A DNA stretch of 64,000 nucleotides from Pararhodobacter zhoushanensis. GTDB lineage: Bacteria; Pseudomonadota; Alphaproteobacteria; Rhodobacterales; Rhodobacteraceae. Where the stretch lies: assembly GCF_003990445.1 (NCBI RefSeq), contig NZ_REEZ01000003.1, positions 344,635 to 408,634 of the forward strand. The letters run 5' to 3'. The first letter of the stretch is position 1, and each line of letters starts with the position of its first letter. Under the pieces are notes generated by a model. That model had not been told where the DNA came from and did no database searches. It saw only the letters and a list, made by a program, of their open reading frames with translations. This document shows positions 1-64,000 of the stretch, piece after piece. Position numbers and translations under genes: made by a program.

Positions 1-1
1 T

Positions 2-193
2 GCTCCCAAGCTGATCGCCGCGCTCAAGGCGGCCGGTGCGGGCGATATTCTGGTGATCTGCGGCGGGGTGATTCCCCATCAGGACTATGAATTCCTGTAT
101 CAGAACGGGGTTAAGGCCATTTTCGGCCCGGGAACCAACATTCCGAACGCGGCTCGCGACATCCTTCACTTGATCAGACAGGCGCGTTCCTGA
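2..193 (+). CDS. scpA: Methylmalonyl-CoA mutase, C-terminal end (partial)
   Basis: Only the last 63 codons lie in the window; the gene enters from the left edge. The peptide has the typical end of the cobalamin-binding domain of methylmalonyl-CoA mutases: a strand followed by glycines ([13 protein letters not shown]), then [12 protein letters not shown] and a final helix. The enzyme interconverts (R)-methylmalonyl-CoA and succinyl-CoA with adenosylcobalamin, in propionate breakdown and in the ethylmalonyl-CoA pathway. The latter fits the malyl-CoA lyase near 31.4 kb. A strong terminator follows 60 bases after the stop. A related B12 mutase such as ethylmalonyl-CoA mutase cannot be fully excluded from so short a piece. 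Confidence 0.8.
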
Positions 194-253
194 TAGGCAA
201 GGGCACGAACCTGCGACATTTGGTTGCAACCCCGGGGAGGGGGGAGCGACCCC

Positions 254-288
254 AAGGGGCGGTCAGGAGGATGACCGCCCCTTTCTTT
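254..288 (+). terminator. Rho-independent terminator after the mutase gene
   Basis: A perfect 12-bp stem (254-265 with 272-283), 6-base loop GGAGGA, then TCTTTA. It ends the mutase transcript and separates it from the next gene. Confidence 0.85.
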
Positions 289-336
289 ATGCGCCGACCC
301 CGCGCAGACTGCCGGTGCAGCACGTAGGGAGTTCTC

Positions 337-810
337 ATGACATCGAAACGACCCGTGATCGCCGCCTCGATGGCTTTAGGCATGCTCTGGTCGCTGGGGC
401 TGGTCTGGCTGGGCCGCGGGCCGGGCGATCCGGTCAACAGCATCGCCTTGGGGCTGATGCCCGGCGGGCTGATCATGGCCGCGATGATCGGGCGGCTGGC
501 GCAGCGGCGTTTCTTTGACGACGCGATCATTGACGGCCAACCCTTTGCCACCGGCTCAGGAGCCGAAATCGACCAGCGCGTCCTGAGTAACACCGCCGAG
601 CAACTGGTGCTTGCCGCCGCGCTCTGGCCCTTTGCGGGTTGGGTGCTGGGCTGGGGCTTGCTGCCCGTGCTGGGCGTCAGTTTTGCTCTGACGCGGGTGC
701 TGTTCTGGCTGGGGTATCACCTGTCACCCCCCTTGCGGGGCCTCGGTTTTGCCGCCAGTTTCTACCCCAGCGTGGTGGCCGTGCTCTGGGCACTGGTCGC
801 GCTGTCCTGA
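337..810 (+). CDS. MAPEG family membrane protein
   Basis: A 157-residue integral membrane protein with about four hydrophobic segments (roughly residues 8-25, 38-55, 88-108, 110-125, plus a C-terminal helix). The stretch around RVLSNTAEQLVLA and the later FWLGYHLSPPLRGLGF resemble the conserved loops of the MAPEG family (membrane-associated proteins in eicosanoid and glutathione metabolism). Bacterial members are usually uncharacterised and some have glutathione transferase activity. AGGGAG lies about 6 bases before the ATG. The next gene follows after only 8 bases, suggesting one transcript with the glyoxalase-like and GNAT genes. The substrate is not evident. Confidence 0.75.
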   Translation: MTSKRPVIAASMALGMLWSLGLVWLGRGPGDPVNSIALGLMPGGLIMAAMIGRLAQRRFFDDAIIDGQPFATGSGAEIDQRVLSNTAEQLVLAAALWPFAGWVLGWGLLPVLGVSFALTRVLFWLGYHLSPPLRGLGFAASFYPSVVAVLWALVALS

Positions 811-818
811 GGACTCCT

Positions 819-1433
819 ATGGCACTCTTCGATCATCTCGCCGTCGCTTGTGGCTCGCTTGCGGCGGACGCTCCGACCATCGAGGCCCTGCTCGGCGTCC
901 CATTGGAGCCGGGCGGCAAGCATGCCCAGATGGGCACGCATAACCGGCTGTTATCGCTGGGCGAGGGGGAATATTTCGAGCTGATCGCCATCGACCCCGA
1001 GGGTCAGACCCCCGACCGCCCGCGCTGGTTTGCGATGGACAGTTTCGACGGCCCGCCCGCCGTGCGCAACTGGATCCTGCGCTGTGACGACATGGCCGAG
1101 ACATTGGCACAGGCGCCAATGGGCACCGGCACGCCGGTCCCGTTTCGCCGCGACGCGCTGACCTGGGAATTTGCCCTGCCAGACAGCGGCGTGCTGCCCT
1201 TCGACAATTGCGCCCCGGCGCTGATCGCCTGGGGGCCGGGTGTGCCGCATCCGAGCACACGCCTGCCTGATCGCGGTGTGCGGCTGGTGGCGCTGACGCT
1301 CAGCCACCCGCGCGCCTCGGTCTTGCAGGCGGCGCTGGCACCGCTGATCGACGATCCTCGGGTCACAGTGATTACGGGGGCGCCGGGGATCTCGGCGACC
1401 TTCGATACACCAAGTGGGCGCAAGACGCTGTGA
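819..1433 (+). CDS. VOC-superfamily (glyoxalase-like domain) protein
   Basis: 204 residues starting FDHLAVACGSL, the usual first beta-alpha unit of the glyoxalase-like domain type often annotated Glyoxalase_3. The pattern of a metal-like His near the N terminus and an EYFELIAIDP strand fits that family. The open frame extends upstream, but the ATG at 819 lies 8 bases after the preceding stop with GGACTC before it and gives the expected N terminus. Its end overlaps the next gene. Family members are vicinal-oxygen-chelate folds of mostly unknown substrate, so the reaction cannot be named. Confidence 0.75.
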   Translation: MALFDHLAVACGSLAADAPTIEALLGVPLEPGGKHAQMGTHNRLLSLGEGEYFELIAIDPEGQTPDRPRWFAMDSFDGPPAVRNWILRCDDMAETLAQAPMGTGTPVPFRRDALTWEFALPDSGVLPFDNCAPALIAWGPGVPHPSTRLPDRGVRLVALTLSHPRASVLQAALAPLIDDPRVTVITGAPGISATFDTPSGRKTL

Positions 1434-1906
1434 TGATCCGGCCCGCCGTTCCCGGCGATGCGCCGGCCATCGCGGGTTTCTGGAACCCGTTGATTCGCGA
1501 CACAGTGGTGACCTTTTCGCCGCTTGAACGCTCGCCCGACGAGATCATCGCGATGATCACACAGAAGCAGGTCTTTGTCGTCGCCGACCCGGGCGACGGC
1601 CCGGTGGGTTTTGCCACCTACGCGCAATTCCGCAGCGGTCCCGGCTATGCCTTTGCGCAGGAACACACCATCATCCTGTCGCCTCAAGCCAACGGCAAGG
1701 GCGTGGGCCGGGCGCTGATGGCGGCGATCGAGGGGATCGCGCGCGACCACGGCCACCGTGCCATGATCGCCGGGGTCAGTGGCTCGAACCCGGCAGGCAT
1801 CGCGTTTCACGCGGCGATTGGCTATTTGGAGGTCGGCCGCCTGCCGCAGGTCGGCTGGAAACTGGGCAGCTGGCACGATCTTGTGCTGATGCAGAAAATG
1901 TTGTGA
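1433..1906 (+). CDS. GNAT family N-acetyltransferase
   Basis: About 157 residues with an acetyl-CoA-binding GNAT fold: IRPAVPGDAPAIAGFWN at the start, strand VGFATYAQFR in the middle, and a phosphate-binding loop region near QANGKGVGRALM (motif A, Q/R-x-x-G-x-G/A-like). The downstream ISGSNPAGIAFHAAIGY-like segment is typical of phosphinothricin/methionine-sulfoximine acetyltransferase relatives, but the substrate is unproven. The ATG at 1433 overlaps the stop of the glyoxalase-like gene by one base. A GTG one codon earlier (1430) is an alternative start. Translational coupling in a three-gene unit is likely. Confidence 0.85.
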   Translation: MIRPAVPGDAPAIAGFWNPLIRDTVVTFSPLERSPDEIIAMITQKQVFVVADPGDGPVGFATYAQFRSGPGYAFAQEHTIILSPQANGKGVGRALMAAIEGIARDHGHRAMIAGVSGSNPAGIAFHAAIGYLEVGRLPQVGWKLGSWHDLVLMQKML

Positions 1907-1949
1907 TCGTCGCATGTTCAAACCGCGCGCGCGCGGCTAGAATGATCGC

Positions 1950-2633
1950 ATGTCACTCTGGACCCGGATCACCGATGCAATTGAGGCTCTGCGCACGGGC
2001 GAACCGCTCAGCGCCGTGTTTGACCGCCTGCGCCAGCGCCCTGAGCGCACGGTCGCCTTTACCATCGGTGTGATCGCGCTGGGGGCCAAGCTGGCCAAGG
2101 CTGACGGCACCGTCACAAAGGGTGAGGTCGCGGCTTTCCGCGCCGTGTTCACCATCCCGCCCGAAGATGAACCCAGCGCCGCCCGCGTCTTCAATCTGGC
2201 GCGGCAGGACGTGGCCGGGTTTGACGCCTATGCGCGCAAGATCGCCGGGCTCTTTCCGCCGGATGATCCGGTGCTGCGCGATCTGATGGAGGGGCTGTTC
2301 CACATCGCGCTGGCCGATGGGGATTTCCATCCGGCCGAGGATGCGTTCCTGCGCGAGGTTGCCGGCATCTTCGGGCTGGGTGAGGCGTATTATCGCTCGA
2401 TGCAGGCGCGGTTTGTGCCGGGTGCCAGCCCCGACCCACTGGATCTGCTGGAACTGCCACAGGATGCCACGCTGGATCAGGCCCGCGCCGCGTTCCGGCG
2501 CATGGTGCGCGAAACACACCCCGATCAGCTGCGCGCGCGGGGGGTGCCGGACGAAGCGGTGCGTCTGGCCGAAGAGCGGCTCAAGGCGCTCAACAGCGCC
2601 TGGGAAGAGGTGCAGCAACGACACGCGGCCTGA
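1950..2633 (+). CDS. DjlA-like protein with TerB-type and C-terminal J domains
   Basis: 227 residues. Residues about 35-150 form a helical, acidic TerB/DjlA-like region with the repeated pattern 'KADGTVTKGE' and 'ADGDFHPAED', typical of metal-binding TerB folds. The C-terminal 65 residues are a J domain with the HPD motif (RETHPDQL) that stimulates the ATPase of DnaK-type chaperones. Escherichia coli DjlA has an N-terminal membrane helix; none is obvious here, so a soluble co-chaperone is more likely. A small secreted protein gene follows 13 bases later. Confidence 0.85.
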   Translation: MSLWTRITDAIEALRTGEPLSAVFDRLRQRPERTVAFTIGVIALGAKLAKADGTVTKGEVAAFRAVFTIPPEDEPSAARVFNLARQDVAGFDAYARKIAGLFPPDDPVLRDLMEGLFHIALADGDFHPAEDAFLREVAGIFGLGEAYYRSMQARFVPGASPDPLDLLELPQDATLDQARAAFRRMVRETHPDQLRARGVPDEAVRLAEERLKALNSAWEEVQQRHAA

Positions 2634-2646
2634 AGGGGAGGGGATC

Positions 2647-2928
2647 ATGCACACACGCGCGATGATACTGGCACTGCTGGTCAGTCTGGGCACACCGGCC
2701 GTGGCGCAGGAGGCGGACGAACCCGGGCGGCTGGATCAGCTGTTTTCCGACATGCTGGGTGCGATTGACCCGTGGATGCGTGAACTGAGCGCTATGCTGG
2801 GCGATCTGTCCGGCTGGCACGCGCCCGAGGTGCTGCCCAACGGCGATATTCTCATCCGCCGCCGGCACGAGGATCAAGCGCCTTCAGAGCCTTCCGTCGA
2901 GGGTTCGGACGGCAGCTTGGAGCTGTGA
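2647..2928 (+). CDS. Small secreted protein of unknown function
   Basis: 93 residues with a Sec signal peptide (hydrophobic core ILALLVSLGTPAVAQ, cleavage likely after AVAQ). The mature part is acidic and helical (LDQLFSDMLGAIDPWMRELSAMLGDL) with a short C-terminal tail. AGGGGAGGGG before the ATG is a strong ribosome-binding site and decides the start. Similar proteins in Rhodobacterales are sometimes labelled 'AAA+ family ATPase', but no nucleotide-binding motif is visible. Its last 55 bases overlap the convergent ppx gene. Confidence 0.7.
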   Translation: MHTRAMILALLVSLGTPAVAQEADEPGRLDQLFSDMLGAIDPWMRELSAMLGDLSGWHAPEVLPNGDILIRRRHEDQAPSEPSVEGSDGSLEL

Positions 2929-4484
2929 TTGCGCGCAACGCGCAGGTTGGTGGTCACGCCCAAGGTCTTGGCCAATGCCGCAAAGCGCTGTGCGGCAACC
3001 TCGCCGAAGAGATCCTTGCGCTCGGGTTGCAGGATCAGCTCCAGCACCTTTTTCTTGGGGAAGTAGCGTAGCTCACCTGCCGCTTGCGGTCCGGCCAGCG
3101 AGAACATCGCGCCAAAGCGCATGGCCTTGCCCAGCATGATCGCGTGGCGGATTTCTTCTTCGTCCAACAGAGTCAGCAACGGCGTGATCCGGCTGTCCGC
3201 GCCCGGCGATTTATAGCGGTTCATCAGCGCCAGACCTAAGTAGACCCGGCCCTTGTGATCCAGCCCGCCCAGATTGGCCCGCGTCGCCGTGTCAAAACAG
3301 CTTTCCGACCGGTAATCGGGGTGCGCGCGCCAATTCACATCATGCAGCAGGCAGGCCGCTTTGATCAGGCGCAGCCGCTCGTCCGAGACATTGCGGTACA
3401 GCGGCATCAGGAATTCATACAGCGCACGCCCAAAGCCCGGCATCCGCGCGTTGGTCGATTCCAGATGGCGACCGGCCTCGATCAACGGATCGCGGGCGCG
3501 CAACTCGTCGGGCATCTGTTCGAACAGGATGCCTTCACGGATGCCATAGCTTGAAATGAAGATCTCTTTGGGCCGGAAGATCGTCAGCATCTGGCGCAGC
3601 ACCACTGTCGCCAATGGCACCAGCGCGATGCGCTCGGGTGAGGTGCCGGTCTTGTTGCGCAGGGTTTTCAGATCCTGCGTCGCCAGCCAGTCGATGGTCT
3701 TGCGGATCGACTTGGGCGTCATCTGGTATTCATGCAGCACGGTCAGCGGATAGCCGCGCCGCTCCATGTCCAGCCGGGCGAGGGCCCGCCACGACCCGCC
3801 GACCAGATAGAGCGCGTGGTGATCGGCGCCGACCTCTTCGCGCAGCTGTTTCAGCGTCTTGGAAATATGGTCGTGCAGACCCTTCTTGCCACCGGTGACC
3901 TGTTGCAGCCGGAACGGCCCCAGCGCCGAACTGACACGGCGGCCCACGGTGTTGTCGCCGATCTCGGCCAGCTCCATCGACGAGCCGCCGATGTCGCACA
4001 CCAGCCCCCGTGCGCCGGGCCAGCCCAGCAGCACGCCCTGCGCCGACAGCCGGGCCTCTTCGGTGCCGGGGATGATCATCATCTCGATGCCGGTGGCGGC
4101 CTCGACCTCGGCCTTGAAGTCTTCGCCGTCCTCGGCCTCGCGCACGGCGGCGGTGGCCACCACCGTCATGCTGGTCAGCGCCATGTCGTCGGCCAGCAGT
4201 GCAAAGCGCTTGATCGCCGCCAGCGCGCGGGCGCGGCCTTCGGCGTTCAGGCGTCCGGTATCGGTTAGCCCACGGCCCAGACCGCACAGGATCTTTTCGT
4301 TGAAGAAATACGCAGGCGAGCGGGCAGCACCGTCAAACACCACCATCCGCACCGAGTTCGAGCCCACGTCGATCACCCCCACCCGGTCAAGGTGGCGCAT
4401 GGCGTCATCGTCAAACAGGGGTGTCCCGCCGAAATAGCCACGGACGGGGGTCGGGGTGGTCATGGGTTCGTTACCGTCTTCCAT
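2874..4484 (-). CDS. ppx: Exopolyphosphatase of the Ppx/GppA family
   Basis: 536 residues. The N-terminal ASKHA ATPase-like fold is clear: VGVIDVGSNSVRMVVFDG (phosphate 1 loop), later GLVCDIGGSSMEL (phosphate 2 loop). The longer C-terminal part (HDVNWRAHPDYR) has an HD-like helical domain as in alphaproteobacterial Ppx. It should hydrolyse terminal phosphates of polyphosphate, possibly also pppGpp. The frame runs 37 codons further upstream, but ATG 4484 has AGAGGA 5 bases before it. It lies 107 bases downstream of ppk, on the same strand. The last 55 bases overlap the convergent secreted-protein gene. Confidence 0.9.
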   Translation of the reverse strand: MEDGNEPMTTPTPVRGYFGGTPLFDDDAMRHLDRVGVIDVGSNSVRMVVFDGAARSPAYFFNEKILCGLGRGLTDTGRLNAEGRARALAAIKRFALLADDMALTSMTVVATAAVREAEDGEDFKAEVEAATGIEMMIIPGTEEARLSAQGVLLGWPGARGLVCDIGGSSMELAEIGDNTVGRRVSSALGPFRLQQVTGGKKGLHDHISKTLKQLREEVGADHHALYLVGGSWRALARLDMERRGYPLTVLHEYQMTPKSIRKTIDWLATQDLKTLRNKTGTSPERIALVPLATVVLRQMLTIFRPKEIFISSYGIREGILFEQMPDELRARDPLIEAGRHLESTNARMPGFGRALYEFLMPLYRNVSDERLRLIKAACLLHDVNWRAHPDYRSESCFDTATRANLGGLDHKGRVYLGLALMNRYKSPGADSRITPLLTLLDEEEIRHAIMLGKAMRFGAMFSLAGPQAAGELRYFPKKKVLELILQPERKDLFGEVAAQRFAALAKTLGVTTNLRVARNHSSKLPSEPSTEGSEGA

Positions 4485-4591
4485 GGCCTTCCTCTTCGAT
4501 CTGGGGCGGCTGCTTGCATTTAGTCGGCGCTGCGGCGCGGCGTCAACCGCGCCTTCCGACATTCCTACCGCGTCAGTCAGATCCAAAGGGG

Positions 4592-6778
4592 TCACTCGGG
4601 CCCATGCGCCAATTCGGGAACGTCATGCGCCCCGGCCGAGCCGCGACCAGAAAGCGACGGGTTCTCCATGAAGAAGCGGTGACAGCTGAACATCGGCCGA
4701 TCCTCGGCCCCGACATCCGGCGTGGCGCGCAGATAGCGGCCGTTGCCGTCCAGTATCCAGCTTTGTGCCTCGTCAAAATTGTTCGCGGCCATGATCTGAC
4801 TGACGATCTGCGCCTTCACCGTGGCGTTCTTGATCTCGACCAGCGTCTCGACCCGGCGCAGCAGGTTGCGCCCCATCCAGTCCGCCGAGGACATGAAGAC
4901 CCGCGCGTGTTCCGACGGTAGCCCGTGGCCCGAGCCGAAACAAACGATTCGCGAGTGCTCAAGGAAGCGGCCAACGATGGACTTGACCCTGATGTTTTCC
5001 GAAAAGCCCTTGATGCCGGGCCGGATCGCACAGATCCCGCGGATCACCAGACTGATCTGCACCCCCGCCTGACCCGCCGCATAAAGCGCGTCGATGACGT
5101 CAGGATCGACGACCGAGTTCATCTTGGCCCAGATCTGCGCAGGCCGTCCGGCGCGGGCGTGATCGGCCTCGCGCGCGATCAGCTCGATCAAACGGTCTTT
5201 CAGCGAGATCGGCGAAATCGCCAGATTCTCCAGCATCTCGGGCTGCGCATAGCCGCTCAGATAGTTGAACACCCGCGCCGCGTCGCGCCCCAGTGCGGGC
5301 TCACAGGTGAACAGGCTGAGGTCGGTGTAGATGCGCGCGGTGATCGGGTGATAGTTGCCCGTGCCCCAGTGCGTATAGGTGACCAGCTTGTCCCCTTCAC
5401 GCCGGACCACCGCCGAAATCTTGGCGTGGGTCTTGTAGTGGATGAAGCCGTAAACGACATGCGCGCCCGCCCGTTCCAGACGGCGCGACTGGCGGATGTT
5501 GGCAGCCTCGTCAAAGCGGGCTTTCAGCTCGACAAAGGCGGTGACGGATTTGCCTGCCTCGGCCGCTTCGCACAGCGCGTCAACGATCGGGCTGTCGCGC
5601 GACGTGCGGTAGAGCGTCTGCTTGATCGCCAGCACGTTGGGGTCGATGGCGGCCTGCTTGAGGAAGCGCACCACCATATCGAACGTCTCGTAGGGGTGGT
5701 GCAGCAGCATGTCCTTTTGGCGAATCGCCGCGAACATGTCGCCGTCGTGGTCCTGGACACGCTCGGGCACGCGCGGGCTGAACGGCGGCCATTGCAGATC
5801 GCGCCGCCCGTCGACCACCAGTTCCTTGACGTCGGACATGCCGACCAGCCCGTCCAGTTCGATCACCTCATCGGGGGTGACACCCAGTTCATGCATGATC
5901 AGCGCGCGGAGCGACGGTTCGGCCCCGGCGGTCAGGGTCATGCGGACCACTTCGCCCCGGCGGCGGCGTTTGAGCGCGACCTCGAACTCGCGCACCAGAT
6001 CCTCGGCCTCTTCCTCGACCTCCATGTCCGAATCGCGCAGCACGCGGAAGGCACAGGAATTACGGACGACATAGCCGGGGAAAAGGGCGTGCAACTGGTC
6101 GAGCAGCAGCTCTTCCAGTGGCAAGAAGCGGTAGGCCAGCCCCTCGGCGGGCAGGCGGATGAACCGGTCGATCTGCTGCGGCACCGGCAGCAGGGCGCTG
6201 CGGCGCAACCCGTCGGCCTTGCGCTCGATGGTCAGGGCCAGACAGAAACCGGCGTTCGGGATGAACGGGAAGGGGTGCGCCGGGTCGATGGCCAGCGGCG
6301 AGAGCATCGGGAAGACATTGGACAGGAAATATTCGTCCAGAAAGGTCCGATCCTGCGGCGTCAGCGCCTGCCGGTCGAGGATGAACATGTTCTCCTCTTC
6401 CAGCTTGGCGCGCAGCACGCCGAAGGTTTCCTGCTGGTTGGACAGCAGTTGCCGCGCGTCCTCGTTGATCTGGTCGAGTTGTTCTTGCGGCGTCAGGCCA
6501 TCGGTCGAGGGCGTGGTGTTGCCCGCCCGGTACAGCTCGCGCAGGCCCGCGACGCGGACGGTATAGAACTCGTCCAGATTGGTCGCCGAGATCGACAGGA
6601 ACCGCACCCGTTCCAGCAGCGGCACGCGGGGGTTTGACGCCTCATCCAGCACCCGCCAGTTGAACGCGACCCAGGACAGCTCACGGTTGAAAAACCGCGC
6701 AGGCGAGGCCGGGTCAAACCCCTCAGGAGGGTCGATCGGATCGGGGAACGGGCCGTGGAGGAAATCTGAGGTGCTCAT
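4592..6778 (-). CDS. ppk1: Polyphosphate kinase 1
   Basis: About 728 residues, usual length for Ppk1. RFFNRELSWVAFNWRVLDEA marks the N-terminal domain, and HYKTHAKISAVVRR with the later THWGTGNYH carries the autophosphorylated histidine region of the two C-terminal phospholipase-D-like domains. It reversibly makes polyphosphate from ATP. GGAG lies 5-6 bases before the ATG at 6778. An in-frame ATG at 6826 would add 16 residues and overlap the hdaA stop as ATGA, so coupling with hdaA is possible and the start is uncertain. Confidence 0.93.
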   Translation of the reverse strand: MSTSDFLHGPFPDPIDPPEGFDPASPARFFNRELSWVAFNWRVLDEASNPRVPLLERVRFLSISATNLDEFYTVRVAGLRELYRAGNTTPSTDGLTPQEQLDQINEDARQLLSNQQETFGVLRAKLEEENMFILDRQALTPQDRTFLDEYFLSNVFPMLSPLAIDPAHPFPFIPNAGFCLALTIERKADGLRRSALLPVPQQIDRFIRLPAEGLAYRFLPLEELLLDQLHALFPGYVVRNSCAFRVLRDSDMEVEEEAEDLVREFEVALKRRRRGEVVRMTLTAGAEPSLRALIMHELGVTPDEVIELDGLVGMSDVKELVVDGRRDLQWPPFSPRVPERVQDHDGDMFAAIRQKDMLLHHPYETFDMVVRFLKQAAIDPNVLAIKQTLYRTSRDSPIVDALCEAAEAGKSVTAFVELKARFDEAANIRQSRRLERAGAHVVYGFIHYKTHAKISAVVRREGDKLVTYTHWGTGNYHPITARIYTDLSLFTCEPALGRDAARVFNYLSGYAQPEMLENLAISPISLKDRLIELIAREADHARAGRPAQIWAKMNSVVDPDVIDALYAAGQAGVQISLVIRGICAIRPGIKGFSENIRVKSIVGRFLEHSRIVCFGSGHGLPSEHARVFMSSADWMGRNLLRRVETLVEIKNATVKAQIVSQIMAANNFDEAQSWILDGNGRYLRATPDVGAEDRPMFSCHRFFMENPSLSGRGSAGAHDVPELAHGPE

Positions 6779-6822
6779 AACGCTCCGATATCCCGGAATT
6801 GCGACAGTTTGGTGATGGTCGC

Positions 6823-7533
6823 TCATGATGCCGCGTCTGGGTCGGGATTGTCGAGATCCTCGGCCAGAACTTGTCGCGCAAGATCACGGGTGATGCGGCG
6901 CTTGGTTTGCAGCCCCAGCCGGTCAAGCCGGGCGACAACGTCACCGGCAGCGGCCAGAGAGCGCTCCATCCGGCTGAGTAGGAAGTCGATCAGCGCAGGC
7001 TCGACCCGCAACTGGCGGTCGGTGAACAGTTTGACCAGCACGGCGGCCAGCAGCCCCTCATCCGGTTCGGCCAGCGCTGGATGCGCGGCGGCGGACAGAC
7101 GCGAGACCAGATCGGGCAGCAGCAGACCCCAGTCGCGCACCGGCACCGGCGCGGTCAGCAACAATTGCCCCTTGCCGCGCAAGTGGTTGACCAGATGGAA
7201 AAGCGCCTCTTCGCCCGGTGTTTGCGCCAGTTTCTGGGCGTCGTCGATCACCACGCAGCGAGGGGCTTCTTCGGACAGAAGGGCGGGCAGTGTATCGACC
7301 AGCGTCTCGGGTGTCTGCCAATGGGCGCCAACCCGCGCGGCCCAGACATGGGCCAGATGCGTCTTGCCCGAACCGGGGGGGCCGATCAGCACGGTCAGCC
7401 CGGCGGGCAATCCGCGCGGGTCGTCCAGCGCCGCCAGCGCGGTCGCGTTCGAGGGCGCGACAAGGAAATCCTCGCGCCCCATGGCCGCCGCGCTGGGCAG
7501 CGCGAGCGACAGTTGTTCGACGGGTTTAACCAC
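6823..7533 (-). CDS. hdaA: DnaA regulatory inactivator HdaA
   Basis: 236 residues, a DnaA-domain-III-like AAA+ protein without a DNA-binding domain. Visible motifs: beta-clamp-binding hexapeptide QLSLAL at residues 7-12, Walker A GPPGSGKT near 47-54, Walker B CVVIDDAQKL near 92-101. HdaA bound to the DNA-loaded sliding clamp stimulates ATP hydrolysis by DnaA and so prevents re-initiation. It overlaps the transporter gene upstream by 8 bases and its stop overlaps the longest ppk start by 4 bases, implying one operon. Confidence 0.92.
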   Translation of the reverse strand: MVKPVEQLSLALPSAAAMGREDFLVAPSNATALAALDDPRGLPAGLTVLIGPPGSGKTHLAHVWAARVGAHWQTPETLVDTLPALLSEEAPRCVVIDDAQKLAQTPGEEALFHLVNHLRGKGQLLLTAPVPVRDWGLLLPDLVSRLSAAAHPALAEPDEGLLAAVLVKLFTDRQLRVEPALIDFLLSRMERSLAAAGDVVARLDRLGLQTKRRITRDLARQVLAEDLDNPDPDAAS

Positions 7534-8644
7534 GGGGATCGGGCTGATCCGCTACGCGCGGTGCGCTGACACGGACGTTGCGCCGACCGGCGGATTCGGT
7601 GCCCTCATAAAGCGAGCTTTCCTGATACACCTCGGTGGCATGGCGTACCATGACGCCGATGGCGGCAGCGACCGGTACAGCGACCAGCATGCCGACAAAG
7701 CCAAACAGCGCGCCAAACACGCTGAGGGCCAGAATCAGCCAGACCGGGTGCAAGCCTACCGATTTGCCCACCAGTTTGGGCGTCAGCACGTTGCCCTCGA
7801 TCGCCTGCCCGCCAATATAGACCGCGGCGACAAGTCCGACCTGCACCCAATCGCCCCAGAACTGCACCAGCCCCAGACCCAGCGCCAGCGTGCCGCCGAC
7901 CAGCGCGCCGACATAGGGGATGAAGGTGATCAGCCCGGTGATCGCCCCGATCACCAGCCCGAATTGCAGCCCCACCAGCCCCAGTCCGACGGCGTAGTAA
8001 ACGCCCATGACCAGACAGACGGTGCCCATCCCGCGCACGAAAGCGGCGACGGTACGGTCGATTTCCGAGGCCAGACGCCGGATCACCGGGGCGTGGTCAC
8101 GTGGCAGAAGTTCGTCGATGCGCGCGACCATATGGTCCCAGTCGAGCAACATGTAGAACGCTACCACCGGCACCACGACAATCAGCAGCACGATGTTGAG
8201 CACCGAGGCCGCCGAGCCCAGAATCGCCTGCGCCAGTTCACCGCCGCGCGACTGAACCGCTTCGCCCAGCGAGGCCAGCGACTGACGCAGGGTCGAATTC
8301 TCGTCCATCAGCGACGGGAAACGATCGGTCAGCAGATCGGTCAGCTGGGTTGTCCGCTCGGGGATCGAGGTGAACAGCGCCTGCAACTGCTGCGCCAGCG
8401 TCGGTACGATCAGCAGGATGCCGAGCACGAAGATCAGCGTCGCGCCCAGCGAGATGGTCACCGTCGCAGCGGTACGCCCCATGCCCAGCCTTTCCAGCCG
8501 GTCAGCGACCGGATCAAGGAAATAGGCCAGCGTCATGCCCAGCACGAAGGGCAGCAGCACATCGCCCAGAAACCAGAGCACCAACACCAGAAGGGCCGCA
8601 AAGACCCCCCAGAACTGCAACTGGCGTCGGACAGGCAGGGCCAT
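7526..8644 (-). CDS. AI-2E family transporter (PerM-like)
   Basis: 372 residues with about eight membrane helices: two hydrophobic hairpins at the start (WGVFAALLVLVLWFLGDVLL), a soluble helical middle (residues about 90-140), then the conserved C-terminal block with GLITFIPYVGALVGG and PVWLILALSVFGALFGFVG. This is the family once named for autoinducer-2 export; members also act as antiporters or have no known substrate. It lies 3 bases after the ferredoxin gene and overlaps hdaA, so it is co-transcribed. Confidence 0.88.
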   Translation of the reverse strand: MALPVRRQLQFWGVFAALLVLVLWFLGDVLLPFVLGMTLAYFLDPVADRLERLGMGRTAATVTISLGATLIFVLGILLIVPTLAQQLQALFTSIPERTTQLTDLLTDRFPSLMDENSTLRQSLASLGEAVQSRGGELAQAILGSAASVLNIVLLIVVVPVVAFYMLLDWDHMVARIDELLPRDHAPVIRRLASEIDRTVAAFVRGMGTVCLVMGVYYAVGLGLVGLQFGLVIGAITGLITFIPYVGALVGGTLALGLGLVQFWGDWVQVGLVAAVYIGGQAIEGNVLTPKLVGKSVGLHPVWLILALSVFGALFGFVGMLVAVPVAAAIGVMVRHATEVYQESSLYEGTESAGRRNVRVSAPRVADQPDPRG

Positions 8645-8647
8645 GGA

Positions 8648-9049
<402 letters not shown>

Positions 9050-9198
9050 TTACCAGACATGCGCGCCGGGCGCTTCGCCGCAAAATCGTGCGGCAAGCGC
9101 CCGCTGCCCGCCGTTTCCTTGCCCGGAAAATGCCCGCTTTCAGCGGCAGATTGGGGGCAACAATAGAAACAATGCGCCGAATCGGTGCCCGGGGTCTC

Positions 9199-9675
9199 AT
9201 GACACGCCTTGTCCTCCCTCTCATCTTGTCTCTTGCGCTGGCAGCCTGCCAGTCGACGCCTGTCCAACCCGAAGCCCAACGCGCCGAGGTCACGCCGCTG
9301 ATCGGTCAGACGCTGACCCCGCCGGATGGCGCCTGCTGGGCGAATGACCGCATTCCCGCCGTGACCGAAACCGTGCTGGTGCCGGTGGCCGGCCGCGAGG
9401 GCGTTCATCCGCAAGAGCGGCTGGTTCATCCGGCCGAAGATCGCCTCTTCGCCGTGCCGTGTCCCGAGCAGATCGACACCGACATGATCGCGTCCTTGCA
9501 GCGTGCGCTGGCGGCACGGGGGCATTACGCCGGACCGATCACCGGCGAATGGGACAGCGAGACCTCGCAGGCCGTGCGCCGGATGCAGGCGCCGCAGGGG
9601 CTGGATAGTGGTGTGCTGTCGCTACAGGCGGCGCAGATGCTGGGGTTGGTGACGGTGTCGCGCGCGAATATGTGA
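9199..9675 (+). CDS. Lipoprotein with C-terminal peptidoglycan-binding domain
   Basis: 158 residues. A lipoprotein signal ends in LSLALAAC, so Cys becomes the lipidated N terminus. Residues about 95-150 (MIASLQRALAARGHYAGPITGEWDSETSQAVRRMQ; split here only by sense, single domain) match the three-helix peptidoglycan-binding_1 fold. Upstream in-frame ATGs at 9172 and 9088 exist, but 9199 gives the correct signal peptide. Likely an outer-membrane lipoprotein touching peptidoglycan. A copy of the dispersed double-hairpin repeat follows directly. Confidence 0.8.
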   Translation: MTRLVLPLILSLALAACQSTPVQPEAQRAEVTPLIGQTLTPPDGACWANDRIPAVTETVLVPVAGREGVHPQERLVHPAEDRLFAVPCPEQIDTDMIASLQRALAARGHYAGPITGEWDSETSQAVRRMQAPQGLDSGVLSLQAAQMLGLVTVSRANM

Positions 9676-9683
9676 GGGCGCGT

Positions 9684-9781
9684 GTCGGGGGGCTGCCGCC
9701 CCCCGACCCCCCTGCCCAAAGGGAGGAGCACGCTCCCCCCTTTGGAAGCCCCCCGTGGATATTTTTCAGACAGATGATGGG
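9684..9781 (-). repeat. Dispersed double-hairpin repeat, copy a
   Basis: Read on the minus strand: head CATCATCTGTCTG, AAAATATCC, ACGGGGGG, hairpin 1 (stem CCAAAGGG/CCCTTTGG, 9738-9745 with 9716-9723), a G-rich spacer, and hairpin 2 (10-bp stem 9684-9693/9698-9707). It fills the gap between the lipoprotein and kpsC. Nearly the same 100 bases recur at 34325-34420. Confidence 0.85.
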
Positions 9782-9808
9782 CGCAGCGGCAGGCTGCGCT
9801 TTTGGCGT

Positions 9809-11839
9809 TCAGCGCCAGAGGTGGGCGTAGCTGGCGAAGGCGCCTTGCAGTTTGGCCATCGCCCGCAGGCGGGGCGAACGGCGGCCGGTTTGGCCGCTGG
9901 CGAGGCGCTCGACGGCCAGTTCGGGCGCGCAGGGTTGGCGGGTCAGCGGGTCGAGATACCGCGGGTAGGCGATCAGCGCGGCATGGGTGAGGCGGGTCAG
10001 GTCAGGGCGAGGGAAGACGCTGGTGCGGCGTTCGGGCACGGTGCCACGGTCGTCGGTCAGGCCCCAGCCTGCGTAAAACGGTGCGCCAAGGGTGGTGACG
10101 GGGATGCCGCGCAGCAGGGCCTCGAAGCCAAGGCCCGAGGTGAGGGTCCAGACCCGGTCGGCGAGGGTAAGGGCGGATTGGGCGTCGGTATGGTTCAGGA
10201 CCAGATCGGCGAGCGTTTCTGCGTCGTCCACCGTGCCGGGGCGCAAGCCCGCCTCGACATCGGGGTGGGGTTTGTAGAGCACGATGGCTTGGGGAGAGGC
10301 ATCGCGCACCGCTTGCAGAAGCGCGCGGTTGGTGCGGATGTCGGTGGTGCCGAGGCGGATCGAGGCGTCATCCTCGACCTGACCGGGGACAAGGATCACC
10401 GGCGCGTCCGGGTGCGCGGCGCGCAGGGCGGCGACCTGGGCCGCGGTGTCTGACGACGCGGGGGAGAGGTTGTATTTCGTCACGCCGCTGGCCAGAATCG
10501 CGGCACGCAGCCGGTCGGCCCGCTCGGCGCCGCCGGGCGGCAGGGGCGCAGCGATCAGCGCTTCAAGGCGGCTCTCGCGCGTGGGATCGTAGTAAATGCC
10601 GCGATCATCGACGGCCAGCGACAGCGGCGGGACCAGATCGGCCCCCAACCCGCGCGAGCGCAGAAAGCCATCCTCGATGCGCAAGCCGTTGAAATCGGCA
10701 GGGGCGGTTGAGGCCCAGGCAAGCGTCGCGCCCTCATCACCAAAGCGCACCGGTGTCTCGCGGCCAAAGAACGCCTGAATCGCCCCACGCTTCCAGCGCC
10801 GCATGCCGCGGGCGATATGACCCTTGCGGTCCTGACGGTAGGCGGTGAGGCGGGCCTCCATCTGGTCGACGACCTCTTCGAAGGCGCAAAGCCGGTCGCG
10901 CAGCGGGTCGTACCAGAGCGGATACTCCAGCATCGCCAGCGCGAACAGCTGGGTGCGGGTCAAGACGCGTTGGCGGCGCGGCACGGGGTTTTCATCGGCG
11001 CTCAGCCCCCAGCCCGCGTAGAAGGGCGCACCAAAGACTCGTGGCCGGTGGCCTGCGAGGATCGCCTCGAACCCGACCTGAGAGGCGACAGTGTACACAG
11101 CCACGGCCCCTTCCAGCAGCGACCAGGGTGAATGGGGGCCGTCGACGAACGACACAAAGCCCTGCGCATCCTTGGCGCTGTAATAGCCGGGACGCGCGCC
11201 CGCCATGCTTTCGGGGTGGGCGCGGATCAGGATGCGCGCGCCGGGGTTTTCCTCTTGCGCGATGATCAGCATTTCGCGGAACAGCCGCTCGGCGGGTTGC
11301 GGCGCGCCGTGGGTGAGCGAGGCATCGCTGCGCACCTGATCGATGATCAGCACATAGCCCGGTTCCGGCGCGGGCAGGGCGAGGTCATGGGTGTTGTATT
11401 TTGACAAATGCAGCGCGCGCAGCCGGTCGATGCCGGTGCGGGCCCGGGCGATCAGCGCGCCGTCGTCCAGCGGGTGTGATGCCAGAAGGCGTTCCAGATC
11501 AGAGGGTTGTGCAGGGTCGTAGTGCATCCCGGCGCGGTCCAGCAGCAGACCCATCGGCGGCTCGCCGCGCAAACGGCCCGGGTTGATCGAGCGGATCCAG
11601 GCGTCCTCGATGCGCCACAGAGGCGCGCCCGAGCGCGCGGCGAGGGCTTCGGCCCGGTGCGCGCGCGGGCTGTGGCCCCAGGCGAGCACGGCGTCTTCCG
11701 CACGGGGCCAGCCCAGACGCGGGCGCGCAGCGGCCAGCTCAAGAATACGGCGGATGCGGCGGGCCTGAGCCGACGGCCCCAGAAATCCGCCGCTGGCGGC
11801 GAGCAGGCGTCCGGCAAAAGGAGAGGGGTCAGTAACCAT
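9809..11839 (-). CDS. kpsC: Capsule polysaccharide biosynthesis protein KpsC (Kdo transferase)
   Basis: 676 residues, matching Escherichia coli KpsC length. It is built of two related halves: each has a strand-helix start (VLAWGHSPRAHRAEALAARSG; VRFGDEGATLAWAS), 'RIEDAWIRSINPG' or 'RIEDGFLRSRGLG', and a later GFEAIL/GFEALLRG...YAGWGL(S/T)D block. In characterised KpsC the halves are two Kdo transferase domains that add alternating beta-linked Kdo to a lysophosphatidylglycerol acceptor, building the primer for group 2/3 capsules. It lies 39 bases downstream of the export protein gene, in one minus-strand unit. Confidence 0.9.
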   Translation of the reverse strand: MVTDPSPFAGRLLAASGGFLGPSAQARRIRRILELAAARPRLGWPRAEDAVLAWGHSPRAHRAEALAARSGAPLWRIEDAWIRSINPGRLRGEPPMGLLLDRAGMHYDPAQPSDLERLLASHPLDDGALIARARTGIDRLRALHLSKYNTHDLALPAPEPGYVLIIDQVRSDASLTHGAPQPAERLFREMLIIAQEENPGARILIRAHPESMAGARPGYYSAKDAQGFVSFVDGPHSPWSLLEGAVAVYTVASQVGFEAILAGHRPRVFGAPFYAGWGLSADENPVPRRQRVLTRTQLFALAMLEYPLWYDPLRDRLCAFEEVVDQMEARLTAYRQDRKGHIARGMRRWKRGAIQAFFGRETPVRFGDEGATLAWASTAPADFNGLRIEDGFLRSRGLGADLVPPLSLAVDDRGIYYDPTRESRLEALIAAPLPPGGAERADRLRAAILASGVTKYNLSPASSDTAAQVAALRAAHPDAPVILVPGQVEDDASIRLGTTDIRTNRALLQAVRDASPQAIVLYKPHPDVEAGLRPGTVDDAETLADLVLNHTDAQSALTLADRVWTLTSGLGFEALLRGIPVTTLGAPFYAGWGLTDDRGTVPERRTSVFPRPDLTRLTHAALIAYPRYLDPLTRQPCAPELAVERLASGQTGRRSPRLRAMAKLQGAFASYAHLWR

Positions 11840-11878
11840 GGCGAACCGGGCGCGCCACCAAGGGCGCGCCCGCTGCGA

Positions 11879-13024
11879 TCACGGGGAGGTCGCGTCATTA
11901 TACGCCGACACCGCCGATCCGGTCAGGCTGAGCGAACCGGACAGGGCTGCGATCTGACGGTTCCAGGTCACCGCCGAGGCTTCGGTGACATAAAGCGTGT
12001 CGCCATCGCGAATCTCGAAATCGCGGGCCAGGAACATGCCGTTGGGTGCCGTCAGGTCCAGAACATAGGTGATGCGCTGATCCCCCACGAGACCCTGCTG
12101 ACCCAGCACGTTGCGCGCAATTTCCGCCGGTTCGTCGCGGAACACGAAAACGCCGGTCGGATCTGCGCGGGTGGCGTCCAGACCGCCGACCTGTGCCAAT
12201 GCTTCGATCGCGGTGATGGTCGGTTGGTCGAAGGTGATCAGCGCCTGCGATCCGGTCGCGCCCAGCACGGTAAAGCGGCGGTTGTCGGCATCGACCGAAA
12301 TCCGGTCGCCGCCGCGCATGGCAATGTCCAGTTCGGGGTGGGCGAAAAGATCGCTCAACCAGACGCGGTCGGTAATGCCGCCGCGCGCGACGGTGACAAC
12401 GGCAGTTTCGCTTGGCACGCTGATGCCGCCCGCCGAAGCGATCATCGCCGTCAGGCGCAGGTTGGGCCGCGCGATGGGATAGACGCCCTGCGCACCCACG
12501 CGCCCGATGACGCTGACGGTTGCGCCATCGCCTGCGGTGCGGCTGACATAGACCTGCGGATCGGGCGTCTGCTGGTCGAGCTGGCGCGCGATGGCCGAAC
12601 GCAGGGCTTCGGGCGACTGGCCCGAGGCGCGGACGCGACCGGCGAAGGGCACGTAAATATAGCCCTGATCGTCGACCTGCAGCTCGGTCAGCCGCGCACC
12701 GGGGGTGTCGGCCGAGGTCAGCAGACCTTCGGGCACGTTTTCGAACACAGTGACAGAGACGGTATCGCCGGTGCGGATGGTGTCGCCCGCAAGAACGCGT
12801 GCTGACCGCAACGCATCCGAAAAGCCAAGCGACAAGGGGACGTTGGCGGCACGGTTCACGCGGTCACCGACGGCGACGATATAGGCGTTGCCTTCGCGCA
12901 GGACCGAACCTGCGAAAATCTCGTTCATGCTGGGCCCGGGACGCGGTATGCCGCAGGCGCTGAGGCCCGCCACAAACACACCGAGCGCCAGCGCTGATGC
13001 GCGGCGATAATGTCTGACAGTCAC
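11879..13024 (-). CDS. Polysaccharide export lipoprotein (Wza/KpsD family)
   Basis: 381 residues. The N terminus is a lipoprotein signal ending in VAGLSACGIPRPG. A polysaccharide export (PES) domain follows around residues 60-150 (GDTVSVTVFENVPEG, LTELQVDDQGYIYVPFAGRVRASG), then two SLBB-like repeats (VSVIGRVGAQGVYPI; RFTVLGATGSQAL). Such proteins form the outer-membrane channel for capsule export. It lies between kpsS and kpsC in the same direction. KpsM/KpsT/KpsE partners are not in the window. Confidence 0.87.
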   Translation of the reverse strand: MTVRHYRRASALALGVFVAGLSACGIPRPGPSMNEIFAGSVLREGNAYIVAVGDRVNRAANVPLSLGFSDALRSARVLAGDTIRTGDTVSVTVFENVPEGLLTSADTPGARLTELQVDDQGYIYVPFAGRVRASGQSPEALRSAIARQLDQQTPDPQVYVSRTAGDGATVSVIGRVGAQGVYPIARPNLRLTAMIASAGGISVPSETAVVTVARGGITDRVWLSDLFAHPELDIAMRGGDRISVDADNRRFTVLGATGSQALITFDQPTITAIEALAQVGGLDATRADPTGVFVFRDEPAEIARNVLGQQGLVGDQRITYVLDLTAPNGMFLARDFEIRDGDTLYVTEASAVTWNRQIAALSGSLSLTGSAVSAYNDATSP

Positions 13025-13292
13025 TGCTCGGGCTCCTTTGGTGGATCTGCCTCAAGTTTTTTACGCAAGTATAGACAGAGATACAGAAATTTCCAAGTGG
13101 GATGTCGCGGACCCCGGCAGAGCACGCGCCGTAGTGGCGCAAGCGGTTCTCGGACAGTTCGCGCGTGACAGTTGTACGGCGCAGAGCAACGGCGCGGTGT
13201 AGCAAGATGAGGGGGGCTGAGCGCCGACAACAGCCCGGATGTTGTGGCTGGAGCCATGCGGCAATGGACTGACATTGGATGTCAGACGTTCT

Positions 13293-14582
13293 TCAGGGCA
13301 CCAGCCGCAGGTGTTGCCGCGGAGCCGCACGTCCCGCGATCAGGGCGCTGTACGGGTCTTCCGGCGACAGGATCAGATCGACCACCTGCCGCAGCAACTG
13401 ACGTCGCCCGGCTGCCGAATAGAATCCACCGGGAAGCTGCGATGTCTCCAGCAGGAACCGGCGATAGTCGCGATAGGCTTTCAGATCGGGCCGGGTCGGA
13501 TGGGCAAAGAATTCAGGGAGTGGCTGGGTCGAGACGAACTCGGGCTTGTCATAGACGGCGCTGCCAAACACCTTGAGCGGCATGCCCCGCCAGAGCACCT
13601 GCTGGGCGGCGGTCGAGTTCACCGTCACGGCCGAACGCGCATGGTTGAGCAGTGCGGCCAGCTTGCCGCCCCGGATGAAATGCACCCGCTCCGCGACACC
13701 TGCCACAGCCGCCAGCCGCGCGATATCCGCTTTGAGCCGTGTGCGCCCGTCTTCCAGCGGGTGTGCCTTGAACACCAGATGATGATGCTGGGGCGCCCCA
13801 CTGGCAAAGCCCTGAATCGCCATCTCCAGAAACTCGGTCATCGTGCGAAACGGGGAGTGCTGTTGGAAGCTCGCGTCATGCTCTAGCTGCAACAGGGCCA
13901 GATGATAGGGGAAGCCGCCAGTCCGCACGCGCCGGGTCGCCAGGCGGCGCTCGATGGCGTGGAAGGGCATGGCGATCAACCGGTTGAGGTGCAGGCGGAA
14001 TTCCTGCGTGACACTCAATGCACGGTGCGGGCGGAAGCCGCGGTAGGCACCATTGGCCAGCAAGAGCCGCGCGTGATAGGCAAAGCCGTAGAAAACATGG
14101 TGCCGCATGTCGCCCCAATGCGCAGGCGCATCGATCAGGTCGGTTTCGCAGGCCTCAAGCGCATGGCGCATTTCGGGGATCGACAGGTCCATCAGCCGCG
14201 AATGCCCGTTCGAGCCGCCGCGCTCATAGCTGACCCACCAGGGGCGCAGATAGCCTTCTTCGAACACATGCACGGTGATGCCGCGCGTCTGGGCGCGGGC
14301 GACCGCCTCGGCATGGATAAAGCGCGTGTCGCCGTAGAGCACCAGATCGGTGATGGCGAGATTGTCAAAATGGGTTTCAACGGCTGCAGGCCAATCCTCT
14401 TGGCGGCCGGTATAGGGGATGTAGCCCTGCCGCCCCCAATAGGCCTGATCCCCCCGGTTGAAGCCGACGCGCCAAACCTCAGCCCCCGCCCGGCGCAACA
14501 TCGCGCCCAGCTGGTTGAAAAACGGACCATGCGGCCCCTGCAAAAACAGGAAGCGCCGGTCATCGCCGGTCGTTCTGATCAT
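13293..14582 (-). CDS. kpsS: Capsule polysaccharide protein KpsS (Kdo transferase)
   Basis: 429 residues. RFLFLQGPHGPFFNQLGAML at the N terminus is the signature of KpsS, which adds the first Kdo to phosphatidylglycerol lipid before KpsC extends it. Later blocks VFEEGYLRPWWVSYERGG and TVNSTAAQQVLWRGMPLKVFG are conserved in the family. The frame stays open far upstream over ribE in antisense, but ATG 14582 gives the canonical start. It is divergent from ribE with a 129-base gap and is followed by 268 bases before the export gene, so it may have its own promoter. Confidence 0.9.
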   Translation of the reverse strand: MIRTTGDDRRFLFLQGPHGPFFNQLGAMLRRAGAEVWRVGFNRGDQAYWGRQGYIPYTGRQEDWPAAVETHFDNLAITDLVLYGDTRFIHAEAVARAQTRGITVHVFEEGYLRPWWVSYERGGSNGHSRLMDLSIPEMRHALEACETDLIDAPAHWGDMRHHVFYGFAYHARLLLANGAYRGFRPHRALSVTQEFRLHLNRLIAMPFHAIERRLATRRVRTGGFPYHLALLQLEHDASFQQHSPFRTMTEFLEMAIQGFASGAPQHHHLVFKAHPLEDGRTRLKADIARLAAVAGVAERVHFIRGGKLAALLNHARSAVTVNSTAAQQVLWRGMPLKVFGSAVYDKPEFVSTQPLPEFFAHPTRPDLKAYRDYRRFLLETSQLPGGFYSAAGRRQLLRQVVDLILSPEDPYSALIAGRAAPRQHLRLVP

Positions 14583-14711
14583 AGGTTGGCCCGCCTGCTG
14601 CCCGTGGGGTGTTCCCCTTTTGCGAAAAGGATGCCAGAGATTGAGCCAAGCATAAAGCCCGAAGGTGACCAAAGCGTGGCCTCTCGGGCGTCGGATCGGG
14701 GAAATACGCTC

Positions 14712-15323
14712 ATGTTTACAGGCATTGTAACGGATATTGGCCAAATCCTGGCGCTGGAAGAGCGCGGCGACCTGCGCGCGCGCATCGGTACGCGCTATGA
14801 TGTCGAGGGCATCGACATTGGTGCCTCCATCGCCTGCGACGGGGTCTGCCTGACCGTTGTGGCACTGGGTACAACACCGCAGAACTGGTTCGACGTAGAT
14901 ATCTCGGCCGAGACGGTGAGCAAGACAGCCATCGGACCCAACAGCTGGGCCGCCGGAAAACGCGTCAATCTGGAACGCGCGCTGAAGGTGGGCGATGAGT
15001 TGGGCGGGCATATCGTGTCCGGCCATGTCGACGGGGTTGCCGAGGTGGTCGGTATGGCGCGCGAGGGCGATAGCACCCGCGTCACCTTCCGCGCCCCCGA
15101 GGCACTGGCGCGCTTTATCGCACCCAAAGGCTCGGTGGCGCTGAACGGTACGTCGCTGACGGTAAACGAGGTGAACGGGCGCGAGTTCGGCATCAACCTG
15201 ATCCCGCACACGCAAGAGGTGACGACCTGGGGCGATGTGGTCGTTGGCGACGCGATTAACCTCGAGATCGACACACTGGCCCGCTACGTTGCCCGCATGC
15301 GCGACTGGGACGCCTCGCTCTGA
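14712..15323 (+). CDS. ribE: Riboflavin synthase, alpha subunit
   Basis: 203 residues, two tandem lumazine-binding barrels: MFTGIVTDIGQI opens the first, and HIVSGHVDGVAEV opens the second; the paired SLTV motifs (DGVCLTVV, NGTSLTVNEV) are both present. It dismutates two 6,7-dimethyl-8-ribityllumazine molecules to riboflavin. No other rib genes are adjacent, and no FMN riboswitch fold was seen in the 129 bases before it. It is convergent with acnA across a large double-hairpin palindrome. Confidence 0.95.
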   Translation: MFTGIVTDIGQILALEERGDLRARIGTRYDVEGIDIGASIACDGVCLTVVALGTTPQNWFDVDISAETVSKTAIGPNSWAAGKRVNLERALKVGDELGGHIVSGHVDGVAEVVGMAREGDSTRVTFRAPEALARFIAPKGSVALNGTSLTVNEVNGREFGINLIPHTQEVTTWGDVVVGDAINLEIDTLARYVARMRDWDASL

Positions 15324-15374
15324 CCTGAGCGACCGCGCGGAGAGCCCTGCGGGCTCAAGCCTTTGCGTGCGTTT

Positions 15375-15534
15375 GAGGGGCGCTGCCCCTCTGGCGCGTG
15401 CCGCGCCATTCACCCCGGGATATTTAGCGAGCAAAGAGCGGCGTTAACGACGGGTTAACCGCGCTTTCTTTGCTCTTCAAATATCCTCGGGGGGTGAATT
15501 CGCTGAAAGCGAAGAGGGGGGCGGAAAGCCCCCC
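15375..15534. repeat. Head-to-head pair of double-hairpin repeats, copy c
   Basis: Two repeat arms face each other between convergent ribE and acnA. Left arm: hairpin 2 GAGGGGC/GCCCCTC (15375-15391), hairpin 1 TGGCGCG/CGCGCCA (15392-15408), TTCACCCC and GGATATTT. Right arm: AAATATCC at 15479, GGGGGTGAA, hairpin 1 TTCGCT/AGCGAA (15499-15513), hairpin 2 GGGGGGC/GCCCCCC (15516-15534). GAGCAAAGA and TCTTTGCTC also pair across the centre, which contains a TTAA-N7-TTAAC box. Confidence 0.85.
15444..15459. promoter_or_regulatory. CtrA-type box inside repeat copy c
   Basis: TTAA, seven bases (CGACGGG), TTAAC: an exact match to the CtrA full-site consensus TTAA-N7-TTAAC known from Caulobacter and used in Rhodobacterales. 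It sits between the stops of two convergent genes, where a promoter is not expected, so binding may have another role or the match may be incidental. Confidence 0.4.
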
Positions 15535-15550
15535 TTCTTCTTTCCATGCA

Positions 15551-15580
15551 AAAAGGCCCCGCGCGAGGGCGGGGCCTTTT
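15551..15580 (-). terminator. Rho-independent terminator of acnA
   Basis: Perfect 12-bp stem (AAAAGGCCCCGC with GCGGGGCCTTTT), 6-base loop; on the minus strand it ends in a T run. It lies 15 bases after the acnA stop. Confidence 0.85.
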
Positions 15581-15595
15581 GTTTGTGTCAGCCGA

Positions 15596-18346
15596 TCAGC
15601 TCTTGGCGAGGTCGCGCAGCACATAGTGCAGCACGCCGCCATGCTTGACGTAGTCGACTTCGATTTCGGTATCGATCCGGCATTTCAGTTCGATCGTTTT
15701 GACCGTGCCATCCGCGAAGGTGATCGTGCAGGGCACCGTCGACAGCGGTTTGATGTCGTCGGACAGGCCTTCGATGCTCACCACTTCCTTGCCGGTCAGG
15801 CCCAGCGATTTGCGGGTGTCGCCGCCGGTGAACTCGAACGGGATCACGCCCATGCCAACGAGGTTCGAGCGGTGAATACGCTCGAAGCTTTCGGCGATCA
15901 CGGCCTTGACGCCCAGGAGATTGGTGCCTTTGGCCGCCCAGTCGCGCGACGAGCCTGCGCCGTATTCGATGCCGCCGAAGATCACCAGCGGGGTGCCGGC
16001 GTCCATATAGGCCATCGCAGCGTCGTAGATCGAGGTTTGTGCCCCGTCCGGCCCGTTGGTGTAGCCGCCCTCGACGCCGTCCAGCATCTCGTTCTTGATG
16101 CGGATATTGGCGAAGGTGCCGCGCATCATGACTTCATGGTTGCCGCGACGCGAGCCGTAGCTGTTGAAGTCTTTCACCGCGACCTGACGTTCGGTCAGGT
16201 ATTGGCCAGCCGGGGTCGTCGCCTTGAACGAGCCTGCGGGCGAGATGTGGTCGGTGGTGATCATGTCGCCCAGCACCGCCAGCACGCGCGCATCGGTGAT
16301 CGGGGCGATATGCCCTTTCTCGGCCGACATGCCGCGGAAATACGGCGGGTTCTGGATGTAGGTCGAGGTCGGCGGCCAGTCGTAGGTTTCACCGCCCGAG
16401 ACTTCCACGGCCTGCCATTTGGCATCGCCCTTGAACACATCCGCGTATTTCTCGAGGAAGGCTTCGCGGGTCACGACCCGGTCGACCAGTTCAGCGATCT
16501 CGGCATCGGTCGGCCAGATGTCTTTCAGATAGACATCCTTGCCATCCGGCGTCTGCGCCAGCGGTTCGGTGGTCAGGTCGATGTTCATGTCACCGGCCAG
16601 TGCATAGGCCACGACCAGCGGCGGCGAGGCCAGGTAGTTGGCGCGCACGTCGGGCGAGATGCGCCCTTCGAAGTTGCGGTTACCCGACAGCACCGAGGTC
16701 GCGATCAGGTCGTTGTCGTTGATCGCTTTCGAGATCTCGGGCTGCAGGGGGCCCGAGTTGCCGATGCAGGTGGTGCAGCCAAAGCCGACGATGTTGAAGC
16801 CGACGGCGTCGAGGTCTTCCTGAAGGTTGGCCGCTTTCAGGTATTGCTCGACAACCTGCGAGCCGGGGGCCAGCGAGGTTTTGACCCAAGGCTTGCGGTT
16901 CAGGCCCAGAGCGCGCGCCTTGCGCGCCACCAGACCGGCGCCGATCAGCACATAGGGGTTCGAGGTGTTGGTGCACGAGGTGATCGAAGCGATCACCACC
17001 GAGCCGTCACGGATCGCGTAATCCTCGCCCTCAACCGCGGCGGTTTTGCGGATGTCGACAGGTTTGGTCGCGACCGGGCCCTCATCGGCCATGTCCTTGG
17101 CCGCTTCGGTGATGTCGATGCCGCGGTAGCCGGCGACGACTTTCTCGAACTCTTCAGCCGAGGCGGTCAGCGCAACATAGTCCTGCGGGCGCTTGGGGCC
17201 CGAGATCGCGGGGACGATGGTGTCCATGTCCAGCGACAGGGTCGACGAGTAGATCGGCGCATAATCCGCGCCGCGCCAGAAGCCGTTCTCTTTGGCATAG
17301 GCTTCGACCAGCGCGATGCGGTCCTCGTCCCGGCCGGTCTGACGCATGTAGCGCAGGGTCTCGGCGTCGATCGGGAAGAAGCCGCAGGTGGCGCCGTATT
17401 CCGGGGCCATGTTGGCGATCGTCGCACGCTGGGCCAGCGGCAGATTGTCCAGACCTTCGCCGTAGAATTCGACGAATTTGCCGACAACGCCGTGTTTGCG
17501 CAGCATTTGCACGACTTTCAGCACCAGATCGGTGCCGGTGGTGCCTTCCATCATGCGGCCGGTCAGCTTGAAGCCGACGACCTCGGGGATCAGCATCGAC
17601 ACGGGCTGGCCGAGCATCGCGGCCTCAGCCTCGATCCCGCCGACGCCCCAGCCCAGAACGGCCATGCCGTTGACCATGGTGGTGTGGCTGTCGGTGCCGA
17701 CCAGCGTATCGGGATAGGCGACCTGCTCGCCGTTCTGGTCCTTGTCGGTCCAGACGGTCTGCGCGAGGTACTCAAGGTTCACCTGGTGGCAGATGCCGGT
17801 GCCGGGGGGCACAACGCGGAAGTTTTCAAACGCGGTCTGGCCCCATTTCAAGAACTCATAACGCTCCATGTTGCGCTCGTATTCCAGATCGACGTTGCGC
17901 TGGAAGGCGCGGGGCGTGCCGAACTCGTCGATCATCACCGAGTGGTCAATGACCAGATCGACGGGGACCAGCGGGTTGATTTTCTGGGCGTCGCCGCCGA
18001 GGCCCTTGATGCCGTCGCGCATGGCGGCAAGGTCAACCACGGCGGGAACGCCGGTGAAGTCCTGCATCAGCACGCGGGCGGGGCGATAGGCGATCTCGCG
18101 CGCGCTTTTGCCGCCGTTGTCGGCCCAGTCAGAGAACGCTTTGACGTCATCGACCGAGACGGTGAAACCGCCATCTTCGAAGCGCAGCATGTTTTCCAGA
18201 ACGACTTTCAGCGAAGCGGGAAGCTTGCTGAAGTCACCCAGGCCAGCGGCCTGAGCGGCGGGGATCGAGTAATACGCAATCGATTGACCGCCAACAGTCA
18301 GCGTCTTGCGCGTCTTGGCGGTGTCTTTTCCGACGAATACAGTCAT
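15596..18346 (-). CDS. acnA: Aconitate hydratase A
   Basis: 916 residues, normal for AcnA. Fe-S cluster cysteines are visible in ITSCTNTSNP and GFGCTTCIGNSGP; HGVVGKFVEFYGEG and TDSHTTMVNGM are active-site blocks. It isomerises citrate to isocitrate in the TCA cycle via cis-aconitate, and apo-forms may bind mRNA. ATG 18346 gives the conserved N terminus; eight extra codons upstream are possible. About 90 bases upstream of the start is a GntR-type inverted repeat (18433-18458), a plausible regulator site. Confidence 0.96.
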   Translation of the reverse strand: MTVFVGKDTAKTRKTLTVGGQSIAYYSIPAAQAAGLGDFSKLPASLKVVLENMLRFEDGGFTVSVDDVKAFSDWADNGGKSAREIAYRPARVLMQDFTGVPAVVDLAAMRDGIKGLGGDAQKINPLVPVDLVIDHSVMIDEFGTPRAFQRNVDLEYERNMERYEFLKWGQTAFENFRVVPPGTGICHQVNLEYLAQTVWTDKDQNGEQVAYPDTLVGTDSHTTMVNGMAVLGWGVGGIEAEAAMLGQPVSMLIPEVVGFKLTGRMMEGTTGTDLVLKVVQMLRKHGVVGKFVEFYGEGLDNLPLAQRATIANMAPEYGATCGFFPIDAETLRYMRQTGRDEDRIALVEAYAKENGFWRGADYAPIYSSTLSLDMDTIVPAISGPKRPQDYVALTASAEEFEKVVAGYRGIDITEAAKDMADEGPVATKPVDIRKTAAVEGEDYAIRDGSVVIASITSCTNTSNPYVLIGAGLVARKARALGLNRKPWVKTSLAPGSQVVEQYLKAANLQEDLDAVGFNIVGFGCTTCIGNSGPLQPEISKAINDNDLIATSVLSGNRNFEGRISPDVRANYLASPPLVVAYALAGDMNIDLTTEPLAQTPDGKDVYLKDIWPTDAEIAELVDRVVTREAFLEKYADVFKGDAKWQAVEVSGGETYDWPPTSTYIQNPPYFRGMSAEKGHIAPITDARVLAVLGDMITTDHISPAGSFKATTPAGQYLTERQVAVKDFNSYGSRRGNHEVMMRGTFANIRIKNEMLDGVEGGYTNGPDGAQTSIYDAAMAYMDAGTPLVIFGGIEYGAGSSRDWAAKGTNLLGVKAVIAESFERIHRSNLVGMGVIPFEFTGGDTRKSLGLTGKEVVSIEGLSDDIKPLSTVPCTITFADGTVKTIELKCRIDTEIEVDYVKHGGVLHYVLRDLAKS

Positions 18347-18665
18347 TGGGGGAGGCTCCCTTCGGGTCAAGAGGGGTTTGGCTGAGGCTGCTCATGCCTT
18401 ATCTGGCCCCGTCGATCAAGGGGGTGAGGGTGTTTTTGTATACCATTGTGCACAAAAAGATCCTGACGACCGGGGCGCAAGACCACCCCGACGGGACGCA
18501 GGGCAGGGCGCGAAACCCCGTCCTTGAAAGGGTATCGGGCGGTCTCCGGGTCACGCATCGTTGCCGAGCTGTCACAAGGCGGTGTAACGCAGCGCCAGGC
18601 GGTTGCCGTCGCTTGCACCTCGGCGCATTTGCCGGTTGAGTAGCCACAAGTTGCAGGAGTGGGGA
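18347..18665. other. Divergent intergenic region acnA / DUF1223 gene
   Basis: 319 bases without a gene. It must hold promoters for both flanking genes. The only clear element is the inverted repeat at 18433-18458. AGGAG about 8 bases before 18666 is the ribosome-binding site of the right-hand gene. No terminator or RNA gene was seen. Confidence 0.6.
18433..18458. promoter_or_regulatory. Inverted repeat resembling a GntR-family operator
   Basis: Arms TTTTTGTATAC and GTGCACAAAAA separated by CATT, 11-bp arms with two mismatches. The TTGTATAC...GTNNACAA form is like operators of the GntR (FadR-type) family. It lies 87 bases before the acnA start, in the acnA promoter zone. Confidence 0.45.
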
Positions 18666-19604
18666 ATGACGCTGATCGCACGGATGCGGACAGGCATCGG
18701 ATCGCGGACCAGAAACGGATCGATGCGCGCAGGCTTGGTCGGCGCGCGCCGGGTCTGTGGCTCGGCGGCGCTGGCTGTTGTTCTGGCCTCGGGCGCTGTG
18801 GCGCAGGGCACGCCGACAACCACGGTCGATCATCCTGTTCTGCTTGAGCTTTATACCGCGCAGGGCTGCGCCTCGTGCCCGCCCGCCGATGAGATGATGC
18901 TGGAGCTGGCCGGTCGCGACGATGTCGTCGCCCTGTCGCTGCACGTGGATTACTGGGATTATATCGGCTGGGCCGATACCTTCGCGCAGCGCGCCTATAC
19001 CGAACGTCAGCAGCGCTATGCCCGCCGGTATGGCCACTCGACCATCTACACGCCGCAGGTGGTCATCAACGGCACGCAGATCATGGAAGGCTATCTTGTG
19101 ATGCAGGTGATGGATGCCATCACCGCGCAGCGGGATGATCAGGCCGAGGTCTCGCTGACCCTTGCGCGCACCGAGGATGGCGCGTTGCAGATCACGGCCA
19201 CGCCGACCAGTGCCGCCGCACCGCAGATCGCCATGGCCTCGCGCCGCTCGGCGATCACCGGGATGCAGACCAATACGGTTGTCGGCACGCTCAGCATGGG
19301 TGGCTCGGCGCAGGCCGGGTCGGAAGCACCGGGCGCGGTGCCGGCGCCACGACCGGCTGTCGGCCCCTACACGGTGCAGCTGGTGCGGTATCATCCGATG
19401 GAAACCGTCGATATCCGCGGCGGTGAAAACGCCGGTCGCGTGGCGCAATACGCCAATATCGTCACCAGTTGGGAACCCGTGTCGAGCTGGGACATGCTCT
19501 CGCCGCTCAGCCTGACGGTGCCGCTGGAAGGGGATGACCCCGCTGTGGTGATCATTCAGGAAAGCGGGCAGGGCGAGGTCATGGCGACGGCGCGCATCCG
19601 CTGA
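18666..19604 (+). CDS. DUF1223 domain secreted protein (thioredoxin-like)
   Basis: 312 residues. The N-terminal 45 residues contain basic residues and a hydrophobic core ending ASGAVAQG, a likely signal peptide. The DUF1223 domain follows: VLLELYTAQGCASCPPADEMM carries a CxxC pair (CASC) on a thioredoxin-like fold, then SLHVDYWDYIGWADTFA and YTPQVVING are conserved family blocks. The role is unknown; a periplasmic redox function is inferred from CxxC. AGGAG 8 bases before ATG 18666 supports the start. Confidence 0.85.
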   Translation: MTLIARMRTGIGSRTRNGSMRAGLVGARRVCGSAALAVVLASGAVAQGTPTTTVDHPVLLELYTAQGCASCPPADEMMLELAGRDDVVALSLHVDYWDYIGWADTFAQRAYTERQQRYARRYGHSTIYTPQVVINGTQIMEGYLVMQVMDAITAQRDDQAEVSLTLARTEDGALQITATPTSAAAPQIAMASRRSAITGMQTNTVVGTLSMGGSAQAGSEAPGAVPAPRPAVGPYTVQLVRYHPMETVDIRGGENAGRVAQYANIVTSWEPVSSWDMLSPLSLTVPLEGDDPAVVIIQESGQGEVMATARIR

Positions 19605-19607
19605 TCG

Positions 19608-20492
19608 TCAGGCGGTGTGCCGCCAACGGCGGTGAACCCAGAACCATTGCCCCGGATGCGCACGCACCTTGGCCGAGACGCTGTCATTGATCGCTTGCGT
19701 CATGGTCACCGCGTCGCTGTGCGGGACCGGCTCTTCGACCTCGACCGTGAAGGTCAGCCCGTCAGGGTTGCGCGTTGCATAGAGCGGCACAAGCAGTGCG
19801 TTGTATTTCAGCGCCATCTTGGCCGCCGAGGTGGCGCTCGCGGCGGGCTTGCCCAGAAAATCCAGCATTTCGCCATGGGCCATGTGCTGGTCGCCCAGAA
19901 ACCCCAGCATCCCGCCCGATTTCACAAAGCGGATCATCGCGCCCAGCCCTTCATTGCCGCGCGGAAACAGGGGGGTGGCAATGCTTTCGATGGTCGCGAC
20001 GTACCGCTTGTTCGCCGCCGGGTTCGAAAGCGGCCGGTAAAGGCCCCCAACGCGAAAGCCACGTGCCGTCAGACCTGCGCGCAGCACGTCATAATTGCCG
20101 TAATGCGCCGAGGCCAGAATCACCGGGCGACCCTCGGCATGGGCCTGATCCAGCGCCGCCAGACCGGGGCCACTGATGGGTTGGGTGGCGACAAAGCGGG
20201 CGAACTCGGCGCCTGAATGCAGTTCGATCAGCGAACGGCCAAAGTTATCGGCCACGTCGCGGCAGATCTGTTTGACCTGCGCCTGCGGCATGTCGGGAAA
20301 CACATAGGCCAGATTGGCCTTGATCCGCCGATTCATCGCCAGCGGTCCCAGAATGGTCCGGCTGAACCAACCCATCGCGGGGATACGCCGCCGGTAGGGC
20401 AGCACCAGAATTGCACGGAAGATTGCCGCCTCTGCCCGGTCTTCGACCCAATGGCGAAACGAAAGGCGGGCGGGGGCGGGGGCATCTGACAT
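19608..20492 (-). CDS. Lysophospholipid / lipid A acyltransferase (LpxL family), copy 1
   Basis: 294 residues with the LpxL/HtrB acyltransferase catalytic motif HX4D in SAHYGNYD and later glycine-rich SGGMLGFLGDQ. It probably adds a secondary acyl chain to lipid A or acylates another lipid, using acyl-ACP or acyl-CoA at the inner membrane. ATG 20492 is chosen because the conserved family N terminus starts there. A paralogue of the same length lies 53 bases upstream on the same strand, suggesting duplication. It converges on the DUF1223 gene with a 3-base gap. Confidence 0.85.
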   Translation of the reverse strand: MSDAPAPARLSFRHWVEDRAEAAIFRAILVLPYRRRIPAMGWFSRTILGPLAMNRRIKANLAYVFPDMPQAQVKQICRDVADNFGRSLIELHSGAEFARFVATQPISGPGLAALDQAHAEGRPVILASAHYGNYDVLRAGLTARGFRVGGLYRPLSNPAANKRYVATIESIATPLFPRGNEGLGAMIRFVKSGGMLGFLGDQHMAHGEMLDFLGKPAASATSAAKMALKYNALLVPLYATRNPDGLTFTVEVEEPVPHSDAVTMTQAINDSVSAKVRAHPGQWFWVHRRWRHTA

Positions 20493-20545
20493 GCGCTCGT
20501 ATCTAGTCACGGGGCGCGGCTGTGTCCAGCACGCCCGCCGCCGCG

Positions 20546-21430
20546 TCACGGATGCGAGCCCTTGCGGCGGTTGTGCCACCAGATCCACTGCTCGGGGTTC
20601 GCGCGGACCTGCGCCGCGAAAGCGTCGTTCAGCGCCTGCGTCATCGTCTCGGCGTCCGACGCGGGCACTGGTGCGTCGATTTGCACGCGAAAGCCCGGCT
20701 TGCCGGGCGTGCGGATGCCCCAGATCGGCACCAGCAGCGCATCATAGCGCAGCGCCATCTCGGCCATGGACAGCACGGTGCGGGTGGGTTGGCCGAGGAA
20801 GTCGAGCATCACCCCCTGCGGGCGGTCCAGATCGCACAGGATGCCCAGCATCCCGCCTCCGCGCAGAAATTTCACCAACCGCCGCAGGCCTTCGCCGGTA
20901 TCGGGAAACATCGGCGCGCCCGAGGCCGAGACGGCCTCGACGTAGCGGGCATTCAGGGCAGGGCTGCCCAGTTCCTTGAAGTAACCGCCAATGGCAAAAC
21001 CGCGCGCGATCAGCGCCAGCCGCCAGGCGTCGTAATTGCCAAAATGCGCCGAGACGAGAATCACCGGGCGGCCCTGCGCATGGGCTTCATCCAGCGCGGC
21101 CAGACCGGGGCCTTCCAGCGGCAGGGTGGCGGCAAGGGCGGCAAGGTCGGGGCCGGACAGAACCTCGGTGATCATCCGCGCCATCGAGCCGGGGACTTCA
21201 CGCGCGATGCGCTGTACCTCGGCCTCGGGCAGATCGGGGCGGAAATGGTGCACAGCCTGCGCGACACGGTGCGGCATCGCGCCAAAGCGGCCGATCACGG
21301 TGCGCCCCAGCCAGCCCGCAAGCCGCACGCGCAATCCGAAGGGCAGGCGCATCAGCAGGCCCACCAGCGCCAGCGTGGCGCGGTCGCGCGGCGTTACGCG
21401 CCGGGGAGTGGGGGGTGGGTTCTGCGTCAT
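20546..21430 (-). CDS. Lysophospholipid / lipid A acyltransferase (LpxL family), copy 2
   Basis: 294 residues, paralogue of the downstream gene: HX4D motif in SAHFGNYD, GGGMLGILCD, and the shared C-terminal pattern ETMTQALNDAF...NPEQWIWWHNRR. The two copies may use different acyl donors or positions (for example LpxL- and LpxM-like), but the sequence does not tell which. It lies 95 bases downstream of acpP in the same direction, so the acyl donor acyl-ACP is encoded next door. Confidence 0.85.
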   Translation of the reverse strand: MTQNPPPTPRRVTPRDRATLALVGLLMRLPFGLRVRLAGWLGRTVIGRFGAMPHRVAQAVHHFRPDLPEAEVQRIAREVPGSMARMITEVLSGPDLAALAATLPLEGPGLAALDEAHAQGRPVILVSAHFGNYDAWRLALIARGFAIGGYFKELGSPALNARYVEAVSASGAPMFPDTGEGLRRLVKFLRGGGMLGILCDLDRPQGVMLDFLGQPTRTVLSMAEMALRYDALLVPIWGIRTPGKPGFRVQIDAPVPASDAETMTQALNDAFAAQVRANPEQWIWWHNRRKGSHP

Positions 21431-21525
21431 ACCGGGTGCGCCAATGAAAAACGCGGCCGATCCGGGTGGGGAACGGCCGCGCGATCATAGCGTCAGGGGT
21501 CTTGCGGCAGCAAGGCCGCCTGACC

Positions 21526-21759
21526 TCAGACCGCTTCGCTGATGAATTTCACCGCGTCGCCAAAGGTCTGGATGTTCTCGGCCGCGTCATCGGGGATCTC
21601 GATGCCGAACTCTTCTTCGAAGGCCATGACCAGCTCGACGGTGTCGAGGCTGTCAGCGCCCAGATCGTCGATGAACGACGCGTTCTCGGTGATCTTGTCT
21701 TCCTCGACGCCGAGATGTTCGACCACAATCTTCTTAACGCGATCAGCGATATCGCTCAT
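21526..21759 (-). CDS. acpP: Acyl carrier protein
   Basis: 77 residues, acidic, with the phosphopantetheine attachment serine Ser37 in [18 protein letters not shown]. It carries growing acyl chains for fatty-acid, phospholipid and lipid A synthesis. ATG 21759 gives the canonical [10 protein letters not shown] start, preceded by GAGGACAGAAC. It lies 336 bases downstream of fabG, on the same strand, so its own promoter is likely. Confidence 0.97.
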
Positions 21760-22095
21760 GTTCTGTCCTCGTTTTCGTTCGGCGGAACCCGCCCTGATGT
21801 TGAATTGGCTCTCGCAAGCTGTGACGGCCGCGACGGCGAACAAGGCGGCGGGCCGGACCAGCACGGGCAGGCCCCGGCTCAATCAGCGCCGCCTATAGCA
21901 CAAGCCGGCAGATAGGCAAACGCTTTCCCTCACCGCGTTGTGAGCCCTTTCCGGTGCCCTGCGAGACTCTAGTTGGGGTTGAAAACCGTGGATTTCAACG
22001 GCTGGGGGTGGAGTCCCGCCACCCCCTAACGCTGCCTGTCATCCTGCGCTTTGCAGGCCCGGCTGTCGAGGGTGAGTCTGTGACCCGCCCCGGCG
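21760..22095. other. Intergenic region fabG-acpP with two hairpins
   Basis: 336 bases without a convincing gene. Two hairpins lie near 21978-21999 (GTTGAAA/TTTCAAC) and 22004-22026 (GGGGGTGG/CCACCCCC, 7-base loop); they may end the fabG transcript. The remainder probably holds the acpP promoter, typically strong, but no clear -35/-10 pair stands out. Confidence 0.55.
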
Positions 22096-22833
22096 TCACA
22101 GCATCGCCATTCCGCCGTTCACATGAATCGTGCTCCCGGTAACATAGGCTGCCTCGGGCGAGGCGAGATAGAGCACCGCTGCCGCGATTTCCTCGGGCGT
22201 GCCCATACGACCTGCGGGGATCTGGCCGTTGATCTTGGCTTTCTGGTCGTCGGTCAGCTTGTCGGTCATCGGCGTGGCGATAAAGCCCGGCGCGACGGCA
22301 TTGGCGGTGATGTTGCGCGAGGCGACTTCAGCCGCGATCGACTTGGTCATGCCGATCATGCCGGCCTTGGACGCGGCATAGTTGACCTGACCCGCGTTAC
22401 CCGTGGCGCCGACGATGGAGGAAATATTCACGATCCGACCCCAGCGCGCCTTCATCATCGGGCGCATGACCGCGCGGCACAGGCGCATGGTGGCGGTCAG
22501 GTTCACGTCCAGCACCGAGGCCCACTCGTCATCCGACATGCGCATGAAGAGCTGATCGCGGGTGATGCCAGCGTTGTTGACCAGAATATCCAGCCCGCCC
22601 ATCGCCTCGATGGCGGCTTTCGGCAGGGCTTCGACCGCTGCCGGGTCGGACAGGTTGCACGGCAGCACATAGGCGCGCTCGCCCAGTTCGGCGGCCAGTG
22701 CCTGCAGCGGCTCTTCGCGCGTGCCCGAGAGGCCGACAGTGGCCCCGGCGGCATGCAGCGCGCGGGCGATGGCGGCGCCGATGCCGCCCGAAGCGCCAGT
22801 GATCAGGGCGCGTTTGCCGCTGAGGTCGAACAT
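22096..22833 (-). CDS. fabG: 3-oxoacyl-ACP reductase FabG
   Basis: 245 residues, classical short-chain dehydrogenase. NADPH-binding GASGGIGAAIA at about 14-23, NNAG at 86-89, catalytic serine near 138, Tyr152 and Lys156 in NYAASKAG. It reduces 3-oxoacyl-ACP in fatty-acid elongation. ATG 22833 starts the canonical MFDLSGKRALITG; the frame is open 21 codons further. It is divergent from fabF, whereas many bacteria have fabD-fabG-acpP-fabF in one direction; no fabD is in the window. Confidence 0.95.
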   Translation of the reverse strand: MFDLSGKRALITGASGGIGAAIARALHAAGATVGLSGTREEPLQALAAELGERAYVLPCNLSDPAAVEALPKAAIEAMGGLDILVNNAGITRDQLFMRMSDDEWASVLDVNLTATMRLCRAVMRPMMKARWGRIVNISSIVGATGNAGQVNYAASKAGMIGMTKSIAAEVASRNITANAVAPGFIATPMTDKLTDDQKAKINGQIPAGRMGTPEEIAAAVLYLASPEAAYVTGSTIHVNGGMAML

Positions 22834-22872
22834 GGGATATCCTTTCGTCGTTGCGTCGGTGCCGGCCGGGCA

Positions 22873-22913
22873 GGGGGCCAGCCCCCTCTTGGCCATGCGG
22901 CCAATTCACCCCC
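22873..22913 (-). repeat. Dispersed double-hairpin repeat, copy f (degenerate)
   Basis: On the minus strand: GGGGGTGAA, hairpin 1 TTGGCC/GGCCAA (22889-22904), AAGAGG, hairpin 2 GGGGGC/GCCCCC (22873-22886). The AAATATCC head is replaced by a different sequence, so the copy is decayed or truncated. It lies between divergent fabG and fabF. Confidence 0.7.
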
Positions 22914-23091
22914 GGCGTACTGGGGGCAAGGTGAGGGGCAAAGCCGGGGTGCCCGGACGTTGGGCCCGGTTTTAGCAGTCCGCCGGGCGGCACGCCAGCG
23001 GGCAGGGTTCCGCCACCCATTGCGGTCGGGCTTTTCCCGACGCTAAACAATGTATATGTCGCAAAGCGAAGCCCTAGTCGGAGGATGACAG

Positions 23092-24354
23092 ATGCGCCGA
23101 GTCGTGGTGACGGGTCTGGGAATGGTGACACCGCTGGCCTGCGGGGTCGAAGAGACCTGGAAACGCTTGATTGCCGGGCAATCAGGTGCCGGGACAATCA
23201 CCCGTTTTGACGCCAGTCATCTGGCGACGACTTACGCATGCGAAATTCCGCGCGGCGACGGCACTGACGGCACGTTCAATCCCGATGACTGGATGCAGCC
23301 CAAAGAGCAACGCAAGGTCGATGATTTCATCCTGTACGGCATGGCCGCCGCGACCATGGCCGTACGCGACTCAGGCTGGGAGCCCGAGGATGAAGAAGGC
23401 CGCTTGCGGACCGGCGTGATGATCGGTTCGGGTATCGGCGGTCTTTCGACGATTGCCGAAACAGCGCTGCTGATCAAAGAGCGCGGCCCCAAGCGGGTCT
23501 CGCCGTTTTTCATCCCCGGTGCTCTGATCAACCTGATCTCGGGCCATGTCAGCATCCGTTACGGGTTCAAGGGCCCGAACCACTCTGTCGTCACCGCCTG
23601 TTCGACCGGCGCGCATGCCATCGGCGATGCGTCCCGGCTGATCATGCTGGGTGACGCGGATGTGATGGTCGCTGGCGGGGCTGAATCCCCGATCAGCGAG
23701 ATCGGCATCGCAGGTTTCAACGCCTGCAAGGCGCTGTCGACCAAACGCGGCGAATCGCCCGAAACCGCCAGCCGTCCCTATGACGCCGACCGCGACGGCT
23801 TCGTCATGGGTGAGGGCGCGGGCATCGTTGTGCTTGAGGAATACGAGCACGCCAAGGCGCGCGGCGCGAAGATTTACGCCGAGATCCTGGGCTATGGCCT
23901 GTCGGGTGACGCGTATCACATCACCGCCCCGGCCGAGGATGGCGACGGCGCGTTCCGCAGCATGAAAGCCGCGCTTGAGCGTGCTGGGGTCACCCCGGCG
24001 CAGGTGGACTACATCAACGCGCATGGCACCAGCACAATGGCCGACACCATCGAGCTGGCCGCCGTTGAGCGCCTGTTGGGCGACGCGGCGGAAAAGGCGA
24101 CGATGTCGTCCACCAAATCCGCCATCGGGCACCTGTTGGGCGCTGCAGGCGCGGTCGAGGCGATCTTCTGCATTCTGGCGCTGCGCGACCAGATCGCCCC
24201 GCCGACGATCAATCTGGACAATCCCGCCGTGGCTCCACGTCTGGATCTGGTGGCCAACACCGCGCGTGAGCGCAAGATCGACATCGTTCTGTCGAACTCG
24301 TTCGGCTTTGGTGGCACCAACGCAAGCCTTGTGATGGGCAAGGTCCGCCCCTGA
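23092..24354 (+). CDS. fabF: 3-oxoacyl-ACP synthase II FabF
   Basis: 420 residues. Thiolase-fold condensing enzyme with catalytic Cys170 in VTACSTGAHAIG and the two histidines in INAHGTSTMADTIE and SAIGHLLGAAGAVE. It elongates acyl-ACP with malonyl-ACP and makes the temperature-dependent C18 chain. AGTCGGAGGATGACAG gives a good ribosome-binding site before ATG 23092. Its stop overlaps the start of mltG by one base. Confidence 0.97.
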   Translation: MRRVVVTGLGMVTPLACGVEETWKRLIAGQSGAGTITRFDASHLATTYACEIPRGDGTDGTFNPDDWMQPKEQRKVDDFILYGMAAATMAVRDSGWEPEDEEGRLRTGVMIGSGIGGLSTIAETALLIKERGPKRVSPFFIPGALINLISGHVSIRYGFKGPNHSVVTACSTGAHAIGDASRLIMLGDADVMVAGGAESPISEIGIAGFNACKALSTKRGESPETASRPYDADRDGFVMGEGAGIVVLEEYEHAKARGAKIYAEILGYGLSGDAYHITAPAEDGDGAFRSMKAALERAGVTPAQVDYINAHGTSTMADTIELAAVERLLGDAAEKATMSSTKSAIGHLLGAAGAVEAIFCILALRDQIAPPTINLDNPAVAPRLDLVANTARERKIDIVLSNSFGFGGTNASLVMGKVRP

Positions 24355-25505
24355 TGTGGAAGCACGTCGTTGCGAATGTCTTCACGCTGCTGATCGTGGC
24401 GTTTGTCGTGCTGGGCGGTGTCGTGGCCATGGGGCAGCGCGCCTTTGTCGCGCAGGGCCCGTTGACCGAGGCAATCTGCCTGCGCGTCGATCAGGGGGCA
24501 AACCTGCGCACAGTAGCGGCCTCGCTTGACGCGCAAGAGGCCGTCAGCAGCCCGATGATCTTCCGCATCGGCGCTCAGTACGACGGGCGCGACGGGCGGT
24601 TGCGGTTTGGCTCGTATCTGGTGCCCGCCGGGGCGTCGATGGATGAGATCCTCGACATCGTGACGCGCGGCGGGGCCTCGACCTGCGGGACCGAGGTGGT
24701 GCTGCGTATCGGTGTGACACAGGTCAGCTATCTGGTGCGCGAGCTGGACCCGGCGACCAACCGCTTCGAAGAGGCGGTGACGCTGCCGCTGGAAACCGAA
24801 GAGTTTCCTGCCGAATATCAGACGGTTGCCAACCTGCCCGACACCCGCTTCCGCATCACCGTGGCTGAGGGCGCGACCAGCTGGCAGATCTGGAACGCGC
24901 TGACCAACGCCGAATTCCTTGAGGGGACGATCCCCGAGGTTCCGGCCGAGGGCGTGCTGTCCCCCGACAGCTACGAGGTCCGGCGCGGGGCTGACCGGGC
25001 GGCGCTGATCGCCGATATGGAAGAGCGTCAGGCGGGGATTCTGGCGACGGCGTGGGAAAACCGGGTCGAAGGCCTGCCCTTCGAAACGCCCGGGGAAGCG
25101 CTGATCCTTGCTTCGATCGTGGAAAAGGAAACCGGTGTGCCCGAAGAGCGGCGCGTGGTGGCCAGCGTGTTCCTGAACCGTCTGGCCGTGCCGATGCGGC
25201 TGCAGACAGACCCGACGGTGATCTATGGCATCACGCTGGGCCAGCGGGTGCTGGGACGCGGGTTGCGCCGGTCCGAGCTGAACGCGGACACGCCGTATAA
25301 CACCTACCGCATCGACGGCTTGCCGCCGACACCCATCGCCAACCCGGGCCGCGCCAGCATCGAGGCGGTGCTGAACCCCGAGACGACGGACTACATCTAC
25401 TTTGTTGCCGATGGCTCGGGCGGGCATGCCTTTGCGGTGACGCTGGCCGAGCATAACGACAACGTCGCGCGCTGGCGGCGGTTGGAAGCGGAGACGGATA
25501 ACTAA
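24354..25505 (+). CDS. mltG: Endolytic transglycosylase MltG
   Basis: 383 residues. One N-terminal membrane helix (FTLLIVAFVVLGGVVAM), a LysM-like region, then the YceG catalytic domain with the conserved glutamate in LASIVEKETGVPEERR and the closing TPYNTYRIDGLPPTPIANPG. It cuts nascent glycan strands at the inner membrane and sets glycan length. TGATG overlap with fabF implies translational coupling, a common fabF-mltG pairing in Rhodobacterales. Confidence 0.95.
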   Translation: MWKHVVANVFTLLIVAFVVLGGVVAMGQRAFVAQGPLTEAICLRVDQGANLRTVAASLDAQEAVSSPMIFRIGAQYDGRDGRLRFGSYLVPAGASMDEILDIVTRGGASTCGTEVVLRIGVTQVSYLVRELDPATNRFEEAVTLPLETEEFPAEYQTVANLPDTRFRITVAEGATSWQIWNALTNAEFLEGTIPEVPAEGVLSPDSYEVRRGADRAALIADMEERQAGILATAWENRVEGLPFETPGEALILASIVEKETGVPEERRVVASVFLNRLAVPMRLQTDPTVIYGITLGQRVLGRGLRRSELNADTPYNTYRIDGLPPTPIANPGRASIEAVLNPETTDYIYFVADGSGGHAFAVTLAEHNDNVARWRRLEAETDN

Positions 25506-25563
25506 ACTTTTAGCGACTATCCCGGTGCCGCTGTTGCGGCCCCGGATTGACTTTTTGCACGCT

Positions 25564-25630
25564 AAAGTGTAGTAGTTATCGCACGCTGGAAGAAATGAAC
25601 AACGGCCCGGGTCCTCCCCGGGCCGTTTTC
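25564..25630 (+). ncRNA. Possible short transcript ending at a strong terminator
   Basis: Between mltG and terS a TTGACT (near 25548) is followed, about 17 bases on, by TAGTAG, a weak -10, and then by the terminator at 25601-25630. A start near 25580 would give an RNA of about 50 bases ending in a hairpin with loop TCCTC. Alternatively this is only the mltG terminator. No family could be recognised. Confidence 0.2.
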
Positions 25631-25634
25631 GTTT
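25601..25634 (+). terminator. Rho-independent terminator between mltG and terS
   Basis: Perfect 11-bp stem (25601-25611 with 25617-25627), loop TCCTC, then TTCGTTTT. It separates fabF-mltG from the terminase pair. Confidence 0.85.
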
Positions 25635-25669
25635 TGCTCGCACGGGCAGCGAAACAGCGGAACGTAGCT

Positions 25670-26014
25670 ATGACAGACGGGAAGACCCCTCAGGGGGAAG
25701 ACCCGCCGCGGCACTTGGTGGCGCAGGCGGAACGGCAGCTGGCTGCCTGCGGTGCAGAGCTGGATGCGGTCATCGAAAGTATCAAGGCAGGGGATCTGGG
25801 ACCGGCGCGCGATCTTGCGTCGGCGATGGCCGCCCTGCGCAAGGCATTGGAGGCAGTGTTCAGTGAACGCGCAAAACTTGAAAAGATCACCGAGCAGTCA
25901 GGAGCCCGAGACGGAGAGCTGGATCTCGCCGCTGCAGGCGCCGAGGTGCGACGCCGAATGGCTTGCCTGCGCACCGCGCAGTCTGCGCGAGGCGTTTCTG
26001 GCGGGGCTGAGTGA
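25670..26014 (+). CDS. GTA-type small terminase-like protein (ORFg1-like)
   Basis: 114 residues. Helical, charged protein: AERQLAACGAELDAVIESIKAGDLG, then ALRKALEAVFSERAKLEK and a basic end EVRRRMACLRTAQ. Its size, composition and position directly before terL match gene g1 of the Rhodobacter gene transfer agent, which is regarded as the small terminase. Known g1 proteins help TerL but do not recognise cos/pac sites strictly. Its end overlaps the proposed terL start by about 150 bases in another frame. Confidence 0.7.
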   Translation: MTDGKTPQGEDPPRHLVAQAERQLAACGAELDAVIESIKAGDLGPARDLASAMAALRKALEAVFSERAKLEKITEQSGARDGELDLAAAGAEVRRRMACLRTAQSARGVSGGAE

Positions 26015-27287
26015 CAGCGCCCTTACCGCGCTGCCCTGGCTCTTCGACTTCTGGGCACTGCCCCATCAGCGCGCGCCTGAAGGCGCGTGGCGCACATGGG
26101 TGTGCATGGGCGGGCGCGGCGCGGGCAAGACCCGCGCCGGGGCCGAATGGGTGCGCGCGCAGGTCGAAGGGGCAGGCCCGCGCGACCCGGGTGTGGCGCG
26201 GCGGGTGGCGCTGGTCGGCGAGACGCTGGATCAGGTGCGCGAGGTGATGATCTTTGGTGAAAGCGGGATCATGGCCTGCTCGCCGCCCGACCGCCGCCCG
26301 AAATGGGAGGCCACGCGCAAGCGGCTGGTCTGGCCGAACGGGGCGGTGGCGCAAAGCGTCTCGGCGCATGCGCCCGAGTCGTTGCGCGGGCCGCAATTCG
26401 ACGCGGCCTGGGCGGATGAGCTGGGCAAGTGGAAGAAATCCGAAGAGGTCTGGGACCAGCTGCAATTCGCCCTGCGGCTGGGCGACGACCCGCGCTGCGT
26501 CGTCACCACCACACCACGCGCGCAAGGGGTGCTCAAGGAGGTGCTGGGCCTACCCTCGACCACGGTGACCCGTGCGCCCACCACCGCCAACCGCGCCTTT
26601 CTGGCCGCGTCTTTTCTGACCGAGGTCGAGGCGCGCTATGGCGGCTCGCATCTGGGCCGGCAAGAGCTGGAAGGGCAGCTGTTGGAAGATGCCGAGGGCA
26701 CGCTGTTTCCCGTCTCGTTGCTGGCCGGATGCCGGGCCGAGCGGCTGCCCGCATTCTCCCGCGTCGTGGTGGCCGTCGACCCGGCAGTCAGCGCCGGGCC
26801 ACGCTCGGACCTGTGCGGGATCGTCGTGGTCGGGGCGATGACGAAAGGCCCGGTCAAAGACTGGCGCGCGGTGGTGCTGGAGGACGCCAGCATCCGCGCC
26901 ACCAGCCCGACGCAATGGGCCGAGGCCGCGATTGCCGCGATGGACCGCCACGGGGCCGACCGGCTGGTCGCCGAGGTCAATCAGGGCGGCAATCTGGTGG
27001 AAAGCGTGCTGCGCAGCGTGGACCCGCTGGTGCCGGTGACGCAGGTGCATGCGACCGCCAACAAGAAGGCGCGGGCCGAGCCGGTGGCGGCGCTCTACGA
27101 GCAGGGGCGGGTCAGGCATGTTGCCGGTCTGGCCAAGCTGGAAGAGCAGATGGCGCTGATGACCACCAAGGGCTTTCAGGGCAAGGGCAGCCCCGACCGG
27201 CTGGACGCGCTGGTCTGGGCGCTGCACGCGCTGATGCTGGAACCGGCCAGCAGGGCGCGGCGGGTGCCCAGCGTGCGCTCGGTCTGA
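25863..27287 (+). CDS. GTA-type large terminase (TerL, ORFg2-like)
   Basis: About 474 residues. ATPase: Walker A CMGGRGAGKTRAGAEW, Walker B around DAAWADELGKW, coupling motif VVTTTPRA. C-terminal RNase-H-like nuclease: first Asp in VVAVDPAVSAG, last in DRLDALVWALHAL. In a gene transfer agent it cuts and packages about 4-kb pieces of host DNA. No ATG lies near the conserved start; GTG 25863 has TGGAGG 9 bases before it, and TTG 25878 is another option. No portal, protease or capsid gene follows; a terminator does. Confidence 0.88.
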   Translation: MNAQNLKRSPSSQEPETESWISPLQAPRCDAEWLACAPRSLREAFLAGLSDSALTALPWLFDFWALPHQRAPEGAWRTWVCMGGRGAGKTRAGAEWVRAQVEGAGPRDPGVARRVALVGETLDQVREVMIFGESGIMACSPPDRRPKWEATRKRLVWPNGAVAQSVSAHAPESLRGPQFDAAWADELGKWKKSEEVWDQLQFALRLGDDPRCVVTTTPRAQGVLKEVLGLPSTTVTRAPTTANRAFLAASFLTEVEARYGGSHLGRQELEGQLLEDAEGTLFPVSLLAGCRAERLPAFSRVVVAVDPAVSAGPRSDLCGIVVVGAMTKGPVKDWRAVVLEDASIRATSPTQWAEAAIAAMDRHGADRLVAEVNQGGNLVESVLRSVDPLVPVTQVHATANKKARAEPVAALYEQGRVRHVAGLAKLEEQMALMTTKGFQGKGSPDRLDALVWALHALMLEPASRARRVPSVRSV

Positions 27288-27293
27288 GAGACG

Positions 27294-27321
27294 AAAAAGG
27301 GGGCCATCGGCCCCCTTTCTT
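27294..27321. terminator. Bidirectional terminator between terL and the helicase gene
   Basis: 10-bp stem AAAGGGGGCC/GGCCCCCTTT with loop ATC, A run on the left and TTTCTT on the right. It can end both convergent transcripts, so terL transcription stops here. Confidence 0.85.
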
Positions 27322-27323
27322 GA

Positions 27324-29648
27324 TCAGCTTTTCGGACGGAACGGCTTGCCGCCGGGACCACCCGAGCCTGACGGCTTGCCACCGAAGGGCTTGCCACCCG
27401 GTTTCCCGGTCGGCTTGCCGGCAGGCTTGCGCGCCGGCGGCTTGCCCAGACGGGCCGAGGGGTTGCGCGCGGCATCGGGGTCGATGCGCGGGCGGGCAGG
27501 CTTGGCGCTGTCACCCGCCGGACGCGGGGTGTATTTCGCCGTGCGCGGCGCACCTTCGCCCGCAGCAGCACGCGGCTTGCGCGGACGCTCGCCATCGGCA
27601 TCCGCCGAGCGGGGCTTGTAACCCTCTCCAGCGGCCGCACGCGGCTTGTAGGGGCGATCACCATCGGCGCTGCGGGGCTTGTAGCCATCCTCGCGCGGGG
27701 CGCGGGCCTTGTAGGGCCTGTCGCTGTTCTCGCCAGCGGCGCGTGGCTTATAGGCCGGACGGTCGCTTTTCTCGCCCGCAGCGGCGCGGGGTTTGTAGGC
27801 GGGACGCTCTGAACCTTCGCCAGCCGCACGCGGCTTGTAGGCCGGGCGATCCGAGTCATCGCGCGGCGCGCGGGCTTTGTAGGCCGGACGTTCGGCATCG
27901 TCGCGCGGCGGGCGCGGGGTGTAGGCCGGACGTTCGCCGTCCTCACGCGGGGCGCGCGGCTTGTAGGCGCGCTCGCCGTCTTCGCGCGGCGCACGGGCCT
28001 TGAACGGGCGGTCACCTTCCGGGCGCGGACGCGGGGCAGGGCGGTCGCCTTCCGCCGGAGCCTCGGCGGGTTCCACCGGGATTTCCTGCTCAAGCGAGCG
28101 GGCTTCTCCCAGCGCGTTCCAGAACCGCTCGGCGCAATCGTCATGCAGCTGGGCCAGCGTGTAATCCGGGTAGATGCGGATCGCACCGATGTCGGCTTTG
28201 GTCAGATCGCCGTTACGGCACAGCATCGGCAGCAGCCAGCGGGCTTCGGCGCGACCCGTGTGGCCAACACCCAGACGCACCCAGAAGCTGCGCTCGAACT
28301 CGGTCCGGGCGCGCGGCTTGGCACCATCCGCCGACACGGCAACGACATCCTCAGGGGCCGAACGGGCGGCGAAATAGAAGCGCGAGACGGCAGCGGCCAG
28401 CTCACGCGAGCTGAAACGCTCGGTCAGCATGGTGATGATGGGCATCTCGTCGGCCTGCTCGGCAGCGCCCAGAATGGGGTCGGTCAGCAGACGTTCGGTA
28501 TCGCGGGCCGAGACTTCGGCGGCCGTCGGGGCCGAAGCCCATTCGGCATCCAGCGCGGCCATGTTCAGCAGGCGCTCGGTCTTGCGGCGGGCCGAAGACG
28601 GCACGATCAGCACGCTGACCCCCTTGCGCCCGGCGCGTCCGGTACGGCCCGAACGGTGCAGAAGGGTTTCCTTGTTAGACGGCAAATCGGCGTGGATCAC
28701 CAGTTCAAGACCGGGCAGGTCGATGCCGCGCGCCGCCACGTCGGTGGCCACACAAACGCGGGCACGCCCGTCGCGCATTGCTTGCAGGGCGCGCGAACGC
28801 TCTTCCTGCGCCAGCTCGCCCGACAGCGGCACAACCGAGAAACCACGGTTCAGCAGGCGGGCGGTCAGGTGGTTCACGGCCACACGCGTCTTGCAGAACA
28901 CCAGCGCATTGGGCGCCTCGTAATAGCGAAGCACGTTGACGATGGCGCGCTCGGATTCCTCGGCCGCAACCATCAGCGCGCGGTACGAGATATCGCCATG
29001 CGCTTCGCGTGAGGTTTCGGTGGCAATGCGGTGCGCGTCGCGCTGATAGGTGCGGGCCAGACGCTCGATCTCGGGGCGGACCGTCGCCGAGAACAGCAGC
29101 GTGCGGCGCTCTTCGGGGGCGGCTTTCAGGATGAATTCCAGATCCTCGCGGAAGCCCAGATCCAGCATCTCGTCCGCTTCGTCCAGCACAGCGGTGGTCA
29201 GCGTGGTCAGATCCAGCGCGCCGCGCTCAATATGGTCGCGCAGACGGCCGGGGGTGCCGACGACGATATGCGCGCCCCGCTCCAGCGCCCGGCGCTCGGA
29301 CCGGGCGTCCATGCCGCCAACGCAGCTGGCGATCACGGCACCGGCTTCGGCATAGAGCCATTCCAGTTCGCGGCGGACTTGCAGGGCCAGTTCGCGCGTC
29401 GGCGCGATGACCAGCGCGCGCGCGGTGTCGGGCGGGGGCAGCATGCCGCCATCGTCAAGCATGTTGTCGGCCATCGCCAGACCAAAGGCCACCGTCTTGC
29501 CCGACCCGGTTTGAGCCGAGACCAACAGGTCTTTGCCCGCGACAGAGGGGTCCACCACAGCCGCTTGCACCGGCGTCAGAGCTTCGTAGCCTTTTTCGGC
29601 CAGGGCACGGGCGAGCGGTGCGGGAAGGGGGGGAAGAGCGGCGGTCAT
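27324..29648 (-). CDS. DEAD-box RNA helicase with long basic repeat tail
   Basis: 774 residues. Helicase core residues 1-370: SAQTGSGKT (motif I), PTRELALQ (Ia), VLDEADEMLDLG (II), LFSATV (III), HRSGRTGRAGRKG (VI). Residues about 470-550 resemble the DbpA-type RNA-binding domain (RLGVGHTGRAEARWLLP...IGAIRIYPDY). The last 240 residues are about a dozen imperfect 12-13-residue repeats built on RPAYKPRA-type units with RED or GE linkers, then a Gly/Pro/Lys tail. It likely acts in ribosome assembly or RNA decay at low temperature. ATG 29648 gives the normal start. Confidence 0.92.
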   Translation of the reverse strand: MTAALPPLPAPLARALAEKGYEALTPVQAAVVDPSVAGKDLLVSAQTGSGKTVAFGLAMADNMLDDGGMLPPPDTARALVIAPTRELALQVRRELEWLYAEAGAVIASCVGGMDARSERRALERGAHIVVGTPGRLRDHIERGALDLTTLTTAVLDEADEMLDLGFREDLEFILKAAPEERRTLLFSATVRPEIERLARTYQRDAHRIATETSREAHGDISYRALMVAAEESERAIVNVLRYYEAPNALVFCKTRVAVNHLTARLLNRGFSVVPLSGELAQEERSRALQAMRDGRARVCVATDVAARGIDLPGLELVIHADLPSNKETLLHRSGRTGRAGRKGVSVLIVPSSARRKTERLLNMAALDAEWASAPTAAEVSARDTERLLTDPILGAAEQADEMPIITMLTERFSSRELAAAVSRFYFAARSAPEDVVAVSADGAKPRARTEFERSFWVRLGVGHTGRAEARWLLPMLCRNGDLTKADIGAIRIYPDYTLAQLHDDCAERFWNALGEARSLEQEIPVEPAEAPAEGDRPAPRPRPEGDRPFKARAPREDGERAYKPRAPREDGERPAYTPRPPRDDAERPAYKARAPRDDSDRPAYKPRAAGEGSERPAYKPRAAAGEKSDRPAYKPRAAGENSDRPYKARAPREDGYKPRSADGDRPYKPRAAAGEGYKPRSADADGERPRKPRAAAGEGAPRTAKYTPRPAGDSAKPARPRIDPDAARNPSARLGKPPARKPAGKPTGKPGGKPFGGKPSGSGGPGGKPFRPKS

Positions 29649-29767
29649 GTGGCGGTATCCTTGAAACACAAGCCGCCCCCATACGCTCCGAGGGCGGCGC
29701 TGTATAGGGTAAGAATAGCAAGACATGCACAGGACGGCTATGCCAGAACGCCGCAAGAGAGGTGTGA

Positions 29768-30616
29768 ATGACGGTTGATTACAAAGCAAGACTGAAAAGA
29801 GTCTACGCGGCAATTCACGATGACCCGGCGCGCGAGCACTCGCTCGATGAGCTGGCTGACGTCGCGGCGCTGTCACGGTTCCACTTTCACCGGGTCTTTG
29901 CGGCGATGACGGGCGAGACAGTGTCAGAGGCCGTTCGCCGCGTCCGCCTGAACCGCGCGGCGCATGCGCTGGCGCGCAGCGATGCGCCGGTGGCCGCTGT
30001 GGGGCGGGCCTGTGGCTATCCGAATGCCGCCAGTTTCACCCGTGCGTTTCGGGCGGCGTATGGCGTCGCACCCGGCGAATTCCGCAAGGCGGGGCAGGCG
30101 CTGCCGCTCAAACTCAGAACCATTGGCCAAGGAGGACACAGCATGTTTCCAGTCACCATCACCAACGAGGCCCCGCGCCGGGCCATCGGTCTGCCGCACG
30201 CGGGCCCTTACATGCAGATCGGGGCGGCCTATGATCAGCTGAGCGCCGAGCTGGCCTCTCTGGATTTATGGCCTCAGACGCGCGGTTTGGTGGGCGTTTA
30301 TTTCGATGACCCGTCGATTGTCGCACCCGAAGCGCTGCGCAGTTTCGCCGGCGTGATCGTCGATGCGGACCTGCCACTGCCCGCTGGTTTGGATGAACTG
30401 GCGATTGCCGGGGGCCGCTATGCGCGCATGGCGTTCAAGGGGCCTTATACCGGCTTCGGTCTGGCGTATGAGTGGCTCTTTGGCGACTGGCTGGCGGCAA
30501 GCGGCGAGGCGATGCGCGACGCGCCGTCGTGGGAGTTCTACCTCAACACGCCGATGAACACCGCGCCCGAGGATCTGCGCACCGACATCCTGCTGCCGCT
30601 CGAGGACCGGGCATGA
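29768..30616 (+). CDS. AraC-family regulator with GyrI-like effector domain
   Basis: 282 residues. The DNA-binding part is N-terminal: two helix-turn-helix units (SLDELADVAALSRFHFHRVFAAMTG; AVGRACGYPNAASFTRAFRAAYG) up to about residue 105. The rest is a GyrI-like small-molecule-binding domain (FPVTITNEAPRRAIGLPHAGPY to the end), the SbmC/Rob arrangement. It probably senses a hydrophobic or cationic compound. Its stop overlaps the start of a second GyrI-like gene by 4 bases. Confidence 0.9.
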   Translation: MTVDYKARLKRVYAAIHDDPAREHSLDELADVAALSRFHFHRVFAAMTGETVSEAVRRVRLNRAAHALARSDAPVAAVGRACGYPNAASFTRAFRAAYGVAPGEFRKAGQALPLKLRTIGQGGHSMFPVTITNEAPRRAIGLPHAGPYMQIGAAYDQLSAELASLDLWPQTRGLVGVYFDDPSIVAPEALRSFAGVIVDADLPLPAGLDELAIAGGRYARMAFKGPYTGFGLAYEWLFGDWLAASGEAMRDAPSWEFYLNTPMNTAPEDLRTDILLPLEDRA

Positions 30617-31221
30617 GCAAAGACCCGCTGTTGACTGGCAAGCCCGGTGTCATCCAGCGCGTTCAGGTGCCGCCGCTGCGCTTTTTCGCCATCGACGGGC
30701 AGGGCGCGCCGGGTGGAGACGTCTATGGCACCGCCGTGGCCGCACTCTATGGTCTGGCCTATGGCGCGCGGTTTGCGGGCAAGGCATTGGGCCACGACGA
30801 GAAGGTCGGCCCGCTTGAGGGGCTGTGGTGGGCTGATAATATGGCGGCGTTTCTGACCGGCGACCGGGCGGTGTGGCGCTGGACGATGATGATCCGCGCA
30901 CCGGACTGGCTGGATGACGCCGTCTTGACGCAGTTGCGCGCGGCGGCGATTGCCAAGCGGCGCAAGGACAAGCCCGAGGTGGCAGACGCGCTGGCCGAGG
31001 TGACGCTTGAAGTCGTGGACGAGGGGGAGTGCCTGCAGGCCCTGCATCTGGGCGCTTATGCGGACGAGGCCCCACTGATCGCCCGCATGCACGCGCAAGC
31101 TGCGGAGCAGGGGTTCGCTCTGCACGGGCAGCATCACGAGATCTACCTGTCCGACCCCAACCGCACCGCGCCCGAGAAGCTGAAGACGATTATCCGGCAG
31201 CCGGTGAGAGCGAAGAGTTAG
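30613..31221 (+). CDS. Stand-alone GyrI-like small-molecule-binding protein
   Basis: 202 residues. GyrI-like fold without a DNA-binding domain: VPPLRFFAIDGQGAPGG at the start, and at the end YLSDPNRTAPEKLKTIIRQPV, the typical closing motif shared with SbmC-like proteins. Stand-alone members can hydrolyse or sequester xenobiotics. ATGA overlap with the AraC-GyrI gene shows coupling, so regulator and effector may respond to the same ligand. Confidence 0.85.
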   Translation: MSKDPLLTGKPGVIQRVQVPPLRFFAIDGQGAPGGDVYGTAVAALYGLAYGARFAGKALGHDEKVGPLEGLWWADNMAAFLTGDRAVWRWTMMIRAPDWLDDAVLTQLRAAAIAKRRKDKPEVADALAEVTLEVVDEGECLQALHLGAYADEAPLIARMHAQAAEQGFALHGQHHEIYLSDPNRTAPEKLKTIIRQPVRAKS

Positions 31222-31323
31222 ACTCTTTAAACATCCTGAGCGCTGGTTCTCGCTGTAAGAGCGAAATTTCTATCAATTTTCCAACATTGCAAAAATGTCA
31301 GACCTAAGTACCCGTTAACGGAA

Positions 31324-31351
31324 GACGCGCGCCAGTTGCCCGGCGCGCGTC
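31324..31351. terminator. Hairpin between GyrI-like gene and L-malyl-CoA lyase
   Basis: 10-bp stem GACGCGCGCC/GGCGCGCGTC, 8-base loop, in the convergent gap 31222-31410. No long T run follows on either strand, so its terminator role is moderate. The rest of the gap is AT-rich and otherwise empty. Confidence 0.5.
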
Positions 31352-31410
31352 CCTCCTCCGTAGCCCGCCAGCCCTCCCCGGCTTCGGGCCTCGGTACCTC
31401 TGTCCCGAGC

Positions 31411-32370
31411 TTAACCGCGTGCGATCAGCTCGGATTGTTTCACGATCACTTCGGCCTGCTTCATCGACGCGATGTCGATCAGCTTGCCCTTGTAGGTCGT
31501 CGCACCCTGACCGTTGGCCTTGGCCTCTTCCATCGCGGCCAGAATGGCGCGGGCATCGGCGACGGCCTCGTCGGACGGGGTGAAAACTTCGTTGGCCAGC
31601 GCGACCTGCTTGGGGTGGATCGCCCATTTGCCGACCATGCCCAGCGTCGCCGAGCGGCGCGCCTGCGCGCGGAACCCGTCATCATCGCTGAAATCGCCGA
31701 ACGGCCCGTCAACCGGCAGCACGCCATGCGTCCGGCAGGCGGCGACGATGGCGGCTTGCGCCCAGTGCCAGGGATCGGACCAGTATTTCGCCCCCTCGCG
31801 TGCCATGTAATAGTTTTCCTGCGTGCCGCCGATGCCGGTGGTCTGCATCCCCATCGAGGCGGCGAAATCCGCAGCACCGAGGCTCATCGCCTGCAGGCGC
31901 GGGGACGAAGCCGCGATCTCTTCGACATGGGCAATGCCCGCTGCGCTCTCAATAATCACCTCAAGGCTGATCGGCTTGGTGCGGCCCTTGGCGCGCTCAA
32001 CAGCCGTCACCAGCGCATCGACCGCATAAACATCAGCGGCGCAACCGACCTTGGGGATCATGATCTGGTCCAGCCGGTCGCTGGCCTGCTCCAGCAGGTC
32101 GACGACGTCCTTGTACCAATAGGGCGTGTCCAGCCCGTTGATGCGCACGCTGAGGTACTTGGTGTTCCAGTCCACGTCATGCGTGGCCTGAATGATGTTG
32201 GCCCGCGCGCTGTCCTTGTCCGACGGCGCAACCGAATCCTCAAGGTCCAGATTGATCACGTCCGCCGCCGATGCCGCCATTTTCTCGAACAGCGCAGTCC
32301 GTGAGCCGGGGCCAAAAAGTTGGCAGCGGTTGGGACGGGCGGGCGAGGGGGGCTGGATGCGAAAGGACAT
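31411..32370 (-). CDS. mcl1: L-malyl-CoA / beta-methylmalyl-CoA lyase
   Basis: 319 residues, CitE-like TIM-barrel lyase. Visible: CQLFGPGSRTALFEKMAAS, metal/substrate segment INLDLEDSVAPSDK, LEVIIESAAGIAHVEEI and GKWAIHPKQVALANEVF. In Rhodobacterales Mcl1 cleaves (3S)-malyl-CoA to acetyl-CoA and glyoxylate and beta-methylmalyl-CoA to propionyl-CoA and glyoxylate in the ethylmalonyl-CoA pathway. The mutase end at the window start belongs to the same pathway. It is divergent from the methyltransferase gene. Confidence 0.93.
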   Translation of the reverse strand: MSFRIQPPSPARPNRCQLFGPGSRTALFEKMAASAADVINLDLEDSVAPSDKDSARANIIQATHDVDWNTKYLSVRINGLDTPYWYKDVVDLLEQASDRLDQIMIPKVGCAADVYAVDALVTAVERAKGRTKPISLEVIIESAAGIAHVEEIAASSPRLQAMSLGAADFAASMGMQTTGIGGTQENYYMAREGAKYWSDPWHWAQAAIVAACRTHGVLPVDGPFGDFSDDDGFRAQARRSATLGMVGKWAIHPKQVALANEVFTPSDEAVADARAILAAMEEAKANGQGATTYKGKLIDIASMKQAEVIVKQSELIARG

Positions 32371-32558
32371 GCAGTTCCTTGAGTAAGGATATTACGTTTG
32401 ACTCGGGGTGGTGGATATAATGTTGCGCACCTATGCGCAAGGGGGATTCTGCACCTGCGAGGTGCGATGCTGCCTGCGCAGCACGCGCGACATCGGTTCG
32501 ATTGACCGAGCGACGCAAGCGGGTCTATGCGGTGAGGCGCTCAGCGAGAGGATCTGCG

Positions 32559-33173
32559 ATGACCCAAGCCACCGTATCACCTGTGAACCAGAAAATCCGC
32601 GTGTGGATTTCCCGCGGTGTGGCTCTGGCCTGCATCCCCTTCATCGCTTTCATGCAGTCAGCTTGGTCAGACACCCTGGTGCAGCCGGTGTTCGAGGTTG
32701 TCGGCGCGCTGGTCGTTGTTGCGGCGGTGCTCGGGCGGTTCTGGTCGATCCTCTACATCGGCGGGCGCAAGAACAATCAGGTCGTGCAGGACGGCCCCTA
32801 TTCGATGTGCCGTCATCCCCTGTATCTGAGCACGACAATCGGCGCGATCGGGCTGGGGTTGATGCTGGGATCTTTCGTGCTGGCGGCCTTGCTCGGGGGC
32901 GTGGCCTTTGTGATCCTGAGCATGACGGCGGCGCGAGAAGAGACTTTCCTGCGCGCCGAATTTGCACCGGCCTATGATCTTTATGCCCAGCGGGTGCCTC
33001 GGATCTGGCCGAAGCCGTCGATGTTCCAGACACCGGTTGAGGTGACCTTCGACGCTTTGGTCCTTCGCCGCAACCTCGCCGATGCGTTGGGTTTTCTGGC
33101 GCTGATCCCGCTGGCCGAGCTGATGGAAACGCTGCGCGAGAGTGGCGTTCTGGGCAGTTTCATCCTTCCTTGA
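32559..33173 (+). CDS. Isoprenylcysteine carboxyl methyltransferase-like membrane protein
   Basis: 204 residues with about five hydrophobic segments. The cofactor-binding signature of the PEMT/ICMT superfamily is present: GPYSMCRHPLYLSTTIG, then REETFLRAEFAPAYDLYAQRVPR. Such enzymes methylate small molecules or lipids with S-adenosylmethionine in the membrane. ATG 32559 gives the start before the first helix; GAGAGGATC precedes it. The substrate is unknown. Confidence 0.8.
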   Translation: MTQATVSPVNQKIRVWISRGVALACIPFIAFMQSAWSDTLVQPVFEVVGALVVVAAVLGRFWSILYIGGRKNNQVVQDGPYSMCRHPLYLSTTIGAIGLGLMLGSFVLAALLGGVAFVILSMTAAREETFLRAEFAPAYDLYAQRVPRIWPKPSMFQTPVEVTFDALVLRRNLADALGFLALIPLAELMETLRESGVLGSFILP

Positions 33174-33314
33174 AGGCAGGCTGCACGTTTCTTCTGCCGT
33201 ATTGCTGAAAGATCGAACAATCTTCGATAACAGCCGCCATATTGACGCAAGAAATCAAAGACATTCGCCGCGCCTCGCTGCATTCTTCGATGAACCTGCG
33301 CGATGGAGTCCGCT

Positions 33315-34316
33315 ATGATCGAAACCCCGTATCTGCTGTTTCTGGGCGACGCGCCCGACATGTTGGCCGCCAAGGTCGCGCAAGGCATCAAGGACTGGCG
33401 CCCTGAATACGCGCTGGGTCAGCTGCGGCTGGACGGCTGCAAGGCCGATATGGGCCTGCCCGACATGACGCTGGCCGAAGCCAAGGCGGCCGGCGTGAAA
33501 ACGGTGGTTATCGGCGTTGCCAACCGCGGCGGGGTTATCAGTCAGACGTGGAAAAAGGTGCTGGTCGAGGCGCTGGAAGAGGGCTTCGATCTGGCCTCGG
33601 GCCTGCATAACCTGCTGCGCGACGAGGCCGATCTGGCCGCTGTCGCCAAAGCCACCGGCCGCACCCTGCATGACGTGCGCATCCCGTCGGTGAAATATCC
33701 CATCGCCAACGGGGAAAAGCGGACCGGCAAGCGCCTGCTGGCCGTTGGCACCGACTGCTCGGTCGGCAAGATGTACACCGCGCTGTGCATGGAAAAGGAA
33801 ATGCGCGAGCGGGGCATGAAGGCCAGCTTCCGGGCGACCGGCCAGACCGGCATCCTGATCACCGGCGGCGGCGTGCCGCTGGATGCGGTGATCGCCGACT
33901 TCATGGCGGGCTCGATCGAGTATCTCACGCCGGACAACGACCCCGACCATTGGGATCTGATCGAGGGGCAGGGCAGCCTGTTCCACGTCAGCTATTCCGG
34001 CGTGACGCTGGCGCTGGTGCATGGCGGCCAGCCCGACGCGCTGGTGATCTGCCACGAGCCGACCCGCGCGCATATGCGCGGTCTGCCGGGCTATCAGTTG
34101 CCCAGCATCGAAGCGGTGCGCGATGTGGCGCTGACGCTGGCGCGGGTGGCGAACCCGGCCTGTGTGGCGGTGGGTGTGTCGGTGAACACGCAGCATATGT
34201 CGGACGCCGAGGCCAAGGCCTATCTGGCCGAGGTCGAGGCGCGTGTCGGGCTGCCAGCGACGGACCCGTTCCGCTATGGCGCGGCCAAGCTGGTGGACGC
34301 GCTCGAGGGGATCTGA
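33315..34316 (+). CDS. dgcN: D-glutamate N-acetyltransferase DgcN (DUF1611)
   Basis: 333 residues, DUF1611 family. The P-loop-like motif LAVGTDCSVGKMYTAL near 140-155 and the block ATGQTGILITGGGVPLDAV are characteristic. Together with the next gene it forms the DgcN-DgcA pair: in marine bacteria DgcN acetylates D-glutamate and DgcA racemises N-acetyl-D-glutamate to the L form. ATG 33315 has GGAG 7 bases upstream; an in-frame ATG at 33303 is less likely. A dispersed repeat lies between this gene and dgcA. Confidence 0.85.
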   Translation: MIETPYLLFLGDAPDMLAAKVAQGIKDWRPEYALGQLRLDGCKADMGLPDMTLAEAKAAGVKTVVIGVANRGGVISQTWKKVLVEALEEGFDLASGLHNLLRDEADLAAVAKATGRTLHDVRIPSVKYPIANGEKRTGKRLLAVGTDCSVGKMYTALCMEKEMRERGMKASFRATGQTGILITGGGVPLDAVIADFMAGSIEYLTPDNDPDHWDLIEGQGSLFHVSYSGVTLALVHGGQPDALVICHEPTRAHMRGLPGYQLPSIEAVRDVALTLARVANPACVAVGVSVNTQHMSDAEAKAYLAEVEARVGLPATDPFRYGAAKLVDALEGI

Positions 34317-34324
34317 GGGCAGCG

Positions 34325-34420
34325 TCGGGGGGCTGCTCGCCCCCCGAACCCCCTCGCCAAAGGGGAGCGCACGCGCCCCCCTTTGGAAACCCCCCGTGGA
34401 TATTTTTAGACAGATGATGA
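34325..34420 (-). repeat. Dispersed double-hairpin repeat, copy b
   Basis: Closely similar to copy a at 9684-9781. On the minus strand: CATCATCTGTCT, AAAAATATCC, ACGGGGGG, hairpin 1 CCAAAGGGG/CCCCTTTGG (34357-34365 with 34378-34386), hairpin 2 TCGGGGGGC/GCCCCCCGA (34325-34347). It lies inside the dgcN-dgcA gene pair and nearly fills the spacer. Confidence 0.85.
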
Positions 34421-34428
34421 GGGTGCGC

Positions 34429-35391
34429 ATGATCACCGTGACCGCAGAGAGCTTTCGACTGGCCGAGGTGTTCACCATCTCGCGCGGGTCGCGGACCGAG
34501 GCGAAAGTGCTGACGGTGCGGGTGGAGCGCAACGGCATGGTCGGCTGGGGCGAATGCGTGCCCTATGCGCGCTATGGCGAGTCGCTAGAGTCGGTGGCGG
34601 CTCAGGTTGACGGCCTGCCTGCCGGGATCGACCGGGTGGCGTTGCAGGATGCGCTTCCAGCGGGGGCGGCGCGCAACGCGGTGGATTGTGCGCTGTGGGA
34701 TCTTGAGGCGAAGGCGGCGGGCAAGCGGGTCTGGCAACTGGCCGGGCTGGCCGCGCCGGGGCCGATGATCACCTGTTTCACCCTGTCGCTGGGCTCACCC
34801 GAGAGCATGCAGGCGGCGGCGGCGCGGCATGCGCATCGGCCGGTGCTGAAGATCAAGCTGGGCACGCCGGATGACATGGCACGGCTGGAGGCGGTGCGCG
34901 CGGGCGCACCCAAATCGCGCATTGTGGTGGATGCGAATGAGGGCTGGTCGGCCGAGGTTTACACCGAGCTGGCACCGCATCTGCTGCGTCTGGGCGTGGC
35001 GATGGTCGAGCAGCCGATGCCTGCGGGCAAGGATGACCTGCTGGCCGAGATCGCGCGGCCGCTGCCCGTTTGCGCGGACGAGAGTTGCCATGACCGGGGC
35101 TCGCTGCCTGACCTCAAAGGCAAGTATGACATGGTGAACATCAAGCTCGACAAGACCGGCGGCTTGACCGAGGCGCTGGCGCTGCGCGCCGCCGCGCAGG
35201 CAGAAGGGTACCGCGTGATGGTGGGGTGCATGGTCGGCACCTCGCTGGCGATGGCACCGGCGGTGTTGGTGGCGCAGGGGGTTGAGGTGGTCGATCTGGA
35301 CGGCCCGCTGCTGCTGGCCGAGGATCGCGTGCCGCCGCTGGCTTATGACGAGGCCGGTGTGCACCCCTCGACGGCGGAGCTTTGGGGCTGA
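34429..35391 (+). CDS. dgcA: N-acetyl-D-glutamate racemase DgcA (enolase superfamily)
   Basis: 320 residues, muconate-lactonizing/dipeptide-epimerase-like subgroup of the enolase superfamily. The catalytic lysine pair KxK is in LKIKLG, metal ligands in VVDANEG, VEQPMP and CADES, and the second-half lysine in NIKLDKTGG. Position after dgcN favours N-acetyl-D-glutamate racemase over L-Ala-D/L-Glu epimerase. ATG 34429 has GAGGG 6 bases before it; earlier ATGs at 34414 and 34417 lie in the repeat. Confidence 0.85.
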   Translation: MITVTAESFRLAEVFTISRGSRTEAKVLTVRVERNGMVGWGECVPYARYGESLESVAAQVDGLPAGIDRVALQDALPAGAARNAVDCALWDLEAKAAGKRVWQLAGLAAPGPMITCFTLSLGSPESMQAAAARHAHRPVLKIKLGTPDDMARLEAVRAGAPKSRIVVDANEGWSAEVYTELAPHLLRLGVAMVEQPMPAGKDDLLAEIARPLPVCADESCHDRGSLPDLKGKYDMVNIKLDKTGGLTEALALRAAAQAEGYRVMVGCMVGTSLAMAPAVLVAQGVEVVDLDGPLLLAEDRVPPLAYDEAGVHPSTAELWG

Positions 35392-36134
35392 TGCGGATCG
35401 CGGCGCTGGCCGACATTCACGGCAACGCCGATGCGTTGCGCGCGGTGCTGGCGGATCTGACGGGGCAGGGGGCGAACCGGGTCGTCGTGCTGGGCGATCA
35501 CTTCAGCGGACCGCTGGCGGCGGGTGAGACCTGGGCGCTGCTGGCGGCGCGGCCTGATCTGGAGTCCCTGCGCGGCAACCACGACCGCACTCTGCTGGAG
35601 ACCCCGCGCGCGGCGATGGGGCGGTCGGACAGCGCCGCCTATGACGAGCTGGACGCGGACGCGCTGGACTGGCTGGCCAGTCTGCCGCAGACGCTGCGCT
35701 TTGCCGATGTGTTTTGCTGTCATGGCACCCCCGCCAGCGACGAGACCTATCTGTGCGAGCGTATCACGCCCGATGGCGGCGTCGCGCAGCGGGATGCACC
35801 GACCATCGCCCGGTTGCTGGCCGGGATCGAGGCCAAGCTCATCCTGTGCGCCCATTCGCATCTGCCGCGCGCCCTGCGCCTGCCGGACGGGCGGCAGGTG
35901 GTGAACCCCGGTAGCGTCGGCTGTCCGGCCTACACCGATGCCGAACCGGTGCCGCATGCCGTCGAGGCCGGTTTCCCCGAGGCGAGCTATGCGCTGCTCG
36001 ACCAGACGCCCGGCGGCTGGGACGTGACGTTCCGCCGCGTGCCCTATGACAGCCGCCGTATGGCCGCGCGTGCCACGGCGCAGGGCCGTGATGAGTGGGC
36101 AAGCGCGGTGAAGACCGGCTGGATCACCGCGTGA
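35391..36134 (+). CDS. Metallophosphoesterase family protein
   Basis: 247 residues, calcineurin-like fold. Metal-binding motifs in order: ALADIHGN (DxH), VVLGDHFSG (GDx), RGNHDRT (GNHD), and CAHSHLPR (GHTH-like). It resembles YfcE/DUF2 phosphodiesterases but the substrate is not evident. ATG 35391 overlaps the dgcA stop by one base, so it is coupled to the D-glutamate module. Confidence 0.85.
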   Translation: MRIAALADIHGNADALRAVLADLTGQGANRVVVLGDHFSGPLAAGETWALLAARPDLESLRGNHDRTLLETPRAAMGRSDSAAYDELDADALDWLASLPQTLRFADVFCCHGTPASDETYLCERITPDGGVAQRDAPTIARLLAGIEAKLILCAHSHLPRALRLPDGRQVVNPGSVGCPAYTDAEPVPHAVEAGFPEASYALLDQTPGGWDVTFRRVPYDSRRMAARATAQGRDEWASAVKTGWITA

Positions 36135-36214
36135 TCCCCTCTTGACGGGGCGACCCGCAAAACCGATGAAACCCGAAACCTGCTGCCAAGAAACCCTCTG
36201 ACGGAGAAGACCCC

Positions 36215-37078
36215 ATGACCCGCACTGTTTACGTCAACGGCGACTACCTGCCCGAGGATCAGGCGCGGGTCTCGATCTTCGACCGTGCCTTTCTGATGGC
36301 CGATGGCGTCTACGAGGTCACCTCGGTGCTGGGTGGCAAGCTGATCGACTTCGACGGCCACCTCAAGCGTCTGGCCCGCTCCTTGGGCGAGCTGGAGATC
36401 CGCAACCCGCTGAGCGCCGACGAATGGCTGGCGATCCACCGCGAGCTGGTCACGGTGAACGAGATCACGGATGGCATGATCTACCTGCAGGTCACCCGGG
36501 GCGCCCCCGGCGACCGCGATTTCGCCTGGCCGGACCCCGAGACCTGCCCGCCGACGGTGGTGCTGTTCACCCAGTCAAAGCCCGGTCTGGCGGAGAGCCC
36601 GGCGGCCAAGGTCGGCATGAAGGTGATCTCGATCCCCGATGTCCGCTGGGGCCGCCGCGACATCAAGACCGTGCAGCTGCTCTACCCGTCGATGGGCAAG
36701 ATGATGGCCAAGAAAGCGGGCTGCGACGACGCGTGGCTGGTCGAGGACGGGTTTGTCACCGAAGGCACCTCGAACAACACCTATATCGTCAAGGGCAACA
36801 GCATTATCACCCGCGAGCTGTCGCATGACATCCTGCACGGGATCACCCGCGCCGCCGTGCTGCGCTTCGCGCGTGAGGCGCAGATGGAAGTGATCGAGCG
36901 CCCCTTCACCATCGCCGAAGCACAGGAAGCCGACGAGGCGTTCATCACCTCGGCCTCGGCCTTTGTGATGCCGGTGATCGAGATTGACGGCGCGGTGCTG
37001 GGCGATGGCAAGCCGGGCAAGGTGGCGGCGCGGATGCGCGAGATTTACCTCGACGAAATGCGCAAGGCGGCGATCTGA
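36215..37078 (+). CDS. dat: D-amino-acid transaminase
   Basis: 287 residues, fold-class IV PLP aminotransferase. Catalytic Lys151 in RRDIKTVQLL; substrate/cofactor loop FVTEGTSNNTYIVKGN; family start VYVNGDYLPEDQARVSIFDRAF. The RRDIKT context is of the D-amino-acid type rather than branched-chain aminotransferase. It exchanges amino groups between D-amino acids and 2-oxo acids, giving D-glutamate or D-alanine. GACGGAGAAGA precedes the ATG. Its position after dgcN-dgcA suggests D-amino-acid use. It ends 10 bases from the convergent RTX1 stop. Confidence 0.9.
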   Translation: MTRTVYVNGDYLPEDQARVSIFDRAFLMADGVYEVTSVLGGKLIDFDGHLKRLARSLGELEIRNPLSADEWLAIHRELVTVNEITDGMIYLQVTRGAPGDRDFAWPDPETCPPTVVLFTQSKPGLAESPAAKVGMKVISIPDVRWGRRDIKTVQLLYPSMGKMMAKKAGCDDAWLVEDGFVTEGTSNNTYIVKGNSIITRELSHDILHGITRAAVLRFAREAQMEVIERPFTIAEAQEADEAFITSASAFVMPVIEIDGAVLGDGKPGKVAARMREIYLDEMRKAAI

Positions 37079-37088
37079 ACCGCCGGGG

Positions 37089-38528
37089 TTAGAAGGCCCA
37101 CGGATTTCTGCCGGCGACGCGCAGCTCGAGCGCGTCGTCCGGCAGGCTGGAGGTGCCCTGCACCACCAGCACCGGCTGGCCGTCGACCAGCACCCGCACC
37201 TGATTGTTGGCCGCGTCTTCCTCGATTGTGACCTCAGGCTCCGGATAGGTGATCGAGGGATCGTTGGAATCCACCGTGTTGTAGCCGATGGTTACGGCCA
37301 CACTTTCGCCGCTCTCATAGTCGGTGATCAGGTTCGGTGCAAAATCTGGGGGCAAGCCATTGCCGACGCCGATGCGCGCGATGAAATGATCGGTGCCCTC
37401 GCCGCCGGTCAGGGTGTCGCCGTCCAGTGTGTCGTCGCCCTCGCCGCCGTCGGCGATCAGGGCCGTGATCGTATCATTTCCCGCGCCGCCCTCGGCGTAA
37501 TAGCTGTCCAGGATCAGGTCGTCTCCGTCCCCGCCGTAGACCTCGTCGCCGTTCAGCGTATCGTTCCCGGTGCCGCCGAACACCGTCCCCTCGCCGCGGG
37601 TATCGATATCGACGCCGAAGCTGGTGGCGGAAGCATCGACTGATCCGACAATTTCAAAGGCTTCGAAATTCTCGAAGGAGGCGATGTTGCCGTCGGCATC
37701 GCTCGCAACGCCGGATCCGCTGTCATCGATCACCATCGAAAGCGGGCCGTTGCCAAAGAGATGCAGGCTATCCACGTCCTCGCCACCGTCGAGGAACAGG
37801 TCGTCGATGAGTTCGACACTGATCAAATCGTCACCGCTGCCGCTGTGGACCTGATGCGCACCCGCTGTGAGATAGAGCGCATCACTCCCGGCGCCGGTGT
37901 TGATCTGGAGGGCGATGTCCTCGCGGTGATATTCGACAACGTCATGGCCGGACCCCAGTGCATAGCGTTCGAATCCGTCCAACAGGACAGCGCGTTCGAA
38001 ATGCGGGCTGGTGGCAAGGAAGTTTGTATTTCCTTCGGCATAGAGATGCATCGCTTGCGTCATGCCCGAGGCGTCGAGCAGGTCGCCCTCGGTCTCGCCG
38101 CCGTCGCCGCCGGAGAGTTCCGAGCGTTCCAGCAGCGGGCGACCGCCGTCGGGGTTGTCGACGGTGCGCATCTCGAAATCGTCGGATAGGGTGATCGTGT
38201 CGTCGCCCTCGCCGCCGTCCAGCGTGTTGATCCCAAGGCCCTGTTCGAGCAGGTCATTGCCCGCGCCGCCCCGCAAATCGTCGTCGCCGTCCCCACCCAA
38301 CAACCAGTCGTCGCCATCGCCCCCGATCAGCGTGTCGTCCCCTCCGCCGCCAGCCAGCGTGTCATTGCCGCCCAGCCCGTCGATCAGGTCAGCACCGTCA
38401 GTGCCGGTCAGGCTGTCGTCGCCGTCGGTGGGGTCGACGGGGGGCTCGACCGGATCGGAATCGGCGTTCCCGCCGCTTCCAAAGGCGAAGGCGAGGCCGA
38501 AGAGAAGTGCGACAAGGGCGAAGGTCAT
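37089..38528 (-). CDS. RTX calcium-binding repeat protein 1 with N-terminal membrane helix
   Basis: 479 residues, very acidic. Residues 2-18 are hydrophobic without positive charge, then GSGG and an acidic Pro-rich linker. RTX nonapeptides (GGxGxDxUx) fill about 37-115 and a second block about 320-390. Between them is a shared domain with [12 protein letters not shown], also present exactly in RTX3. The C terminus ([10 protein letters not shown]..., [19 protein letters not shown]) is shared by the array. RTX repeats fold on binding Ca2+ outside the cytoplasm. No secretion genes are nearby. CGGAG lies 8 bases before the ATG. It is the last gene of the array. Confidence 0.88.
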
Positions 38529-38567
38529 GGGGAGCTCCGGATTGTTATGGCTGGGCCACCGCCGTCC

Positions 38568-39875
38568 TTAGGCTGGCGTGGCGTAGACGACCACCTGCGA
38601 GACATCGAAGTTCGCGGGTGCCTGAAGCTGCATCACCACAGTGCCGTTGATGGTGATCGACACATCGCCTGTGTCGGGATCTGTGCGTGTATCCAGGACG
38701 AGGTCAGGGGCCGGTTCGGGGGTATCCGAGTCGCTGGTGTTATACACGACGGTGAGTCTCAGCGTGTCTTCGCTGCCGTCGTAGTCGGTGACGGTGACTT
38801 CTGACAGCGTGGGGGTGATATTGTCGCTGTCGAGATAGATCTCCGTCCCGAATGCGTCCGTGCCGTCGCCGCCGGTCATGAACGTGCCGTCCTGACCGAA
38901 CAGAAAATCGTTGCCGTCGCCGCCCTCAAGGCTGCTGGCGCCCCAGCTCGTCAGATGATCATCCCCTGCGCCGCCCTGCAACAGTGAGCCTTCAGCGTCA
39001 TCGCCAGCGCTGTAAAGCCCCAAAACGTCGTCCCCCTCACCCCCGATCAGGGTCGAGTCGAACCAGCCTTCCAGCCTGTCGTTGCCCAGTCCGCCATCCA
39101 TCAGGTGCCCGCCGATGAAAGTGTCGTCGCCGCCGCCGCCGAGTATGGTCGTGTCGCCGTAGGTGTCGGCCTGCGGGTTTCCTTCTTGCGGCCTGATGGT
39201 AATGCGGACGCCTTCGTTCAGGGCGGTGGCGTCGATACTGTGGTCACCCGGTCTGAGGGTATAGTTTTCGATATTCTCGAAGGTCACCACACCGTCGTCA
39301 CCCCTGATGGTGCCGGAATTAGGCGTCTCAAGCGTCAGCGCCACAGTCTGCCGCTCGTCAATACTCAGCCTGTCGCTGCCCTCGCCGCCGTCGATGATAC
39401 CATCCCCAAAGCCGCGGGTCAGGTAGAGCAAATCCGCGCCGTCGCCCCCGAGCATCGTGTCGGAGCCGCCGCCCGAGGTCAGCGTATCGCGGCCCTCGCC
39501 GCCTTCGAGCCAGTCGTTTCCGGCGCCGCCGTTCAGGGTATCATCGCCTTCGCCGCCAAAGAGCCGGTCGTCGCCGGGCCCGCCCTGCAGCTCGTCATCG
39601 CCTGCGCCGCCGTCAAGCTCGTCGTTGCCCTCGCCGCCGCGCAACCAGTCGTCGCCGTCGCCACCGATCAGCGTGTCGTCCCCGTCGCCGCCAGCCAGCG
39701 TGTCATCGCCGCCCAACCCGTCGATCAGGTCCGCGTCGCTGGTGCCGTTCAGGCTGTCGTTGCCTTCCGTCGGCCCTTCGTCGGGGTCGGTGGGGTCCAC
39801 CGGGTCGGTGGCATCGGTCTGACCGCCCATTCCCAGAGTCAGGGCAAGGGCAAGCAACATAAAAGCGTAGATCAT
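38568..39875 (-). CDS. RTX calcium-binding repeat protein 2 with N-terminal membrane helix
   Basis: 435 residues. Residues 1-17 (MIYAFMLLALALTLGMGGQ) are a hydrophobic helix, followed by acidic DPTDP-rich linker. A dense RTX block covers about 38-150 ([20 protein letters not shown] and similar), then a FENIENYTL domain matching RTX1/RTX3, further RTX, and the C-terminal module (VTVTDYDGSEDTLRLTVVYNT, VSITINGTVVMQL). Its ATG overlaps the stop of a 58-codon upstream ORF as ATGA. It lies 39 bases before RTX1, so the two are one transcript. Confidence 0.88.
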   Translation of the reverse strand: MIYAFMLLALALTLGMGGQTDATDPVDPTDPDEGPTEGNDSLNGTSDADLIDGLGGDDTLAGGDGDDTLIGGDGDDWLRGGEGNDELDGGAGDDELQGGPGDDRLFGGEGDDTLNGGAGNDWLEGGEGRDTLTSGGGSDTMLGGDGADLLYLTRGFGDGIIDGGEGSDRLSIDERQTVALTLETPNSGTIRGDDGVVTFENIENYTLRPGDHSIDATALNEGVRITIRPQEGNPQADTYGDTTILGGGGDDTFIGGHLMDGGLGNDRLEGWFDSTLIGGEGDDVLGLYSAGDDAEGSLLQGGAGDDHLTSWGASSLEGGDGNDFLFGQDGTFMTGGDGTDAFGTEIYLDSDNITPTLSEVTVTDYDGSEDTLRLTVVYNTSDSDTPEPAPDLVLDTRTDPDTGDVSITINGTVVMQLQAPANFDVSQVVVYATPA

Positions 39876-40048
39876 GGCACACTCCGGTTGTACGACACGG
39901 CGATGGTGGTTGCCGCAAAACGGCGATCATGTGGGCTGCAAGAGACAATCAGCACATCGGTGGCGAGGTTGGTCACACCCTCAAGCGCCATCGCGTGTTG
40001 GACGCGGACCCTGATGAGGGTCTGCTTGGTGTCGGGGTCGTCGATCAT
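39872..40048 (-). CDS. Small ORF of 58 codons coupled to RTX2
   Basis: It reads MIDDPDTKQTLIRVRVQHAM and onward to SYNRSVP, 58 residues, with strand-like alternation (TDVLIVSC, FAATTIAVSY). Its stop overlaps the RTX2 start (ATGA) and its start overlaps the stop of a 32-codon ORF in the same way. Codon use has the high third-position GC of neighbours. No family is recognised. It may be a real small protein, a translational coupling device, or a remnant. Confidence 0.4.
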   Translation of the reverse strand: MIDDPDTKQTLIRVRVQHAMALEGVTNLATDVLIVSCSPHDRRFAATTIAVSYNRSVP

Positions 40049-40143
40049 ATCGCCACCAGGCAGAGAGTCGCCGCCGCACCGTCAGACACGCCGGTCATGC
40101 CGACCGACGGGGCAGGGGCGCGCAAAACAACGGCAGCAATCAT
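40045..40143 (-). CDS. Micro-ORF of 32 codons between RTX3 and the 58-codon ORF
   Basis: It starts MIAAVVLRAPAPSVGMTG and ends in TLCLVAI, 32 residues, mildly hydrophobic. GTGGAG lies 6 bases before its ATG, similar to the sites before RTX2 and RTX4. It begins 44 bases after the RTX3 stop and overlaps the next ORF by 4 bases. It could be a leader peptide or small membrane peptide; function unknown. Confidence 0.33.
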   Translation of the reverse strand: MIAAVVLRAPAPSVGMTGVSDGAAATLCLVAI

Positions 40144-40187
40144 CTCAAACTCCACACTATTCAGGTCGCGGCCATCAAGGCCTTTGG

Positions 40188-41543
40188 CTATTCGGGTCGG
40201 ATGTCGTTGGCCAAGACCGACACGGTGAACGCGCCCTCTGGCAGGCTGTCGGTGCCTTGCAGGATCACAACCGGCTGGCCATCGGCCAGAATGCGGACCT
40301 CATGGGCAACGCTGTCTTGTTCGATGGTGATCACAGGCTCTGGGTGAGAGACGGTGTAATCCTCGGTGTCCTGCTCGTTATAGTGCAGGACCATGGTCAC
40401 GCTCTCACCCGGCTCGAAATCGGTGATCACCAGCGGATCGTTGGGCGCGTAGCCGTCACGCATCGTGCGGTTGATGGTGAAGCTGTCAGTGCCCTCACCG
40501 CCGGTCATCCGGTCGGTGATCTGGCTGGCGAAAAGCGTGTCATCGCCCGCACCGCCGTCCAGGACCGTCCCGCGCAGCACGTCATCGCCATCGCCGCCGA
40601 ACACATCGCCCCCCGCGAGTGTGTCGTCGCCGGTGCCGCCAAGGACCGTGGTCGCGCCCGTGATCTCGACGCCGAAGCCAGTGGCCGAGGCATCGGCCCT
40701 AGCGCCCATCACATCGAAGCGTTCCATGTTGGCGAAATGCAGCGTGCCGCCCTGCGTGTCGGTCAATACGCCCGAGCCGGTGGCGTCAACGACCAGCGCA
40801 GCCAGCGCGTGCCCCTCGTCGCTATTGACCTCCAGCAGATCGCGTCCGTCGCCGCCGTCGATGAACATACCCTCATCCAACGCGTCGCTCGCCCAGATCG
40901 ACAGGTCGTCATCGCCGTCGCCCAGATTGACCTGATGGGCCGCGTTCGTCAGAGAGACCAGATCGCGCCCTGCGCCGGTATCAACCGCGACCCCGCGTTC
41001 CCAGAGGTCCATCTCGACCACATCCATGCCCGACCCCAGCGCATAGCGCTCGAACCCGTCCAGCGTCACCGCGCGATCCGACAGCGGTGACGTGCCGGCG
41101 TAAGCATTGGTTTGGCCGATATAGAGGTGCAGGTTCTCGCTCATGCCCGAGGCGTCGAACAGATCGCCATCGCCCTCACCGCCGTCGAGCAAGGATTGCT
41201 CGAACCCGCTGATGTTGCCGTTCGCGTCATAGAGCGTGAGGGCGTCGAAGCCGTCATTCAGCACCAGCGTATCATTGCCGTCGCCGCCGTGAACCTCGTT
41301 GATGCCCGCGCCGCCATCCAGCCAGTCGTCGCCGCCGTCGCCCATCAGGGTGTCGTCGCCAGCGCCTCCGATGATCGAGTCATTGCCGTCAAGGCCCTGA
41401 ACCAGATCATTGCCGTCGCCAGTCTGGAGTGCGTCATCGCCATCGGTGCCGGTGATGTCTTCGTCGGTCTCGACGGAATCAGAGTCGCCGCCATTCAGGG
41501 AAACGGCGAGAACAAGGGCGAGAAACGCAAACGCAATAACCAT
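40188..41543 (-). CDS. RTX calcium-binding repeat protein 3 with N-terminal membrane helix
   Basis: 451 residues, paralogue of RTX1 along its whole length: helix VIAFAFLALVLAVSLNGG, RTX block about 30-95, DASGMSENLHLY with [12 protein letters not shown], a middle domain ending ASATGFGVEITGATTVLGG, a second RTX block, and C-terminal VITDFEPGESV / VRILADGQPVVILQGTDSL. ATG 41543 is preferred over a start eight codons earlier because the helix then begins at residue 2 as in the other copies. It probably begins a transcript reaching RTX1. Confidence 0.87.
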   Translation of the reverse strand: MVIAFAFLALVLAVSLNGGDSDSVETDEDITGTDGDDALQTGDGNDLVQGLDGNDSIIGGAGDDTLMGDGGDDWLDGGAGINEVHGGDGNDTLVLNDGFDALTLYDANGNISGFEQSLLDGGEGDGDLFDASGMSENLHLYIGQTNAYAGTSPLSDRAVTLDGFERYALGSGMDVVEMDLWERGVAVDTGAGRDLVSLTNAAHQVNLGDGDDDLSIWASDALDEGMFIDGGDGRDLLEVNSDEGHALAALVVDATGSGVLTDTQGGTLHFANMERFDVMGARADASATGFGVEITGATTVLGGTGDDTLAGGDVFGGDGDDVLRGTVLDGGAGDDTLFASQITDRMTGGEGTDSFTINRTMRDGYAPNDPLVITDFEPGESVTMVLHYNEQDTEDYTVSHPEPVITIEQDSVAHEVRILADGQPVVILQGTDSLPEGAFTVSVLANDIRPE

Positions 41544-41780
41544 CGGGAACTCGGAACTACACACCACACAGTTGCAGAATTGAGGACATTGCGCGCTTGA
41601 GTCAATTTAATTCAACATTATGAAATTGCGTTGCAAAATGCGATTGGAAGGCTGCAGCGGAAATTGTTTCCCTTGTGGAAACTGGATGGCCAAAGTTGGA
41701 TAATTGTCGCGCGAAAGCCTCGAATCCCGGTGCGTCCGGCAACCGCTGTCCCCGCAAGACCCGCTTTTCGCCCGCGCATT

Positions 41781-41818
41781 AAAAAACGCGAAGGCGCTTG
41801 CGCTGCCTCCGCGTTTTG
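41781..41818 (-). terminator. Terminator of RTX4
   Basis: On the minus strand a hairpin with arms AACGCGGAGGC and GCGCCTTCGCGTT (one bulge or mismatch) is followed by six T. It lies 23 bases after the RTX4 stop, so RTX4 is a separate transcript from RTX3-RTX1. The rest of the 297-base gap is AT-rich and should hold the RTX3 promoter; no clear boxes were found. Confidence 0.75.
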
Positions 41819-41840
41819 TCGTGATCGTGGCTGAGGGGCG

Positions 41841-42893
41841 TCAGGCCGCCGCTTGAGTCCAGCTTACCTGCAGGTCGGTATTGGCATCGAAGGTGGTCGT
41901 GCCATTCAACGTGGCCCACAATTGACCGCCGACATAGACGTTGACCAGATTGTTCTCGGCGTCGGTTTCGGTGGTCACGTCGGGCGCGGTGTCGCCGGTA
42001 TGCTCGATGTTCAGCACCAGCGTATCGGTGCCAGACACGAAGTCGGTCACCACCAGAGTGTCGCCGCTGTCAGTGTCCGAAAAGCGCTCGTCCAGTTGGA
42101 CGACATCCGCGCCGCTGCCAGTGGTTACAGTGTCCAGACGATCGGCAAGCAGCGTGTCGTCGCCGATGCCGCCATCCATCGAATCCGCGCCCGCGCCGCC
42201 GTCCAGACTGTCGTTACCGGCGTCGCCCATCAGCGTGTCAGCACCCGCGCCGCCCAGCAGCACGTCGTTCCAGTCGCCGCCGCTCAGGCTGTCGTTGCCG
42301 TCACCGCCGTCCAGCAGGTCCCGTCCGGTGCCGCCCAGAAGCGTGTCATCGCCGTTGCCGCCATACAGCGAATCGTCGCCCGCGCCGCCGTCCAGCAGGT
42401 CATAGCCGGCTTCGCCGAACAGCCGGTCATTTCCCTGACCCCCGTTCAGCGTGTCCATGCCATTGCCGCCATAGAGCGAATCCCAGCCGTTGCCGCCGTC
42501 GAGCGAGTCATCCCAGTCGCCGCCATACAGCGTGTCGGCACCGTCGCCCCCGTCCAGCGTGTCGCGGCCACCTTCACCCCACAGCAGGTCATTGCCTGCG
42601 CCGCCCAGAACCGAGTCGTCGCCACGCTCGCCGCGCAGGAAGTCATCGCCGTCGCCGCCGTCCACGGTGTCGTTGCCAGAGCCTGCGTTCACCTCGTCCT
42701 GACCGGCGCCGGCAGAGAGGTCGTCGTTACCGCCAAAGCCATTGATCAGATCATCGCCGTCGGTGCCGATCAGCGTGTCGTCGTCATTGGTGCCGTCCAG
42801 ACTGTCAACGGTGTCGACTTCGCCACTATCGCTTCCCGTACTGCTCAGTCCCAGAACAACCGCGAGTAAGAGGAAAACACCGATGTAAGCCAT
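41841..42893 (-). CDS. RTX calcium-binding repeat protein 4 with N-terminal membrane helix
   Basis: 350 residues, the most regular member. Helix AYIGVFLLLAVVLGLSS, acidic linker, then about 23 uninterrupted RTX nonapeptides (residues 45-260, units such as GGDGDDFLRG and GGNGDDTLLG) and the C-terminal module (VVTDFVSGTDTLVLNIEH, VNVYVGGQLWATLNGTT). It lacks the FERYALGSG domain of RTX1/3. GGAG lies 7 bases before ATG 42893. A CtrA-type box (42948-42963) lies 55-70 bases upstream. It has its own terminator. Confidence 0.9.
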   Translation of the reverse strand: MAYIGVFLLLAVVLGLSSTGSDSGEVDTVDSLDGTNDDDTLIGTDGDDLINGFGGNDDLSAGAGQDEVNAGSGNDTVDGGDGDDFLRGERGDDSVLGGAGNDLLWGEGGRDTLDGGDGADTLYGGDWDDSLDGGNGWDSLYGGNGMDTLNGGQGNDRLFGEAGYDLLDGGAGDDSLYGGNGDDTLLGGTGRDLLDGGDGNDSLSGGDWNDVLLGGAGADTLMGDAGNDSLDGGAGADSMDGGIGDDTLLADRLDTVTTGSGADVVQLDERFSDTDSGDTLVVTDFVSGTDTLVLNIEHTGDTAPDVTTETDAENNLVNVYVGGQLWATLNGTTTFDANTDLQVSWTQAAA

Positions 42894-42947
42894 TGAACAC
42901 TCCAAGCGTTGCAGCGGCAGCGGGGGCTACCGTTATAAAATGGGACG

Positions 42948-42963
42948 TTAATCTTTCGTTAAC
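42948..42963. promoter_or_regulatory. CtrA-type box upstream of RTX4
   Basis: TTAA, TCTTTCG, TTAAC: an exact CtrA full-site consensus. Its distance from the RTX4 start (55-70 bases) fits a promoter-proximal site. GTTATAAAATGG nearby (42932-42943) is AT-rich. CtrA in Rhodobacterales controls motility, gene transfer agents and surface functions. Confidence 0.6.
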
Positions 42964-43044
42964 CATTGGGATCGCGGCCGTAAGGTCAAGTGATTCCATG
43001 GATATACAACCGTAAGGGCATGTGCGCGCCCAAACGGGCATCTC

Positions 43045-43069
43045 CAATAGCATCAAATTGATCCTATTG
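43045..43069. promoter_or_regulatory. 25-bp palindrome between DUF1244 gene and RTX4
   Basis: Arms CAATAGCATCAA and TTGATCCTATTG around a central A; 12-bp arms with one mismatch. It has almost no loop, so a protein operator is likelier than an RNA hairpin. It is 152 bases before the RTX4 start and 87 bases past the DUF1244 stop. Confidence 0.5.
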
Positions 43070-43155
43070 TTGCGAAAATGGAAACGATTCGGGCTGTGCG
43101 CTGCAAGCGTCGGAAAAGCCGTGCAAAATGCGCGGCTCATCCAGCCTTTGCGGCG

Positions 43156-43470
43156 TCAGTCCTTCTTGCCCACATTGGCAGCAAAGCTCTGTTCGAACGC
43201 CTTGAGCTGATCGCCGGTCGCTTCGGCCTGATGCTGAGCGCGCCAGTCGTCATACGGCATGCCGTAGACCACTTCGCGCGCCTGCTCCTTGTTCAGCGCG
43301 ATGCCTTCCCCGGCGGCGGCCTCGCCATACCAGCGGCTCAGACAGTTGCGACAGAACCCGGCAAGGTTCATCAGGTCGATGTTCTGCGCATCGGGGCGGT
43401 CCTGCATCAGATGCTGGATCAACCGACGATAGGTGGCGGCTTCAATGCGGGTGCGGGTGGCGTCGTCCAT
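43156..43470 (-). CDS. DUF1244 family protein
   Basis: 104 residues. The family signature is LMNLAGFCRNCLSRWYGEAA, with a CxxC-like FCRNC, and later ALNKEQAREVVYGMPYDDWRAQHQ. It is an all-helical small protein common in Alpha- and Gammaproteobacteria, function unknown. ATG 43470 gives the family N terminus; the frame is open 18 codons further. It lies upstream of RTX4 on the same strand with a 262-base gap. Confidence 0.88.
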   Translation of the reverse strand: MDDATRTRIEAATYRRLIQHLMQDRPDAQNIDLMNLAGFCRNCLSRWYGEAAAGEGIALNKEQAREVVYGMPYDDWRAQHQAEATGDQLKAFEQSFAANVGKKD

Positions 43471-43700
43471 GAGGGCCTCGCGAGGTTGCAGATGGTTGAC
43501 CAAGACCTGTGCTCTTCTCTGCATGGGGTCAAGCCGTCCAGCCCCGGGTGCGCTGCGTGCCTATTCATCCGGCAGAGACAGTATTTCGCGTTAGCGATAC
43601 CGGTATTGCCCGCGGCACGGTTGCCGCTTGGTCATAATTGGGCGATACCAAGTGAAATTGACCCGTTTGAACGGGACTGGCTTTCAGAAAAGGACGCGCC

Positions 43701-45146
43701 ATGCGCCGCAACCGCAATGTCAAGATCGTGGCCACGCTGGGCCCCGCGTCATCCGATCTCGCAACGATCCGCGCCTTGTTCGAGGCCGGAGCCGATGTGT
43801 TCCGCCTGAACATGAGCCACGGCACGCATGATGAAATCGCCGCCCGCCACGCCATCGTGCGTCAGGTTGAGCGTGAAGCAGGCCGCCCCATCGCGCTGCT
43901 GGCTGACCTGCAGGGGCCCAAGCTGCGCGTCGGCACCTTCGCGGTCACCTCGGTCGAGCTGGAAGAGGGCCAGAAGTTCCGCTTCGACCTCGACTCGGCG
44001 GAAGGCAACCACCAGCGCGTGACCCTGCCGCATCCCGAAATCTTCGCCGCGCTCGAACCCGGCGCGCGGTTGCTGGTCAATGACGGCAAGATCTGTCTGG
44101 TCGTCGATGACTGTGGCGCTGATTATGCCAATTGCACCGTGACCGTGGGCGGCGTCATCTCGAATCGCAAGGGCGTGAACGTGCCAGACGTCGTACTGCC
44201 GCTGCGCGCGCTGTCTGACAAGGACCGCGCCGATCTGGAATTCGTCTGCGAACTGGGCGTGGACTGGCTGGCGCTCAGCTTTGTGCAACGCCCCGAAGAT
44301 GTGACCGAAGCCCGCGAACTGGCCAAGGGCCGTGCGGCAATCCTTGCCAAGATCGAGAAACCCGCCGCCGTCAAAGCCTTCGATGCCATTGCCGAAGTCA
44401 GCGACGGCGTGATGGTTGCGCGCGGCGATCTGGGGGTCGAGCTGCCGGTGCATTCGGTTCCGCCGATCCAGAAACGCCTTGTCCGCCGCGCCCGCGCCCT
44501 GGCCAAGCCGGTGATCGTGGCCACACAGATGCTGGAATCGATGATCGAAAGCCCGATGCCGACCCGGGCAGAGGTGTCCGACGTGGCCACGGCGATCTAT
44601 GAAGGCGCCGATGCCGTCATGCTCTCGGCGGAATCGGCGGCGGGGAACTACCCGGTCGAGGCCGTGCGCACCATGCACAACGTCGCGCTGTCGGTTGAAG
44701 GCGACACCACCTATCGTCAGGTCATCGCGGCCTTCCGCACATATGAGCGCGTCTCGGTCGCTGATGCGATTGTCTCTGCCGCGCGCGAGATCGCGGAATC
44801 GACCGACATCAAGGCGATCTGCTGCTTCACCGACTCGGGCACCACGGCGATCAAGGTCGCCCGCGAGCGCCCGCAGGTGCCGATTCTGGCGCTCAGCCCG
44901 TCGATGCAGACCCTGCGCCGTCTGTGCCTTGTCTGGGGGGTGATCTGTGTCGAAACCGGCACCGTCGACCGCTTCAAATCAGCCGTGGTCAATGCGGCCC
45001 GCGCGGTGCGCGAACTGGGTATGGGCACAACGACGGATCAGATCGTGGTCACGGCGGGCGTGCCGTTCAACGTGCCGGGTACGACGAATATCCTGCGCGT
45101 CGCGCCCTGCGATGAGCGCTTGATTTACCGGGCCGAGGCGGATTGA
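43701..45146 (+). CDS. pyk: Pyruvate kinase
   Basis: 481 residues, single domain set of bacterial type I/II pyruvate kinase. VKIVATLGPASS at the start; substrate/metal region LAKIEKPAAVKAFD, MVARGDLGVELP and the signature VATQMLESMIESPMPTRAEVSDVA. It converts phosphoenolpyruvate and ADP to pyruvate and ATP. AAAAGGAC precedes the ATG at 43701. The upstream 230 bases, shared with DUF1244 in divergent orientation, should carry the promoter. Confidence 0.96.
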   Translation: MRRNRNVKIVATLGPASSDLATIRALFEAGADVFRLNMSHGTHDEIAARHAIVRQVEREAGRPIALLADLQGPKLRVGTFAVTSVELEEGQKFRFDLDSAEGNHQRVTLPHPEIFAALEPGARLLVNDGKICLVVDDCGADYANCTVTVGGVISNRKGVNVPDVVLPLRALSDKDRADLEFVCELGVDWLALSFVQRPEDVTEARELAKGRAAILAKIEKPAAVKAFDAIAEVSDGVMVARGDLGVELPVHSVPPIQKRLVRRARALAKPVIVATQMLESMIESPMPTRAEVSDVATAIYEGADAVMLSAESAAGNYPVEAVRTMHNVALSVEGDTTYRQVIAAFRTYERVSVADAIVSAAREIAESTDIKAICCFTDSGTTAIKVARERPQVPILALSPSMQTLRRLCLVWGVICVETGTVDRFKSAVVNAARAVRELGMGTTTDQIVVTAGVPFNVPGTTNILRVAPCDERLIYRAEAD

Positions 45147-45173
45147 CTCGGGGGCCACAGGAGGCCCCCCCGT

Positions 45174-45401
45174 ATGGACCGCGATCTGCTCTTTCTCACC
45201 GGCCTGATCTTTTTGCCGCTCGCTTTCGTGGCGCTTGTATCGGCTTGGGCCGACCGGCGCTTTCCGACGGCGGCGCTTGTCCTGACGGTGATCGGGGTCG
45301 GCGTGGCAGGCTGGGCCTATGCAACCAATCCGGGGGGCTACGACTGGCGTGGCCTCCCGGATCTGGCGGTCGAAACCGTCGCGCGCTACTGGCGGCGCTG
45401 A
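45174..45401 (+). CDS. Small two-helix membrane protein, unknown function
   Basis: 75 residues: MDRDLLFLTGLIFLPLAFV opens the first membrane helix (about 5-24), a short basic loop WADRRFPT, and a second helix (about 33-51), then YDWRGLPDLAVETVARYWRR. Similar small proteins sit after pyk in Rhodobacterales, as here (27 bases after the stop). GGAGGCCCCCCCGT precedes the ATG. Its stop codon abuts that of the convergent thioesterase gene. Confidence 0.75.
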   Translation: MDRDLLFLTGLIFLPLAFVALVSAWADRRFPTAALVLTVIGVGVAGWAYATNPGGYDWRGLPDLAVETVARYWRR

Positions 45402-45866
45402 TCAGCCCTTGGTGCGCGGCACAGGCCGGTCGATGACCGCCAGCGTCATGCGCGAGATGCACACCAGCTTGCCTGCTTCGTCAGTGATGTGGGTTTCCCA
45501 GACCTGACTGCGCTTGCCGATATGGATCGGGCGGGTGATGCCGGTGACCCAGCCGCCGAGGCCCGGACGCAGGTGGTTGGCGTTGATCTCCTGACCAACG
45601 ACGCTTTGCGCGGCAGCGTCGATGACGAAATTCCCCGCCCAGGAGGCCAGCGTCTCGGCCAGCAGGACCGAGGCACCGCCGTGCAGGATGCCCGCCGGTT
45701 GCTTGGTGCGCTCGTCTACCGGCATGCGGCCGACCAGATAGTCGGGGCCGGCTTCGGTGATCTCGATTCCCATATGCGCGTTCGCGGTGCCCTGACCGTA
45801 ACGGTTGGCCATCTCGATGGTGAAAGGTGTCTTCCAGATGCCGGCAGGGGCGGGGGTCTCGGTCAT
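45402..45866 (-). CDS. PaaI-type hotdog thioesterase
   Basis: 154 residues, hotdog fold. GILHGGASVLLAETLASWAGN carries the catalytic Asp/Glu helix region of the PaaI/MenI type, and EINANHLRPGLGGWVTG is the following strand pair. It should hydrolyse an acyl-CoA (for example hydroxyphenylacetyl-CoA or DHNA-CoA type). ATG 45866 is preferred because the frame upstream is non-conserved; ACCGGAGACACGCC precedes it. No pathway genes adjoin. Confidence 0.88.
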   Translation of the reverse strand: MTETPAPAGIWKTPFTIEMANRYGQGTANAHMGIEITEAGPDYLVGRMPVDERTKQPAGILHGGASVLLAETLASWAGNFVIDAAAQSVVGQEINANHLRPGLGGWVTGITRPIHIGKRSQVWETHITDEAGKLVCISRMTLAVIDRPVPRTKG

Positions 45867-46100
45867 GGCGTGTCTCCGGTTTTGGTCTGGAAGTGCCCCT
45901 GCGGGTGCGCTAGGGCAAGTCCCTGGCAGAGATGACCCTGCGTCGGGACGTATTCTGGCGCGAATGGTGCTCATTGGCCTGCCAGCCCTTGCCAAGCCTT
46001 TGAACGCGCGGTAATGGGCAGCCTTCTTAAGCCCGCGTGGCCGGCCAGTGTGGCATGCCGAGTCGCGCGTTATCACCGCTCGAATAGACAGGAGACGGAA

Positions 46101-46301
46101 ATGCCCAAGATGAAGACCAAATCAGCCGCGAAAAAGCGGTTCAAGGTCACCGCGACCGGTAAGATCAAATCGGCCCAGGCAGGCAAGCGCCACGGCATGA
46201 TCAAGCGGACGACCAAGTTTATCCGTGACGCGCGGGGCACCATGGTGCTGAGCGAGCCGGATACGAAGATCGTCAAGTCCTACATGCCCTACGCTCGCTG
46301 A
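46101..46301 (+). CDS. rpmI: 50S ribosomal protein L35
   Basis: 66 residues, basic: [31 protein letters not shown]. It is part of the large ribosomal subunit. CAGGAGACGGAA gives the ribosome-binding site. rplT follows 13 bases later. The usual preceding infC is absent here. Confidence 0.97.
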
Positions 46302-46314
46302 GGAGACCAGACAT

Positions 46315-46677
46315 ATGGCACGCGTCAAATCCGGTAAGGTCACCCACGCCCGTCACCGCAAGGTCGTCAAGGCAGCAGCTGGCTATTACAGCGCACGCTC
46401 GCGCAACTTCCGTACGGCGACCCAGGCGGTCGACAAAGCGAACCAATACGCAACCCGCGACCGCAAGACCCGCAAGCGCAACTTCCGCGCCCTGTGGATC
46501 CAGCGGATCAACGCGGCTTGCCGCGCCATCGATCCGGCGCTGACCTACTCGCGCTTCATCAACCTGCTGGCTCTGTCCGGGATCGAAGTGGACCGCAAGG
46601 TTCTGGCCGATCTCGCCGTGCATGAGCCCGAAGCCTTCGGCCAGATCGTGGCTCAGGCGCAGGCAGCGCAGGCCTGA
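46315..46677 (+). CDS. rplT: 50S ribosomal protein L20
   Basis: 120 residues: [53 protein letters not shown] are the family blocks. It binds 23S rRNA early in 50S assembly and in other bacteria represses its own operon. It is co-transcribed with rpmI and followed by a terminator with a UUCG loop. Confidence 0.98.
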
Positions 46678-46707
46678 TCCTTTCACGGATCGGTTGAGAG
46701 TTCAGAC

Positions 46708-46733
46708 AGGGCCGTCCTTCGGGGCGGCCCTTT
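46708..46733 (+). terminator. Terminator after rplT
   Basis: 10-bp stem (one G-T pair) closed by a TTCG tetraloop (46718-46721), then TTTCG. It lies 30 bases after the rplT stop. Confidence 0.85.
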
Positions 46734-46755
46734 CGCATGGGGGTGAGCGGGCAGG

Positions 46756-46828
46756 GGGGGGCTTTCTGCCCCCCTCTTCGGCTGTCGCCGAATTCACCCC
46801 CCGAGGATATTTAAGGACAGATGATGGC
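46756..46828 (-). repeat. Dispersed double-hairpin repeat, copy d
   Basis: On the minus strand: CCATCATCTGTCC, TTAAATATCC, TCGGGGGGTGAA, hairpin 1 TTCGGC/GCCGAA (46777-46792), GAGG, hairpin 2 GGGGGGC/GCCCCCC (46756-46774). The core is nearly identical to the right arm of copy c. It lies between rplT and the glycosylase gene, both converging on it. Confidence 0.85.
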
Positions 46829-46832
46829 GCGC

Positions 46833-47357
46833 TCAGAAGGGCTTTGAGAGATGCCTTGAGCCGGGCAGGCCGAAGCGCATCGGCCAGTCGGCGGCTTTGG
46901 TGATGCCGATGCGGGGGCCGGTCAGCCAGGTCTGGGGCGGGTTCAGCGCAAGGTGGAAGTCCGGCGGGCCGAAGGCGCGGGCGTCATCGTCGCCGGTGAT
47001 GCCGAGGGCCTGCGCGAGCATGCCGGGGCCTTTGCACAGCGCCTTTGCCGGGCCGCGGCGGGCCTGCATGGCGGGGAGGCCGCTCAGCGGCTCGAGCGCA
47101 CGGATCAGGACGGCGTGGCCGGGCAGGCCGACGACGTTGAGGCACCAGTGCAGCCCATAGATCCGATAGACATAGGCGTGACCGGCGGGGCCGAACATGG
47201 CCGCGTTGCGGCGCGTGGGGCCGGGGAACGAGTGCGAGGCGGGGTCGTCGGGGGCGTAGGCCTCGGTCTCGGTGATACGGCCTGCGCAGCCGCGCACGGT
47301 GAGGACGGCACCCAGCAGGCGCGGGGCGAGCCGGGCGGCGGGAAGGGCGAAGCTCAC
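46833..47357 (-). CDS. DNA-3-methyladenine glycosylase (AAG/Mpg family)
   Basis: 174 residues. The single-domain alkyladenine glycosylase signature is clear: RITETEAYAPDDPASHSFPG with the catalytic Glu, TRRNAAMFGPAGHAYVYRIYG with the intercalating Tyr, and CKGPGMLAQALGIT. It removes alkylated purines from DNA. It starts within the last 4 bases of yjbQ, so the two are coupled. Length is slightly short of the usual 190-200. Confidence 0.9.
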   Translation of the reverse strand: MSFALPAARLAPRLLGAVLTVRGCAGRITETEAYAPDDPASHSFPGPTRRNAAMFGPAGHAYVYRIYGLHWCLNVVGLPGHAVLIRALEPLSGLPAMQARRGPAKALCKGPGMLAQALGITGDDDARAFGPPDFHLALNPPQTWLTGPRIGITKAADWPMRFGLPGSRHLSKPF

Positions 47358-47770
47358 CGCAACAGGGCGGCGACCTGACGCTTTTGCGGCCGCGTCCGGT
47401 GCTCGACCACGTAGATGCCCTGCCAGCTGCCCAGGGCGAGCGATCCGGTGATCACCGGGATCTGCAGGCTGACCGGCAGGTGGGCGGCCTTGATATGGGC
47501 GGGCATGTCATCAGGGCCCTCAAGCGTGTGGGTGATCCAGCGCATCGACGGGTCATTTGCCGGCGGCACCAGCCGGTTCAGCCATGTCTTGAGGTCGCGC
47601 TGAACGTCGGGATCGGCGTTCTCCTGGATCAGCAGACTGGCCGAGGTGTGGCGGATGAAGAGGGTCAGCAGGGCTTCGTCCACGGTCTGGCGGGCGAGCC
47701 ATTGGGTGATCTGCGGGGTGATCTCGTAAAGACCGGGGCCCTGAGTTTGCAGGGTGAATTGGCTGTGCAT
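47354..47770 (-). CDS. YjbQ-family protein (secondary thiamine-phosphate synthase type)
   Basis: 138 residues. The UPF0047/YjbQ signature is FIRHTSASLLIQENADPDVQRDL, and SLALGSWQGIYVVEHRTRPQKRQV closes the domain. Members form trimers and have weak thiamine-phosphate synthase activity; the true role is unclear. ATG 47770 gives the family N terminus. It overlaps the glycosylase gene by 4 bases. Confidence 0.9.
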   Translation of the reverse strand: MHSQFTLQTQGPGLYEITPQITQWLARQTVDEALLTLFIRHTSASLLIQENADPDVQRDLKTWLNRLVPPANDPSMRWITHTLEGPDDMPAHIKAAHLPVSLQIPVITGSLALGSWQGIYVVEHRTRPQKRQVAALLR

Positions 47771-48013
47771 GATGCGGCCCAGCCTAGCGGGTTTGCCCTG
47801 CGTCGGGAAGGGGGCGCAGAGGGGCTGTCCCACGATGGGACATTTTCCTGCGCGTTGTATTTCAGCGGGTTGCGGGGCACGATTTACCAATTGTTAGGGT
47901 TTGGCCGGGCAGGCGCGGGGTTTTGCACCCGACACAGCCCTTGATCCGCGTGCAAAACAACCGCAGCGTGGGGCCTGCCGCCGCAGGGGCGGCGCGCAGG
48001 CAGGGAGAGCGCC

Positions 48014-48676
48014 ATGCATATCGGTCTGATCGGCGGCATCGGCCCTGCCGCGACGGTGGTCTATTACGAGCGGCTGGTGGCGGCGTTTCGCGCGCGCGGG
48101 CGGGTGCTGGAACTGACCATCGCGCAGGCCGACGTGCAGGTGCTGGCGCGCAACGCCGAGGTTGACGACCGCGCGGCGCAGGCTGCCGTCTATGCAAGGC
48201 ATCTGGCGCAGCTGAAGGGGGCGGGGGCGGATTTCGGCACGATCACCTCGATCGGCGGGCATTTCTGCTATGCCGAGACCGAAGCGATCAGCCCCCTGCC
48301 GCTGGTCAGCGCGATTGCGCCGGTCGATGCCGGGCTGGCGGCGCGCGGCCTGCGCTGCGTCGGCGTGCTGGGGACGCGGCAGGTGACGGGATCGCTGCTT
48401 TATGGCCAGTTGGTGCAGACGCAGGCGCTGGCCCCGGCCGAGATCGAGGCGGTGCACAGCGCTTATGTCGGCATGGCGACCTCGGGCGCGTGCACGCCGG
48501 ACGCGCGGGCGCTGCTGTTCGACGAAGGCGCGCGGATGATCGAGCAAGGGGCCGAGGCGGTGCTGCTGGCGGGGACCGATCTGGGGCTGGCGTTTGACGG
48601 GTATGATCCGGGCTATCCGGTGATCGACGCGCTCGATCTGCATGTGGCGCATCTGGTGGCTCTGGCGATGGGGTGA
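48014..48676 (+). CDS. Aspartate/glutamate racemase superfamily protein lacking catalytic cysteines
   Basis: 220 residues. The fold start is typical: MHIGLIGGIGPAATVVYYERL. The two active-site cysteine motifs (usually CNTxH and GCTE) are replaced by ITSIGGHF near 78 and LLAGTDLGL near 188, though a Cys lies four residues after the first site. So it is probably not a standard racemase; a lyase, isomerase or binding role is open. AGGGAGAG precedes the ATG. It stands alone, divergent from yjbQ. Confidence 0.75.
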   Translation: MHIGLIGGIGPAATVVYYERLVAAFRARGRVLELTIAQADVQVLARNAEVDDRAAQAAVYARHLAQLKGAGADFGTITSIGGHFCYAETEAISPLPLVSAIAPVDAGLAARGLRCVGVLGTRQVTGSLLYGQLVQTQALAPAEIEAVHSAYVGMATSGACTPDARALLFDEGARMIEQGAEAVLLAGTDLGLAFDGYDPGYPVIDALDLHVAHLVALAMG

Positions 48677-48963
48677 GGGGGCAACCGATGGACGGCAGGA
48701 GGGGAGTGTCGGGGTGAACCCCGACCTACGCGGTGGTGCGCTATGAATGCACACCCTACGGCTCGCTAACGGGAGACCTGACAACACGTCACAAAGGTTG
48801 GATAACGGCAGCCCGGCGTTAGCGCCGGGCAGCGCCCGACCCGCCCAGTCACGCAGGACCCGTGCCCGTGGCACGACGGCGGGAGCAGTCGCTCCAATCC
48901 TACGTGTCGGGCGCTGGCCTATTTGGGGGAGAAGGTGCGTAATGGATGTGCGCTTAGTTATGC
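48677..48963. other. Hairpin-rich non-coding stretch
   Basis: 287 bases without a gene. It contains a hairpin GTCGGGGT/ACCCCGAC (48708-48725), an 8-bp hairpin GCCCGGCG/CGCCGGGC (48811-48830), and a pair of distant arms GCGCCCGAC (near 48832) and GTCGGGCGC (near 48908). It borders an AT-richer islet with atypical genes. Confidence 0.55.
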
Positions 48964-49515
48964 CTAGCGCGTAAGCAGTAGTTCATCTTCGCAGACGCAC
49001 AAAAAATTTTCAATTTCGTGAGGAGACAACCTTGCTAACTCAGGTAGGAAGTCGGAACTCGGCAAATAGCGCACTTTGATTTTCCGTGGCTTTTTCCTGA
49101 TATGGACGAAAAAGTTCTTGGCACCACCAAGAGCGCCTCGTTGGACAAAAACGTCATTTGGGGAAACCTTGAGAAACGCACCGATCCTCAAAGCGGTGTC
49201 GTAGATCATCAATGGACCTACGTCAGGCACGCCTCCAATGGCCTTAGATACGATGCCATAGAGCTGCAAAAAATCTGTTGCGTCTTGCAAGATAAGTTCG
49301 TTAGCGCTTAGTTTATCGAAAACTGAAGTAATTGCAGTTTTCGGTAAGCGGTATTGGTGCGGATGCTTGATGTTTGGGCCTTCAAAATCCGCTCTGGATG
49401 CCCGAGCAATTGCTTCTCGAATGTCTGGCGCGCTTGAATAATGAGCTAAGTGACTCCGAAGTTTCGGACGGTGGTGAGATAAATAACCAATAATTAGTGC
49501 ATCTAATGTAGCCAC
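48964..49515 (-). CDS. Hypothetical protein with helix-hairpin-helix-like motif
   Basis: 183 residues, GTG start at 49515 with AGGAAAG 8 bases before it. No named family is recognised. Residues about 85-125, ending VPDVGPLMIYDTALRIGAFL, look like a helix-hairpin-helix (hairpin 'VPDVG') followed by helix, as in some DNA-binding or glycosylase-like folds. The start has GYLSHHRPKLRSH. Composition is AT-richer than its surroundings and codon use differs, suggesting transfer. A 102-codon ORF overlaps its start by 13 bases. Confidence 0.65.
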   Translation of the reverse strand: MATLDALIIGYLSHHRPKLRSHLAHYSSAPDIREAIARASRADFEGPNIKHPHQYRLPKTAITSVFDKLSANELILQDATDFLQLYGIVSKAIGGVPDVGPLMIYDTALRIGAFLKVSPNDVFVQRGALGGAKNFFVHIRKKPRKIKVRYLPSSDFLPELARLSPHEIENFLCVCEDELLLTR

Positions 49516-49811
49516 TGCGGACGCTTTCCTATAGCTGACAAGTCTGCCCTTTCGGGCACTAATTCATTGAAGATCCCGCACGGTGCTGAGATCATTTTTA
49601 CATTCGGATCGATGACCTTGCGACGCGCGTTGGTCAAAATCCTGCAAAAACATTGGCACATCACTAGAAAGTCTGGCTGGCTTAATTGACCGTGATCTCG
49701 CATAGCATGCCAATAGCAACGCGCATGCACAAGGTGCTTTTCTTGCGGGCACGAACGTGCACAATATGTGCTTAGCAGGGTCACCAAGTTGCAGTAAGAG
49801 CCCGGAAGCAA
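49503..49811 (-). CDS. Possible small Cys-rich protein upstream of the HhH-like gene
   Basis: Up to 102 residues from a TTG at 49811, with eight or more cysteines (CARSCPQEKH, CYWHAM, CQCFCRIL). It overlaps the next gene by 13 bases in the same direction. No family is recognised, the start is weak, and other frames are open too. It may be a real partner of the downstream gene or chance. Confidence 0.3.
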   Translation of the reverse strand: MLPGSYCNLVTLLSTYCARSCPQEKHLVHARCYWHAMRDHGQLSQPDFLVMCQCFCRILTNARRKVIDPNVKMISAPCGIFNELVPERADLSAIGKRPQWLH

Positions 49812-49904
49812 GCAACAGAACGGGTACTATTTCGGCGGCAATTGTACGGACGAGCGATCATCTGGCTCGTCGAATTAACCCTGCGCGCAAAAGCTGCTAA
49901 GGCC
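49516..49904. other. AT-richer islet upstream of the HhH-like gene
   Basis: 389 bases with clearly lower GC than the rest of the window. Apart from the doubtful 102-codon ORF nothing is supported: no repeats at its ends, no integrase and no tRNA end. It may be an acquired fragment. Confidence 0.45.
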
Positions 49905-50321
49905 TCAGCCCTTCCGCCGCGCCAGCAGCGGCGCGATGAACGCAATCACGGCGTTCGCGTTGGCGAGCGTGTGCAGGTTGGTCATCAGCTCGCCCGAGCT
50001 GTCGTTCACGTCACACTCGAAGCGGCGTTCGACGTCGGTTTGGTCGCAGAGGCCGGTGTCGAAGCATGGGCCGCGGAAGATCCAGCGCAGGTGGTCGCGG
50101 GCGCCGAGGAAGCCGAAGGGGCAGTCGGCGTATTTGCGCGAGACCGGGCGGGCGGCGAGGTAGATGGCCGACAGCGGCCCCCGGCTGAGCGGGTAGACGA
50201 AGACCCCGCGCGTCGAGTCGCACCACGCCATGAGGCGCTCAAAGGCGGCGAGAGCGTCTTCGCTCTCGATCCGCCCCTGAACGCGCTCGATGTGATAGCG
50301 GTCCTGTTCCGAGGTATTCAC
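49905..50321 (-). CDS. Hypothetical protein coupled to rpoD
   Basis: 138 residues, not recognised. It starts [20 protein letters not shown], with helical [20 protein letters not shown], then a Gly/Arg/Cys region ([28 protein letters not shown]) and a closing helix. Its ATG overlaps the rpoD stop by 4 bases, so it is translated after rpoD. GC and codon use are like neighbours. It ends at the border of the AT-rich islet. Confidence 0.65.
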
Positions 50322-52306
50322 TGGTCCAGGAAGCTCCGCAGCTTGCGCGAGCGCGAGGGGTGCTTGAGCTTGCGCAGGGCCTTGGCCTCGATCTGACGGA
50401 TGCGTTCGCGGGTGACCGAGAACTGCTGACCGACCTCTTCGAGCGTGTGGTCGGTGTTCATGCCGATACCAAAGCGCATGCGCAGGACGCGTTCCTCACG
50501 CGGGGTGAGGGACGAGAGCACCCGCGTTGTCGTCTCGCGCAGGTTCTCCTGAATGGCAGAGTCCAGCGGCAGAACGGCGTTCTTGTCCTCGATGAAATCG
50601 CCAAGCTGGCTGTCTTCCTCGTCGCCAATCGGCGTTTCGAGCGAGATCGGTTCCTTGGCGATTTTCAGGACCTTGCGGACCTTGTCGAGCGGCATCTGCA
50701 GCTTTTCGGCCAGTTCCTCGGGCGAGGGTTCGCGGCCGATTTCGTGCAGGATCTGGCGCGAGGTGCGCACCAGCTTGTTCATCGTCTCGATCATGTGGAC
50801 CGGGATGCGGATGGTCCGCGCCTGGTCGGCGATCGAGCGGGTGATGGCCTGACGGATCCACCAGGTTGCGTAGGTCGAGAACTTGTAGCCGCGGCGGTAT
50901 TCGAACTTGTCGACGGCCTTCATCAGGCCGATGTTGCCTTCCTGGATGAGATCCAGGAATTGCAGACCGCGGTTGGTGTATTTCTTGGCAATCGAGATCA
51001 CCAGACGCAGGTTCGCCTCGACCATTTCCTTCTTGGCCTGACGCGCTTCGCGCTCGCCCTTCTGGACCTGAGACACGATGCGGCGGAATTCCGAGATGTC
51101 GACGCCAACGTAGCGCCCGACCTCGGCCATATCCTCGCGCAGTTCGACGACCTTGTCGCCGAACTTGTCGAAGATGGTCTGCCAGCCGCGACCCTTGGCT
51201 TTCGCCATGCGGTCGCACCAGGTCGGGTCCAGCTCATACCCGCGGTATTCGTCGATGAATTCGCGGCGGTTGATGCGGGCCTGATCGGCCAGTTTGACCA
51301 TGGCCGAGTCGATGGTCATGATCTTCTTGTTGATGCCGTAGAGCTGGTCGATCAGCGCTTCGATCCGGTTGTTGTGCAGGTGAAGCGAGTTCACCAGCAC
51401 GACGATTTCCGAACGCAGCTTCTGGTAGGCGGTCTCTTCCGAGGCCGAGAAGCGGGCCTGTTCCTGCAGGGTGGCCTGCATGCGCTGCTGCTGCATCTGT
51501 TCGAGCAGATCATAGTCATGGGCGATCTGGTCGAGCGTTTCGAGCACGCGCGGCTTGAGCGAGGCTTCCATCGCGGCCAGCGACATGCTGGTCTGGTCGT
51601 ACTCGTCGTCGTCGTCGTCATTGTTCGACAGCGGGTTGCCGTCGGCATCCATCTCGGGATCGGCGCGGCGGGCAGGACGTTCGGACGTGGTGCCATCGGC
51701 GTTGAGGCTGTTGACGACGGGCTCGTCATCTTCATCCTCAAGCGAGTTGCCGAAGGTTGCTTCAAGGTCGATGACCTCGCGCAGCAGCACTTCTTCGGTC
51801 AGCAGTTCGTCGCGCCAGATGATGATGGCCTGAAAGGTCAGCGGGCTTTCGCACAGCCCGGCAATCATCGTGTTGCGCCCGGCCTCGATGCGCTTGGCGA
51901 TGGCGATTTCGCCCTCGCGGCTCAGCAGTTCGACCGAGCCCATCTCGCGCAGGTACATGCGCACCGGATCGTCGGTGCGATCCAGCGTTTCACTGGTCGA
52001 GGCGGCGACGACAACATCGGTCGTCCCCGACGCGGTGACGTCGGGCACCGAGGGGCCTTCGCCCTCTTCGGTTTCTTCTTCCTCGACGACGTTGATGCCC
52101 ATTTCCGAGAGCATCGACATCACGTCTTCAATTTGTTCCGACGAAACCTGATCCGGGGGCATCACCTGATTGAGTTGCTCATAGGTGATGAAACCGCGTT
52201 CACGCGCAGCTGCGATCATGCGCCGGACCGAAGCCTGGCTCATGTCGAGCGTGAATTCGTTTTCCTGGTCTTCGGGTTTCGCGTCGTCGTTATCTTTGGC
52301 GACCAT
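50318..52306 (-). CDS. rpoD: RNA polymerase primary sigma factor RpoD
   Basis: 662 residues. Region 1.1 at the N terminus, region 1.2 [21 protein letters not shown], a long acidic non-conserved insert (residues about 190-250), regions 2-4: [32 protein letters not shown]..., TRSIADQ..., and the 4.2 helix-turn-helix [20 protein letters not shown] (each shown in part). It directs transcription from housekeeping promoters. It lies 113 bases downstream of dnaG, the conserved dnaG-rpoD order. Confidence 0.97.
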
Positions 52307-52419
52307 GGTTCCTCCGGCAGGGGGCGCGGCGTGATTCGTGTTGGTCCAGAGATAGCGTTCCGATGGGCCGAATCACAGGGGTATCGGTTAAATTCAGTGA
52401 GTCGCGGGGCGAATCACCT

Positions 52420-54393
52420 CTAAGTTGGTCCGTCTCGTCGCTTTTTCTTCAGCCAGATCTGCGAATCGAGCATGGATTGAAGCTGTGCAGACAGGCTGGC
52501 GCGGTCTTCGCCCAGGTCTGTGGCTGATTCGCCCAGATCGCCGCGACCCGCGCGATCCATCCGGGCCGAGGCATCGCCCAGCCGGTAGGTCAGCGTTTCA
52601 TCGGCGATCCGGTCGACATCGGCGGTCAGTTCCGCCAGCTCGCGGCGCAGGGCGCGGCGGCTGCGCAGGATCTGGAAATCCTCGGCCAGACAGCGGCGCA
52701 CGAAGTCGGGTTCGGCCTGGCTGCGCAGCATCGGTGCAATCGAGACATGCGGCTGGGCGCGCAGGTCGCTGAGGGTATTGCCCGCGCGGGCGGCGAGGGT
52801 TTCGGCGTCTGGCTGGGGCTCTTCCTGCGCGGCCCGCAGCAGGATGGTCTGCAACGCGCGGTGTTCATCCCGGCGGAAATCCATCTCGACCAGACGGTCG
52901 TCGAACTCGATCAGCAGGGCAGGGTGGGCAAAGAGCACAGCGAGGATCAGCGCCTCGCGCAGTTCCTCATCCGCGCCCTCATTGCCCCCGGCAAGGACCG
53001 AGCCACGGGTGCCGGGCAGCGGCAGGCCCGGCGGGGCCTTGCCTTTGCCCTTGCCGTAACCGCCTGAACCGTAGGACTGGCGGAAACCGGACTGAAACGG
53101 GCCGGCCTTGTCGGCAAAGAGCGTGCGGCGTTGCTGGCGGAATTCTTCGGAATAATGCTCGCGCAGATTGGCGTCGGTGATGCGGTCCAGAAGCGCGCGC
53201 AGTCGCTGATCGAGAGCGGCGCGGCGTTCGGGGCTGTCAAAGACATGGCCCTGAATTTCGGCCTCCCACAGCAGCTTGGCCATGGGGACGGCCTTGTCGA
53301 TCACCGCTTTCATCGCGCCGGGTCCGCCGGATTTGATCAGATCGTCCGGGTCTTGCCCGCCCGGCAGCAGCGCAAAACGCAGGCTTTGCCCGGCGCTGAT
53401 CAGCGGCAGCGCCAGATTGGCCACGCGAAGCCCGGCGCGCAGGCCCGCAGCATCGCCGTCCAGCGCGATGATCGGCTCGTCATGCAGGCGCCAGATCAGG
53501 CGCAACTGGTCTTCGGTCACGGCGGTGCCCAAGGGAGCGACGGCGCTCTCAAACCCCGCGCCGACCAGCGCGATGACGTCCATATAGCCCTCGGCCACGA
53601 TCAGCGGGCCGGTCTTGCCTGCGGCGGCACGGGCAGGGCCCATGTTGAACAGGTTGCGGCCCTTGTCGAACAGCGGGGTTTCGGGCGAGTTCAGGTACTT
53701 GGCACGCGCGTTCTCGGCCATGGCGCGCCCGCCGAAGGCGATGGCGCGGCCACGGGCGTCACGGATGGGGAACATGATCCGGCCGCGGAAGCGGTCGAAG
53801 GGCGCGCCGCCATCGTCGGGCTTGGCGCAGAGCCCGGCTTCTATGATCGCCTCGGGCTTCACGCCCGCCTGCGTCAGATGGTGGAACAGAACCTGCCGCT
53901 GATCGGGGGCAAAGCCGATCTCCCAACGCTCACGCTGGGCTTCGGACAGGCCCCGGCGGTCGAGATAGGCGCGGGCCTCGGCGGCCTGCGAGCCCATGAG
54001 CTGGATGCGGTAGAAGCGCACGGCTTTTTCCATGACCTCGGCCAGCGCGCCGCGCTTGTCGTCACGCTGCTGCGCGCCGGGGTCGCGTTCAGGCATGGGC
54101 AGGCCCGCCTCACGCGCCAGCGCCTCGACCGCTTCCATGAAGCTGAGGTTCTGGGTTTCCTGCAGGAAGCTCAGCGCGTCACCTTTGGCCTGACAGCCGA
54201 AGCAATAGTAGAACCCCTTGCGGTCATCGACGTGGAACGAGGCGTTCTTTTCGTGGTGGAACGGGCAGGGAGCCCAGAAGTCGCCCTTGCCCTGATTGGA
54301 TTTGCGCAGATCCCAGGTCACAGCACGGCCGACAACCTGCGCGATGGAGACGCGGTTGCGCAGTTCGTCAAGAAATCCGGGTGGCAAGGACAT
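52420..54393 (-). CDS. dnaG: DNA primase
   Basis: 657 residues. Zinc-binding CHC2 domain (CPFHHEKNASFHV ... YYCFGCQAKGD), catalytic TOPRIM with VAEGYMDVIALVGAG and LDGDAAGLRAG, and a C-terminal DnaB-interaction region. It makes primers for the replication fork. It forms an operon with rpoD. A terminator at 54535-54562 separates it from the DUF4167 gene upstream. Confidence 0.97.
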   Translation of the reverse strand: MSLPPGFLDELRNRVSIAQVVGRAVTWDLRKSNQGKGDFWAPCPFHHEKNASFHVDDRKGFYYCFGCQAKGDALSFLQETQNLSFMEAVEALAREAGLPMPERDPGAQQRDDKRGALAEVMEKAVRFYRIQLMGSQAAEARAYLDRRGLSEAQRERWEIGFAPDQRQVLFHHLTQAGVKPEAIIEAGLCAKPDDGGAPFDRFRGRIMFPIRDARGRAIAFGGRAMAENARAKYLNSPETPLFDKGRNLFNMGPARAAAGKTGPLIVAEGYMDVIALVGAGFESAVAPLGTAVTEDQLRLIWRLHDEPIIALDGDAAGLRAGLRVANLALPLISAGQSLRFALLPGGQDPDDLIKSGGPGAMKAVIDKAVPMAKLLWEAEIQGHVFDSPERRAALDQRLRALLDRITDANLREHYSEEFRQQRRTLFADKAGPFQSGFRQSYGSGGYGKGKGKAPPGLPLPGTRGSVLAGGNEGADEELREALILAVLFAHPALLIEFDDRLVEMDFRRDEHRALQTILLRAAQEEPQPDAETLAARAGNTLSDLRAQPHVSIAPMLRSQAEPDFVRRCLAEDFQILRSRRALRRELAELTADVDRIADETLTYRLGDASARMDRAGRGDLGESATDLGEDRASLSAQLQSMLDSQIWLKKKRRDGPT

Positions 54394-54534
54394 GGACGGG
54401 GGCGATTCCGGGGCTGGGACGGGGGCGAGAGGAGTCAGATATAGGGCGCAGGGGGCCGATGCGCTACTGTTGGGCGATCACGATCGGTGATTCAGCGGGC
54501 TGGGTGCGCGGGCTGGGCGGGAAAGGGCCGCCCA

Positions 54535-54562
54535 AGACGAAAACAGGGGCCCGAGGGCCCCC
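54535..54562 (-). terminator. Terminator of the DUF4167 gene
   Basis: Stem GGGGCCC/GGGCCCC (54546-54552 with 54555-54561), followed on the minus strand by TGTTTTCGTC. It lies 25 bases after the stop. Confidence 0.7.
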
Positions 54563-54586
54563 GTCTTGATCACAGTGCAGACGCCG

Positions 54587-55489
54587 TTATTCGGCAGCGT
54601 CGGGGGCAGCTGCAGGCTGGTCACCGGCAGTGTCGGGCTTGTCGGCGGCGACACGCGGTTTGCGGGCACGGCGCGGCTTGGGGGCGGGCTTTGCGGCCTC
54701 GTCCGTGGTCTCAGCCGCAGGCTGGGGCGCGGGGGCCACAGCATCAGGGGCCGGCGTGGGCGCGGGAGCTTGCTTGGCCTCAGGCTGGGTCTGTGCGCGC
54801 GATTCCGGCGTTTCCACCAGCATCGAGTCGCCGTCCGACGGCGTGCCCTCTTCGCGCGGATCGCCCGAGTCGCGCTTGCTGCGGCGCTCGTCGAAACGCT
54901 TGTTGCGGCGCTCTTTCCACTCAGGGCGCGGCGCGTCGGACTTCTCAGTGCGGGGCTGATCCGAGCGGGCATCGGCGCGCGGCTCGGAGCGGTTGTCGCC
55001 CCGGTTGTCGTCGCGGTTATCCGACCGGTTGTCGGCGCGATTGTCCTGACGGTTATCGTTCCGGCTGTCGCTCTGGCGGTCGCCGTCGCTATCGCCATCG
55101 GCACGACGGTTCTGGCCACTGTGCTGGCCGTTCCCGTTGTTGTTGCCGTTGTTGTTGTTCTGGCCGTTGTTCTGGCCATTGCCGTTCTGGCCGTTCTGAC
55201 CATTGTTCGGCTGGTTCTGACGCTGCTCGGCCTCGCGGTTCATCTCGGCCTGCGCTTCGTTCAGCATGCGCGTGTAATGCTCGGCATGCTGCAGGAAGTT
55301 CTCAGCCGCGACGCGGTCGCCCGACAGCTGCGCATCGCGCGCCAGCAGGGCGTATTTGTCGATGATCTGCTGGGGGGTGCCACGCACCTTCCCCTCAGGC
55401 CCCGAGCTGTCAAAAACGCGGTTGATGATATTGCCCAGCGAGCGCGGACGATTCTGTTTGGATCGCGAACGTTTGTTCGATGGTCTCAT
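54587..55489 (-). CDS. DUF4167 domain protein with Asn/Asp/Arg-rich tail
   Basis: 300 residues. The N-terminal 75 residues are the DUF4167 domain: basic start RPSNKRSRSKQNRPRSLG, then GTPQQIIDKYALLARDAQLSGDR... AENFLQHAEHYTR. Residues about 90-200 are low complexity: N/Q/G runs followed by tetrapeptides of the DNR type, and the end is Pro/Ala-rich. RNA binding or granule formation is inferred from composition only. ATG 55489 gives the conserved start. Confidence 0.85.
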   Translation of the reverse strand: MRPSNKRSRSKQNRPRSLGNIINRVFDSSGPEGKVRGTPQQIIDKYALLARDAQLSGDRVAAENFLQHAEHYTRMLNEAQAEMNREAEQRQNQPNNGQNGQNGNGQNNGQNNNNGNNNGNGQHSGQNRRADGDSDGDRQSDSRNDNRQDNRADNRSDNRDDNRGDNRSEPRADARSDQPRTEKSDAPRPEWKERRNKRFDERRSKRDSGDPREEGTPSDGDSMLVETPESRAQTQPEAKQAPAPTPAPDAVAPAPQPAAETTDEAAKPAPKPRRARKPRVAADKPDTAGDQPAAAPDAAE

Positions 55490-55740
55490 GAAAGCGGGTT
55501 CCGGCCTTGGTCGGGACGTTAGACCCACAGGCGGCACCAGGAGCGGCGCGACAGGGTCAGGCTGTCTGAATGATTGAGCGGCGTGGATCGGCGATCGAGG
55601 CGCGAACAGCACCGGCTCTGCTTCGACTAATCACGCCACTTTGGTCTAGACAAGTCCGAATGTGTGAAAAACCTGCTAAGTTCTGCGTGTTTTCGCTAAA
55701 ACGTGGCTGAAAAAGCATAAATCCGCCGGGTGGGGCGGGG

Positions 55741-56571
55741 TTATTCCGGGTTCTGCGCGCTCACCACCCGGTCGCGGCCATCGAGGTCGGGCAAGATTCG
55801 CACGGCCTGCAGACCGGCGCCGGCGAAGAGTTCCGCGACCTGGGCACCCTGCGTCGGCCCGATCTCGACCATCAGGCGACCACCGGGGGTCAGGCGGCTC
55901 GGCGCGTCACGGGCGATGGCGCGGTAGGGGGCGAGCCCATCGCCGCCGGGGGTCAGCGCCATGCGCGGCTCGTGCAGCACTTCGGGCGAGAGGGCGGTCA
56001 TCTCGGCCTCGGCGATATAGGGCGGGTTCGAGACGATGAGGTCAAAGCGGCCCTCAACGCTGGCGAACCAGTCCGAGAGAGCGAAGCGGGCGCGGGGGGT
56101 GAGGGCCAGCGCCTGAGCATTGGCTTGCGCGACGGTCAGGGCGGCGGGCGAGAGGTCGGTGGCAAGGCCGGTGGCCAGGGGGCGTTCGGCCAGCAGGGTC
56201 AGCAGGATCGCGCCCGAACCGGTGCCCAGATCGAGCACGCGGGTGAAGGGGCGGCTCAGCGCCTCGGCGATCAGCGTTTCGGTTTCGGGGCGCGGGTCGA
56301 GCACATCGGGGGTGACGCGGAAGGAGCGGCCCCAGAACAGCCGCTGGCCGGTGATATGGCTGACCGGGTGACGGGCGGCGCGGCGGGCGAGGGCGTCGGC
56401 GTAGCGGGCGCTGGCGTCCGGTGTGAGCGTATCGGCCAGGTGCAGCGTCACGCGGTCAGGCGCGATGCCCATCGCGTGGGCCAGCAGCAGACGGGCGTCG
56501 CGGGTGGGGTCGGGTACGCCTGCTGCGGCGAGTTGCGCGACGGCGGCGCGGAGGGCCTCGGCGGCACTCAT
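55741..56571 (-). CDS. prmC: Release factor glutamine methyltransferase
   Basis: 276 residues. N-terminal helical domain, then a SAM-binding fold: [16 protein letters not shown] and the signature NPPYIAE. It methylates the GGQ glutamine of RF1/RF2. It overlaps prfA by 4 bases, the common pairing of substrate and enzyme. Confidence 0.95.
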
Positions 56572-57623
56572 TGCTCCAGCTCGGCCAGTCGGTCGGCCTG
56601 ATCCTGCGCAATCAGCGGCTCGATCACCGGGTCCAGATCGCCGGCGACGATCTGCGCCAGCGCGTAGAGCGTCAGGTTGATGCGGTGGTCGGTCAGGCGG
56701 CCTTGCGGGAAGTTATAGGTGCGGATGCGTTCCGAGCGGTCGCCCGACCCGACCTGCGCCTTGCGGTCGGCGGCGCGGGCATCTTCCTGCCGGCGGCGCT
56801 CAAGGTCGAACAACCGGGCGCGCAGCACCTCCATCGCCAGCGCGCGGTTGCGGTGCTGGGATTTCTCGGAACTGGTGACGATGATGCCGGTGGGGATATG
56901 GGTGATGCGCACGGCGGAATCGGTGGTGTTGACGTGCTGACCGCCGGCGCCCGAGGCGCGCATGGTGTCGATGCGCAGATCGCTGTCGGGGATGTCTAGA
57001 TCGACCTCGGACGCTTCAGGCAACACGGCGACGGTCGCAGCCGAGGTGTGGATGCGCCCGCCGGATTCGGTGACGGGCACGCGCTGGACGCGGTGGACGC
57101 CGGATTCGAACTTGAGCCGGGCGAAGACGCCTTCGCCCACAACCCGCATGACGGCTTCGCGCAGGCCGCCCAGCTCGGTCTCGGCGAAGGCGATCATCTC
57201 GCAGCGCCAGCCGCGGGTGTCGGCATAGCGCTGGTACATGCGCAGCAAGTCGGCGGCGAAAAGCGCAGCCTCATCGCCGCCGGTGCCGGGGCGGATCTCC
57301 AGAATAGCGGGGCGCTCGTCGGCGATGTCCTTGGGCAGAAGCGCGCGCTTGAGCTCGGCCTCCAGCGCGGGCAGGCGCTGGTCGAGCGCGGTGAGCTCGT
57401 CTTGCGCGAGAGCCCTCATTTCGGGGTCTGCAAGCATAGCCTCAGCCTCGACCCGCTGCGCCTGCGCGCCGTGCCATTCGGCGATGGCGGCGGTGACGGG
57501 CTTGAGCTCCTGATACTCGCGCCCCAGATCGGCCAGACGCGACGGATCGGCCCCGGCGGCGAGCTGTGCTTCGAGATACTCGAAACGGCGGGTGATCTGG
57601 TCAAGGGTGTCTTTGGGCAGCAT
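56568..57623 (-). CDS. prfA: Peptide chain release factor 1
   Basis: 351 residues. GGQ loop in [18 protein letters not shown], stop-codon reading region [18 protein letters not shown] with the RF1-type Pro-x-Thr. It releases protein at UAA/UAG. ATG 57623 gives the standard [10 protein letters not shown] start; the frame continues upstream through repeat copy e. Confidence 0.97.
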
Positions 57624-57700
57624 GAAGCGGATGTGCCGGTGCGGGGCGGTTACGTCAAGGGGGAGCGGCGCTCGGCCCCATTGAGGGGCCTCGCGCCGCG

Positions 57701-57872
57701 CCGGGCTGCCGCCCGGACCCGCTCGGGAGGATTTTCCATCCTCCCGAACCCTCCTGGAGGATATTTTCAGACAGAAAATGGTGGTTAACGATCGGTTAAC
57801 CGCACTTTCTTTGCTCTTCAAATATCCTCAGGGGGTGAGGCCCGGCACGGGCCGAGGGGGCAGAATGCCCCC
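57701..57872. repeat. Head-to-head pair of double-hairpin repeats, copy e
   Basis: Left arm: hairpin 2 CCGGGC/GCCCGG (57701-57716), hairpin 1 CGGGAGGAT/ATCCTCCCG (57724-57746), GGATATTTTCAGACAGA. Centre: GGTTAACGATCGGTTAACC. Right arm: TTTCTTTGCTCTTC as in copy c, AAATATCC at 57820, GGGGGTGA, hairpin 1 GGCCCG/CGGGCC (57839-57853), hairpin 2 GGGGGC/GCCCCC (57856-57872). Confidence 0.85.
57785..57800. promoter_or_regulatory. CtrA-type box inside repeat copy e
   Basis: TTAA, CGATCGG, TTAAC, an exact CtrA full-site match in the centre of the head-to-head repeat, 162 bases upstream of prfA. Function unproven. Confidence 0.4.
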
Positions 57873-57956
57873 TGCGGCGCCGCAAGGCGGCGCGTGGGTC
57901 GCGTGAGGGCGGGACGGCGCAAGCCGTTCTGGCCGAAGGCGAAACCCCTCGCTCGT

Positions 57957-59135
57957 TTATTGCAGGTACGGCATCGGGTCGACGCTTTCAAAGCCTTCGC
58001 GGACCTCGAAATGCAGGAAGGACGGATCGCCGCCACGCACGGTAGCGATGGTCTGGCCACGGGTCACGCGGTCACCGCGGGCGACGCGGATATCGTCGAT
58101 GTTGGCGTAGACCGTCAGCAGGTTATTGTCATGCCGGATCACCAGGATCGGCACCTGATCGGTGTCCTGGGTGATGGCTGCAACCGTGCCAGCCGCCGCT
58201 GCGGTCACCGATGTGCCCGCAGGGGCGCCGATGCCGATGCCGTCGTTGCGCCCCTGAGCATAGGCGCGGATGATGCGGCCCTGCACAGGCATCGCCAGAC
58301 GCGAGGTTTGCGTGCGCTGGCTGCCCATGTCGGCGACCGGCGGCTGAGGCGTGGTGGTGCCCTGACCGGCCGGTGTCGGGTTGGTGTTCGTCGGCAGTGG
58401 CGTGGTGGCCGAGGGCGGCACCGGGGTGGGTGAGCCCATGCCGGGTTGCGATGTCGTCGCCGGCGCCGTCTCGGTGGCGGGCAGCGCCACGGGCGTCGGG
58501 GTGGTGACGCCCGTGGCGTTCAGCGGTGCGCCCGCGACAGCCGCCGTTTGCGTGACCGGGATCACCAGAATCTGGCCTTCGCGCACGCTCATATCCGCAG
58601 GCAGGCCGTTCCAGTCGGCCAGCGAGCGCGGGGTGATGCTGTAGAGACGCGCGATGGTAAAGGCGCTTTCGCCGCGCTCGACCGTGTGGCGCAGCGGTTC
58701 GCTGCCTGCCGGGGTCATGGGGGCCAGCGGCGTGGCGGTTATGGAGTCCGTGGCGTCACCGACGCGCGAGGGCAGCACCAGCAGCTCGCCGCCGCGCAGG
58801 GCGGTATCGGGGGAGATGGCGTTATGCCGGGCCAGCGTGGCCGCATCCAGCCCCAGTCGGGCGGCGATGTCGCCGACGCTTTCACCGCGCTGCGCCACCG
58901 CGACCTGATAGCCCGGGTACGAGATCACGCCGCGTGCATCCGGTGCAGGCCGCGAGCCGGTGGCGTCGCGGGCGGCGTCCGAGGTCGAGAACCGGTCCGA
59001 CGGCCGCAGGTCCCAGTCGAGGGTCGAGCTGGAGCCGCAAGCGGCCAGCACGAGGCTGGCGGACGCAAGAAGCGTCAGGGTGCGGGTTGCACGGATCGGG
59101 GTTTTGCCGGAGGTGCCCAAGTCTTGTCTGCTCAT
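57957..59135 (-). CDS. NlpD-like lipoprotein with two LysM repeats and degenerate M23 domain
   Basis: 392 residues. Lipoprotein signal LLASASLVLAACGSSS; LysM repeats at about 75-120 (YQVAVAQRGESVGDIAARLG) and 150-195 (HTVERGESAFTIARLYSI); a Thr/Pro-rich linker; C-terminal LytM-like fold (from about 275). The zinc-site motifs are degenerate: NDGIGI replaces HxGxD and SFLHFE replaces PHLHFE, so it is probably an amidase activator like NlpD/EnvC, not a peptidase. It follows surE-pcm on the same strand. ATG 59135 precedes the signal peptide. Confidence 0.87.
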   Translation of the reverse strand: MSRQDLGTSGKTPIRATRTLTLLASASLVLAACGSSSTLDWDLRPSDRFSTSDAARDATGSRPAPDARGVISYPGYQVAVAQRGESVGDIAARLGLDAATLARHNAISPDTALRGGELLVLPSRVGDATDSITATPLAPMTPAGSEPLRHTVERGESAFTIARLYSITPRSLADWNGLPADMSVREGQILVIPVTQTAAVAGAPLNATGVTTPTPVALPATETAPATTSQPGMGSPTPVPPSATTPLPTNTNPTPAGQGTTTPQPPVADMGSQRTQTSRLAMPVQGRIIRAYAQGRNDGIGIGAPAGTSVTAAAAGTVAAITQDTDQVPILVIRHDNNLLTVYANIDDIRVARGDRVTRGQTIATVRGGDPSFLHFEVREGFESVDPMPYLQ

Positions 59136-59296
59136 TCTGTCCACGCCGTTTCTTGTCCCGTCTGCAACCAGACATCCGGCATGCGCGGGGCTTTCGCCTT
59201 TTATAGCTGAAAAATAGGGGTGATACACCCCATCACCACAACGTGTAGTGGATTTTCGCTGAGGATATCGTGAGGAACGCCCTCTTCCACCACGGT

Positions 59297-59944
59297 TCAG
59301 TCCTTGGCCATGCCTTCCAGCAGCGGCACGAAGCGCACCGGGCGCAGTTCTTCATAGTCAAAGCCGCTGTCGAGCTTGCGCACTTTGATCAGGCTTTGCA
59401 CGGCGTCCGACTGGCCCACCGGCACGATCATGATCCCTCCGACGCGCAGTTGCGCCAGCAAGGGGCCGGGCGGGTCTTCGGCGGCGGCGGTGACGATGAT
59501 GCGGTCAAACGGTGCCTGATCGGGCAAACCGAAGCTGCCATCCGAGGCAATCGCGGTAATATTGTGCAGATCCAGACGGTTAAACGCCGCGCGCGCTTCA
59601 CTGATCAGGGCGCGGTGACGCTCAACCGTATAGACCCGGCGGGCCAGCTGGCTGAGGATTGCCGCCTGATAGCCCGAGCCCGTGCCGACCTCGAGCACCT
59701 TGTCGCGAGCGTTCACTTCCAGCGCTTCGGTCATCAGGGCGACGATCGACGGCTGCGAGATGGTCTGCCCGCAGGCGATGGGCAGTGGCGTGTCTTCATA
59801 GGCGCGCTCGGCAAAGATGCCGGTGACAAAGGCGCCCCGGTCGATCTTTTCCATCGCGCGCAGCACAGCCGGGTCGGTCACGCCGCGCGAACGCAGCGTG
59901 TAGATGAAGCGCATGATTTGCTCAGCGCGTTCGGCGTCTGTCAT
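59297..59944 (-). CDS. pcm: Protein-L-isoaspartate O-methyltransferase
   Basis: 215 residues. SAM-binding [19 protein letters not shown] and the family lead [16 protein letters not shown]. It repairs isoaspartyl residues in aged proteins. Its ATG overlaps the surE stop by 4 bases, the conserved surE-pcm-nlpD order. Confidence 0.95.
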
Positions 59945-60729
59945 TCGAGTCGCTCGCGCAGCAGGTCGAGCGTGTCATGTGCCGTCAGATCGCAGCGCAT
60001 CGGCGTGATCGACACCCAGCCGTCCAGATTTGCTGCCGCATCGGTGCCGGGCTTGGTGGCGACGTTTTGCGGGCCGCCCTTGATCCACAGGAACTTGCGG
60101 CCCGAGGGCGAGATATGCGGCTCGACCCCGAACGAGGTATTCTTGCGAAAACCCTGCGCTGCGACCTTCATGCCCTTGACCTCATCGGCGGGAACCGGCG
60201 GGAAGTTGACGTTATAGAAGACGCGGTAATCTTCCTCTTCCCACACAGCCTTGTCGATCAGTGCCCGCACGACCGAGACGCCATGCGCCACGGCGGGTTC
60301 AAACATCCCGCCGTCCATGTCCTGCGAACGCGGGCCGATGTATTGTGACAGCGCGATGGCCTTCAGGCCTTGCAGAGCAGCCTCCATCGCGCCGCCGATG
60401 GTGCCAGAGTAGAGCGTGTTCTCGGCCGAGTTGTTGCCCCGGTTCACCCCAGACAGCACCAGATCAGGCCGCGCCCCGTCGAGCACGTCGAAGATCCCCG
60501 CCAGCACGCAGTCGGCGGGGCTGCCCTCGGCCGCGTAGCGACGCTCGCCCAGTTTGGCGATCATCATCGGATGGGTATAGCTGATCTTGTGGGCGACGCC
60601 CGATTGCTCAAAGGCCGGGGCGACGGTCCAGACCTCACCGCCGGGTCCGGCGATTTCGGCTGCGATCGCCTCGATCACCTTGAGTCCGGGGGCGTTGATG
60701 CCGTCGTCGTTGGTCACGAGAATGCGCAT
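59941..60729 (-). CDS. surE: 5'/3'-nucleotidase SurE
   Basis: 262 residues. Start [17 protein letters not shown] carries the metal-binding DD pair; [14 protein letters not shown] completes the active site, and [20 protein letters not shown] follows. It removes phosphate from nucleoside monophosphates, stationary-phase survival being the classical phenotype. GGAAAGGCGATCC precedes ATG 60729. It heads the surE-pcm unit. Confidence 0.96.
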
Positions 60730-60949
60730 GGATCGCCTTTCCTTTTGTCGGGTTCTGCTTAGTGCAGGCCGGGACAAGCGGCAAGACAGAGGCGTGGCTC
60801 AAGCCGCGAACAAGGCGCAAAGCGTTGAAAAGGGCGGTATTGCGGTCACAGTTGCGGGCGCGCGCGCGATGTCGTGATGGTGCGCGCGCTATCGCGATGC
60901 CCGCTTTCGTGCAAGATTGCCTGGACCCGTATTCATGAAAGGACCGTTT

Positions 60950-61366
60950 ATGCGACTGACTGCACTGACGTTGTTTGCCGTCACGGCGCTGGGCGCGATG
61001 CCTGCTCTTGCCGACGAAGTTTGGGACACGAATATGGGCGAGATCGCCTGGGAAGAGTCGCGCGGCGACGACGCCATCTTGCGTCTGGGGGACGGCGACG
61101 GCCTGTTGCGCCTGTTCGTGCCGGGGCTGGCGCGCGACACGATGGGGGGCCGCGGCTCGTATACCGGCGTGTGGGTCGCAGCCGAAAGCGACACGGCCTG
61201 CGTGACCGAAATGGTCGATCCGCTGGGCGGCAAGTCGGCATTCTGGGGCACCTTCACAATCACCTTTGTGAACGACGGTTTCCCGTCCGATTTCGCCGGG
61301 GTTTACGGCACCTGTCTGGATACGCCGTCGATGCCGGTGCAGGCACACGCCCGCGTCGGCAACTGA
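60950..61366 (+). CDS. Small secreted protein of unknown function
   Basis: 138 residues with a Sec signal peptide (LTALTLFAVTALGAMPALADE, cleavage after ALA). The mature 110 residues are mainly beta: GDGLLRLFVPGLA, GSYTGVWVAAESDTACVTEMV and WGTFTITFVND, with two cysteines that could form a disulphide. AAAGGA lies 6 bases before ATG 60950; an upstream ATG at 60935 is less likely. No family is recognised. Confidence 0.75.
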   Translation: MRLTALTLFAVTALGAMPALADEVWDTNMGEIAWEESRGDDAILRLGDGDGLLRLFVPGLARDTMGGRGSYTGVWVAAESDTACVTEMVDPLGGKSAFWGTFTITFVNDGFPSDFAGVYGTCLDTPSMPVQAHARVGN

Positions 61367-61463
61367 CCGAGCTTTGCCGGTCAGCGACAAACCTATGTCG
61401 CGGATAAACGCGCAGCCCTGCGTGTCTGTGCCAGCCTGAGGGCGGGCAAGCACGGAGGGCGCG

Positions 61464-62363
61464 ATGCGCTACGCTTTCATCGGACTGGGAAAACTGGGCG
61501 GCCATCTGGCGGCTTCGCTCGCCGGGGCGGGGCTGTCGCTGGTCGTTCATGACCGCGACGCCGGGCTGCGCGCGCGGTTCGATGCCTTGGGTGTGGACTG
61601 GGCCGATACGCCGGCGCAAGCGGTGCAAGGCGCGGATGCAGTGATCACCTGCCTGCCGTCGCCCGTGGTCAGCGAAGCGGTGCTGGAACAGATCCTGCCC
61701 GCGATGCGCCCCGGTGCCGACTGGATCGAGATGTCCACGCTGGGCCGCGAGGACGTGCTCCGGCTGGCGGCGCGGGCGCAGAATGCGGGGATGGGCGTGC
61801 TCGAATGCCCGGTGACCGGCGGCGTGCATCTGGCGGCGCGGGCCGAGATCACGGTGCTGGTGGGCGGTGAGGCGGCGCAGTTCGCGCGCCACCGCCTGGC
61901 GCTTGAGGCGTTGGGCAACCGGATTTTCCATATGGGACCGCTGGGTTCGGCGGCGTTGATCAAAGTGATCACCAACATGCTGGCCTTCATCCATCTGGTC
62001 GCGGATGGCGAGGCGCTGATGCTGGCCAAGCGCGGCGGGCTGGATCTGAAAACCGCGTGGGAGGCGATCGCGGCGTCATCTGGCAGCAGTTTCGTGCATG
62101 AAACCGAGGGCCAGCTGATCCTGAACGGCAGCTATGACATAGCCTTCACCATGGATCTGGCGCTCAAGGATCTGGGCTTTGCCATGCAGTTTGGCCGGGC
62201 CTTCGGTGTGCCGCTGGATCTGGCCTCGATGACCGAGCAGACCTTTGTGAAAGGGCGCGCGGCCTATGGCGGCGGGGCGCAATCGACGCAGATCGTCAAG
62301 CTGCTGGAGGACGCGCTGGGCACCGATCTGCGCGCTGCCGGGTTCCCGGCGCGGCTGGAGTAA
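61464..62363 (+). CDS. NAD-binding beta-hydroxyacid dehydrogenase family protein
   Basis: 299 residues. Rossmann start FIGLGKLGGHLAASLAGAG, then CPVTGGVHLAARAEITVLVGG and the catalytic lysine region AALIKVITNMLAFIHL, as in 3-hydroxyisobutyrate dehydrogenase and relatives. The usual DxPVSGG motif reads ECPVTGG. It reduces or oxidises a small beta-hydroxyacid; the substrate is unknown. GGAGGGCG precedes the ATG. No pathway genes adjoin, and it converges on the LytTR gene. Confidence 0.88.
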   Translation: MRYAFIGLGKLGGHLAASLAGAGLSLVVHDRDAGLRARFDALGVDWADTPAQAVQGADAVITCLPSPVVSEAVLEQILPAMRPGADWIEMSTLGREDVLRLAARAQNAGMGVLECPVTGGVHLAARAEITVLVGGEAAQFARHRLALEALGNRIFHMGPLGSAALIKVITNMLAFIHLVADGEALMLAKRGGLDLKTAWEAIAASSGSSFVHETEGQLILNGSYDIAFTMDLALKDLGFAMQFGRAFGVPLDLASMTEQTFVKGRAAYGGGAQSTQIVKLLEDALGTDLRAAGFPARLE

Positions 62364-62366
62364 CGC

Positions 62367-63323
62367 TTATTCCGCCGCCGAGCGCCGTTCGTCCAGCGCC
62401 TGCCGTACGGCAGTGCGCTGGCCGCGCGCGACAGGGATGATCTGTCCGTCGATGGTGGTCACTTCCATCCCGCCGCCCTCGGTCCGGGTGAGATCGCAGA
62501 CGTGGTCCAGATTGACCCACCACGAGCGATGAACGCGCATGCCCTTGAACGGGATCAAGTCCCGCTCGGCATCCGACAGCCGCAACAGCACGGTTGTGGT
62601 GCCAAGCGCGGTGGTGACTTCGACATAATGGTCTTGCGCGCGCAGGCTGATCAGATCGCGTCCCAGGGACTGGGGCAATTTTTCAAACAGCAGGGGCACC
62701 GGTGTCTCGCGGCTGTCGCCGCGCTCCGGGGAATGCGGCGCTGTGGCCAGCTGCAGCGGCGGATGCGGCGAATGTGCGGCTTCGACCGCGTGATCCTGCA
62801 CCGTTTCCAGCCGGGCCGAGGCGTCGCGCGCCCTTTGCTGGGTGCGGCGCGTCGCGGCGAAAAAGCCGTTGGTGGTCAGGTGGATGGCAACAAGCGGGAC
62901 CGAGACAAAGGGAAACAGACTCCAGAATCCACCCGAGGGAGGGGCCCCGCTGGTGATCAGGTTTGCCAGATAAACCAGGCTCATGACGGGCAGGATGCCC
63001 AGATTTGCGGTGATCAGCGCCGGAACGAACCAGGGCAGCCCCCAGCGTTGGTTGAGCGCGTTCGAAATGGTCGTCAGCGAGGCCATCAACAGCGTGGCGA
63101 AGAGCCCGGTCAACCCCCAGAACACCAGCCGATCGAATAGCGCAAAGCGTTCGAGCGTGTAGAACGGCCCTGAAAGTGTGACGACGACAATCCCGCCAAC
63201 GAGCACGGTCCAGAAAGAGCGACGGCTGAATAAGGCGCGGATCTCGTGCAGGGCATGGCGCAAAGCCGAGTGCGTCGCACGGGTGTTTGAGGCGGTTTCA
63301 GGTGGGCTCTTGTCCTCCGGCAT
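62367..63323 (-). CDS. Membrane-bound LytTR-type transcription regulator
   Basis: 318 residues. Four membrane helices (about 36-56, 63-90, 100-125, 135-155), a linker, then a C-terminal LytTR DNA-binding domain from about residue 215 (DLISLRAQDHYVEVTTALGTT, VHRSWWVNLDHVCDL, GGGMEVTTIDGQIIPVARG). LytTR proteins bind direct repeats and often sense signals at the membrane. No histidine kinase is adjacent; the membrane part may sense directly. The upstream gap has a TTTATCGATAAA palindrome. Confidence 0.88.
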   Translation of the reverse strand: MPEDKSPPETASNTRATHSALRHALHEIRALFSRRSFWTVLVGGIVVVTLSGPFYTLERFALFDRLVFWGLTGLFATLLMASLTTISNALNQRWGLPWFVPALITANLGILPVMSLVYLANLITSGAPPSGGFWSLFPFVSVPLVAIHLTTNGFFAATRRTQQRARDASARLETVQDHAVEAAHSPHPPLQLATAPHSPERGDSRETPVPLLFEKLPQSLGRDLISLRAQDHYVEVTTALGTTTVLLRLSDAERDLIPFKGMRVHRSWWVNLDHVCDLTRTEGGGMEVTTIDGQIIPVARGQRTAVRQALDERRSAAE

Positions 63324-63404
63324 GGTTTTACATCCCCCATAGGTTGCTGAAATACAAGGGTTTTGCAGAAGCAGACGGCAGAACTTCGCCTAAAGTAGTA
63401 TGAT

Positions 63405-63416
63405 TTTATCGATAAA
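63405..63416. promoter_or_regulatory. Palindrome upstream of the LytTR gene
   Basis: TTTATCGATAAA, a perfect 12-bp palindrome, 82-93 bases before the LytTR start, inside an AT-rich promoter-like zone. It could bind a dimeric regulator. Confidence 0.35.
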
Positions 63417-63551
63417 TCAGGCTTATTAATCCGATTGCACCTTTAGGGGGTGTAATTTCCATAGTGGCAACCTGTAGTTGATTTGTTGATGCGGTCATGT
63501 GACGGGCGCGGGACACGGGCAGCGATTTCGCAGTCGTCGGGTTTAGGAGCC

Positions 63552-64000
63552 TTAGGTTTGCGCCTCGCGCCAGCGTGACAGGATCATGCGGGCGGTCATC
63601 AGGTCGAGATGCGCGCCGCCGCCGTTCTTGAACACGGTGATGTCCTGCGGACCGCGGCGTCCCGCGCTGCCAGCTGCAAGATCGTGGAAATCACCCAGTA
63701 CATCGGTCTCTGTGATCGCGCCGCTGGCCAGTGGGATCATCAACTCGCCGATATGTCCCAGCGTCGTCGCCCGGCTGTCGACGAAAAGCCGCCCGCGTTG
63801 CAGGGCTTCGTCATCGGCTTCGCGCATGGTGGGGGTATAGGCGCCGATCAGGTCCAGATGCTGACCGGGGCGCAGCCACGCGCCGTGGAGCAACGGATCC
63901 GTGGCCATGGTGCAGGTGCTGACAATATCGGCGGCACTGACGGCGGCAGGCAGATCGGTTGTGGCGCGGACACCCTGATAGCGGGCGGCGAGCGCCTGCG
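63552..64000 (-). CDS. Ornithine cyclodeaminase / mu-crystallin family protein (partial, N terminus missing)
   Basis: 148 C-terminal residues; the gene continues past the right edge. SAADIVSTCTMATDPLLHG and GQHLDLIGAYTPTMREADD are typical of the family, and VFKNGGGAHLDLMTARMIL closes it. Members are ornithine cyclodeaminases, delta1-pyrroline-2-carboxylate reductases or lysine cyclodeaminases, so a specific reaction is not named. The ATG at 63908 inside the frame is not the true start because coding continues upstream. Confidence 0.85.
   Translation of the reverse strand, partial: QALAARYQGVRATTDLPAAVSAADIVSTCTMATDPLLHGAWLRPGQHLDLIGAYTPTMREADDEALQRGRLFVDSRATTLGHIGELMIPLASGAITETDVLGDFHDLAAGSAGRRGPQDITVFKNGGGAHLDLMTARMILSRWREAQT

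Follow-up and report, generated by a model that had tools for sequence, protein, structure and literature searches.

Related Repeat Families

The repeats closest to those described here are the PIT/TM motifs, which in vitro both adopt intrastrand triplexes and stop DNA polymerase, and which occupy variable loci; PMC4666352 reports that the E. coli motifs lacked terminator activity and that footprinting in vivo gave no support for a stable triplex. The Rhodobacteraceae repeats resemble BoxC/PIT/TM_ECO in having three blocks (third-strand purine, purine and pyrimidine), mirror symmetry, G/C-richness and an intergenic location, and also in their tens to hundreds of copies, some in inverted pairs, their local sequence change and their sharp copy-number differences between relatives (PMC4666352). 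They differ in block order, being class I (third strand first) whereas TM_ECO is class II (PMC4666352), and the TM_ECO consensus, CCCTCNCCC-N3-6-GGGNGAGGG-N3-GGGNGAGGG, has no exact match in all collected loci (2.4 Mb with overlaps). In contrast to the loops of 1-6 nt in the ITxF search of that study (PMC4666352), linkers here are often hairpins of 12-26 nt, short linkers being found in only part of the arms. A AAATATCC core, exchangeable heads and a bias towards gene 3' ends likewise set these repeats apart from PIT/TM.

REP, BIME and REPIN elements are also short extragenic palindromes with high copy number and inverted doublets, located between convergent or co-directional genes (PMC3733652, PMC3116915). 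The present family too consists of abundant extragenic palindromes in inverted doublets; however, we found no Y1 transposase, its sites are shared with a related species, and the REP foot tags, counted anywhere in 86 arms, are not enriched (GTAG 2, expected 9.2; CGTC 24, expected 37.3). Like intrinsic (Rho-independent) terminators, the arms are GC-rich hairpins just 3' of stop codons, but nearly all lack a U-tract, and their third G-tract is tied to the hairpin in length and sequence. The HRC-8-4 motif of Rhodobacterales is likewise structured and exclusive to its order, but its description places it primarily between ccoNOQP and ccoGHIS rather than dispersed (PMC8632094). We found no prior description of the family in the literature searched, which includes the relevant parts of PMC3733652, PMC8632094, PMC12306157, PMC1590033 and PMC4666352; the ITxF database of the last may list some copies.

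Repeats in the 64-kb Window

An earlier note on the window (the whole 64-kb stretch analysed) described eight arms at six loci, and all of them are present, with the hairpin stems it gave and with the head CATCATCTGTC common to three copies (9764, 34405 and 46812). The plan it proposed, a first hairpin, a G-rich spacer and a second hairpin, fits some copies but not all, as the linker may be short. The unit common to all copies runs from a G-tract through a linker, a second G-tract and a loop to a C-tract; linkers either stay below 12 nt or take the form of a small hairpin. The core AAATATCC is found in seven of the eight window arms.

Two single arms on the minus strand are of A-type which, judged by tract lengths, are two units in succession. 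The arm at 9684..9779 has head CATCATCTGTC and its core AAATATCC at 9757-9764; its first putative triplex unit reads GGGGGG / CTTCC / AAAGGGGGG ... CCTCCCTTT and is followed by a second. The orthologue in G311, a relative about 93% identical, has tracts of 5/5/5, and G222 is without a copy. The other A-type arm, at 34325..34420, also carries CATCATCTGTC, for which G311 has CATTTTCTGTC. A single B-type arm with the same CATCATCTGTC head lies at 46752..46825 on the minus strand; by eye, a terminator-like hairpin with a T-run stands immediately before it on the plus strand. The copy at 22873..22921 (minus strand) is a B-type unit in which AGTACGCC replaces AAATATCC; its head is CTCACCTTGCC, its neighbours on both sides are divergent genes according to our own gene calls, and the surrounding 401 bases are 97.5% identical in G311.

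The remaining arms form two inverted pairs. In one, a B-type left arm at 15366..15425 (minus strand; tracts G4/G4/C4, linker hairpin TGGCGCG/CGCGCCA) and a B-type right arm at 15479..15538 (plus strand; 6/6/6, TTCGCT/AGCGAA) enclose a strandless centre at 15426..15478, in which the heads GAGCAAAGA...TCTTTGCTC surround GTTAAC-N5-GTTAAC, presumably a CtrA-like TTAA-N7-TTAA. This centre is exchangeable: G311 has GACAGATGA...TCATCTGTC in its place, while both arms are identical over the 45 nt after the core. At the same gene end as the right arm, G222 has a B arm with another head, another linker stem and tracts of 5/5/5. The left arm of the other pair (57700..57766, minus strand) has the interrupted tracts AGGAGGG / TTC / GGGAGGA / loop / TCCTCCC, the first tract mirroring the purine strand of the hairpin exactly. 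Its centre, again without strand, spans 57767..57819 (GACAGAAAAT ... GGTTAACGATCGGTTAACC ... TCTTTGCTC), and its right arm at 57820..57879 (plus strand) is B-type, 5/5/5, with linker hairpin GGCCCG/CGGGCC. Rfam covariance models gave no match in the window at the gathering score; sub-threshold matches at 15340-15600 reached about half of the cut-off or less.

Family Size, Spread and Architecture

A pattern search places the number of arms in the genome in the order of 200. The pattern AAATATCCN{1,6}GGGGG has 108 forward and 221 reverse matches, the latter partly double-counted since those with G6 were counted twice; the reversed-pattern control gave 0 and 0, which excludes chance. The exact 57-base pattern searched in the genome contigs had no match. 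The family is mostly restricted to Rhodobacteraceae, with matches in 208 of 295 family genomes and at most 4 per genome outside the family in the class sample; within the genus, numbers range from none to 113 forward plus 231 reverse matches, some of these genomes being incomplete. The refuting conditions named in the earlier note, no further copies in the genome or pairing lost in most of them, do not hold, and the related elements that it suspected are widespread in Rhodobacteraceae. Many genera have AAATATCC together with an ATCTGTC head (in a set selected by that same pattern), and the heads of other genera differ from those of this genome. A phage or plasmid origin was rejected: one 186-base query matched none of 50,697 phage records, and its six plasmid matches are partial, covering 31-44% of the query.

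The linker hairpins measure 12-26 nt; this genome contributes 49 (30 of them distinct) and other genera contribute 58 (55 of them distinct). Stems of at least 4 pairs occur in 100% and 97% of them, respectively. Mean linker stem length is 6.2-6.3, compared with 3.3-3.5 when the 3' halves are re-dealt, and so the stem covariation noticed earlier is real. However, the conclusion drawn from it, that structure is what is conserved, covers only half of what is seen because whole stems can change as units between orthologues (e.g., locus L054, 6387). Template switching can change a stem as a whole unit in one step (PMC8794818). Pairing was scored by script; the linker hairpin was missing from the RNAalifold structure of the alignment. 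The heads belong to four discrete types and show few single-base variants, and arms occur singly or as inverted pairs, 23 of 67 loci being paired and all 23 pairs being head-to-head. Copies at unrelated sites are up to 89% alike.

A Three-Tract Mirror Code

The tracts of an arm are tied to each other in length. The two G-tracts are equally long in 90% of the 78 arms of this genome that could be parsed (of 86), against a shuffled mean of 57% and maximum of 73%; other genera give the same 90% (126 arms parsed out of 134), against 45% and 60%. All three tracts agree in 69% and 73% of parsed arms. In a class I triplex, one strand carries the third-strand, the purine and the pyrimidine block in that order and at equal length, and the third strand runs antiparallel to the purine strand, as its mirror image, with G on G-C and A or T on A-T; the arms fit both features.

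Interrupted tracts are informative about direction. An A inside both tracts is found in 25 of 342 distinct arms; 19 of these match better as a mirror image, none as a direct copy, and 6 are ties; these arm counts are not independent, as arms are related by descent and orthologues of both species were counted. By distinct tract pairs (n=10) there are 6 mirror images and 4 ties, and the evidence comes from four or five tract families. The foot of the stem follows the same code. Of the 80 distinct linkers whose stem is extended by an A-T pair, 79 have A or T directly after the first tract (56 of the 80 are B-type TGA linkers; among the remaining 24, A or T occurs in 23), compared with 18 of 27 where the extension is C-G, T-A or G-C (Fisher p 1e-5). 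Altogether, 113 of 118 stem-foot positions fit the purine-motif code, whereas 84 fit Watson-Crick pairing. A cruder general mirror score for 160 arms of other genera gave 85 mirror, 56 direct and 19 ties; this score is biased by flanks and weak there because the tracts are mostly pure G and uninformative, and the interrupted-tract test is to be preferred. In C-type arms and many TCC-type arms only the length rule applies.

Orthologous arms can change in concert. At L053 (2553) the three tracts shift jointly from 6/6/6 to 5/5/5, and at L044, where the tracts of this genome are pure G, G311 has GGGAGG / GGAGGG / CCCTCC, with changes at mirror positions; such changes are not always concerted (e.g., L045, 2398, and L047). 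This mirror code, the most telling pattern of the family, is a better fit to a triple helix of DNA than to a mere RNA hairpin. Competing Watson-Crick pairing between both G-tracts, as in a bistable RNA switch, is disfavored by the mirror order of the interrupted tracts, because a direct copy would be needed; the competing folds differ by about 2 kcal/mol (mean -19.8 against -17.7 in 41 B copies). A pyrimidine-motif RNA triplex on the other strand is disfavored by the occurrence of T as well as A opposite A-T pairs, and a G-quadruplex by the B and C arms having, by eye, just two G-tracts.

Placement and Retention

Consistent with the intergenic location reported earlier, none of the 86 arms of this genome lies within a predicted gene; in other genera, 2 of 96 loci do. 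In an element-enriched sample of gaps of at least 60 bp, elements occupy 33 of 42 convergent, 33 of 104 tandem and 0 of 50 divergent gaps, and in other genera a copy is found in 6 of 69 divergent gaps. The attenuator role that had been suggested looks less likely, because none of the 66 sampled loci lies in a divergent (5') region, though 33 of the 66 are in tandem gaps upstream of the next gene. Tandem singles show a weak orientation bias (16 against 9 in this genome, p 0.23; 43 against 25 when pooled with other genera, p 0.04).

The element is kept in G311 at all 43 comparable loci (of 66), and no clean empty site was found in either direction of this comparison. G297 and G304 lack a core at site L062 (13247). 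Conservation of the arms is close to that of the flanking genes (mean 0.93-0.95 versus about 0.93). The head type differs at 18 of 57 orthologous arms with the hairpins mostly unchanged; L071 (9561), among the 20 arms flagged by the head-switch script, retains its head and has a loop insertion in the hairpin.

Discussion

We interpret the arms, with a probability of roughly 55%, as class I intrastrand-triplex repeats in BIME-like pairs that act as a DNA-level roadblock at gene 3' ends. The head-first strand carries the head, AAATATCC, the putative third-strand G-tract, the linker, the purine strand, the loop and the C-tract in this order; when single-stranded during replication or transcription or under supercoiling, it could form the G/C hairpin, with the first tract lying antiparallel in its major groove. 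Arms, single or head-to-head around a palindromic centre, persist at gene 3' ends through vertical inheritance, and their most likely action would be to stop polymerases between converging or consecutive genes. The same stalling may make the site mutable and so allow tract lengths, linker hairpins and head and centre cassettes to be exchanged. The data show the code in the sequence, the location of the arms, their retention and the exchange, from which we infer the folding in the cell, the roadblock and stalling as the cause of exchange.

Several observations could also be accommodated by an element that works in RNA, as the earlier note suggested for a transcript 3' stabilizer. In this explanation, possible though on balance unlikely, the double hairpins terminate transcription or protect mRNA 3' ends, and pairs serve both convergent genes. 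It is a live rival: the copies are mostly at transcript ends, at 71 of 99 gene ends hairpin 2 is the first to be met, the element lying a median of 15 nt beyond the stop codon, the head-to-head orientation of all 23 pairs lets both genes meet the hairpins first, and predicted folds are stable (4 copies). Furthermore, canonical terminators are rarer in convergent gaps with an element (15/66) than in those without (12/24; Fisher p 0.019). However, tandem gaps show no such depletion (9/33 with, 20/92 without), U-tracts are scarce, with a canonical terminator score in 6 of 86 arms in each direction, and T-run terminator-like hairpins adjoin some copies (46705-46735 and 15552-15583, by eye). The mirror code stays unexplained, because purine-motif triplexes do not form in RNA (PMC4666352). 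The code is likewise unaccounted for if the arms are a binding platform, with the hairpins as scaffolding, the head and centre (GTTAAC-N5-GTTAAC) and AAATATCC as protein sites, and the four heads as alternative operators, which we consider improbable. The discrete heads that switch at orthologous sites would suit it, as would the pattern-selected recurrence of AAATATCC with the ATCTGTC head across many genera and the other heads of other genera; but single arms persist without the centre. It would also suit the finding that, over 388 kb, 20 of 21 TTAAN7TTAA occurrences are no more than 75 bp away from an element core, but that sample is element-enriched and its exact core is there by selection.

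The earlier note also considered a REP-like element moved by an unlinked transposase. The repeats are indeed REP-like and conserve structure, and a selfish REPIN- or MITE-like repeat would agree with the match numbers that vary so widely within the genus, with the inverted doublets and the likeness of copies at unrelated sites, and with the 9684 site empty in G222 and L062 lacking the core in two genomes. Nevertheless, we regard it as very unlikely. No Y1_Tnp (REP transposase), the one transposase domain searched for, was found in the genome by a search that was positive in E. coli and four other control genomes; the 30 of 295 family genomes with Y1_Tnp have a median of 2 element matches, and 5 of these 30 have at least 10 (Y1-positive genomes alone were summarized). 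Together with the sites shared with G311, where the reverse direction also offers no clean empty site, this disfavors a RAYT-driven REPIN, and the GTAG tag is under expectation (2 against 9.2). Still less credible is the absence of any function, with replication template switching and slippage keeping hairpins perfect and tracts equal. The mechanism is documented (PMC8794818), and stems and tracts can change as units, but template switching yields reverse complements rather than mirror images, placement is strongly non-random, and conservation is similar in the arms and in the genes that flank them.

The E. coli motifs fold in the tube (PMC4666352), and a role of triplexes in the bacterial cell would become directly testable here, where orthologous sites show compensatory changes in all three strands, copies are strongly biased towards gene ends and retained vertically, and hundreds of natural variants allow mirror order, length and linker to be compared. 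The head types, which switch while their sites stay fixed, pose another puzzle of their own. A more speculative extension, which we hold to be doubtful, is that a DNA triple helix serves one bacterial family as a device at gene ends: the class I unit, with a hairpin permitted as linker, would be selected as a roadblock at hundreds of 3' ends and would carry exchangeable head and centre cassettes bounded by AAATATCC and GTTAAC, whose few discrete types would be recognized by distinct trans-acting factors and interchanged through dedicated or structure-driven recombination.

Element sites coincide with several contig ends and, of three within-contig order breaks noted relative to G222, with two.

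Number and architecture of the elements

All six loci named by the earlier note are present in the window, which lies within contig C23 of a 4.83 Mb assembly of 56 contigs. The genome holds further copies: the pattern AAATATCCN{1,6}GGGGG gives 108 forward and 221 reverse matches, with G6 sites counted twice among the reverse ones, and the control gives 0. We sampled 40 stretches around copies among the matches listed, together with the window and with two extra sites added beyond the matches listed up to contig C8; these 387,538 bases contain 86 arms at 66 loci. The sampled copies were picked by exact core, so that the invariance of the core is by construction. Allowing one mismatch in the core adds five AAGTATCC matches in the sample, one of which (locus L079, position 397) lacks the hairpin unit.

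An arm consists of a head, 2–3 nt, AAATATCC, 1–4 nt, a G-tract, a linker, a second G-tract, a loop and a C-tract, and four head types occur among the sampled arms (TCATCTGTC, TTTTCTGTC, TCTTTGCTC and AACTTTATGC). In B-type arms (42/86) the linker is TGA-hairpin-GA, and A-type arms (34/86) have a short linker (e.g., TTTCCAAA), and most of them carry a further unit 3′ of the first; seven of the 86 are C-type and three belong elsewhere. Pairs are found at 23 of 67 loci, near-core partners included, and all 23 are head-to-head. The core-to-core span of the 20 exact-core pairs, cores included, is 63–72 bp in 19 and 164 bp in one. Most pair centres contain GTTAAC, often as GTTAAC-N5-GTTAAC, and 20 of the 21 occurrences of TTAAN7TTAA in the sample are at most 75 bp from an element core. 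The TTAAN7TTAA of the centres is a putative CtrA-like box; the sole occurrence away from an element, at 42948–42962 just upstream of the minus-strand gene 41841–42893, may be an ordinary CtrA-type site. More dispersed hairpins (e.g., GCGGCGCGAGGGGGCTCGATGCCCCCGAGCGCCGC and CGCGCCGCGTCAGCGGCGCG) are found at 57880–57930 and 3′ of many arms, and apparently represent separate repeat families.

Relation between the three tracts

The earlier note took the stem changes as covariation that preserves structure rather than sequence. This holds for the linker stems, which are pairing-constrained, but it is incomplete, as the unpaired first G-tract also tracks the hairpin. The linker hairpins (49 in this genome, 30 of them distinct, and 58 elsewhere, 55 distinct) have a mean stem of 6.2–6.3, versus 3.3–3.5 after their 3′ halves are re-dealt. 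The two G-tracts are of equal length in 90% of parsed arms (8 of 86 arms in this genome and 8 of 134 in other genera are unparsed), compared to 57% and 45% after shuffling, and the second unit of A arms follows a similar length rule (r 0.84–0.90; 19 of 34 A arms parsed).

Equal tract lengths are predicted alike by competition for the C-tract, whose alternative folds differ in energy by about 2 kcal/mol, and by a triple helix. Tracts containing A separate these readings, because competition needs a direct copy of the purine strand, whereas an antiparallel purine-motif third strand needs a mirror copy of it. An internal A is present in both tracts of 25 of 342 distinct arms, and 19 of these are mirror, 0 direct and 6 ties; examples are AGGAGGG with GGGAGGA at 57700–57766, GGGGGAAG with AGAAGGGGGAG, and GGGAGGA with AAGGAGGG at the orthologue of locus L044 in G311, a relative about 93% identical to this genome; the L044 tracts of this genome itself are pure G. 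Among distinct linkers with A-T-extended stems, 79 of 80 place A or T directly behind the first tract, compared with 18 of 27 for the remaining stems; 56 of the 80 are B-type TGA linkers, and 23 of the other 24 obey the rule. Stem-foot positions fit the purine-motif code in 113 of 118 cases and Watson-Crick pairing in 84. By a cruder overall score, mirror exceeds direct by 77 to 8 of 97 in this genome, and by 85 to 56 of 160 in other genera, where the preference is much smaller.

The bacterial intrastrand triplexes BoxC, PIT and TM_ECO are described in the main text of PMC4666352 as G/C-rich, intergenic and located at variable loci; they are stable and block DNA polymerase in vitro, show no terminator activity, and a stable triplex in vivo is unsupported. 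The same text gives purine-motif helices as impossible in RNA. The Rhodobacteraceae family has the principle in common with these elements as described there, but differs in its class I order, common core, exchangeable heads and gene-end bias, and its linker is often a hairpin that exceeds the 1–6 nt loop limit of that text. The main text does not name Rhodobacter, Paracoccus, Roseobacter or Alphaproteobacteria, and the TM_ECO consensus has 0 matches across the extracted loci.

Position at gene ends

With gene calls from a home-made codon-usage gene finder, which are not validated annotation, the 66 sampled loci occupy 33 convergent, 33 co-directional and no divergent gene gaps. Among gaps of at least 60 bp, an element is present in 33/42 convergent, 33/104 tandem and 0/50 divergent gaps (Fisher 4e-17 and 4e-7) in this element-enriched sample; the corresponding counts for the window by itself are 3/6, 2/18 and 0/10. 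These figures exclude the changed-core copy at 22873, whose gap is divergent. In 80 of the 100 loci fetched from other genera, a copy is found in 24/41 convergent, 54/197 tandem and 6/69 divergent gaps, and 2 of 96 loci are inside predicted genes. In the direction of transcription, hairpin 2 comes first at 71 of the 99 gene ends that face an element, with a median stop-codon distance of 15 nt.

From the tract code and the placement together, we infer that the elements are putative DNA roadblocks at gene ends. The live rival is that they act as RNA terminators or stabilisers. Canonical terminators are rarer in convergent gaps with an element (15/66) than in those without (12/24), a partial replacement that supports the RNA reading; however, tandem gaps reveal no such replacement (9/33 with and 20/92 without), and U-tracts are missing from nearly all arms.

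Retention and exchange

Both flanking genes of 43 of the 66 loci lie in one fetched G311 region, with flanks 89–96% identical, and the element is kept at all 43 (57 arms), although at L062 13247 (locus L062, position 13247) the hairpins alone are recognisable, and at L071 9561 an insertion lies inside the first hairpin loop. In the reverse comparison, 39 of 41 G311 loci are present in this genome; of the two flagged absences, one is a faulty extraction with the site present, and the other a copy whose core adjoins a degenerate tract. G222, a genus member 70–88% identical across matched blocks, lacks the 9684 copy; gene 15596(−) still has a B arm at its end there, with a different head, linker stem and tract length. 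At L062 16789, four of five other genus members have recognisable hairpins at 71–75% flank identity, with cores that by eye have drifted (e.g., AAATACGC), and at L062 13247 the core is present in G295 and G305 and absent from G297 and G304. Judged from these alignments, the elements appear not to have been recently mobile. Movement by an unlinked REP transposase, which the earlier note had suggested, finds no support: this genome yielded no Y1_Tnp, and the 30 of 295 Rhodobacteraceae genomes that contain it have a median of 2 element matches, with at least 10 in 5 of the 30.

As raw coincidence counts, two breaks of gene order against G222 inside contigs (15324–15552 and 46733–46882) are both element sites, and contig ends coincide with two more; a third break, near 27237–27390, has no element. 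Minus-strand genes packed with 27-nt repeats occupy 37089–42893, and look like RTX-type calcium-binding repeat proteins; about 38459–41485 has no colinear match in G311.

The head type was switched between this genome and G311 at 18 of 57 orthologous arms (four types), and one further head (L062 13247) is not recognised in G311. Omitting two arms with unrecognised heads, identity averages 95% over the 45 nt 3′ of the core and 67% over the 33 nt 5′ of it in the 18 switched arms, versus 93% and 87% in the 37 same-head arms. In two of the 18 (L063 and L064 12470) the arm is altered too (71% and 84%). The arms of the pair 15425/15479 are both identical over 45 nt, while both heads and the centre differ. 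L054 6387/6438 has an unchanged left head and a different right half past GTTAACC, and its left linker hairpin changed from TTGGCC to TGCGGC as a unit, paired on both sides. Between CATC and TTTT heads, the interchange involves two adjacent bases, and no intermediates are found among the heads of the 86 sampled arms. In the sequences, the exchange boundaries lie at AAATATCC and GTTAAC. In G311, L185 (the orthologue of L047 2445) carries four tandem copies of a hairpin unit, some 33 nt long, 3′ of hairpin 2, against one copy in this genome; L062 619 in G311 likewise has an additional hairpin copy alongside the element.

Distribution among Rhodobacteraceae

Related elements, whose existence the earlier note had surmised, match in 208 of 295 Rhodobacteraceae genomes (controls 0–2); non-Rhodobacteraceae in a class sample of 385 genomes have at most 4 matches each. 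Matches occur in 18 of 19 genomes of the genus, with the reverse maximum in this genome (113 forward, 231 reverse) and the forward maximum in G311 (130 and 152). A single 186-base query returned zero phage matches and 6 partial plasmid matches. The ATCTGTC head with the core is found, among the matches listed, in Gemmobacter, Pseudogemmobacter, Pararhodobacter, Tabrizicola, Rhodobacter, Fuscovulum, Xinfangfangia, Rubellimicrobium and Pseudorhodobacter. A contig labelled Novosphingobium (L274, JAPCWB010000002.1) also bears the Rhodobacteraceae head and core, reflecting either transfer or contamination. Other Rhodobacteraceae have the same plan with different heads, such as CTTCTTTGGG or TTTTCGC. 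On contigs C11 and C55 of G222 (loci L133 and L136), a sister dialect whose core reads AAATACTC and whose head is TCACTTTGTC or TCACCTTGTC is found at or near element sites.
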